Shown here: piece after piece, positions 1-35,667 of the stretch
Numbering within the stretch: the stretch's first letter is position 1
How the letters are laid out: each line of letters starts with the position of its first letter
From: Anaerolineae bacterium
GTDB taxonomy: Bacteria; Chloroflexota; Anaerolineae; Aggregatilineales; Phototrophicaceae
Length of the DNA: 35,667 nt
Direction of reading: 5' to 3'
Assembly (NCBI GenBank): GCA_030950085.1
Contig: JAUZRW010000025.1
Span: 1-35,667 of the forward strand
The notes under the pieces: model-generated
Database searches by the model: none
What the model was told of the DNA's origin: nothing
What the model saw: only the letters and a program-made list of their open reading frames with translations
Translations under genes and position numbers: made by a program

Positions 1-87
1 TGGCGTGATAATACGCGCCTGACCACAAATCCCATTAGCACGGATGATTTATATCCACTGGCAACTGTCATCATTGAAGCTGATTAA
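1..87 (+). CDS. C-terminal end of an unidentified protein (partial)
   Basis: Frame 1 is open from the window edge for 28 codons and ends with TAA at 85-87. The visible residues (WRDNTRLTTN...VIIEAD) do not identify a family. A small inverted-repeat element begins 1-2 bases after the stop, which is typical of an element sitting just behind a gene. The stretch is short, so an open frame by chance is possible. Confidence 0.4.
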   Translation, partial: WRDNTRLTTNPISTDDLYPLATVIIEAD

Positions 88-88
88 A

Positions 89-235
89 TTCAGTGAGACA
101 CGATTTTGTATTTTCGCAGCGGACAGCATGTATGCTGTCCCTACAAATGAACCCTTTTGAACCGTAGGGACGAGATATATCTCGTCCGAAAATTACCCAA
201 AATACCGATAAGACTTGAATCTGTGATTTACTGAA
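89..235. mobile_element. MITE-like inverted-repeat element, family A, copy 1
   Basis: A 147-bp non-coding element with imperfect terminal inverted repeats: left TTCAGTGAGACACGATT, right the complement of TTCAGTAAATCACAGATT. Inside are two palindromes of different sequence, GGACAGCATGTATGCTGTCC followed by CCCTACA, and GTAGGG followed by ACGAGATATATCTCGT. A second copy in the opposite orientation lies at 3820-3966. The remaining gap (236-339) holds only a solitary GGACTCTGCATTAA end resembling family B near 283-296, and no gene. No transposase is present, so any movement would have to be driven in trans (inference). Confidence 0.65.
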
Positions 236-339
236 ATTAGTATTTCGAGTGTAACGGGCAGAATAGCTACTCCGCTACTTTTAGGACTCTGCATTAACCG
301 TTATCATGAGGCAAAATCAGGTCATTTAGAGAAGACAAT

Positions 340-912
340 ATGCCACCCACAGACCGTACTGACCAATTACGACAAATCCCCTTGCAACACTTGTTGCCAG
401 ATTTATTGCGCCAATTCAACAAGCCGACACTCTTGGGCAAGCATGGAATCGAAGTTAGCAAAATTATGATGGATTCGATTGCCGAAGCCGTAGCCAATCG
501 AGAGGCATTACCCGACATTGTGGCGGAAATTAACGAAGCGATGAGTCAAATTGTGCAAGAGAGTATGGATGACTTAAAAAGTCGCTTTGAAATGAGTTTT
601 GCTGAATCACTATCAAAAACGGATATCAGCGACATTGGCACTTGGGAAACAACAGCCGAGTTTCTGGAAATTGCCAATCATAAAAATAATGCTGAACTTC
701 GTATTTCTGCTGGCACGTCGCTGATGGTTTTTCTAGGCGATGTGCGCCATGCCGATACACTATTCACAGTCATCAAGCATGATAATGGCTTAGATGATGT
801 TGATGCGCTGATTGCCAAACGTGCGCTGGCACATTACACACAAATTCCACTCGATAGTATAGACAGCGATGAATGGCAAAAAGGAGTCCGTCAGCGTTTA
901 GAATTGTCGTGA
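340..912 (+). CDS. hypothetical protein, 190 aa
   Basis: A complete frame with ATG at 340 and TGA at 910-912, preceded by a weak purine-rich GAGAAG. The product is soluble, acidic and mostly helical by composition, with no signal peptide, membrane segment or motif I recognise. Residues about 30-110 are rich in E, S and A and look amphipathic; the later part (LRISAGTSLMVFLGDVRH) has the feel of a helical repeat. It converges on the repair operon and shares a hairpin with it at 926-953. The function is unknown. Length and the lack of a better opposing frame make it a likely real gene. Confidence 0.6.
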   Translation: MPPTDRTDQLRQIPLQHLLPDLLRQFNKPTLLGKHGIEVSKIMMDSIAEAVANREALPDIVAEINEAMSQIVQESMDDLKSRFEMSFAESLSKTDISDIGTWETTAEFLEIANHKNNAELRISAGTSLMVFLGDVRHADTLFTVIKHDNGLDDVDALIAKRALAHYTQIPLDSIDSDEWQKGVRQRLELS

Positions 913-925
913 TAGTTATTCAAGT

Positions 926-953
926 CCCCCTCATTGACGCTTCGGGGAGGGGG
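926..953. terminator. hairpin between convergent genes
   Basis: CCCCCTC (926-932) pairs with GAGGGGG (947-953) around a 14-base loop, 14 bases after one stop codon and 8 before the converging one. A clear U-run is missing, so it is a plausible bidirectional terminator rather than a certain one. Confidence 0.45.
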
Positions 954-960
954 TGTGCAA

Positions 961-1611
961 TTATCCCAATAATTTTGTCAAACCAGCGACAAAATCATTT
1001 TTGCCCCCTTGCGCCGGATGCCGCACCTTATCACAGTGGATGCCCATCCCTGTCAGTGTTTCATGAGCGACATTGCCAATAGCGATAATTTGTTCAGGTT
1101 GGAATAAGTCGATAATTATGCTTAAAAATTTACCGCCAAGTTGCGTTTCAGGCTTACGGGGGCGGCGATTAGTACGGGGATTATCTGCTTTGCATGGATG
1201 AAATGGGAAGGTATTCCAGATAAGCGGTACAGATTGCAGTGTCGCTAAGGTAGTCCAAACGATAGTCGCACTCTGTTCACCATAGACATTCTCGAAGCCG
1301 GCATCAGTCACATCTTGGAAGCCGTTCTCTTGCCCGAACATGCCCAAATCCGCCACCCCTTCTAATAGCACTTTACGACTCGTCACCGGAACACCTGTTA
1401 GGCGGCTGCCGCGATAACCCGGTGCCTCCATCACGAGTAATGTGGTCGGTTGACGTTGTGCCATCGCTTGCAAGTAAAGTCTAAAATTTGCCCGACGGAT
1501 AGCATTGTTGGCATCTTCATTGATAAAATATTGATTAAAAACATCATTGCGCTCAGGTTGAACAGCAGCCAAATCAGCGATGAGTTTGTCGATTGCTGTA
1601 TCATCAATCAT
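961..1611 (-). CDS. uracil-DNA glycosylase superfamily protein, 216 aa
   Basis: Likely excises uracil or a related damaged base from DNA. The superfamily pocket motif is seen as MEAPGYRGSRLTG (residues 61-73), followed by a WNTFPFHP segment (132-139) and the distal loop RHPAQGGKNDF (198-208) in place of the usual HPS motif. The start is the ATG at 1611, which overlaps the end of the Nudix gene by 8 bases. A longer upstream frame to 1779 runs entirely inside the Nudix gene and is not supported. It is the last gene of a three-gene repair operon. The assignment to the superfamily is good; the subfamily is unclear and the sequence is divergent, so substrate preference cannot be read from it. Confidence 0.72.
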   Translation of the reverse strand: MIDDTAIDKLIADLAAVQPERNDVFNQYFINEDANNAIRRANFRLYLQAMAQRQPTTLLVMEAPGYRGSRLTGVPVTSRKVLLEGVADLGMFGQENGFQDVTDAGFENVYGEQSATIVWTTLATLQSVPLIWNTFPFHPCKADNPRTNRRPRKPETQLGGKFLSIIIDLFQPEQIIAIGNVAHETLTGMGIHCDKVRHPAQGGKNDFVAGLTKLLG

Positions 1612-2053
1612 CGTATTGCTCCAATAATGCAAGCAAACCATCGGGATACAATGGCGCATGACCGTTACGGAAAAAGTCGAGTGATTTCCACATCGCCGTA
1701 AAGAGAACATCACCATCATCATGACCGACAACTGTATAGTCATCGACATTGCGAAAATCATCCACAAAGTCACCGTCAAACATCAGGCAAATTTCGTGTC
1801 CGAACTGCCCTTCGTAGCTAAAAATATTTTCTAGTGTGCCAAGATAAACGAGATTAGTCACGTCAGCCTCAATTTCTTCGCGCACTTCACGCCGAACAGT
1901 CTCTATAGCACGTTCCGTAAAATCTATGCCGCCCCCGATAGGGCGATAAAATGTCTTGTTGATTTTTTTGTCGTGTCCTTCCGCAACGAAGATTTTATCG
2001 CCACGACGAAACACGCAGAGCGCAAGTGGGCGGATACGTTTTTTCTTTGCCAT
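1604..2053 (-). CDS. Nudix hydrolase, 149 aa
   Basis: Hydrolyses a nucleoside diphosphate linked to another group; the exact substrate is unknown. The Nudix box is complete except for its last glycine: G-x5-E-x7-REVREEI, with the segment GGGIDFTERAIETVRREV at about residues 41-58. Length is normal for a minimal Nudix domain. The start ATG at 2053 lies 5 bases after the stop of the upstream glycosylase-like gene, and the 3' end overlaps the next gene, so the three genes are almost certainly co-transcribed and coupled. The position between two glycosylase-like genes suggests a part in clearing damaged nucleotides, but Nudix enzymes vary widely, so this is inference. Confidence 0.85.
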   Translation of the reverse strand: MAKKKRIRPLALCVFRRGDKIFVAEGHDKKINKTFYRPIGGGIDFTERAIETVRREVREEIEADVTNLVYLGTLENIFSYEGQFGHEICLMFDGDFVDDFRNVDDYTVVGHDDGDVLFTAMWKSLDFFRNGHAPLYPDGLLALLEQYDD

Positions 2054-2058
2054 TATAG

Positions 2059-2658
2059 CTAATCCAAAAACGGTTTTAAGGCTTTGAAATCTTCAATCAG
2101 CGTCGCTTTCTGATTGGCGTTATAGAGCGCCACAGCCGGATGATATAACGGCACAACAGTAGCCTCACCATAGGCGGTATCGACAGCAATCGTTTGCCCA
2201 TGTAGCGCACTGATTTTTTGCCCTTTTTGCCCTGCATCGAATAAATCTAGGACAAATTCCATTGAAAAACGCCCTAGTGTTGCCAAGACACGCGGTTGAA
2301 TAATTTCGATTTGGCGCTTGAGATAGGGTGCATAAAGTTTGATTTCGGCTTTGCTAGGGTCACGATTTTTCGGCGGACGGTCTTTAACGATGTTGGTCAC
2401 GTAGACATCATCGCGGTTGAGGTTGATACGGTCTAGCAATTCATCCAATATGCGCCCTGATTGTCCACAAAAAGGTCGTCCTGTTTTAGCCTCATTTTCG
2501 CCCGGCGCTTCGCCAATGAACATAATGTGGGCAAAATGACTCCCTTGCCCAATGACAGGAAAATAATTGTTTTCGATACGAAATTCATAGAGCGGTGATT
2601 CTGTGAGATGCACAATCTCATGTCGCATTTGTCGCAGAAGTTCCGTTCTCTCATCCAT
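2059..2658 (-). CDS. family 4-like uracil-DNA glycosylase lacking the iron-sulfur cysteines, 199 aa
   Basis: Resembles family 4 uracil-DNA glycosylases along its whole length: motif 1 GEAPGENEAKTGRPF (49-63), the NIVKDRPPKNRDP segment (89-101), and the HPAVALYN loop (173-180). Known family 4 enzymes carry a 4Fe-4S cluster held by four cysteines. Aligned by eye to the Thermotoga protein as I remember it, those positions here are L18, S21, D93 and Y109, so no cluster can form; C64 is the only cysteine. The catalytic loops look intact. The start ATG at 2658 has a weak GAGAG ribosome site. It is first in the repair operon. The family call is firm; the loss of the cluster is a direct observation resting on my remembered alignment. 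Confidence 0.82.
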   Translation of the reverse strand: MDERTELLRQMRHEIVHLTESPLYEFRIENNYFPVIGQGSHFAHIMFIGEAPGENEAKTGRPFCGQSGRILDELLDRINLNRDDVYVTNIVKDRPPKNRDPSKAEIKLYAPYLKRQIEIIQPRVLATLGRFSMEFVLDLFDAGQKGQKISALHGQTIAVDTAYGEATVVPLYHPAVALYNANQKATLIEDFKALKPFLD

Positions 2659-2721
2659 AATACACTCTCATCTTGATATGAATATGTTACGGTTAGTTGG
2701 AAGCTATGCTTGTTTAACAAA

Positions 2722-2808
2722 TGTGGAGTCCGAAAATTTTTTAGAATTCCGTCGAACGGGCATAGCGCGCTATGCCCCTACAATGCGGTCATGTATCAGG
2801 TCTCTACG
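2722..2808. repeat. inverted-repeat element, family B, copy 1
   Basis: Starts with TGTGGAGTCCGAAAA and ends with CAGGTCTCTACG, an imperfect inverted repeat of the start. The centre holds a perfect 20-bp palindrome, GGGCATAGCGCGCTATGCCC (2758-2777), followed by CCTACA. The right end includes the TAG stop of the carbamoyltransferase gene (2804-2806). The element recurs in inverse orientation at 31805-31905 with an identical palindrome. The palindrome may also act as a terminator. Confidence 0.6.
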
Positions 2809-3784
2809 CCATTGTCAGTGCCATAGCTGCTTTTTGAGCGTGCAAACGATTTTCTGCTTCATCATAAACCACACTCTGTTCACCATCAATCACGCCATCG
2901 GTGACTTCAATATTGCGGTCAGCCGGCAGACAGTGCATATAAATCGCACCATCACTGGCTGTTGCCATCCGTTTTTCGTCGGTAATCCAATCGGTGTATT
3001 TTTTACCGATTTCAAAAGCCTCATCATTGTCTTCGGTGGTCAACATGCAGCCCCATGATTTGGCGTAGACGACATCTGCGCCCTTCATACCAGCATCAAA
3101 ATCATCCAAAATTTCAAATGAGCCACGAGATTTTTTGGCATTTTCTTTCGCTTGTTCGACAATATCCGGCATTAGTTTGAATTCCGGCGGACGTGTCAGG
3201 CGAACGTTCATGCCATAGCGTGTCATCAGCAAAATGAGACTTTGTGGCACACTCATTGGCTTGAGATAGCTGCTGGCATAGGCATAACTGACATTAATCG
3301 TCAGACCGCGTGGGTCGCCTTTTTTCTCCATAATGGTCATCATATCCGCTAAAATCTGGAAGGGGTGATAATAATCACATTGCATATTGAGGACAGGCAC
3401 ACGACTAGCTTCTGCAACTTCTCGCAGATACTTCTGCCCTTCCTCGCCCCAATCGGATTTGCGTATCGCCAAACCATCCGTATAGCGTCCTAAAATTTCA
3501 CCGATTTCTTTCGCGGTATCGCCATGACTAATTTGTGTCGTGCGGCTCTCGATGAATTGGGCGTGTCCACCAAGTTGTGCCATCCCGGATTCAAAGCTGG
3601 CACGAGTACGTGTGCTGGAATAGAAAAAGAGCATTGCAAGCACTTTATCACGCAGATAAGCATGAGGTTGATTCAAAGCCCGTTTGCGCTTGAGGTCAAA
3701 AGCGACATCAAACAGCGTATCGAGTTCTTCTTTTGACCAATCTTGTGTACTAATGAGGTCTTTACCACGAAGATTTGTTTGCAT
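2804..3784 (-). CDS. aspartate/ornithine carbamoyltransferase family protein, YgeW-like, 326 aa
   Basis: Transfers a carbamoyl group to an amino or amide substrate. Carbamoyl-phosphate contacts are seen in SSTRTR (56-61), HPFQ (140-143, in place of HPCQ) and MHCLPADRNIEVTDGV near residue 284. Within the family it is closest, from memory, to the knotted YgeW type: an SYAYASSYLKPMSVPQ segment, a LMTRYGMNV stretch and VVYAKSWG. It lacks the long insertion that YgeW has before MHCLP and is shorter (326 versus about 396 residues), so ornithine or acylornithine carbamoyltransferase remains possible. The start ATG at 3784 has AGGAG upstream. The neighbouring M20 deacylase strengthens the YgeW reading. 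The acceptor substrate is unknown. Confidence 0.8.
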   Translation of the reverse strand: MQTNLRGKDLISTQDWSKEELDTLFDVAFDLKRKRALNQPHAYLRDKVLAMLFFYSSTRTRASFESGMAQLGGHAQFIESRTTQISHGDTAKEIGEILGRYTDGLAIRKSDWGEEGQKYLREVAEASRVPVLNMQCDYYHPFQILADMMTIMEKKGDPRGLTINVSYAYASSYLKPMSVPQSLILLMTRYGMNVRLTRPPEFKLMPDIVEQAKENAKKSRGSFEILDDFDAGMKGADVVYAKSWGCMLTTEDNDEAFEIGKKYTDWITDEKRMATASDGAIYMHCLPADRNIEVTDGVIDGEQSVVYDEAENRLHAQKAAMALTMA

Positions 3785-3819
3785 TGTGTCTTGCTCCTGT
3801 GTGGGAGATAAATATTAGT

Positions 3820-3966
3820 TTCAGTAAATCACAGATTCGCAATCTACCATCATTTTCGGTCATAGCGGACATAAAAAATCATGTCCCGACAGGTCAAAAA
3901 GCGTCATTTGTAGGGACTGCCTTCTGGCTGTCCGCCGTCAAAAATACAAAATCGTGATTCACTGAG
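3820..3966. mobile_element. MITE-like inverted-repeat element, family A, copy 2 (inverted)
   Basis: The reverse complement matches copy 1 at both ends and through the spacer: TTCAGTAAATCACAGATT at the left, GATTCACTGA at the right, same 147-bp length. Its two internal palindromes (GGACAT...ATGTCC, and GGACTGCC...GGCTGTCC with one mismatch) differ in sequence from those of copy 1 but keep the pairing. It fills the gap between the carbamoyltransferase start and the M20 gene stop. Confidence 0.65.
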
Positions 3967-4030
3967 TTTGTCACATCATAACGCATATTGGGCATAATGC
4001 CTTACGCCCTACGAAATGGTACTTATAGAT

Positions 4031-5236
4031 TTACAACTTCGGCTTCAACATGGCAGGTAACAACGCATAGAATTTTGTCGCTTCGACGACATCTTCTAGC
4101 GGAATATGCTCATTGACGGCGTGGGCATAAATTTCATCGCCCGGTGCAAATCCTAAACATGGGATACCGACCTTGCCACGCCAATAATTACCATTGGTCG
4201 AAAAATCCCATTTACTGGGGATAATATCTCTATCCCATATGGCTTTTACAGCTTCAACACCGGCAGCAATGAACGGCTCATCTTCTTCTAGCGCCCATGC
4301 TGGAAAATACTTCTCGTATTCAAAAACTGCGCCTGTATGACTCGGTTCATCATAGACCAGTTCCAATACTTCAAAATCATCTTTACATTCTTCCGGAATC
4401 AACGCCTGAATGGACGCAATCACACTTTCTTTAGTTTCGCCAAAAGTGACGCGACGGTCAATGAAAATACGACATTCATCCGGCACTGCATTATCGGATG
4501 GACTAACGCTTTGTACGCGAGTCACTGTGATACGCCCTTGTCCCAAAAATTCATGTGTCGGCAGGTTAGCATCCATTTTGTCGATGGCATCAATCACGGG
4601 TAGCATCTTATAAATGGCATTGTCGCCCATAAAATTACTGGCAGCATGGGCGCTTTTGCCCTTACAGACCACTTCTAATTCGAGGCGACCTTTATGCCCA
4701 CGATAGACATTCATCTTAGTTGGTTCGCCAATCACGACAAAATCCGGCACGACATTTTCCCATTCGCTAAATGCCTGACAGCCAATGCCATCGCACCATT
4801 CTTCGATATTGCCGAGATAATAAGCTGTGAAACCATCGAGTAAGCCTAAGTCACGCGCCATTGCCATGCCATAGACCATACCCGGCGTGCTATTTTTTTC
4901 GTCTAATGCCCCTCGCGCATAGAGCATCCCGTTTTCGACTTTACCCTCAAATGGATCCCAGTCCCATTGTTCAGGGTCGCCAATACCGACGGTATCAATG
5001 TGGCTATCGAAGAGGATGATTTTGTCACCATCACCAATCTTGCCGACAATCGAGCCGTACTTATCGACATACACTTTATCAAAGCCGAGTTTTCGCATTT
5101 CTTCGCCGATACGTTCTCCAACTTTTTCAATATCACTGTTCATGCTCGGAATAGCGACAATCTCACGGAAAAATTTGAGTATGTCATCATGTGATTCCGC
5201 GACACGGCGATTCAGTTCTGCTATTTTGTCTTGCAT
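4031..5236 (-). CDS. M20 family metallopeptidase/deacylase, YgeY-like, 401 aa
   Basis: A zinc-dependent hydrolase of the ArgE/DapE/YgeY group that removes an acyl or carbamoyl group or cleaves a dipeptide-like amide. Metal and catalytic residues are visible: SHIDTVG (H79, D81), the bridging aspartate in LDEKNS (D112), the general base pair EE (145-146), GEPT (170-173) and a late HAVNEH histidine. Full family length with no signal peptide, so cytoplasmic. The start ATG at 5236 follows a strong AGGAGG. It sits between a YgeW-like carbamoyltransferase and a PLP lyase-type gene, the same kinds of partners as in the Escherichia coli ygeWXY set. It has its own promoter-like sequence at 5305-5310. 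Confidence 0.85.
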   Translation of the reverse strand: MQDKIAELNRRVAESHDDILKFFREIVAIPSMNSDIEKVGERIGEEMRKLGFDKVYVDKYGSIVGKIGDGDKIILFDSHIDTVGIGDPEQWDWDPFEGKVENGMLYARGALDEKNSTPGMVYGMAMARDLGLLDGFTAYYLGNIEEWCDGIGCQAFSEWENVVPDFVVIGEPTKMNVYRGHKGRLELEVVCKGKSAHAASNFMGDNAIYKMLPVIDAIDKMDANLPTHEFLGQGRITVTRVQSVSPSDNAVPDECRIFIDRRVTFGETKESVIASIQALIPEECKDDFEVLELVYDEPSHTGAVFEYEKYFPAWALEEDEPFIAAGVEAVKAIWDRDIIPSKWDFSTNGNYWRGKVGIPCLGFAPGDEIYAHAVNEHIPLEDVVEATKFYALLPAMLKPKL

Positions 5237-5304
5237 TAGCTAGTATCCTCCCTGTGGAAGTCAATATGAGTTGTTGGGGCTTATTTTTGTGTGTGAATAT
5301 GCCC

Positions 5305-5339
5305 ATTATAGATGATTGTGAAGAGACTGTATTAGTCTC
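5305..5339 (-). promoter_or_regulatory. promoter with operator-like dyad upstream of the YgeY-like gene
   Basis: On the minus strand a perfect TATAAT lies at 5310-5305, about 70 bases before the ATG. Overlapping the -35 position is a perfect dyad GAGACT-N5-AGTCTC (5323-5339). The -35 hexamer itself (AATACA, 17-base spacing) is weak, as expected for a promoter needing or controlled by a bound protein. No regulator gene is adjacent. Confidence 0.45.
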
Positions 5340-5409
5340 GCTTATAGTTATATCGAATAATCCGAATTTATGATAGAGGGCAATCGTCTGACAACTAAGA
5401 TAATACCCC

Positions 5410-6504
5410 TCATCGCCCTACATTTTTGAGTCCATTACCCGTTAAGCAGCAGACAATCTGTTGATTCTCGCCTAGCATAGCCTCAACTTGTGACAGAGCA
5501 GCCACGGCAGCCGCGCTTGTCGCTTCGACAATCAAACCGCGTTTCGCAAGGGCTACTTGTGCTTGCTGAATCGCCTCATCGCTGACACGGAAAGCCGCGC
5601 CGTTTGTTTCGCGGATAGTTTGCAGAATTTCTTTGCCACGCACGGGGCTATCAACCATGATGCCATCCGCAATTGTGCGCGATGTTTCGACGACTCGTGG
5701 CGGCACTTCAGCATTGGATTCATAGCCCTGCACAACGGGGTCTATTTTCTCGGATTGTACCGCTATCATCTTTGGCACGATATCAATTAATCCTGCCTGC
5801 TTAATGAGCTTGAATCCGCGTGCAATGCCTAAGAATAATGCCCCATGTCCAACAGGGACAACAATCGCATCGGGCCAATTGGGGAGAGTCTGTTCCCAGA
5901 TTTCAAATGCGGCGGTGATTTGCCCTAGCAAGAAAAACGGACTCCACGCATGACTAGCATAAGTCGTTGATGCGGCGGCTTTATGACAAGCCTCTGTTTT
6001 GAGATGCTGCGCCCCTGCCACCTCTTCTAAACGACCACCAAATGCCTGAATCAAGGCTTTTTTGGCGATTGAACCACTTTCGGGAACAAAGATACGCGCT
6101 GGGATGCCTAACGCGCTGGCATAAGCCGCTACAGATGCCCCTGCATTGCCCGATGAATCATCAATGACTTCATTAACATCATAAGCGGCGATGTGATTCA
6201 TCATCGTGACCGTGCCTCTATCTTTGTAACTACCCGTCGGATTCAGATACTCTAGTTTTGCAAGGAATTTGCGCCCGTCCACTTCGGTTTTGACAAGCGG
6301 AGTCATGCCTTCGCCTAATGTGATACGCTGCTCCATCTGTAGCCAGTCTCGATAGCGCCACAGCGACGTATCATCCATTTTGATATCTTTTGCTGAAAAC
6401 GGCGGAAGTGCCGCAAAATCTAACACCCCACCACAATCTCGACAACGCCAATCAAGTGGTTGCGCTTCTGCATTGCAATCTATACAAACAATTTTCAGAG
6501 TCAT
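5410..6504 (-). CDS. threonine synthase-like PLP-dependent lyase, 364 aa
   Basis: A fold-type II PLP enzyme of the threonine synthase/dehydratase group. The N-terminus is a zinc-ribbon (C-x2-C, then C-x2-C within residues 7-24). The PLP lysine is in NPTGSYKDRG, followed by the SSGNAG phosphate-binding/asparagine loop and a late LTGNGLKN serine/threonine-type loop. The start is set at the ATG at 6504, which has AAGGA 7 bases upstream; a TTG at 6525 and an ATG at 6510 are less well placed. It lies upstream of the M20 gene, at the place where ygeX (diaminopropionate ammonia-lyase, also fold II) occurs in the enteric set. It may be a true threonine synthase or a lyase of that pathway. Confidence 0.8.
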   Translation of the reverse strand: MTLKIVCIDCNAEAQPLDWRCRDCGGVLDFAALPPFSAKDIKMDDTSLWRYRDWLQMEQRITLGEGMTPLVKTEVDGRKFLAKLEYLNPTGSYKDRGTVTMMNHIAAYDVNEVIDDSSGNAGASVAAYASALGIPARIFVPESGSIAKKALIQAFGGRLEEVAGAQHLKTEACHKAAASTTYASHAWSPFFLLGQITAAFEIWEQTLPNWPDAIVVPVGHGALFLGIARGFKLIKQAGLIDIVPKMIAVQSEKIDPVVQGYESNAEVPPRVVETSRTIADGIMVDSPVRGKEILQTIRETNGAAFRVSDEAIQQAQVALAKRGLIVEATSAAAVAALSQVEAMLGENQQIVCCLTGNGLKNVGR

Positions 6505-6588
6505 GTCCATTTCCTTGTTTAACAAACTATCTACGGTGATGCCCTAACGCCTGTCTCACTTTGCAATTTTGTGTAAGGCGCGGTGAAA

Positions 6589-6605
6589 CCCCGAAAGGGG
6601 CTTTT
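6589..6605 (+). terminator. small hairpin with short U-run in the divergent intergenic region
   Basis: CCCC-GAAA-GGGG (6589-6600) followed by CTTTT: a GNRA-loop hairpin with the look of an intrinsic terminator or attenuator reading toward exonuclease III. Nothing else obvious is present in the 236-bp region between the divergent starts, apart from a weak TATAAA at 6686-6691. Confidence 0.3.
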
Positions 6606-6740
6606 GGTATGAAAACAAAGTACCCACATTCTAACGAGATTTTGCTGGATGTGGCAGCAATTGGTCTTCATACCTTGAGCGAATCTATAAATACGACTAT
6701 CATAGAACAAGTGTTGTATGACTATGAAAAAGGAAATGTG

Positions 6741-7505
6741 ATGAAACTTTATTCGTGGAATGTAAACGGGATTCGGGCAGCACAGAAAAAAGGCTTAGTA
6801 GATTGGGTGAAAGCGACGCAACCTGATATTTTGTGCCTCCAAGAGACAAAAGCACAGCCCGACCAATTAGATGCTGAACTGAACCCGATAGAAGGCTATG
6901 TGGCTCATTTCGCTAGTGCCGAGAAAAAAGGCTATAGTGGCGTTGTCACCTATTCGCGCATTGAACCAAAGTCTGTCAAAGTTGGCTTGGGTTTTTCTAA
7001 GTATGATGATGAGGGGCGCACGATTATCACCGAATATGATGATTTTGTCTTGCTCAACGCCTATTTTCCTAATGGGAGCAGTAAAAATAAGCGTGTCCCG
7101 TACAAAATGGAATATTGTGAAGATTTTCTGACCTACTGTAATAATCTGCAAAAAGAGGGCAAGAGTGTCATTTTTTGTGGCGACTTGAACACATCACACA
7201 ATGAGATTGACCTCGCCAACCCAAAAGCGAATGTCAAAAATACAGGCTTTATGCCGATTGAACGTCAATGGATGGATAAGTTAGTCAGCGAAGGCTATAT
7301 CGACACTTTTCGCTACTTACATCCTGACACAGCCGAAATCTATAGTTATTGGTCGATGCGTACCAAAGCGCGTGACCGCAATGTCGGCTGGCGTTTGGAT
7401 TACTTCTTCACCTCGCCCGATTTACAAGACCGTATCGAAGCCGCCGAGATTCATACTGATGTCATGGGCAGTGACCATTGCCCAGTGAGTTTGACGCTGA
7501 AATAG
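6741..7505 (+). CDS. xth: exodeoxyribonuclease III, 254 aa
   Basis: Apurinic/apyrimidinic endonuclease and 3'-5' exonuclease of base excision repair. The EEP-fold motifs are all present: SWNVNGIR (5-12), LQETK (33-37, catalytic Glu35), NAYFPNG, GDLNTSHNEIDL and the C-terminal SDHCPV catalytic histidine. Length is typical. The start is ATG 6741 with AAAAAGGA 6 bases upstream; the frame is open 60 codons further to 6561 but that part is unlike the family. It lies next to two glycosylase-like genes on the opposite strand. Its last 45 bases are repeated after the toxin gene. Confidence 0.93.
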   Translation: MKLYSWNVNGIRAAQKKGLVDWVKATQPDILCLQETKAQPDQLDAELNPIEGYVAHFASAEKKGYSGVVTYSRIEPKSVKVGLGFSKYDDEGRTIITEYDDFVLLNAYFPNGSSKNKRVPYKMEYCEDFLTYCNNLQKEGKSVIFCGDLNTSHNEIDLANPKANVKNTGFMPIERQWMDKLVSEGYIDTFRYLHPDTAEIYSYWSMRTKARDRNVGWRLDYFFTSPDLQDRIEAAEIHTDVMGSDHCPVSLTLK

Positions 7506-7513
7506 GTTGCGAT

Positions 7514-7535
7514 GGGGCGATAGGTCAATCGCCCC
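7514..7535 (+). terminator. hairpin after exonuclease III
   Basis: GGGGCGAT (7514-7521) and ATCGCCCC (7528-7535) form a perfect 8-bp stem with a 6-base loop, 8 bases after the stop codon. There is no U-run. A variant with changed loop and shorter stem is kept in the repeated copy (8312-8332). Confidence 0.55.
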
Positions 7536-7551
7536 GAATACGTGCTTAAAA

Positions 7552-7560
7552 TGATATAAT
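7552..7560 (+). promoter_or_regulatory. extended -10 promoter of the toxin-antitoxin pair
   Basis: TGATATAAT is a perfect TATAAT with the extended -10 TGn, 25 bases before the antitoxin ATG at 7586. No convincing -35 box is present, which extended -10 promoters do not need. It is duplicated at 8349-8357. Confidence 0.6.
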
Positions 7561-7585
7561 GGGGATAAATGTGTGGAGCAATCTT

Positions 7586-7801
7586 ATGACTGTCGCTGAA
7601 ATATTGGAACAAGCAAAAACGTTAAGTCCGCAAGAACGCAAGGAACTGGTTAAATTGCTGGTCGATTCGCTGGATACATTTACCCCACATCAGAAGCGAC
7701 GACTATCTGAATTGCGTGGCTTAGGCAAGGAAATCTGGCAAGGTATCGACGCACAAAGTTACGTCGATGAAATGCGCGATGAATGGGATGAGCGTCAGTG
7801 A
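7586..7801 (+). CDS. small antitoxin, addiction-module component type, 71 aa
   Basis: Partner of the downstream PIN toxin. The N-terminal half (MTVAEILEQAKTLSPQERKE) resembles the short helical 'putative addiction module component' proteins, with the usual LSPxER motif; the acidic C-terminus (DEMRDEWDERQ) would wrap the toxin. The start is ATG 7586 with GGAG upstream; the frame reaches back to 7559 without a ribosome site. Its TGA overlaps the toxin's GTG start by four bases (GTGA), a coupling typical of toxin-antitoxin pairs. Confidence 0.8.
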   Translation: MTVAEILEQAKTLSPQERKELVKLLVDSLDTFTPHQKRRLSELRGLGKEIWQGIDAQSYVDEMRDEWDERQ

Positions 7802-8256
7802 ACATTAGCGATGCTCTCAAAACAGTCAATCGTTTGTATATCGAAACCGCGCCCCTCATCTATTATGTCGAAGAGAATCCTACCTACCTTGACAAAATGG
7901 ATGCCATTATAAAACAAGTAGAAGAGACATCAATTGAGGTTGTTAGTTCGGTAATCACGCTAACCGAAGTGCTGAATCACCCTATCAAGCAGGGTAATAG
8001 TCAACTTGAGCAAGAATACCGCGATATTCTAGTTAATAGCAGTGATTACCGGTTATTGCCCATTACCCTAACGATTGCTGAATCTGCCGCAAATCTTCGC
8101 GCTCGTTACAATCTACGAACACCAGACGCATTGCATGTCGCAACTGCTATTGAGGCTCAATGTGATGCGTTTCTGACCAACGATTTAGGTATCAAACGAG
8201 TCAGCGAAATCACTATTCTGTTACTAGATGAACTTGACCTAACAGAAGAATATTAA
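7798..8256 (+). CDS. PIN-domain ribonuclease toxin, VapC-like, 152 aa
   Basis: A probable magnesium-dependent RNase. PIN-domain features in order: LYIETAPLIYYVE at the N-terminus, SVITLTEVL with the second acidic residue, and TPDALHVATAI...FLTND near the C-terminus with the third and fourth acidic residues. The first acidic position, usually aspartate, is glutamate (IET), so a weakened or altered metal site is possible. It starts at GTG 7798 inside the antitoxin stop. An alternative reading is an inactive PIN protein kept as a binding partner. Confidence 0.85.
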   Translation: MNISDALKTVNRLYIETAPLIYYVEENPTYLDKMDAIIKQVEETSIEVVSSVITLTEVLNHPIKQGNSQLEQEYRDILVNSSDYRLLPITLTIAESAANLRARYNLRTPDALHVATAIEAQCDAFLTNDLGIKRVSEITILLLDELDLTEEY

Positions 8257-8259
8257 TGC

Positions 8260-8417
8260 GTCATGGGCAGTGACCATTGCCCCATCAGTTTGACGCTGAA
8301 ATAGTTGCAGTGGGGCGATAGTATGTCGCCCCAAATATTTGCTTAAAATGGTATAATGGGGATAAATGTGAGGAGCAAACTCATGGCTGTCGCTGAAATA
8401 TTGGAACAAGCAAAAAC
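8260..8417 (+). repeat. direct repeat, copy 2
   Basis: A diverged copy of 7461-7620 beginning 3 bases after the toxin stop codon. It contains a non-coding remnant of the exonuclease III tail, the hairpin (8312-8332), the promoter and the antitoxin start. Confidence 0.9.
8349..8357 (+). promoter_or_regulatory. duplicated extended -10 promoter
   Basis: TGGTATAAT, the copy of the toxin-antitoxin promoter. It is intact and now lies 93 bases before the GTG start of the sensor-domain gene, so it may drive that gene. Confidence 0.5.
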
Positions 8418-8421
8418 ATAG
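8383..8421 (+). pseudogene. truncated antitoxin remnant, 12 codons
   Basis: ATG, GGAG-type ribosome site (AGGAG at 8371-8375) and the codons MAVAEILEQAKT match the antitoxin start, then TAG follows at once. The copy breaks at 8417, where unrelated sequence begins. It could be a dead remnant or a translated leader peptide of the next gene. Confidence 0.7.
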
Positions 8422-8449
8422 TGAACACAATTGGAATGGTAGGTTATCA

Positions 8450-9145
8450 GTGCAAATTTCAAATATTGACATAGAGAAATTGCAAAAGATTAGTAAAAAT
8501 ATGCTATACGAGTACCGTGATTCATGCGCTTCTTTTGAAGAGGCTGCACAGGCAATCGTTGAGGACTATTTTAACTTGTTCCGTTCAAAAAATGATGAAC
8601 CAGAATTTGCTTTGATTCGTATTTTTCAGACAATGGGTTTTGATAAACTCACGCCTGAATTGCAGGCTTCTGCAAAATTGTCATCGGGGCATTTTCTAAC
8701 ACTCATGGGGACTATCGGCATAGAAGAGGCTTGGTGTGACCGCCGACAATCTCAGTCTAGGAAAGCCATACCGATTAATCAGAGTATGTCACCGATGTTC
8801 AAGGGTATTTTTCGTGAGTTGGGTTTTACTTGGGAAGATGTTACAGGCGATGAGGTTGTTGTTGGGCAAAAAGTAAAAGATATGTCAATGATTCGTTTTT
8901 TTCATGTCGAAGATGTGCATTCGAGTAGTTATATCACTGACCAAGAACAGTTTGTACATCCTTATGGCATTCAATCTGCAATTGCTATCGGGACACAATT
9001 TATTTCTAACGCAGCTTATGTCCTCATTGGATTTTCGACACAAACTATCTCAGAAGAGCAAGCAGGGCAATTGACAAATATCGCGCCATATATATCAACA
9101 CTGTTGGCAATTTTTGATGGAAATGAGGCTTTCTGGGCAGGGTAA
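8450..9145 (+). CDS. stand-alone sensor-domain protein, 231 aa
   Basis: I recognise this as the N-terminal region seen in front of some PAS-domain histidine kinases: a CASFEEAAQAIVEDYF start, ALIRIFQTMGFDKLTPELQ, a block with the WCDRRQS...KAIPI pattern, FHVEDVHSSSYITDQEQFVHPYGIQS, and a GAF-like final strand VLIGFST. In those kinases it is followed by PAS and kinase domains; here the gene ends, so it has no output. No membrane segment. The start is GTG 8450 with a weak AGGT upstream. It sits downstream of the duplicated promoter. Role by inference: a small-molecule or state sensor acting on a separate kinase. Confidence 0.6.
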   Translation: MQISNIDIEKLQKISKNMLYEYRDSCASFEEAAQAIVEDYFNLFRSKNDEPEFALIRIFQTMGFDKLTPELQASAKLSSGHFLTLMGTIGIEEAWCDRRQSQSRKAIPINQSMSPMFKGIFRELGFTWEDVTGDEVVVGQKVKDMSMIRFFHVEDVHSSSYITDQEQFVHPYGIQSAIAIGTQFISNAAYVLIGFSTQTISEEQAGQLTNIAPYISTLLAIFDGNEAFWAG

Positions 9146-9151
9146 GCAAAA

Positions 9152-9175
9152 GGCGGATACAATATCTGTTCCGCC
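9152..9175. terminator. hairpin between convergent genes
   Basis: GGCGGA (9152-9157) and TCCGCC (9170-9175) form a stem 7 bases after one stop and 9 before the converging stop. It probably serves both directions. Confidence 0.45.
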
Positions 9176-9184
9176 ATCCTCTCT

Positions 9185-9685
9185 TTAGCGATAAATCGCA
9201 GGCTGTTCTTTTTCTGCGACCAGATGACCCCCGCGTACTGTTGCGCCAATGACAATCGCGGCACTCACCAAGACCAGATTCTTGATGATGTATTGTCCTT
9301 CAAGTGTTGGTACAATGGGAAAGGTGCGAAATGTCTCATCTGGGAAAAGAAATAGCGGCGTAATTGTTCCCAGCATTTGCAATCCCAATAGAGCGAGTGT
9401 TACACGCATGAACTTACCAGTAATCAGCCCGATACCGATGAGTGTTTCCCAGATTGCCAAGACAGGGACAGAGATGGTGGATTGAATCAAGCCGAAAGTT
9501 AGGGTTTCGATGGTGTTAGCGGCGAGGTCTTGTGCCGGACTCACATTCGGGAAAAACTTGAGGAAACCAAACCATAAGAATACAATTCCAACGCTAACCC
9601 GCAGTAGCACAACGCCATAACGTGCCATCCATGTTGTTAGTGATGTATCGACATTCTCAAACCAGCTCTCACGATTAACAGACAT
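9185..9685 (-). CDS. DoxX-like membrane protein, 166 aa
   Basis: A four-helix integral membrane protein of the DoxX type: hydrophobic segments at about 22-45 (VVLLRVSVGIVFLWFGFLKF), 75-95, 95-115 and 130-150, with the RVSVGIVFLWFGFLKFFP signature of the family near the N-terminus. Such proteins occur with redox and stress genes but their chemistry is poorly known. The start ATG 9685 has AGAGG upstream. It has its own promoter with two operator-like palindromes, which suggests control by a CRP/FNR-family regulator. It follows the transporter gene on the same strand, 89 bases apart. Confidence 0.8.
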   Translation of the reverse strand: MSVNRESWFENVDTSLTTWMARYGVVLLRVSVGIVFLWFGFLKFFPNVSPAQDLAANTIETLTFGLIQSTISVPVLAIWETLIGIGLITGKFMRVTLALLGLQMLGTITPLFLFPDETFRTFPIVPTLEGQYIIKNLVLVSAAIVIGATVRGGHLVAEKEQPAIYR

Positions 9686-9704
9686 TGCTCTGACCTCTTC
9701 TTGT

Positions 9705-9722
9705 TTGTGATAGTTTTCACAA
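9705..9722 (-). promoter_or_regulatory. operator-like palindrome near the transcription start of the DoxX-like gene
   Basis: TTGTGA-TAGTTT-TCACAA, perfect half-sites. It would cover about -4 to +15 of the promoter at 9754-9726. It matches the CRP/FNR-family core TGTGA-N6-TCACA. Confidence 0.6.
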
Positions 9723-9725
9723 TCT

Positions 9726-9754
9726 ATTGTAGCACATTGTGATTTTTGTCACAA
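9726..9754 (-). promoter_or_regulatory. promoter of the DoxX-like gene with a second palindrome over the -35
   Basis: Minus strand: -35 TTGTGA (9754-9749), 17-base spacer, extended -10 TGC-TACAAT (9734-9726). A perfect palindrome TTGTGA-N6-TCACAA (9754-9737) coincides with the -35 and part of the spacer. The centres of the two palindromes are 32 bp apart, about three helical turns. The layout fits repression by blocking polymerase. Confidence 0.6.
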
Positions 9755-9774
9755 TTAAAAAGTGATAAAGATTA

Positions 9775-11040
9775 TCATTTGTCATCTTCGTTTGGGTCTT
9801 CGGGCAATAGAATATCTTGTTGATTGAGAATAGACTCCGTTTTGGCATCTAACACGGGGCGTGTCTGGACATAAAAATCTGTCGGAGCAGTCGATGGTTT
9901 TGTCGTTGTCAGCGAGTCGACTTCTTCATCATAATCACCAATAATCTGCCGCGACTTGCCAATCGGGAAAGGGTCAAGACCGCCGATTTCAGCCCCCATC
10001 ATGCGTTGGATGGCTATCATCTCTTGCGTCGTAATCTGCCCCATGACACCTTCTACATTATCATCTTCTTGTGTCCCGAAGGCACGATGAAAGGCAATCC
10101 GTTGAAATTGAACACTTGCCATATTAGCGACAATCAGCGCATTCGGGTTAAAGCCACGCGGCAACAAATCTTTTTGTCGGACAAGCAGAATACTGGTGAT
10201 GAGCAGTGCTGTTCCAAGCCATTGCCCGCCACTTAGAGAATCCCCCAGAAATGTTAAGGCTAATAATAGAGCAACGGCAATTTCAGCAGCCGAATTGATA
10301 GCTGTTTGCATCCCACCCAAGAATTTGACACTAGCGAACATTGCCAAGCGTGATAAAGCAGTTGTGATGCCAAGTATGGTAATCCATGGCATAGAGGCTT
10401 GGAAAACCTCAACTGAAATGGCAGGTGCGACAGCCGCCCATACCATCGTCACAATAACACCCATCGTTGTCAGAATATAGAGCGCAGCCGTCGGTGCGGG
10501 CATCTCATACAAAACATACTGGCTCAAAATCACTGTCCCCGCAAACATCAAGGCACTGCCGAGCATCAAACCGACCCCTGTCCAGTTGATAGCTGTCGTC
10601 CCCAATCCGGCAATCATCACCAGCGCAACCAGCGCCAATAGAACACGCAAGAGCGTTCGGGCATCAGTTTTTTGACCGCCAAAGCGTGATAATAGTATCG
10701 CAAATGCCAGATAAGAGCCATTAATCAGTTGTACCATGGAAGCATCTAATTGCTGCAATCCACCATAATAGAAAAGCGAGCCAATGCCATTGATAGCGCC
10801 AATGACGACACAGCCCATTAATCCAGCCGGATAGATGAAAATATAACGGCGGAAAAATAAGCCATAGGCAATCCACAATATGCCTACCGCCACAATGGTT
10901 CGCAATGCCGCCACCGTGAAGGGGTCTGCACCTGCTTCGATAGACAATTTGCCAAAGATAGGAGCCATCCCCAAAAATAGAGGCGTTGCGAGGAAGGCAG
11001 TGATATTGCGAAGCGAGACATTTTGGGTATTTTGAGTCAT
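9775..11040 (-). CDS. EamA/DMT-family transporter with a C-terminal cytoplasmic tail, 421 aa
   Basis: Drug/metabolite-type exporter with about ten membrane helices in two EamA repeats (residues about 15-290), e.g. FLATPLFLGMAPIFGKL in the first helix and AINSAAEIAVALLLALTFLG in the last pair. After LLVRQKDLLPRG at about 295 there are roughly 125 more residues, mostly polar and acidic and not part of the family. The start is set at ATG 11040; a TTG at 11070 in the same frame has no support. Substrate unknown; many relatives export amino acids or metabolites. No ribosome site is obvious. Confidence 0.8.
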   Translation of the reverse strand: MTQNTQNVSLRNITAFLATPLFLGMAPIFGKLSIEAGADPFTVAALRTIVAVGILWIAYGLFFRRYIFIYPAGLMGCVVIGAINGIGSLFYYGGLQQLDASMVQLINGSYLAFAILLSRFGGQKTDARTLLRVLLALVALVMIAGLGTTAINWTGVGLMLGSALMFAGTVILSQYVLYEMPAPTAALYILTTMGVIVTMVWAAVAPAISVEVFQASMPWITILGITTALSRLAMFASVKFLGGMQTAINSAAEIAVALLLALTFLGDSLSGGQWLGTALLITSILLVRQKDLLPRGFNPNALIVANMASVQFQRIAFHRAFGTQEDDNVEGVMGQITTQEMIAIQRMMGAEIGGLDPFPIGKSRQIIGDYDEEVDSLTTTKPSTAPTDFYVQTRPVLDAKTESILNQQDILLPEDPNEDDK

Positions 11041-11182
11041 AAGACCATCAATTTCGTTGTGCCAAGCCAAAGACAGATATCTAATTATTGCGTGATTTAT
11101 GTTACGGAAATTTTATACAAATTATCTAAGGCTATTTTACGGCTTATAGCCACTTTCGCAAATTAAGGTTATGACCATATAT

Positions 11183-11320
11183 TGTAGAATCTGGAAAAAC
11201 ACTTAGAAAAAAGGATGAACTGCGAAGGCGCAAAAAACGCCAAGAAACCTATACAAAATGATGCTCTGCCCCTCTGTTTTTCTGCGTTAGGCATTTTCAA
11301 AAAACTTCTCGGACTCTACA
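11183..11320. repeat. inverted-repeat element, family B, copy 2
   Basis: Starts with TGTAGAATCTGGAAAAAC and ends with AACTTCTCGGACTCTACA, imperfect inverted repeats of each other. The inside differs from the other copies: a GGCG-N7-CGCC hairpin instead of the 20-bp palindrome. The right end lies one base from the stop codon of the threonine synthase-receiver gene, so it may also serve as its 3' end. The rest of the gap (11041-11182) is AT-rich with nothing else seen. Confidence 0.5.
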
Positions 11321-11321
11321 C

Positions 11322-12989
11322 TTAATTTAGCTTATCAATCAGGATTTCGAGGAAGTCATCGTCTATGAATGAGCCTTTTTGGAGCATCATGTCTGTATTT
11401 TCACTCAAGAAAGTACGCTCTTTTGTGGTGAGTTCCTTGGCAGAAACAACGACAATCGGGATATCACGCAAGGTTTCATCACCGCGCATGGTTTCAATCA
11501 CCTTAAAGCCATCGACATCCGGCATCATCAAATCAGTGATAACTAAATCGGGATGAATTTCGCGGATGATATTCAAGCCGGATTCGCCATTATGTGCGAG
11601 GTAAACCTCACTATTTTTGCGTGATTCTAAGATGCGGCTCATGAGACGTGCGGCAGCTTCATTATCTTCGATAACCACAACCCGACGCAAAGTCCCTTCT
11701 ATCTGGCTTACTGCAAGATTCAAATCGTCTTCAGGGACAGGGGCTGTTGTCGAGGCTCGTGATAAATCCAACACTTTTTGCCATTGTTCGCCGAGAATAC
11801 GTTTTTCGACGGGCAACGTATGACCAGAAACATTGATGACGACAACATCATCGGGCTTAATAAGTCCTTGACGTACCATGCGAATCAGCCCTGCGAACGT
11901 CACGCCCGTAGCGGGTTCAACGGAAATCCCATCGAGGCGTGCTAGTACGCGAATCGCGTTAAAGGCTTCTTCATCTGAGGCAGATTCAAAGTGTCCGCCA
12001 TTTTCTTGGACATAATCATAGAGAATTTCATAAGCACGTCCGGGATTGCCCGTAGCGAGAGTCACGATGACGGAATCGGATGTTTCTATCGGGGTGGCGA
12101 CTCGTTGCCCACGATTGAACGCCTCAACCATCGGCGCACAGCCCGATGACTGAATTAGACCAAAAGCTGGCAATTTATCAATTAAGCCGAAGCCCAACAT
12201 CTCGCGGAAACCTTTGGCAATGCCGATAGGTCCTAATCCACCACTGACCCCTTGCAAGAACCAATCGGGCGCACGCCACCGTTTGCCGTCTTCTAAGATA
12301 ACGCCGAGTTGCTCACCAATTTCATAAGCCATCGTTTTCATCGCTTCGGTAGCAGCGACACTCTTAATGCCTTTATCGAGAAATAAGCCTTTAGCACGCG
12401 CAAAGTTAGCCGCTAATTCTTTCGTTTGGTCATAAGTGCCTGTTGTCTTGATGATTTCTGCGCCGTAGATACCTGCCTCGCGCATTTTATCGTTAGGGGT
12501 TAATTGAGGGAAGAATGCCCACAAATGAATACCCGCACGCGCCCCATATGCAGCATAGGCAATGGCGACATTCCCTGTACTGGCAACCACTACATCGTCA
12601 ACCGCCATTTCTTTGAGGGCTGTAACGGCGACGGTTGCCTGTCGGTCTTTGAAGCTACCCGTTGGTCCCTGACGCTCATCTTTGAGGTAGAGATGATTCA
12701 AACCAAGACTTGCCCCTAGCGCGTGAGATTTAATGAGTGGTGTACCACCCTCATCTAGCGAGACGATGTTATCTGTATCAAAAATTGGCAACACCTCATG
12801 ATAACGCCACAGCGTCGGCGGGCGGTTTTTGATTTGTGCTAACCATTCTGTCGGGTTGATTTTTTCTAGTTCATACCGTGCCTCAACGATATTTTCACCA
12901 CATTGAGGGCATAGTCCCTTGAATTCCTTAAAGTCAATGACAGTACCACAGTTGGTACATTCCAATAATATTTGCTTCTTTATTGCCAT
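11322..12989 (-). CDS. threonine synthase fused to a response-regulator receiver domain, 555 aa
   Basis: Residues 1-410 are a fold II PLP enzyme of threonine synthase type, which makes threonine from phosphohomoserine: zinc ribbon C11/C14/C27/C30, PLP lysine K114 in GPTGSFKDRQ, the STGNVAIAYAAYG loop and a late VINVSGHTL loop. A 20-residue linker follows. Residues about 434-553 are a full receiver domain with the acidic pair in VVIEDN, phospho-acceptor D486 in ITDLMMP, a switch serine in VVVSAKE and the lysine in MLQKGS. The receiver has all the residues needed for phosphorylation. It is the last gene of the signalling operon; its ATG is 3 bases after the kinase stop codon, so translation is coupled. 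Whether the enzyme is controlled by phosphorylation is inference. Confidence 0.88.
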   Translation of the reverse strand: MAIKKQILLECTNCGTVIDFKEFKGLCPQCGENIVEARYELEKINPTEWLAQIKNRPPTLWRYHEVLPIFDTDNIVSLDEGGTPLIKSHALGASLGLNHLYLKDERQGPTGSFKDRQATVAVTALKEMAVDDVVVASTGNVAIAYAAYGARAGIHLWAFFPQLTPNDKMREAGIYGAEIIKTTGTYDQTKELAANFARAKGLFLDKGIKSVAATEAMKTMAYEIGEQLGVILEDGKRWRAPDWFLQGVSGGLGPIGIAKGFREMLGFGLIDKLPAFGLIQSSGCAPMVEAFNRGQRVATPIETSDSVIVTLATGNPGRAYEILYDYVQENGGHFESASDEEAFNAIRVLARLDGISVEPATGVTFAGLIRMVRQGLIKPDDVVVINVSGHTLPVEKRILGEQWQKVLDLSRASTTAPVPEDDLNLAVSQIEGTLRRVVVIEDNEAAARLMSRILESRKNSEVYLAHNGESGLNIIREIHPDLVITDLMMPDVDGFKVIETMRGDETLRDIPIVVVSAKELTTKERTFLSENTDMMLQKGSFIDDDFLEILIDKLN

Positions 12990-12992
12990 TCC

Positions 12993-15900
12993 CTAGCCTG
13001 CTCCATTGTTTGCTTTTAAGTATGCTCGTACATTGTCAATGAACTTGTTGTAGTCTTCTTCGCCGATATCAGACTTGGGTAGCACTTGGACATTCAGCAA
13101 ACGCTCTTGTTCGTTACTATTCAAATCCAAATCTCCGGTCACAACAAGCACCGGAATTCTAGCCGTTTCAGGATTACCGCGCAATTCATCTAACACCGCA
13201 AAGCCATCTTTACCGGGCATCCGTAAATCAAGGATGATAAGGTCAGGGCGACGACGAGCGACCAACGAAATACCCTCATCACCACTTTGGGCGCTAAACA
13301 CTTTATAATCGCCATGGTCATTAAGCAATTGAGTCAACAGACGGATTGCGTCCGGTTGGTCGTCGATAATGAGGATGCGTTCATGTTGGCTTTCCAATTC
13401 GGCTTTCAGCACCGCTTGTAACAACTCATCCGGCAAGAAAGGTCGTTGAATAAACATATGTGCGCCGAGACGATAGATTTGCTCTGAGTCGTCACTCATC
13501 GTCGTGACAATAATCGGAATGTCGTAGGTATCATCACGTTCTTTGAGATTCTTGAGCAGTTCCCACCCTTTCCCATCAGCAAAGTTCACATCCATAATGA
13601 CGACCTGTGGACGCATTTGGCTGACCATCGCCTCAGCATAAGCTGGGAAGTCGGCAGTTTGTACTTCAAAGCCTTCGCGCTGCAAAATACGGCGGAATTG
13701 GTTCACCATATCTTTGTTGTCTTCAATGAGTAAGGCAAGGCGCTGCTTATTCATCATCGGGATACTTTGGGTGACATTGGCATCAATCATGGCAGAGCGT
13801 TGTGGTCGAACAGTCTTCATTTGCTGGGTATCGCCCATCGGCTCACCCAAATCGGTGGCTAGAGATGGAATATCATCGGTATGGTCTTCTTTAATCCTTT
13901 TTGCCTTCTCGACATCCGCCTTGCTAATGAGACCACTAGCAGGCGCACTCGCTTCAGATTTTTTATCATCTAGTCCTGTATTGTAAGTCCGTTTCCCTTC
14001 TCGTAGGCGTTCGAGTTCTTCTTCTGCGCCTTGATAACAGGGGATAGTCACACTAAATGTTGAGCCGACCATCATCTCGGAGGCAACCAACAGTTCGCCA
14101 CCTTGCATTTCTGCCAATGATTTTGAAATGGGCAAACCGAGACCTGTACCACCAACAGTCCGTGTGAGCGAGTTATCAACTTGACGGAATTGCTGGAACA
14201 GAATGGGCATATCTTTTTCTTCAATACCAATCCCCGTATCAACGATGTCAATGCGTACCAATGTGCCGTTATGACCTTCCATGGTATACGCCCGAATCGT
14301 TACACCGCCCTCATTGGTGAACTTAATGGCATTACTCACCAGATTGAGCAAAATTTGGCGGCTACGGAATTCATCACCAAATGCTTGTGGCATATTCGGC
14401 GCAATTTCCACGGTCAGCATCAGTGGTTTTTCTTTTAACATGCCAATAGCAATTGATTTCACGCCCTCAATCATGGGCTTCACGTCAAAATAACTGAACT
14501 GTAAGTTGAGTTCGTTAGCTTCAATCTTGGCTTGGTCAAGAATGTCGTTAATCAAGTTCAGCAGGTGATTGCCACTATTAAAGATGGTACTTAGGTCTTG
14601 CTCTTGCATATCCGTCAAGGGTCCATCAATCCCTTTGAGCATCACACGGCTAAAACCAATAATGGAATTAAGCGGTGTCCGTAACTCATGCGACATACTG
14701 GCAAGGAATTGGCTCTTGAGGCGGTCAACCTCTCGTAATTGCTCGACTGTTTCTTCAAGCTGTTGCAGTAGCAATGTATTCTGGATAACTGCCGATAATG
14801 ACCCCGATAGTGTCAAGAGCAGAGTTTCCGTATCGTTGTCATAGGCATTGGGGCGCGTGCTTTCCACGACGATGAGACCAATTAATCGCGCACCGGAGCT
14901 AATGGGTACAGCCATAGCAGAATTTGCATTGAGGCTGATAGGGAAATAACGCTCATCATGCGCTACATCTTGAATCATCTGTGTTTGTAAACTTTGCCCG
15001 ACGATTCCGAAGATGTTCTCTTCATCACCGATTTCAATGCTACTTATATTGCCCGCAGTCACACCGCTCTCAATGGCGAGTGCTTCAATTTCTAACAGGG
15101 TTTTTTGATTGCCGTGAAAATCTTCATATACTTGGGGCAAGAAGATAGCAACAGCCTGCGAATTCAGTGCCTCACGCATCTGGCTGGCAACTGTCTGCAA
15201 CGATTCGCCCAATGTCTCGGCGGCGGCAGCAGCGGTGGTGACTTCAAAGAGGAAGCCCATGTCAGCGGCTGAACGTTCGGAATCTTCGTAGAGTCGGGCA
15301 TTTTCAATCGCCACGGCGATTTGTGCTGAAAGTGTCGTGAGTACCTGTATGTCTTCGTCGGTAAAGGCATTCGGTTGGTTAGATTGCACATCAAGCGCCC
15401 CGACAACCTCGCCTTTAACCAAAAGCGGCAATGCCATTTCAGAACGAGTGAGTGGTAGGAATGGATTCGGTGCATGAATGACGTTAGCATCTGCTGTATC
15501 AAGGGCAATACTAGGTTCGCCGACTTCGGTCACACGCCCAATAACGGAGGCAGAGCCGCGTTGCAACTTGTGTTCAACATTCAACAACCTTTCGCCGGCT
15601 TCACCGGTACTAGCGTGCAAAATTGCCCAGTCGTTCTCGTCATCCATGAGGAAGATTTGCACATGGTCATAAGAGAATTGCTCTTGAATGAGCGCGACCA
15701 CCTGTGGCAGCAAGACATCAAGGTCTAGGATTTGACCGACACTTTGGCTAATCACAGCAGAAGTTTGTAGTTGACGAGCGCGACCTTCTGTTTGCTCAAG
15801 CAAGCGAGCTGCTTCTAATGTCAGCGATGTTTGTTCTGCGAAGGCTTGGAAGATACGCATATCACGGGCTGAATAACGATAAACGTCTTGTGACCCTAAC

Positions 15901-18900
15901 CAAATAGCCCCTATTGACCGTCCGGGAACTTGTAGTGGGATGATAACCAATGAGCGAGAATCCAAACTTTCAATACTGGTCTGCTCCATCATGTCAAGGT
16001 CGTATGCTTCATCATAAATATCGTGAATTACACTTACAGTATCTGTCGATAATTGTGTCCACGCTGGGAACTGGTCTGGGCTGAGTGTCACGCCGAGTAA
16101 GTCGATATCACTGCCCGATTGCCAACTTGCGGCGACTTCCACGCTTGCTCCGGCGGCATTCCAATCCGCCGTGTTCAGCAAAGCGATAAAGACTTGATTG
16201 ATATGTGGCTCAATCAGATAATTGACAATCACATCAATAATGTCTTTAGGGTTGTTTGTATCAAGTAATGCCTTTGATGCTTGATAGAGGACACTGGTTT
16301 CTTGCAGTGTACTTTGAACCTGTTCCAACAACACTTGATTATCAATGACCACACTCGCACTGTCCACAACGGCATTCATAAAGTTCGTTTCGTTTTCTGT
16401 AAACAAATGCTTGTCCTTGAAAGCAACGAATAAACGCCCATCATGCTTATCTTTCATACGGAGGTTGATAGCTGCAAATGCTTGGATATTTTGCCCTTTT
16501 AGCACAGCACGTTCAAAATCGCCTAATGTGGTACGGGTAATATCAGCAACGTACATCCCATCTGCTTGAGACAGGGGTAATCTCATTAAATCACTGAAGT
16601 TCATGCCATTTTCAACACTGTCTCCAAAGCCCCTATTGAACATTTCGAGAAGCCCTTGTTCTTGTGTGAGGAAACCCGCGTACATATCCGCACCCAAACC
16701 TGCCAATGCTGTTTCAATGGCTGAGAACAATTCCATTAAATTGTGTGAGCGACTGATAGTGGTTGTTGCACGGTACAGCGCCGCCGTTTCTTGTAGTGCC
16801 TCTTGTGTACTGGCAACGAGCATTCGATTATCAACGGCTGTGCTTGCCATATCAGCAATCGTTGTCATGGTGCGTTCTTGCTCACTGGTGAAGGCTTCCG
16901 GCTCATTATCAATGATGACTAACCAACCCAATGGGCGAGGACGACTCTTAGAGCGTAGCGGCAGTACCATAACAGCCCGTGCGCCCACATCCATCAAATT
17001 ACGGCGTGCGTCAGAATCTAGCCCTGTTGACCGTTGGACATCATTGATGTTTAACAGGTTATCCGTTAGGACAGGATAGAGTGCATTTGCATTTTCGATG
17101 GGTTGGACGAGATAACGCGCTAATTCTAATGTATGACTCTCTTCATTATTGAGGATGATATAAGCATCGGTGGGTTGTTGCATCGTCAACTGAGCGATGA
17201 TGTTATTCAGTACGTCATCTAAAGTATCAGATTCTGCGAGGGTTTGTTGTGTTTGGTATAGCAGCATGGTTTCACTAAGATTCGCTTGTAGGGTGTTTTC
17301 CACATCTCGCAAGGTACTAATGTCTTGGAAAGCTGCCACAATCGCAAACATCTCATCATCATCATTAAAAATGGGGGCGGCAGTCATCAGTAAGTCTGTT
17401 TGACCGAGAGGGTGCAAGATAGCGAGGTCATCACTTTGGACTTGCCGTGCGCCACGTTGAGCCTGATAGATAGGCAGGTCTGCATTAGGATAATGCAGGT
17501 TGGTGCCAGTACGATAAATATTATAGACTTCGGCGCTAAAAGGTTCATCATACTTGATGACTTGCCCCAGCAATGATTCGACCCGCTCGTTATGTTGCAG
17601 GGGCTTGAGCGATTCTGAGTCGAGGACAAGGACACCTGTGGGTAAGGTCGAGAGAATTGTGAACAAACGCTGACGTTCAAACTCTGTTTCACGTTGCAGA
17701 CTCTGATTTTCTATGGCAATCGCAACTTGGTCAGCAATGGCTTGTAAGTATTGAGTATAGGCTTCATCCAGAAAATCGGGCTGGTTAGAGCATAGAATCA
17801 TGATGCCAAACCAGCGTTGACGTGACCACAAAGGCGCTACGGCTGCACTTGTCGCACCATGCTGTGTGAGAATATTCCTCAACGCTGCCCATGTAGACGG
17901 CGCATCCACTTCAATATCAGGGTATAGCAGCATACTATCATCATTATCGTGAATCAGTGTACCGAATGGTGCTTCTGCATGTGGAATAAGGCTGCCATTT
18001 TCGGCAGGCAAGGGTCGCTTCGGGTCATCGTGCCACTGATATTCATAGCGTAATGTGGGCGTATCAATATCAGGATCCGGGTGAGCAAGTAAAATACTTA
18101 TCGAGATGTTTAAGGCTTCGCTAGGGTCTTGTTCGATACGCTGTTGAATGAGGGGCTTGGTGAGATGACCGGCAACGGCATCGTAAACGGCTGTGATATC
18201 ATGGGCGCTAGAAATTGCACGTGTTGCGACATAGAGACGGTGTGTTTGTTCGAGAGCGTCTTTTGTCTGCTCTAATAAACGCCGATTCTGGATTTGTGTA
18301 CTCATTTGCCCTGTCAGCGATTTATAGGCTTCATAATCATCTGTCGAGAGTTCATATTCATCTTGTGCCACAACGTAGAAAAAAGCAATCGGCGTATTTT
18401 CACTAAACAACGGGAAAATCACCATAAACTTTAAGCCCATTTGCCGCATATTCGCAACAGCAGGTGGCATATCTTCACTATCAGAATCAGACTCAAAGTC
18501 AGTCAGCACTTCTGGCTCTCGACGGCGCATCGGTGAATCCTCACTGATGGTCATCGGGTAGATTTCATTTGTTTCATGCACTTTGCCATTTTCTGATTTG
18601 GCAATGATTCGGGCTTGTACAGACCAGCCCTCTATGTCAGGGTCGCCATCGCTTAAGCCCAGCCAAAAATCTAAGCGTGCATCTGGTGTTGTTGCCACTG
18701 CCGCATACACTAAGTCTGACAAGTTTTGCGCGGTATTGACAATTCGACTGGCAGCATAGAGATTTTCTTGGCGTTCTAGCGAGTTTTCGGTTTCTTGTAA
18801 CAAGAGGCGGTTATCAATAGCGATACCTGCTTGACCAATCAAGGCATTGTAGATTCGTTTTTCGCCATCGCTAAAGCGGTGTATTTTGTCAAATTCAACA

Positions 18901-21377
18901 GTCATGAACCCTTTCCACTCACCACGCATATTCAATGGGATAAAGACAATAGAGCGAGCATTAATAGCCACAAATAGTTGAATCAACGCGCCACTCATAA
19001 TAGTGCTAATGCGTGCAATATCTTCAAAAAACACCACATCATCTGGGGTTAATTGTGCCATAAATGGATAGCGCGACAGTTGAAAACGTTGCCCGACTAA
19101 ATCAACAATTTCGCTGCGTGGCACAATTTCGAGGTCTACATTGAGGCGTACCCAATCCGGTGCAAGTGACGGTTCATCCTCATCAAACAACCATACTTGA
19201 CCCCCAGCCGCATCCGGCGCAACAGTGACGATAATCGCTTGTAAAACATCTTCAAGGGTATTGGCTTCGTTCAGTTGACGACTCAACTGATACAGGGTTG
19301 ATGTTTCGCTCAAGCTGACTTGTGTTTCTGCAAAGAGGCGTGCATTCTCAATGGCAAGTGCGACACGTTCCGCCACCGCTTGCAGAATCGTTCTGTCGCC
19401 TTCACTAAAGGGTTGTCCATCGGGCAAATCGGCATCTAATGTCCCAATGACTTCGCCACGAATACTAATCGGGGCAGACAATACCCCGTCCACAGAAGCG
19501 AGACCATACTCCCCTTCAAGACCTAAACTCTCTTCAACTTGTTGCCATGCGTGGCGTGTTAATTGTCGATTGAGGCGGTCAATCTCTTGGATACGAGTAT
19601 TCGATTGTTGCCGCAGTTGTTCGTTGTAAACAGCAACCGCAATTTGGTCAGCTAATAACTGGTAAGTAGGTGCATCTTCGATTTGGAAAGCATAGGGTAT
19701 CCGGCTTTGGATATCGAGTACGCCAATGACATTATCACCAATGATGAGTGGCAAACCCATCTCAGCTCGCGTATCCGGCAGGAGTGGGTTAGCACTGTGC
19801 GCTTCGCCGCCTACCTCCAAAGTATCGTTGACAATGACCGAGCGTTTCTCGCTTGTCACTGTTCCAACGACAGATTCTGAACCGACTGCGAGACGATGAC
19901 CGCGTTCAATCAGTTGGCGACCTGCCTCGCCGCGACTATAGCGTAGCACGGCATATTTGTTGATGCCATCCAGCAAGAAGACTTGGGCGTGGTAAAAGCC
20001 GAGTTCGCTACAAATTAGGTTGATGGCACGCTTTAAGAGTGACTCCAAATCGCTTTGTGCTGCTGCTTCGCGCCCAATCAGACCGGCGACTTGCATATCT
20101 CGATTGCGCCGTTCAATCTGTGCCACTAACTCGTTGTCAAGATTTTCCAATTTATCGGCAATACGATTAACAGAATCTAGCAAGGCACTATCTGCGGCTG
20201 CATCAGAAACTTCGCTACGAGGTGGTCTGGCAAGCTGGTCGGGCTGCATTGCAATCTGTTGGAGTAGGGCATCAGCCTCTTCTACAGGAGCAAAAAGCGG
20301 TGTGAGCAAATAACGCAATGCCATCAACATCAAGACAACGACAACAACTGACATTAGGACAATCGCTATCACAATCCAGAATGTGGGTGTGTAGTATGTG
20401 AAGCGATTATCGACGAGATACAAGCGCCAATTGACATTTTGCCCACTCTCAGATGTGATGCTTTGGGCTGAGTAAGTCATTGGGGATAAAAGATTGGATG
20501 ATTGTAAGAAGTATTCTCCCGTATTCTGGTTATTGAATATCAACAAGTCTTGATAGAGTGGGTCTACAGTCGCATTTGAATTACCTGCTGCCAGTGCCAG
20601 AATATAGGCATTACCCACTGTGCCATCGTCATTGCCGTCTGCGATGATGCGGTTTTGATTATCCAGTAAGATAAGATGACGATTTTCTTGCTCAACGATG
20701 ATTCTGCCCTGCGCTCTCCGTACAGAAGCTAACATATCATCCACATTAATTTCTAGCTGAACAACACCAATCGGAGCCGATTGTGAATTGGGGATAATGG
20801 GCGTAAAAATGTCCAAGATTAAGGATGCCGTTGGTTCGCCGGAATCGGACAAGCGTAAGCGGAAGTCGCCGACAATCGGATTAACATCCTCAGAATTCAT
20901 CGCTTGTAGAAACGCTGGCGATTCGGCAAACGATGATAACGGCGCATTCCCTTCAATATGAACTTCAGAGTTAGCGATGCCATTGTTGTTGCTAATATCA
21001 ATACGGATATTCCCATTGGCATCAAGATGACGAATAGCGATGTATTCTCGACTATGCAAGGCAATTAAATCTGCCGCACGCGATGTCGCTTGGTTCACCC
21101 CTAATGATGTACCGTTGATGAAACGGATGACAGAGGGGTCACGCGCCAAACTTTGGCTATTGCTGATGTGCAGGGCTAGGTCACGTTCGAGTTGTTCATC
21201 GACAAAAGAAAGACCTGATTCATGCTCATTTCTGAGTTCATTTCTGGCTGTTGCAACGACTCCACGGATGGAAAGGAGCGCAAAAATAGTGATAGCGATA
21301 CTCACGACAGGCACAAGTCGGCGCATCACCTTATCTATGTAAGATTTGCCATGCGGTAGAGTGGCATGTTGGCTCAT
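12993..21377 (-). CDS. giant membrane-bound multi-GAF hybrid histidine kinase, 2794 aa
   Basis: Order of parts (positions approximate): helix 21-43, extracytoplasmic Cache-like sensor 44-330, helix 332-357, then cytoplasmic GAF 440-590, a half-GAF after a coiled stretch 600-690, GAFs near 720-860, 900-1030, 1095-1225, PAS 1240-1356, GAFs 1400-1520, 1565-1680, 1725-1860, 1905-2025, 2074-2200. HisKA has the phospho-accepting H2230 in SMSHELRTPL; HATPase has VDTGIGI and GGTGLGL (near 2408); receivers carry D2596 (IMDVNF) and D2717 (ILDLRMP). The frame is unbroken and the start ATG 21377 has AAAGG upstream. It is the only kinase in the operon. It autophosphorylates by family knowledge; each GAF may bind a different ligand or serve as a signalling spacer. 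Confidence 0.92.
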   Translation of the reverse strand: MSQHATLPHGKSYIDKVMRRLVPVVSIAITIFALLSIRGVVATARNELRNEHESGLSFVDEQLERDLALHISNSQSLARDPSVIRFINGTSLGVNQATSRAADLIALHSREYIAIRHLDANGNIRIDISNNNGIANSEVHIEGNAPLSSFAESPAFLQAMNSEDVNPIVGDFRLRLSDSGEPTASLILDIFTPIIPNSQSAPIGVVQLEINVDDMLASVRRAQGRIIVEQENRHLILLDNQNRIIADGNDDGTVGNAYILALAAGNSNATVDPLYQDLLIFNNQNTGEYFLQSSNLLSPMTYSAQSITSESGQNVNWRLYLVDNRFTYYTPTFWIVIAIVLMSVVVVVLMLMALRYLLTPLFAPVEEADALLQQIAMQPDQLARPPRSEVSDAAADSALLDSVNRIADKLENLDNELVAQIERRNRDMQVAGLIGREAAAQSDLESLLKRAINLICSELGFYHAQVFLLDGINKYAVLRYSRGEAGRQLIERGHRLAVGSESVVGTVTSEKRSVIVNDTLEVGGEAHSANPLLPDTRAEMGLPLIIGDNVIGVLDIQSRIPYAFQIEDAPTYQLLADQIAVAVYNEQLRQQSNTRIQEIDRLNRQLTRHAWQQVEESLGLEGEYGLASVDGVLSAPISIRGEVIGTLDADLPDGQPFSEGDRTILQAVAERVALAIENARLFAETQVSLSETSTLYQLSRQLNEANTLEDVLQAIIVTVAPDAAGGQVWLFDEDEPSLAPDWVRLNVDLEIVPRSEIVDLVGQRFQLSRYPFMAQLTPDDVVFFEDIARISTIMSGALIQLFVAINARSIVFIPLNMRGEWKGFMTVEFDKIHRFSDGEKRIYNALIGQAGIAIDNRLLLQETENSLERQENLYAASRIVNTAQNLSDLVYAAVATTPDARLDFWLGLSDGDPDIEGWSVQARIIAKSENGKVHETNEIYPMTISEDSPMRRREPEVLTDFESDSDSEDMPPAVANMRQMGLKFMVIFPLFSENTPIAFFYVVAQDEYELSTDDYEAYKSLTGQMSTQIQNRRLLEQTKDALEQTHRLYVATRAISSAHDITAVYDAVAGHLTKPLIQQRIEQDPSEALNISISILLAHPDPDIDTPTLRYEYQWHDDPKRPLPAENGSLIPHAEAPFGTLIHDNDDSMLLYPDIEVDAPSTWAALRNILTQHGATSAAVAPLWSRQRWFGIMILCSNQPDFLDEAYTQYLQAIADQVAIAIENQSLQRETEFERQRLFTILSTLPTGVLVLDSESLKPLQHNERVESLLGQVIKYDEPFSAEVYNIYRTGTNLHYPNADLPIYQAQRGARQVQSDDLAILHPLGQTDLLMTAAPIFNDDDEMFAIVAAFQDISTLRDVENTLQANLSETMLLYQTQQTLAESDTLDDVLNNIIAQLTMQQPTDAYIILNNEESHTLELARYLVQPIENANALYPVLTDNLLNINDVQRSTGLDSDARRNLMDVGARAVMVLPLRSKSRPRPLGWLVIIDNEPEAFTSEQERTMTTIADMASTAVDNRMLVASTQEALQETAALYRATTTISRSHNLMELFSAIETALAGLGADMYAGFLTQEQGLLEMFNRGFGDSVENGMNFSDLMRLPLSQADGMYVADITRTTLGDFERAVLKGQNIQAFAAINLRMKDKHDGRLFVAFKDKHLFTENETNFMNAVVDSASVVIDNQVLLEQVQSTLQETSVLYQASKALLDTNNPKDIIDVIVNYLIEPHINQVFIALLNTADWNAAGASVEVAASWQSGSDIDLLGVTLSPDQFPAWTQLSTDTVSVIHDIYDEAYDLDMMEQTSIESLDSRSLVIIPLQVPGRSIGAIWLGSQDVYRYSARDMRIFQAFAEQTSLTLEAARLLEQTEGRARQLQTSAVISQSVGQILDLDVLLPQVVALIQEQFSYDHVQIFLMDDENDWAILHASTGEAGERLLNVEHKLQRGSASVIGRVTEVGEPSIALDTADANVIHAPNPFLPLTRSEMALPLLVKGEVVGALDVQSNQPNAFTDEDIQVLTTLSAQIAVAIENARLYEDSERSAADMGFLFEVTTAAAAAETLGESLQTVASQMREALNSQAVAIFLPQVYEDFHGNQKTLLEIEALAIESGVTAGNISSIEIGDEENIFGIVGQSLQTQMIQDVAHDERYFPISLNANSAMAVPISSGARLIGLIVVESTRPNAYDNDTETLLLTLSGSLSAVIQNTLLLQQLEETVEQLREVDRLKSQFLASMSHELRTPLNSIIGFSRVMLKGIDGPLTDMQEQDLSTIFNSGNHLLNLINDILDQAKIEANELNLQFSYFDVKPMIEGVKSIAIGMLKEKPLMLTVEIAPNMPQAFGDEFRSRQILLNLVSNAIKFTNEGGVTIRAYTMEGHNGTLVRIDIVDTGIGIEEKDMPILFQQFRQVDNSLTRTVGGTGLGLPISKSLAEMQGGELLVASEMMVGSTFSVTIPCYQGAEEELERLREGKRTYNTGLDDKKSEASAPASGLISKADVEKAKRIKEDHTDDIPSLATDLGEPMGDTQQMKTVRPQRSAMIDANVTQSIPMMNKQRLALLIEDNKDMVNQFRRILQREGFEVQTADFPAYAEAMVSQMRPQVVIMDVNFADGKGWELLKNLKERDDTYDIPIIVTTMSDDSEQIYRLGAHMFIQRPFLPDELLQAVLKAELESQHERILIIDDQPDAIRLLTQLLNDHGDYKVFSAQSGDEGISLVARRRPDLIILDLRMPGKDGFAVLDELRGNPETARIPVLVVTGDLDLNSNEQERLLNVQVLPKSDIGEEDYNKFIDNVRAYLKANNGAG

Positions 21378-21392
21378 AGTAGATGCCTTTGC

Positions 21393-23693
21393 TTAATTAT
21401 CGGCTAGTGACGGATTATCTGCATCAGGGGCTTGACCATTGTTACTGCCATTACTGCCGTTTTGTGGACGGCTCTTGTGCAAACGAACAGCAACCTGTGG
21501 TGTTCGTAATGCTTGCCCCACTTCTTGGATGGCAGTATGAATAATGGACTCAATATCCGTTTGTGCTGTTAAGCGAGCTGAGATTTCGTTGACGATACGC
21601 TCTCTATCCGCAGTCTGTTGGCTATCTTGGAATAGGCGTGCATTGTCCAAACTGACTGCCAAGCGCGATACAAGTTCTTCCGCTAATAACACTTTGTCAT
21701 AGGTGAAATCCGTCTCTGGTACTTCATATTCGACAACACCCAAGGTTTCATTGCGTAAGTTAATGGGGACAACAAACGGGATTGTGCCGCGCTCCGTGCG
21801 CTCACCCACGATTGACTTCCCACTAATATAAACGCCTTGTTTTATCACAGAGAACTCATAGTCGGTTTCTGTTCCCGCAGCAATGGATAGCCCAGTGACA
21901 CGGTTGGAATTCATATATTGTTGCCACGCATAACGAGTCGTTGCGCGACGGTCACGCTCTAGGTCAGAGAGTAGACGGGCTGATTCTTCGTACAGCCGGA
22001 CATTCTCAATCGCAATCGTAATCTGGTCAGCGAGTGTTTGCAGTGCGATTACTTGGTCTTCGGCAAAACTATCACGGAACTTACTCTGCACATCCAGCGC
22101 CCCGATGAGAGTGCCACTTAGTTGAAGTGGAATCGCCAATTCTGCACGAGTTTCGTGCAGGAATTCATTGCCACGATGCACATCACTTTCTGAGATATCA
22201 CGCGCAATGATGATTTTGCTTTGCTCTGTCACTTGACCAATGACGCTAACACTGCCAACCGCTAATTTATGACCGCGTTGCAGCAAACCTTCTCCAATTT
22301 TTCCGGTGCTGGCACGCAAGACAGCATATTCTTTGGCACTATCCAGCAAGAAAATCTGGGCATGATAAATCGACGGGAAATTGGCAACAATTAAATCCAC
22401 AACTTGATTCATTAATTGGCGCAAATCACGCTCGGCGGTGACAGCACGGCTAATATCTTGTGTCACACGAACATCTCGGATACGCGCTCGCAAACGGCTG
22501 TCCATTTCTTCGGTCAAGACCCGAATCTGGTCGCGCATATCGTTAAAGGTATGGACTAACTCTCCAATTTCATCATGACGACCTTCATCACGCACTGGGA
22601 TATCATAATTGCCACGCATCACACCTTGCATCGCCAGACGTAAGCGGCTGAGGGATGGATTAATGAGTTGGGTTGTGAAGAGCAGCACAAGAAAAATCAA
22701 GATTGCCGTGCCTAAAATAAGTGGGAAGGCAAAAGTCGTGAATGTCGTCTGTAATTGCTCGCCGACAATATCTGCATTAATTTCTGCAACTAGTGAGAAG
22801 CGGGTATTGTTAATGTTGATAGGGCTATGGTAGCCAATGACCTCACGGCGAGTCTCTCCGCTACCGACTGTGTAGGTTTCAACACCACTGCTTATGTCAC
22901 TTTTGCTTAAGCTTGCCCCAACTGAATTGGTATTGACAAGGTTGCGGCGCAAGGTATCTTCTGTCGTGAGGAAAGATGCACCATCAGGCAAGATAATATA
23001 GGCATAGGTTTCCAGTTGACCCACTTCTTCGGCAAGGTTATCTACAATAATTGTATTCAGATTCAAGTCCAGTATGAGATAACCCACAAGTTCTGTATCA
23101 CCCACCTCAACTTCTGCAAAAAGAGGGTTTAGCAAGATAACATGCTGATTTTGCCCGACATCCAACACCAATAGACCTTGCAGACTATCTCCACGCTCAC
23201 GGAGTTGTCGCCCAGCTTGCAAGATACGATTACTCTGGTCTTGTATTGTGCGCGTTTCGATGAGGCTAATGCTAGGGTCAATCGCCGTTGCCATCGTGAC
23301 CTCACGCAAGTTGAGCAACCATGCACTGTTGAAAAAACCGGTTGAGATAAGCCGTGCCGTTAGAATGTCTTCGGCACGATTCTCCATTTCCAGACTTTCA
23401 GAGGATGCCCCACGCCTTTCTAGGACGACAATCGGATTGGTAACAGTTTCAAGATTATCGGCGCTGTTCAGGAAGTTATTGGCAATATTGAAGGCATTGC
23501 GAAAATCACTCTCGATAGCTTGTTGGCGGCGTGTGCCACTTTCCGCAATGTAAGATTCAATATTTTCGCGCGAGAATTGCTGAACCCCACGATAACCGAG
23601 CCATCCGAGTGTGAGTAAGGGCAACATAACCGCAAACACGATGGCGATAAGTATCTTGGCTTGTAATGGTAGTGAGAATATCTTTCGATTCAT
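21393..23693 (-). CDS. Cache-HAMP-GAF membrane receptor without kinase domain, 766 aa
   Basis: Helix 12-34, an extracytoplasmic Cache-like sensor to about 318, helix 319-343, a HAMP linker to about 395 (LVHTFNDMRDQI) and a complete GAF at about 440-566. Then come the AWQQYM coil, a GAF C-half near 620-685 and the trailer ending TPQVAVRLHK; the last 25 residues are N/G-rich and unstructured. No kinase, cyclase, methyl-accepting or DNA-binding output is present. ATG 23693 lies 2 bases after the upstream stop and its GAGGG ribosome site is inside that gene. By layout it should work with the giant kinase, perhaps by forming mixed coiled-coil complexes (inference). Confidence 0.85.
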   Translation of the reverse strand: MNRKIFSLPLQAKILIAIVFAVMLPLLTLGWLGYRGVQQFSRENIESYIAESGTRRQQAIESDFRNAFNIANNFLNSADNLETVTNPIVVLERRGASSESLEMENRAEDILTARLISTGFFNSAWLLNLREVTMATAIDPSISLIETRTIQDQSNRILQAGRQLRERGDSLQGLLVLDVGQNQHVILLNPLFAEVEVGDTELVGYLILDLNLNTIIVDNLAEEVGQLETYAYIILPDGASFLTTEDTLRRNLVNTNSVGASLSKSDISSGVETYTVGSGETRREVIGYHSPININNTRFSLVAEINADIVGEQLQTTFTTFAFPLILGTAILIFLVLLFTTQLINPSLSRLRLAMQGVMRGNYDIPVRDEGRHDEIGELVHTFNDMRDQIRVLTEEMDSRLRARIRDVRVTQDISRAVTAERDLRQLMNQVVDLIVANFPSIYHAQIFLLDSAKEYAVLRASTGKIGEGLLQRGHKLAVGSVSVIGQVTEQSKIIIARDISESDVHRGNEFLHETRAELAIPLQLSGTLIGALDVQSKFRDSFAEDQVIALQTLADQITIAIENVRLYEESARLLSDLERDRRATTRYAWQQYMNSNRVTGLSIAAGTETDYEFSVIKQGVYISGKSIVGERTERGTIPFVVPINLRNETLGVVEYEVPETDFTYDKVLLAEELVSRLAVSLDNARLFQDSQQTADRERIVNEISARLTAQTDIESIIHTAIQEVGQALRTPQVAVRLHKSRPQNGSNGSNNGQAPDADNPSLADN

Positions 23694-23695
23694 GC

Positions 23696-25345
23696 CTATC
23701 CCTCAGTTGCTCTACGGGTTTCTGGCTGAAGATGAATTTTGGTTTGCACAGCGCCGAGTGTCTCATTAAAATTTTGCGCTGCGAGATTCAAAACAGTTTC
23801 AATATCGGTACTACTGAGTAAGAGACTACCGACTTCATTCGCCTTACTCTCGCGTTGGGCTTGTGCGCGACTTTGCTCGAAGAGGCGCTTGTTTTCTAAT
23901 GCTAGACCTAAACGCTGAACCACACTACGTATCAATTCGGTCTGGCGTGTGCCGATACTCTGGCTGCCTTGTGCGACTTTAAAAGACATCGCGCCGAGTG
24001 TTCGTCCGCGCAGTAAAATAGGCACACTGACCATCTGGAAATTGTCTTCGACGCGCACAGAAATCTTGCCTGTTTCAAGGGCAGGTCGCAAATCTTGTGA
24101 AAGTTTGCTTGCCAGTGTGGGTTCAGCCGTATTTGTTGCCATATCAAAGCCCAGATATTGCAGCCCACGTTGTTCTAAATAAGCTTTCCATGTGCTGATG
24201 GTGGCGCGTTCTTCGGCTTGTTCATATTCGAGCATTTTGGCACGCTGCAATGTCACAATCTCATTCTGATCAGACAAATTGGCACGCAGTTCGTTCATCA
24301 ACCGAGCTTGGACTATCGTTCCGCCCAAATGTTGCGCTAATAATTCCAGCATATCAACTTCGTCGCTATCAAAAGGCTGGGTTACTTCACGCTGCACATC
24401 CAATACACCCACAAATTGCTGCTCAACATAAATCGGGACAGCCGCCGCAGATTGGATAGCGGGTAAAAGATGGCTTTGGCGCATTGCACCGCCATCAGAC
24501 TCGATTAACACTGTACGGCGTGTCCGAATGGCTTCATAGATGGCACTTTCAGACCCCAATTGAATTTGAGTTTCAACATTGATTTGCGTCTTGTTTAGAC
24601 CTACCGCAATACTCTGTCTAATTTGTGAATTTTCATCTGTCAGGAAGATACGGGCATAGGTATAGCCCAAGCGGTCACGCAATATATCAATCACATCGGC
24701 GCTGAGGTGTTGCTCATCGGTGTTTATCCCTGTTTGTGATACGCGACTTAAGATAGATTTCAAGTCTTCTACAGTGGAGAAGCTGCGCCGCGCCATACTC
24801 TGGATATTGCTCCCAAAAACTGTAATCCAGCTGCCGACGATAATTAGGATAAGGCTGATAATGGCGAAATCTTCACCAATACCGAGATTATCGGCTTGTG
24901 GCGAGAAGAAAGCAATTTGCATCAGCAAGCCAATCATGACGGCAACTGTCACAAATGTACCGCGCCAATCGAGCATGACTCCGGCGACGACGACTGCAAT
25001 CACCACTGCAATCACATCCCCACGACCAAAGCCGTCGAATGCGGCATAATATCCGCCAAGACCACTGACGATAATCGTAATGATAATCGCCAATTGCAGA
25101 TAGCCACGATTGACCATGACATAGGTTGCCACCGCCACAATGGGCGCGATAGCTGTCACAACAAGGGCGGGGGATAAGACAGCATTTAGGACGATAACAT
25201 AAAATAGCAAAATAGCTGAATAAATTATCGACCCGACAATCGCAAAGCTGAGAATGACAAGCAGCGCACGGGCGTGTTGTACATCGAGTGGGTTGTCATA
25301 CGAATAGCGCGGGTCAAAAAAGCGTTCTGTTAGGCGACGTATCAT
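23696..25345 (-). CDS. multi-spanning membrane GAF protein without kinase domain, 549 aa
   Basis: About six membrane helices in residues 25-185, a short coil, a divergent GAF at about 215-355 (YTYARIFLTDENSQ to GVLDVQ), the linker with TWKAYLEQRG, a GAF C-half near 445-500 (VPILLRGRTLGAM) and the shared trailer ending near TKIHLQPE. Its GAF is the least like the others in the operon. The start ATG overlaps the previous stop by four bases (ATGA), showing translational coupling. The membrane part is not a Cache sensor, so it may sense within or through the membrane. Confidence 0.82.
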   Translation of the reverse strand: MIRRLTERFFDPRYSYDNPLDVQHARALLVILSFAIVGSIIYSAILLFYVIVLNAVLSPALVVTAIAPIVAVATYVMVNRGYLQLAIIITIIVSGLGGYYAAFDGFGRGDVIAVVIAVVVAGVMLDWRGTFVTVAVMIGLLMQIAFFSPQADNLGIGEDFAIISLILIIVGSWITVFGSNIQSMARRSFSTVEDLKSILSRVSQTGINTDEQHLSADVIDILRDRLGYTYARIFLTDENSQIRQSIAVGLNKTQINVETQIQLGSESAIYEAIRTRRTVLIESDGGAMRQSHLLPAIQSAAAVPIYVEQQFVGVLDVQREVTQPFDSDEVDMLELLAQHLGGTIVQARLMNELRANLSDQNEIVTLQRAKMLEYEQAEERATISTWKAYLEQRGLQYLGFDMATNTAEPTLASKLSQDLRPALETGKISVRVEDNFQMVSVPILLRGRTLGAMSFKVAQGSQSIGTRQTELIRSVVQRLGLALENKRLFEQSRAQAQRESKANEVGSLLLSSTDIETVLNLAAQNFNETLGAVQTKIHLQPETRRATEG

Positions 25346-27027
25346 AGGGTTTCGCTTCCATTATGAGCGTGTCCATTTGCTTCCTCGATAGGCGGTGCGA
25401 TATCTTCGGGTAGGCGACCTAAGCGTATCGCCCCTGCTTCCGCGCCAAGTGTTTCAATTAAGCCTTCGAGTGTAATTTGTAGCAAATCATCGACTGTATT
25501 CGCTGATTGATACTGCGAGACCAATTCACCAATACGCTGCTCTTGGGCAGTGGCTTCTTGCGTCTCTTCAAACAAACGAGCATTATCGAGACTCACGGCA
25601 AGGCGTTGTGAAATTGCTTGAATCATATCAATCGTGCTTTCATTACTCGCGCTGTCTATATCTATCTCAATCGCACCGACAACCTCACCACGCAATTCAA
25701 TCGGGACAGCAATTTTATCCGCACCATCTTCTTCAAACGCGATAGGTCGCCGCCGTTGACCCGATTCCACCATTTTGTCTGTCCACTGTGCCTTGTTGTT
25801 AAACCGTTGCCCGTCTAGTGTGACACCGATGATGCGCCTGTCCATTTTGAGATAATCTGCCCATGCTTGGCGCGTTAACTGACGATTAAGGCGTTGAATT
25901 TCGCGCAGGTTGGTTTCAGACTCGATGAATAGGCGCTTGTTCTCGTCCAGATTATGTGCCTGTCTCTCGAAAAGCCGTGCATTACGAATCGCAGTTGCTA
26001 ATTGATTAGTAATCACGTTCAAGATGCGAATCTCGTTGTTCGTAAAGGCATTAGAGACGCGGCTTTGGACATCTAATGCGCCGATAATGCCATCACCGTC
26101 TCTAATCGGAATCGCCAACTCAGAGCGCGTATCCGGCAGCAACTCATTAAAGGCATGACCTTTATCTTGGTCGGCATCACGAGCGATAATCGGTTCGCCA
26201 GAAAGCGTTACACGCCCGATAACACTATCAGCCGCTAAAGGTAAGCGATGACCACGCGCCAACATTTGTTCACCCACTTCACCGGTGCTGGCTTGTAGAT
26301 AAGCGTATTCACGGGCTTCATCAATCAAAAAGATTTGGACATGATAAAAGGCGAAACGGTCACGCACAATCTCCACTGAGCGTTTCAGCAGTTCATCCAA
26401 TTCCAGCATTTGTGACACATTTTGCCCAATATTGGCGCTTGCCTCAAGTAAGGCTGCTGTCCGTTGAGAATTACGAGCAACAGCTTCTAAACGGTCAATG
26501 AAGAAGCGCAGCATTAATCCCAGCACTGGCGGCAGCAATGTCAGCAGCAGTGTGACGATGACGGGGAAAATTGTACGGTCTAGTTCTGCCAATTCAGCAC
26601 CGAGCTTACCACTATAAGTAACAAACCACACCGTTGCTGTAATAGATAGCGCATTCACAAGCCAAAAAATAAGGCGTGGAGAGATAATCGCGGCACTCAC
26701 TGTCGCCAGCATGAGCAAGATGATGAGGATATCAAAATCTCCTGTGAAGGAGAAAATGCTGACAAGAACAAGATAAATGACAGCACTTGTGCCGATAGTA
26801 CGCACATTACGCCCACGATGCACAATGGCTAAACCACCCGCAGAAAGCCCGGCCGCTAGAGTAGAAACGATACCAGAGAAGGAAAATAAGCTATCTTCAA
26901 GTTGAATCGTAATGGCGAGTACAACACTCGCTACAAGAATGAATATCAACAAGACCTGAACTGCCCGTATCCGCAATTGCATGATGACATCTTGTGCGTC
27001 TGTTTTGGGGATAAAATTCGTTAACAT
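25342..27027 (-). CDS. multi-spanning membrane GAF protein without kinase domain, 561 aa
   Basis: About six helices in residues 20-185, GAF at about 225-350 with the common YHVQIFLID...LDVQS pattern, the linker RLNRQLTRQAW, a GAF C-half (AVPIELRGEVVGAIEIDID) and the trailer ending AGAIRLG. The start is placed at ATG 27027, 7 bases after the upstream stop, with GGAG ahead of it; an in-frame codon at 27129 would overlap the upstream gene by about 95 bases and is unlikely. No output domain. Confidence 0.82.
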   Translation of the reverse strand: MLTNFIPKTDAQDVIMQLRIRAVQVLLIFILVASVVLAITIQLEDSLFSFSGIVSTLAAGLSAGGLAIVHRGRNVRTIGTSAVIYLVLVSIFSFTGDFDILIILLMLATVSAAIISPRLIFWLVNALSITATVWFVTYSGKLGAELAELDRTIFPVIVTLLLTLLPPVLGLMLRFFIDRLEAVARNSQRTAALLEASANIGQNVSQMLELDELLKRSVEIVRDRFAFYHVQIFLIDEAREYAYLQASTGEVGEQMLARGHRLPLAADSVIGRVTLSGEPIIARDADQDKGHAFNELLPDTRSELAIPIRDGDGIIGALDVQSRVSNAFTNNEIRILNVITNQLATAIRNARLFERQAHNLDENKRLFIESETNLREIQRLNRQLTRQAWADYLKMDRRIIGVTLDGQRFNNKAQWTDKMVESGQRRRPIAFEEDGADKIAVPIELRGEVVGAIEIDIDSASNESTIDMIQAISQRLAVSLDNARLFEETQEATAQEQRIGELVSQYQSANTVDDLLQITLEGLIETLGAEAGAIRLGRLPEDIAPPIEEANGHAHNGSETL

Positions 27028-27034
27028 AAGCAAC

Positions 27035-28729
27035 TTACTCCGTAGCACCATTTGCTTGACGCTGGCTTTGTTTTCTGCGTTCTGGGATACCGAGACGAAT
27101 CGTGACTTTGTTAGCCTGCAATGTATCACTGAGACTGCGAGCGGCTTCTGCTAAGGTCGCCTCTACATTGATAGCCGATTGTAAGCGCGTGCTAATTTCG
27201 TTGATGAGTGCTTCGCGCTGGGCAGTACGCTGGCTCTCTTCAACCAGCCGTGTATTTTCTGCGGCGAGACCAAAACGCCCACTGACTTCCTGCACCAGTT
27301 CCAAATCTGCTGGTGTGAACTCGCCCTCTGCGTCTAACTCAAATTCCATCGCCCCGACCACCACACCACGAACGCGCAACGGCACGGCAATGATATTATC
27401 TTGCAGGACAATGCCCCCTGTTTGCGCCGCATTCTGAAGCGATTCTGTCCAATCCGAAACACTTTCGACAGTATTGCTATCGACTTCAATATTTAAGCCC
27501 AGTAATTCACCCTTATCACCAAGATATTCTGACCATGCTCGTCCAATTAATCGCTGGTTCAAACGCTCGACTTCTCGCAAAGCATGTCGCGTCTGTTCCG
27601 CAAGACGTTGATTTTCTTCGACACGCGCTTTCGCTGCCTTAAACTGGCGAATATTATCAATGGCAAGTGACAAACTATTTGCTAAAGATTGAAAAGTCAG
27701 CATATCAAATTCGTCTAATACCAAATCTTCACGACTCTGCAAATCGAGTGCACCAATAATATTATCACTAATCTGCAAGGGAAAAGCGACTTCAACACGG
27801 GTCTCGGCAAGTAATTGATTTTGACGATGAACAGAGTCTTCATCGCTGGAACGTGCAATTACAGCTTCCCCTTGAAATGTGGTTTGCCCGATAACGCTCA
27901 GACTACCCACGGCGAGGCTATGCCCTTTTTGAATGAGTTGCTGACCGGTTTCGCCTGTGCTGGCAACTAAACGGGCTTGCACACCATCGTCATTAATGAG
28001 GAAAACTTGTGCATGGTAAATCTGCGGGTAATTTTCCAAAATCATTTGTAGTGCATTATTCAATGTTTCATCAAGCGATGCACGCTCTGAGGCTTGGCGT
28101 GTAATCCGTGTATTGATTTCTGCCAACTTGAATCGCTCTGCACTTTCGATAACACGACCTTCTGTACGATTTGCCTTCGCATAGCGCAGAAAGACATATA
28201 CAATGACAAATAGCACGAGGTAAACACCAAAACCTTCAATACTGGCATTCACAAAACTATCCGGTGATGCAGTGACAAATATCAGGGCATATGCCAGAAC
28301 GCTGCCACCACCCAATACAGCCAAACCTTTCTCACCTAATGTTATCGCACTCAACACCAGAATTGTGGCTAACATCAAATACTCAAAATCGGACTCCTGA
28401 GTATTAATGATGGTATAAAGGACAGTTGCGAGCAATGCGCTGCCTAAAAACGCCGCCGCACTTAGATAGTAACCAAAACGCACGATTGCAATCACAACAA
28501 GGGTGATTAGAGCAAAAACAACACTAATGCCAAATTCGATACTTAGTCCATTGTTAATTGTTTGGATTAAGATAGTGGAGCCGTCGCTATTTGGTAAAAT
28601 AATAAAGACAATCACATCAGCAATGAGCATAATGCTTGCTAAGATATAGAGTAATCGCGCTTGTTCTTTGCGTGCGGCGGTCTGATAATGTTCTGTGCTA
28701 AAGAGTGTGGTCAGCAAAGTATCCATCAC
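27035..28729 (-). CDS. multi-spanning membrane GAF protein without kinase domain, 564 aa
   Basis: Six or seven helices in residues 25-190, GAF at about 238-363 (YHAQVFLIND...ALDLQS), the linker RLNQRLIGRAWSEYL, a GAF C-half near 455-500 (AVPLRVRGVVVGAMEFELD) and the trailer ending KVTIRLG. The start is GTG 28729 or the ATG next to it at 28726; both are well spaced from GGGAG, and the upstream stop ends right there. No output domain. It is a paralogue of the two genes that follow it. Confidence 0.82.
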   Translation of the reverse strand: MMDTLLTTLFSTEHYQTAARKEQARLLYILASIMLIADVIVFIILPNSDGSTILIQTINNGLSIEFGISVVFALITLVVIAIVRFGYYLSAAAFLGSALLATVLYTIINTQESDFEYLMLATILVLSAITLGEKGLAVLGGGSVLAYALIFVTASPDSFVNASIEGFGVYLVLFVIVYVFLRYAKANRTEGRVIESAERFKLAEINTRITRQASERASLDETLNNALQMILENYPQIYHAQVFLINDDGVQARLVASTGETGQQLIQKGHSLAVGSLSVIGQTTFQGEAVIARSSDEDSVHRQNQLLAETRVEVAFPLQISDNIIGALDLQSREDLVLDEFDMLTFQSLANSLSLAIDNIRQFKAAKARVEENQRLAEQTRHALREVERLNQRLIGRAWSEYLGDKGELLGLNIEVDSNTVESVSDWTESLQNAAQTGGIVLQDNIIAVPLRVRGVVVGAMEFELDAEGEFTPADLELVQEVSGRFGLAAENTRLVEESQRTAQREALINEISTRLQSAINVEATLAEAARSLSDTLQANKVTIRLGIPERRKQSQRQANGATE

Positions 28730-30853
28730 TTAATCTCCCGAAGGCTTTGGCACATTTAAACCCAAACGGATGCGTGCGCGTTTTGCGCCGAGTGCCTTGC
28801 CCAACTCTTGTGCTGTCACCTGCAATATAGCTGTTACATCGGTTTGTTGTTGTAGCATGGCAATAATCTCATTCGCTTTTACTTTATTTAGTGCAAGGCG
28901 TTGACTCTGCGAATAAGTTTCGGCATTGGCAATAGCGACAGCCAGTTGATTAGTCATCTGGCGGAAGGCGGCGACATCAGTGGTGCTGTATGCCCCATCG
29001 TGCAAGCTACCCACTTCCAAAACCCCCAACAAGACACCCCCAGCAATTAACGGCGCGACCATCAATGAGCGCAATGTGGCAACCCATGGATGTTCCCAAT
29101 CCCAACCAGATTGTAGAGCCTCAACATGAATAAGATGTCGTTTTTCCCATGCTTGTGCGGCAATGGTGTCACTTTCTTTTGCAACAGCGATGCCCGGCAA
29201 TGTGACTTGACCGCCATCTTCCCAAAATTGGGCGCTCATCCGAAAATTTTCAATATTGCGATCATATATCATCACGGCGACATAATCCGCAGTGATAATG
29301 TTACGGCTGTATTCCAAAACAGTGCTGAGGATTTCTTCTAATTGCAATGAGGCTTGCATCGCCTGACCAAACTCCGCGATTTGTTGCAGTTGTGCCGCTT
29401 GCGCCTGTGAATGTCGCAAAAGGCGTAATTTTTGAAGATTAACAGCAATCTGAGAAACCATGGCTTCCGTTGACTCAATGGTTTGTGGCAAAAAAGATGC
29501 CACTTTTTCGTAACGGTCTAAACCAATGGTCGCTAATAATTTCCCATTCAGGTCAAACATCGGTAAGAAGATAACGGATTGCACCTTGAGTTCGGTTAAT
29601 ACTTGCCGACTAAGGGGGGGTAAGGTTGTATCCTGAACAACATCAGGGATGATGAGTGATTGACCACTCTGACGCAGAATCTCAGCGATGCTGTTTGCAC
29701 CCGCTTCAACTTCTACCCCAACACTACCCGTATCCGGATACTCGGCTACAATGTGAGAAATAGCATTGTCAGCAGCCAGCAAGCCAATACCCACATGGTC
29801 AAACTCTGTCGCCTCATAGAGTACCTGTACCATATCTTGCAACAATTTAATTTCATCTTGTTCCACATTGGCACGCTGAATTAAACCATTGAGCAGCGAC
29901 AAGACCCGTGTTTGCTCTTGGGTTTGCTGGAGAAGACGACGTTTTTCAATGATAGCGGCGGCTTGTTGGGCAATGTTCTGGAAGATTTGCTTTTCTAGCG
30001 GGGTGGGGGCTAAAGAATTTGTTGTATCAATAATCGTGATGAAGCCATAAAGTGTATTTTGGATATGAAGCGGCAAGCAGTAGAGTGAATGTAGATTGCG
30101 TGATTGCAACCATGCACGGTCTTCTTCGGTAAAGCGTTCATCTGTTTCAGCATTACTGACGAGAAAATCCCCTTGCGTAAGCAGGTTTTCATGGACAATC
30201 TGAATGTAAGAAAGATTGACAGCAACAGGGTCATCAGTTTGGAAAGTTGCTGAACGATTGGCTGTGACGATTGCTGTAGCGCCCTCAAGTGTTCCGTCGG
30301 CTGCATAATCAAAAACATTGATAGCGACAAACTGTGATTGCTGGATTGAGTTGATAGCGAAGATGCTCACAATTTGCTCTAATGATTCGGCTTGGCTAAA
30401 TTGTGATGTGAGAGTGACTTCGCGCTGGAGGAGTTGCTCTAGCTGTTTGCTATACAATACCGAACTTAATTGGGCGGCGATAGTATCCAACATATACTTA
30501 TCTGCTGGAAGTTCACTACATTCGACAGTGAGAAGCCCAAATATGGCGTTATAACGCCCTCGAAGCGGCGCAATTAACAAATTATGGCGTTCATCTATTG
30601 TAGATTCACCCGATGTAGCCGCATGTTGATAGGGTGAGCCGTCTTCTATGGGATAGAATTTACCAAGAATCGCATCACCATCGACACTATACCAAACGAC
30701 CATGCCATCATGCGTGAGACGATAGACCTGAGCGCAAGTCGCGTTTGGGATACTGTCAATCACCTCCGGTAGTGCCTCTTCTAGCACAGCTTCGGGTGTC
30801 GAAATATCTTGCCGATGAACAAGTGGGAGCAAATTTACATTTTCTTCGGTCAT
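28730..30853 (-). CDS. soluble four-GAF protein, 707 aa
   Basis: No membrane segment or signal peptide. Four GAF-type domains in tandem at about 10-150, 160-325, 340-495 and 510-660, each joined by helices of the LLQQTQEQTRVL kind, then the operon's common trailer (ELGKALGAKRARIRLG). No kinase or other output. It is the first large gene of the operon and is 49 bases downstream of the second response regulator. Likely a cytoplasmic sensor subunit for the giant kinase (inference). Confidence 0.85.
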   Translation of the reverse strand: MTEENVNLLPLVHRQDISTPEAVLEEALPEVIDSIPNATCAQVYRLTHDGMVVWYSVDGDAILGKFYPIEDGSPYQHAATSGESTIDERHNLLIAPLRGRYNAIFGLLTVECSELPADKYMLDTIAAQLSSVLYSKQLEQLLQREVTLTSQFSQAESLEQIVSIFAINSIQQSQFVAINVFDYAADGTLEGATAIVTANRSATFQTDDPVAVNLSYIQIVHENLLTQGDFLVSNAETDERFTEEDRAWLQSRNLHSLYCLPLHIQNTLYGFITIIDTTNSLAPTPLEKQIFQNIAQQAAAIIEKRRLLQQTQEQTRVLSLLNGLIQRANVEQDEIKLLQDMVQVLYEATEFDHVGIGLLAADNAISHIVAEYPDTGSVGVEVEAGANSIAEILRQSGQSLIIPDVVQDTTLPPLSRQVLTELKVQSVIFLPMFDLNGKLLATIGLDRYEKVASFLPQTIESTEAMVSQIAVNLQKLRLLRHSQAQAAQLQQIAEFGQAMQASLQLEEILSTVLEYSRNIITADYVAVMIYDRNIENFRMSAQFWEDGGQVTLPGIAVAKESDTIAAQAWEKRHLIHVEALQSGWDWEHPWVATLRSLMVAPLIAGGVLLGVLEVGSLHDGAYSTTDVAAFRQMTNQLAVAIANAETYSQSQRLALNKVKANEIIAMLQQQTDVTAILQVTAQELGKALGAKRARIRLGLNVPKPSGD

Positions 30854-30902
30854 AGCAGTTCTAACCCCTGTAACGGCGATTTGTTATTGACAGTATAGAG
30901 CT

Positions 30903-31325
30903 TTACTGCCACTCCCAGACTGCTTCCCCGTTCAATAAACGCCGAATTTGCTCTGGGAAACGGTCTGCATCGAGCGGTTTGCCTAGGAAGCCATCAAAAC
31001 CGCTTTTTTGGGCGCGGCGCATCTGGTCTTCACTAGCTTCTGCGGTGACGGCACACACAATCGTTTCTTTCAAACGTGGGTTTGCCCGTACTTTTTGCAG
31101 GGCTTGGTAGCCATCTTCATATGGGAGGCGAATATCCATCAAAATTAAATCAATACGGGGTAACGTCTCGGCAAATTGGACGACCTGCCAACCACTCGTC
31201 TTCCACTCACAACGTTGAACTCCCATAAAAGCCAACATACGGGCAATCAACACGAAATTCGGTACATTATCTTCGACCACAAGGACGTGTGCTTCACTAG
31301 GGTCAATCGGATTACGTTTACTCAT
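30903..31325 (-). CDS. single-domain response regulator, 140 aa
   Basis: A receiver domain alone: acidic pair E18/D19 in VVEDN, phospho-acceptor D64 in LMDIRLP, switch threonine in AVTAEA, K116 in GKPLD. No DNA-binding or enzymatic output. It probably carries phosphoryl groups between proteins or binds a target. ATG 31325 has AAGGA upstream and lies 8 bases after the previous stop. Compared with its neighbour it has an insertion around QRCEWKTSGWQVV, so it is not a simple duplicate. Confidence 0.9.
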   Translation of the reverse strand: MSKRNPIDPSEAHVLVVEDNVPNFVLIARMLAFMGVQRCEWKTSGWQVVQFAETLPRIDLILMDIRLPYEDGYQALQKVRANPRLKETIVCAVTAEASEDQMRRAQKSGFDGFLGKPLDADRFPEQIRRLLNGEAVWEWQ

Positions 31326-31333
31326 GTGCTTCC

Positions 31334-31696
31334 TTATGTAAGAAATTGCGAAATCTCATCAACAAAGGTATCAATATTAATCGGCTTGCTGATGTAACCA
31401 TCACAGCCTGCCTCTAAAATCATCTCACGATCACCTTGCATGGCATTAGCGGTGACAGCGACAATTCGTGTTTGGGCAATACCGGGAATGCTACGAATAT
31501 AATTCGTGGCTTCCAAACCGTTCATTTCCGGCATCGCAATATCCATTAGAATCAGATTTGGTTGATGCTCAATTGCCAGTTGGATACCATCGGCAGCATT
31601 ATCAGCCTCATCGACTTCAAAACCCTCAGCCACAAGCACGCGCTTCACGAGCAGACGATTGGCAAAATCATCATCAATATATAGGACACGCGGCAT
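31334..31696 (-). CDS. single-domain response regulator, DivK-like, 120 aa
   Basis: A complete receiver domain with IDDD at the start, phospho-acceptor D52 in LMDIAMPEMNG, VTANAM and K104 in ISKPIN, the pattern of DivK/CheY-type regulators that pass phosphoryl groups in a relay. The start is ATG 31696, 8 bases after AGGAG; a TTG one codon upstream is less likely. It is the first gene of the nine-gene operon, preceded by an inverted repeat at 31732-31770. Confidence 0.92.
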   Translation of the reverse strand: MPRVLYIDDDFANRLLVKRVLVAEGFEVDEADNAADGIQLAIEHQPNLILMDIAMPEMNGLEATNYIRSIPGIAQTRIVAVTANAMQGDREMILEAGCDGYISKPINIDTFVDEISQFLT

Positions 31697-31731
31697 CAAA
31701 CTATCTCCTCTGTTATTTGGATAGGTTTATC

Positions 31732-31770
31732 AGCCTGAAAATGACATTGCGGCAAGCAAACCATCAGGCT
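31732..31770 (-). promoter_or_regulatory. inverted repeat in the leader of the signalling operon
   Basis: AGCCTGA (31732-31738) and TCAGGCT (31764-31770) are perfect inverted repeats 25 bases apart, with a smaller TTGC-G-GCAA dyad between them. The block ends 35 bases before the first ATG. It could be an operator or a leader hairpin. I found no convincing -10/-35 pair next to it. Confidence 0.35.
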
Positions 31771-31804
31771 AAAGCAGTCCTTCTAGCGATTTCACGGCTT
31801 TGTA

Positions 31805-31905
31805 TGTGGAATCTGAAAAGTAATTGGAAATAAAATCTCGTCTTTGTAGGGGCATAGCGCGCTATGCCCTTACGAGCGAATTCTAAGAACTTCTAGGACT
31901 CTACA
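31805..31905. repeat. inverted-repeat element, family B, copy 3
   Basis: Starts TGTGGAATCTGAAAA, ends AACTTCTAGGACTCTACA. The centre is TGTAG followed by the same 20-bp palindrome GGGCATAGCGCGCTATGCCC (31850-31869) as in copy 1, in the opposite orientation. Confidence 0.65.
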
Positions 31906-32409
31906 TAACATGACTATAGAAATGGCTAAAATTAGACTCTCGATAGTACGACCTATCTATCAATTGTGATTACAGTTGATTATAACATGAGAATACAACG
32001 GAAAATCATATGCTTACCTTAAGGGTTCTCAAATCAATCTTGCTGGATAAGAAATTTCTTGACAATAGCCCTATACTCACAAGCCTTAAGTAACTCACGT
32101 TACGCAGTAACAAATCATCAGACTAATAGAACAACTGTGTCGAGGATGATATTCAAGTTTTTAGTTTACAGTTCACAGTTTTCAGTACGATAGTCTAAGG
32201 AATTAGCGCATCTGTAAACTGATAACTGACGACTCATCACTGTGGTAAAAAATCCTTGCTCTGCGAAAGCCTGATAAACCGACAAGTGCGTAACCTCCGT
32301 TAAGTAAATTATGCTCTATACAGCTATCAAATACTAGCTATAGTGTGTCTATTCTAACCTAAATCTGCCGATTACCGTACTGTTTTTTAGCCAAGTGTGA
32401 AGATAAAAC
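31906..32409. other. intergenic region without a gene
   Basis: A 504-bp AT-rich gap between divergent transcription units. There is a spaced inverted repeat AGTTTACAG (32163-32171) and CTGTAAACT (32212-32220), within CAGTT/AACTG-rich sequence. A possible -10 TATAGT near 32340 faces the beta-propeller gene. No open frame or RNA gene was recognised. Confidence 0.5.
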
Positions 32410-33636
32410 ATGCTCATGAGACATATTCTAATTTTATTTATCATGTTGCTTTTGTTGAATACTGTCATTAATGCACAAGATTTGCCGCGTTGCTCGGAGC
32501 GTCCATTGAGAGCCGATTTACCACGAGTAGAGTCGCGTCTATGGTGCATCGAACGTCCGATTTTTGAACAAGACGCAGGTGAATTAGCCTTCACAGCAAT
32601 CGAAGCAATGCCCGATGGTAGGCTCTATGCGACACGTCCGCTAACGGGTGAATTGCTTGTCATGCTCGATAGTGATGGCGATGCTTTGCCGGATAACCCC
32701 ACTGTGGTTGCTCGTGGGATGCGCTTCCCGAATGGCTTGGTCTATGCTGAGGATGCCCTCTATATTATAGGCGATGGACATATTTATCGCTTTGCTGAGG
32801 ATACATTAGAAACAATTGTTGATGATTTACCTGTCGGACAGGGTTTCATAGCGAGTGGTATCACCTATTATGACGGCTGGCTGTATGTGGGTGTGCCTAT
32901 GCCTTGTGATTTTTGTGAATCCGACAATGACTTACACGGCACTATCATTCAGATAGCGATGGATGGCAGTCAACGGCGCATTATCGCACAAGGGCTACGC
33001 TATCCTGCGGCACTCGCTGTATGGGACGCTGCATTATGGGTAACAGATACCGGACGCGATGACGCACGCAGTATTGCCGCAACTGATGAAATCAATCGTA
33101 TTGATTTAGACGATTTAGACAGCGAGACAATCCCACACTTTGGCTTTCCATATTGTGAAGGTCGTGAGAATGAAGCCAATTTCCGCGCAGATTTTGATTG
33201 CAACAGCACAACACAGGCGACTCTTCTTTTATATACCCATAGCACGCCGCTTGCACTGCAACCCTATCGTGGCGCGGCTTTTCCATTTTTAGCAGATGAT
33301 TTATTACTCGTCTTGGGTGGGTCAGTCAATAATGACAGCATACGGGGCTATCAAGTCGTCTTTATCGAGCAAGAAGGCGATACGCTATTTTTTGAGACAG
33401 CCCTCCCCTCAGATCGTTTTATTGCAGGCGTTGACCGTGTCGCTTATACATCGGATGGTTATTTGCCACTCTTTGCCCAACGCTTAAATCGGCGCGGTGC
33501 AGGGGTTTGGCCTCATCGTATTTTTGATGTGGCACTGAGTCCTGAGGGTTGGATTTATATCAGCGTCGGTGGGGGGCAAATTTTTGTCTTGCGTCCGAGC
33601 GATTCTGACCCCTGTAACTATCGCGGCTGTCAATAA
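32410..33636 (+). CDS. secreted beta-propeller protein, sorbosone/glucose dehydrogenase-like, 408 aa
   Basis: Residues 1-22 are a signal peptide (hydrophobic core ILILFIMLLLL, ending INA). The mature part looks like a beta-propeller of the soluble sugar dehydrogenase/NHL type: repeated short strands such as EAMPDGRLYATRP, RFPNGLVYAEDALYI, RYPAALAVWDAALWVTDTGRDD and VALSPEGWIYISVGG. A CDFC pair and late DPCNYRGC cysteines suggest disulfides. The cofactor residues cannot be checked without alignment, so enzyme activity is unproved; a binding propeller is equally possible. The start is ATG 32410, or 32416 two codons later. Confidence 0.72.
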   Translation: MLMRHILILFIMLLLLNTVINAQDLPRCSERPLRADLPRVESRLWCIERPIFEQDAGELAFTAIEAMPDGRLYATRPLTGELLVMLDSDGDALPDNPTVVARGMRFPNGLVYAEDALYIIGDGHIYRFAEDTLETIVDDLPVGQGFIASGITYYDGWLYVGVPMPCDFCESDNDLHGTIIQIAMDGSQRRIIAQGLRYPAALAVWDAALWVTDTGRDDARSIAATDEINRIDLDDLDSETIPHFGFPYCEGRENEANFRADFDCNSTTQATLLLYTHSTPLALQPYRGAAFPFLADDLLLVLGGSVNNDSIRGYQVVFIEQEGDTLFFETALPSDRFIAGVDRVAYTSDGYLPLFAQRLNRRGAGVWPHRIFDVALSPEGWIYISVGGGQIFVLRPSDSDPCNYRGCQ

Positions 33637-33645
33637 ACGTAAGTA

Positions 33646-33669
33646 ACGCGAATTTCCAACGATTCGCGT
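33646..33669. terminator. hairpin between convergent genes
   Basis: ACGCGAAT (33646-33653) and ATTCGCGT (33662-33669) form a perfect 8-bp stem with an 8-base loop, 9 bases after the beta-propeller stop. A solitary family B end (GACTCTACATAA) follows at about 33706-33717. Confidence 0.55.
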
Positions 33670-33729
33670 TTCAGTATCTTTGTGCTTCATCTTTTCTGTT
33701 TTACCGACTCTACATAATTGCAATCTTGG

Positions 33730-35535
33730 CTACTGTCCCGGCAAAATTGTCTGTGCTTCGGGGGGCGTGTAATCATCAACACGGAACAGAATCGGCTCAC
33801 TGCGCTCGATTGTGCCATCGGATAATGTTGATTCCGCTATCAGTTCATGTTCGCCGACTTCCAACATCCACCACACAACCCAAGGCGACCTATCAGCCGT
33901 GCCAATCACATCACCATTGAGAGTGTAGATCACACTTTCCGTGTTTTGCGGTGTAGCGACTGTTAATCTTAGACGTTGATTCTCTCGTGGTAACACAGGT
34001 GAGAGTTCAAACACTGTGTAAGGGTCAGGCTCTAGGAGGCGTACCCCAACATCATCATCAGATACGTCAATTAATGCACCCGATGGCGGTAAGCGTAAGC
34101 CTGTACGGATTGCCCAATCACGCGCTTCTTGTGGCAAAACAACGACTGTTTCTAAGATAATATTGGCTTGCGGGGTTGATTCATCGGCTAATAGTCCAGT
34201 GTTGCGGTCAATGGCAAAGGTCTGATAATAATTATCAAATTTGGTAGGTTCGGTGCCGGGGATGAACCATTCGACACGGCGCAAAGGACAATTATCTGTC
34301 GGGAGCAAGCCACTGAGGGCGCAGACTTCCAAACGAATCAAGCCTTCGGGTTGCTGAAATTCGTATTCAGGGAAGTTCGCAGTGACACGCCGTATAAATT
34401 GATTGTATATCGGACCCGCGCCAGAAACCCCTGTGACTTCGACCATCGGCGTATTATCGGCATTACCAACCCAAACACCGACAACCAGATTTGGTGTATA
34501 ACCCATGACCCAATTATCGCGGAAATCAGTTGTTGTTCCGGTTTTTGCAGCCGATGGGCGACCAATCTGTAAGGCACTATTGATGCCAAACGAGGGGATA
34601 CGGGCTTCGTTGTCGCTGAGAATATCGGTAATCAGCCAAGCGATACGTTCATCTAAAACACGGTTTTCGAGACGTTGCGATTCAAATTGATAGAGAATGT
34701 CGCCTTCACGAGTGGCAACCTCACGGATGAAAGTGGGTTCAATGCGATAACCGCCATTCGGGAAGATGCTATAGGCTTGAGCTAAATCAAGCAAGCGCAC
34801 TTCACCACCGCCTAGCGTGATTGCTAAATCGACATAAGGATTCGTTGCTAATGTATCTAGTCCGACATCATCCATAAAGCCCAAAAATGGTGTAATGCCA
34901 ATTTCATCAAGGGCTAAGACTGCCGCAATATTGTAGGATGACCCTAATGCCTCTCGAATTGATACGGGTCCATGTTCCACTTGACCAAAATTAGATGGTG
35001 TATAACTTTCCAGACGTTGTGTGACAAAAGGCGTTTCTACATCCAAGAAAACCGTTGCCGCCGTGAAAGGATTGTCACGATTCGGATTCATGCCCAAAGC
35101 ATAGGTAAAGGGCTTGAGGGTACTGCCCGGTTGACGAGGTGCAAGGGCGACATTGACCGCCCCATCAATGGTCTCGTCAAAATAATCAGGACTGCCCAAC
35201 ATCGTCAATACTTCGCCTGTGTAGGGGTCAATAGCGACAACCGCCGCATTGTTGGCATTGGCAGGTATACCCTCATTATTCGGTGGATAATTGAGGTAGT
35301 CTAATTGCAAATTGACAATTTCTTCGGCAGCCCGTTGCCAGTTCAAATCAACTGTGGTGATGACATCCAAGCCACCGCCATATAATTGGTCGGGATAATC
35401 ACGCTCTAATTGTGTCCAAACCGCCATGACGAAATGCGGTGCTTCAATTGGGAAGCGCGTACTGCCGAATTGCAATTCATCTTGTCGAGCAGAATCGGCA
35501 TCCGCTTGTGTCAGATAACCACGCGCCGTATCATC
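33730..35535 (-). pseudogene. penicillin-binding protein 1C-like, 5'-truncated (transpeptidase part only)
   Basis: Class A penicillin-binding protein, cross-linking peptidoglycan outside the membrane. The transpeptidase domain is intact: active serine and lysine in QPGSTLKPF, the SYN motif and KTGTT. A PBP1C-type C-terminal beta domain follows (LLEPDPYTVFELSP onward). Reading toward the N-terminus, the frame continues as family-like ARGYLTQADADSARQ up to 35535 and then meets TGA at 35536-35538. The membrane anchor and the transglycosylase half are missing. A TTG at 35475 could be called as a start, but the product would have no export signal. The gene is therefore most likely broken. Confidence 0.75.
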
Positions 35536-35553
35536 TCAATAAATAGGGGAAAG

Positions 35554-35667
35554 TTAAGCCATCTGCCATGAAGAATCAAGATCAAGTAGTTGAGCCTGAG
35601 CATGTATCAAGTCAGGAAGCGGCAGAATCTTCTTGAAGCCCGAAATACGATCAGCAAGATATTGGTG
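35554..35667 (-). CDS. C-terminal end of a foreign protein, possibly a transposase (partial)
   Basis: 37 codons open from the window edge, ending at TAA 35556-35554 with the residues ISGFKKILPLPDL...DLDSSWQMA. They do not fit a penicillin-binding protein, whose own frame stops 15 bases away. A frame ending just before a breakpoint in another gene is the usual picture at an insertion-sequence end. I cannot name the family, and the other end lies outside the window. Confidence 0.4.
   Translation of the reverse strand, partial: HQYLADRISGFKKILPLPDLIHAQAQLLDLDSSWQMA

Follow-up and report, generated by a model that had tools for sequence, protein, structure and literature searches.

The window analysed here, a stretch of 35,667 nt from Anaerolineae bacterium (contig JAUZRW010000025.1, assembly GCA_030950085.1), carries nine tightly spaced ORFs on its minus strand at 11322-31696, from recA to thrR, followed by an EamA transporter gene. 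On balance we lean towards reading these genes as a dedicated Chloroflexota two-component system with several inputs, the main output of which would be the receiver-switched enzyme thrR, acting together with transport by the EamA protein. The observations behind this reading are the gene order, the domain content, the intact catalytic and phosphorylation residues, the co-occurrence of the parts across genomes and the replacement of threonine synthase motifs in thrR. Apparently this large conserved Chloroflexota signalling operon has not been described so far.

Layout of the locus

ORF calling found the nine minus-strand genes packed as the initial annotation had placed them, with gaps from recA to thrR of 8, 49, 0, 7, -4, 2, 15 and 3 bases when the ATG start of gafC is used. 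Its two single receivers, five kinase-less GAF proteins and hybrid kinase of 2794 residues were likewise recovered by Pfam. The features are:

31700..32409, minus strand: gap of about 0.7 kb upstream of recA, likely site of the operon promoter
31334..31696, minus strand: recA, stand-alone CheY/DivK-like receiver of 120 aa with the ATG start (Response_reg, 93.1 bits)
30903..31325, minus strand: recB, stand-alone receiver, 140 aa (Response_reg, 65.5 bits)
28730..30853, minus strand: gafA, GAF protein without kinase, 707 aa, three GAF stretches, probably soluble (Pfam)
27035..28729, minus strand: gafB, kinase-less membrane GAF protein, 564 aa (Pfam, hydropathy)
25342..27027, minus strand: gafC, kinase-less membrane GAF protein, 561 aa with the ATG start at 27027 (Pfam, structure model)
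23696..25345, minus strand: gafD, kinase-less membrane GAF protein, 549 aa (Pfam, hydropathy)
21393..23693, minus strand: gafE, membrane GAF and HAMP protein without kinase, 766 aa (Pfam)
12993..21377, minus strand: HK, giant hybrid histidine kinase, 2794 aa (Pfam, motifs)
11322..12989, minus strand: thrR, four-Cys N-terminus, threonine-synthase-fold PLP domain and receiver (REC), 555 aa (Pfam PALP and REC)
9775..11040, minus strand: EamA-family transporter with C-terminal extension, 3' of thrR (Pfam EamA, 63.5 bits against a cut-off of 28.2)

Other starts are also present: a TTG one codon upstream of the recA ATG, a GTG at 27129 as the alternative for gafC, and a possible TTG at 11070 for the EamA gene. 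A sigma-70-like sequence matching at 10 of 12 positions was found at 32032-32005, the number of such matches being not above chance. Promoter-like sites numbered 25 and 20 against 20.7 and 18.7 expected, and terminator-like sites 15 and 8 against 10.6 and 10.3 expected.

Gene order in relatives

Of 15 other genomes of the family in which thrR has 20 kb or more of sequence upstream, 12 carry all nine genes in the same order. In the remaining three (G013, G014 and G015) the recA-recB-GAF-HK cluster lies on a separate contig from thrR; the G013 cluster has one GAF gene fewer and its HK is read as two ORFs. Reduced forms of the operon occur in other families, and the kinase-thrR pair in another class. 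Since gene order is conserved in other genomes, a chance cluster was ruled out, and the check on conservation that the initial annotation had proposed thus came out in its favour.

The kinase-thrR pair is the most widely kept neighbourhood. A kinase gene lies immediately 5' of thrR in 51 of 61 contexts, which comprise this stretch and its relatives, with second copies from some genomes; neighbourhoods were sampled for 40 of the 48 other thrR-bearing relatives. No kinase was scored next to thrR in the other 10 contexts, G071 being among them only through an unscored, cut thrR ORF. Where named loci extend over 1 kb upstream, the kinase is immediately 5' of thrR in 57 of 76; a stricter kinase-motif rule gives 52 rather than 57, and four loci were scored there on the wrong PALP gene.

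Further we tallied thrR, recB, HK and the EamA gene over 61 genomes. The full set of four occurs in 42 genomes, none of the four in 9 and only some of them in 10 (counts uncorrected for shared ancestry), and nine of the ten mixed genomes are less than 90% complete. Of the nine genomes without any of the four, six are poor in receiver-like candidates overall. The tally counts partial thrR matches in G026, G028 and G056 as well as one at 49% in G037, and for recB a contig-edge match in G059; the 52-59% recB matches in G037, G050 and G051 were left out. HK was scored at E 1e-90, and therefore G034 counts as lacking it, a 180-residue HK fragment adjoining thrR on its contig. Loss of the GAF-HK operon had been considered for the f7 family and was rejected, as the operon was found elsewhere in these genomes, its kinase having no detected REC.

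Where the operon is split, its parts persist in the same genome though unlinked: in G042 and G048 a GAF-HK-recA group lies apart from both thrR and recB, and in G006 and G014 the EamA gene, together with a second kinase (RHK, see below), is sited apart from thrR. Slow genome rearrangement can preserve order by itself, so the genes might be neighbours through operon inheritance with no common pathway. We regard this as very improbable, given that the parts co-occur even when unlinked and that the order is maintained even at GAF protein identities of just 24-51%. The proposal that the nine genes form one functional unit thus stands as far as order and co-occurrence go, but it had missed the transporter and the second kinase of relatives.

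Transporter and second kinase downstream of thrR

The EamA gene (9775-11040) also forms part of the conserved set, so that the limits drawn earlier hold for the nine genes but omit a tenth member. It lies on the same strand as thrR, 251-281 bases 3' of it, and its protein has a C-terminal extension of about 100 residues. In other families of the phylum, 29 loci were covered, the best of 54 places, and in 23 of them the EamA gene is directly 3' of thrR. The 16 further stretches downstream of thrR, mostly from second fusion copies and another class, hold EamA in only two, one of them on the opposite strand, and instead a small receiver gene behind thrR in ten.

Named loci with over 3 kb of downstream sequence number 67. 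RHK, a soluble REC-HisKA-HATPase protein, was found behind thrR in 43 of them, while 15 have neither RHK nor EamA near thrR. RHK was kept outside the four-part tally. In the source genome no RHK orthologue was detected at E 1e-70, the best whole-length match being 28% identical, and we judge the gene there to be absent or unassembled. The statement that there is only one kinase hence holds in this stretch but not for the relatives with RHK behind thrR.

Sensors, kinase and free receivers

By Pfam, gafA-E contain GAF domains only, apart from the HAMP domain of gafE. A simple hydropathy count gives gafB-E 2-6 membrane segments and gafA a single one, which agrees with the earlier view that four of the five are membrane-bound. 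The gafC model shows an N-terminal helix bundle, a GAF domain, a long helix, a second GAF-like domain and a helical tail; the list from its fold search was filled by the single GAF domain, with the PtsP GAF at Z 24.5 over 163 residues (rmsd 1.8). Loci carry from none (G039, G046) to six kinase-less GAF proteins, hence these are not essential everywhere.

In HK, Pfam recognised nine GAF_2 stretches, HisKA, HATPase_c and two REC domains, and the H, N, G1 and G2 motifs are intact. The N-terminal part is of membrane type, with a weak, sub-threshold dCache match. The Asp of the second receiver is missing in 5 of 28 kinases, counting only those with two recognised receivers, and two kinases have no recognised receiver. 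No HPt domain was matched in the nine proteins at E 0.01 (Pfam), so there is no obvious carrier for a relay from the HK receivers to thrR.

The phospho-Asp of recA was found in 19 of 20 copies, the remaining copy having a gap, and recB retains both Asp and Lys in all 21 copies. It is also the best conserved of the nine genes, with a mean identity in the family of 90% against 62% for recA and 69% for thrR, and it occurs without the operon in some genomes. A PHROGs search with recB gave unnamed families only. This conservation and independent occurrence, along with ParA-type ATPases within the cluster of other families, could mean that recB and recA carry the main output, by protein-protein signalling to motility, polarity or the cell cycle, with thrR as a side branch. 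We find this unlikely, as Pfam detected no CheW, MCP or CheA domains in the nine proteins and as G088, G132, G308 and G392 have HK-thrR-EamA and no recB within the 18-19 kb taken. A chemotaxis-type array was rejected on the same domain search. Chemosensory systems resemble the present one in joining several sensors, one kinase and single-domain receivers, in some families also with a ParA-type ATPase, but here a HisKA kinase and a GAF array stand in place of the MCP signalling domain, CheW, HPt and CheA.

Identity of the thrR enzyme

The initial annotation had called thrR a threonine synthase-receiver fusion. The fusion itself was confirmed, with PALP and REC both above the Pfam cut-off, but the enzyme name was not. 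PLP Lys114 (from Met1) lies within SFKDR, the receiver has Asp486 and Lys538, and the four-Cys motif is N-terminal. All 22 aligned fusions have SFKDR, STGN and SGG-x-GP unchanged, the C-terminal S/T-G-H is also retained, and the receiver has phospho-Asp and Lys in 41 of 41 copies.

Against the NCBIfam thrC model TIGR00260, thrR scores 160.4 bits, short of the 167.1 cut-off by 6.7, while three other proteins of the genome pass it with 261.9, 208.1 and 175.2 bits, the highest carrying the motif NSVNPFRLEGQK. On PRK08197 thrR reaches 272.4 where 303 is needed, and the other ThrC-like proteins of the genome also fall below. In threonine synthases the residues of NSxNxxRxEGQKT and GN-x-GN bind the substrate phosphate. 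These are found in five solved enzymes; in 22 of 22 fusions the former is replaced by G-x-[KRSD]...E-[AS]-[MF]-KT and the latter, a loop, by SGG-x-GP. The sub-cut-off score, the replaced motifs and the three better-scoring proteins make the threonine synthase name doubtful, and thrR is probably not an ordinary threonine synthase, as judged from these sequence features. The NSxNxxR motif alone is not decisive because C85 and C49, two of the three proteins above the thrC cut-off, also lack it in full.

Compared with ThrC, then, thrR shares the PLP fold but differs in score, motif, loop and added receiver. Its nearest solved structures are threonine synthases (2c2b, Z 40.8, 378 residues aligned, rmsd 2.9), ahead of cysteate synthase CapA2 (9k3c, Z 35.5, 366 residues, rmsd 3.0). 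CapA2 has in common with thrR the fold with its N-terminal extension, but on the cysteate synthase model TIGR03844 thrR scores 115.9 bits, far under the cut-off of 324.9; the other PALP proteins of the genome that were tested score 75.0, 71.4 and 59.9, and the one encoded at 5410-6525 is outside the best 25.

An ordinary housekeeping threonine synthase was accordingly set aside as the main reading on the thrC score and the motifs, but a genuine threonine synthase in thrR, with the system tuning threonine supply to the environment, was kept as a rival. The fold and nearest structures, the retained PLP lysine, STGN loop and S/T-G-H, the narrow miss on TIGR00260 and the motif loss in C85 and C49 all speak for it, as does the presence of threonine/homoserine exporters, RhtA for one, among the EamA proteins. 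With the score below cut-off, motif and loop both replaced throughout the aligned fusions and three better-scoring proteins in the same genome, we hold it to be rather improbable. The resemblance to RhtA-type exporters in EamA domains and amino-acid context is also accompanied by a difference, the C-terminal extension of the present protein.

Alternatively the PLP domain might serve not as a working enzyme but as a ligand sensor or scaffold, binding an amino acid and signalling this to the kinase by way of the receiver. The widely kept kinase-thrR pairing and the drift of motifs from known enzymes would suit this role. However, the PALP part has a mean identity to this thrR of 65% in 15 relatives against 52% for the REC part; this, with the invariant motifs, is as expected for an active enzyme, and a transporter travels with thrR, so we think a sensor or scaffold quite unlikely.

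Proposed mechanism and relation to known systems

In the two-component system that we favour, the GAF proteins (five here, four of them in the membrane) would bring several signals to one giant membrane HK, to which they may couple physically and with the front of which they share a GAF/coiled-coil module. HK would phosphorylate its own receivers, the free recA and recB and, as the main output, the thrR REC, which may in turn switch the PLP enzyme. The EamA protein would then export the product of thrR or supply its substrate, and in many relatives RHK behind thrR may feed or reset the same switch. Further, we tentatively speculate that phosphorylation turns on a diverged PLP enzyme making an amino-acid-like compound, which EamA exports as an extracellular signal or common good, many environmental inputs being thereby converted directly, with no transcription involved.

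The end point of many two-component systems is a DNA-binding protein, and to our knowledge few signalling systems of Chloroflexota have been tested. Here the conserved pattern suggests a kinase that is steadily accompanied by a transporter and by an enzyme of metabolic type bearing a receiver of its own. Such a system would give a direct case of phosphorylation-gated amino-acid chemistry and a model for the sharing of one kinase by several kinase-less sensors, and is a lead to a PLP enzyme family easily mistaken for threonine synthase.

Searches of open-licence papers turned up no description of a threonine synthase- or PALP-receiver fusion. On plasmids, 48 records match the fusion at E 1e-30 and none covers 80% of the protein. 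Metabolic enzymes fused to REC are known from bacteria (PMC5847659), and thrR resembles such response regulators with enzymatic output in joining a REC with Asp and Lys to an enzyme domain; section 14 of that paper names no PLP enzyme. Archaea have KaiC-REC and glycosyltransferase-REC fusions of narrow distribution (PMC5847659), whereas the thrR fusion occurs in many families of the phylum, across more than one class, in a recurrent context of kinase and transporter.

The nine-gene operon and its order in relatives

ORF calling and Pfam searches returned nine minus-strand genes with the sizes, domains and spacing that the initial annotation had described; the window is one complete contig of a 5.09 Mb genome. 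From 5' to 3' the genes are the free receivers recA and recB, the kinase-less GAF proteins gafA to gafE, the hybrid histidine kinase HK (2794 aa) and thrR, a threonine-synthase-fold PALP domain fused to a receiver (555 aa).

11322-31696, minus strand, the nine-gene set
30903-31325, minus strand, recB
21393-30853, minus strand, gafA to gafE
9775-11040, minus strand, EamA, a transporter gene 3' of thrR
5410-6525, unfused ThrC-like PALP gene, adjoining the gene on the next line
6561-7505, endonuclease/exonuclease/phosphatase gene

A search for thrR in 61 genomes detected the fusion, at 49% identity or above, in 49 of them, a number that counts the window and three partially matching genomes. ORFs were called in neighbourhoods taken from 40 of the 48 other thrR-bearing genomes. 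Conservation of the gene order, named at the outset as a check on the operon, was confirmed: recA-recB-five GAF genes-HK-thrR is kept in 12 of the 15 same-family genomes, window left out, that have thrR with at least 20 kb upstream of it (G002, G005, G006, G008, G009, G010, G012, G013, G014, G015, G021, G022, G027, G031 and G036). In G013, G014 and G015 thrR lacks the receiver-GAF-HK cluster beside it, the cluster being on a different contig, and the G013 cluster has one GAF gene fewer and HK split into two ORFs. The number of GAF genes is lower in other families: G043, G049 and G054 have three, and G039 and G046 have none. Three genomes of another class (G162, G170 and G341) carry a 1877-aa kinase 5' of thrR, and their thrR contexts showed no GAF protein of the kinase-less type. 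A kinase gene lies immediately 5' of thrR in 51 of 61 contexts and, among the best 80 of 563 named relatives, in 57 of the 76 loci with more than 1 kb upstream. Record titles are of Chloroflexota type for 78 of these best 80; the two remaining fusion-bearing records are titled Bacteroidetes bacterium (L186) and Pleurocapsa minor (L209), the latter title being probably wrong, as the contig has the same length as one of same-family genome G015.

Downstream partners and co-occurrence

All nine genes stood as first delimited, but the set extends further, with EamA and, in relatives, RHK lying 3' of thrR. RHK is a second, soluble kinase, roughly 420 aa long, whose domains are REC, HisKA and HATPase_c (Pfam run on one). 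In the 67 loci, out of the best 80 of 563 named, whose downstream flank exceeds 3 kb, RHK follows thrR in 43 and an EamA-like transporter in 48, both together in 39 and neither in 15. The window EamA gene scores 63.5 bits in Pfam; RHK has no copy in the window and no close relative in the whole assembly. In other families of the phylum an EamA-like gene is directly 3' of thrR in 23 of 29 loci (best 29 of 54), one of which, L107, has nearly no sequence downstream. In 16 further downstream stretches, picked mostly for second fusion copies and another class, the EamA-like gene is rare (2/16) and a small receiver gene 3' of thrR frequent (10/16), hence thrR clusters are of at least two types. Like the unfused PALP gene of the window, a PALP gene of 365-405 aa is found near thrR in L183, L189, L204 and L214, where it lies beyond EamA and an ORF of some 340 aa on the plus strand.

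Counted over the 61 genomes without correction for common descent, all four of thrR, recB, HK and EamA are found in 42 genomes and none of them in 9, and the remaining 10 have a mixture. The mixed genomes are all below 90% completeness except G037, which is given as 92% complete. Among the nine genomes lacking the set, six have few receiver-like candidates in general. The association persists where the genes are not adjacent: RHK-EamA is apart from thrR in G006 and G014, while in both G042 and G048 recA, GAF genes and HK form an operon, thrR lies elsewhere and recB stands by itself.

The enzyme domain of thrR

The predicted thrR structure (mean pLDDT 77.7) best matches threonine synthases (2c2b, Z 40.8, rmsd 2.9 over 378 residues), followed by the cysteate synthase CapA2 (9k3c, Z 35.5, rmsd 3.0 over 366 residues). 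Its score of 160.4 falls narrowly below the thrC cut-off of 167.1, and three other proteins of the genome exceed it (261.9, 208.1 and 175.2). The alignment took in 16 thrR proteins, six fusions of the second-copy type and, from this genome, four further PALP proteins. SFKDR and STGN are invariant in all 22 fusions, and the phosphate loop of the fusions reads SGG-x-GP. The NSxNxxRxEGQKT motif of solved enzymes, nearly intact in the C189 protein of this genome, is replaced in the fusions; this motif and the loop are presumably what holds the substrate phosphate in ThrC. The reaction of thrR thus probably differs from that of ThrC, yet this is not certain, since the C85 and C49 proteins exceed the thrC cut-off without the full motif. 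The enzyme looks alive, judged by mean identity to the window of 65% for the PALP part against 52% for the receiver.

The second fusion copy, at about 45% identity, occurs in G005, G021, G038, G042, G045 and G048 (L153, L161-L164, L168). Of six examined, five have two terminal receivers, and several are followed downstream by a small receiver gene. In G038 and G045 the copy adjoins a kinase gene.

Metabolic enzymes fused to receivers are already known as a kind (PMC5847659). No description of a thrR-type fusion or its operon was found in the literature searched.

Kinase, receivers and proposed phosphotransfer

In HK both HisKA and HATPase_c pass their cut-offs, and the motifs H (2229), N (2345), G1 (2380) and G2 (2410) are intact. 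Asp and Lys are kept in 41 of 41 thrR receivers and 21 of 21 recB proteins, and Asp in 19 of 20 recA proteins, with one gap. Two receivers are recognised in 28 kinases; the first of each pair has Asp throughout and Lys changed to Arg or His in 20, and the second lacks Asp in five; two kinases of family f7 have no recognised REC. The conserved acceptors are therefore those of the enzyme and the free receivers. Across families recB is 74-96% identical versus 24-51% for GAF proteins, and within the family 82-96% versus 27-74% for its neighbours; it also occurs without the operon in some genomes. Conservation of this kind would suit a hub that interacts with several partners.

With these parts, their order, co-occurrence and intact catalytic residues observed, we propose that signals would alter the GAF proteins and HK, which would autophosphorylate and pass phosphate to thrR, recA and recB, directly, as no HPt was found among the nine proteins. 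Phosphorylation would then change thrR activity, EamA might move product or substrate, and in relatives RHK could also supply phosphate or remove it.

GAF sensors and neighbouring ORFs

The gafC prediction starts with a helix bundle at the N-terminus, followed by a complete GAF domain, a helix of 65 residues, another GAF-like domain and a helical tail. All five window GAF proteins end in a truncated GAF-like piece, as do most tails among 60 of 162 compared, relatives included; a possible role is docking. The RLNRQLTR helix and half-GAF recur in HK around residues 591-678. Together with the tails, this suggests that sensors and kinase share a module of common ancestry and that coiled coils may join them in pairs.

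In 9 of 20 contexts from other families, HK is separated from the GAF genes by an ORF of 258-280 aa. The two tested, from other families of the class, are ParA/MinD-type ATPases (L133 7070-7852, L148 11499-12278), which would suit a positioned array; the G148 ORF at this place appears methyltransferase-like by eye. An NMT1/THI5-type substrate-binding protein lies within a related cluster (L132 6785-7810), hinting at small-molecule input there, and similar-looking proteins were seen by eye in G106.
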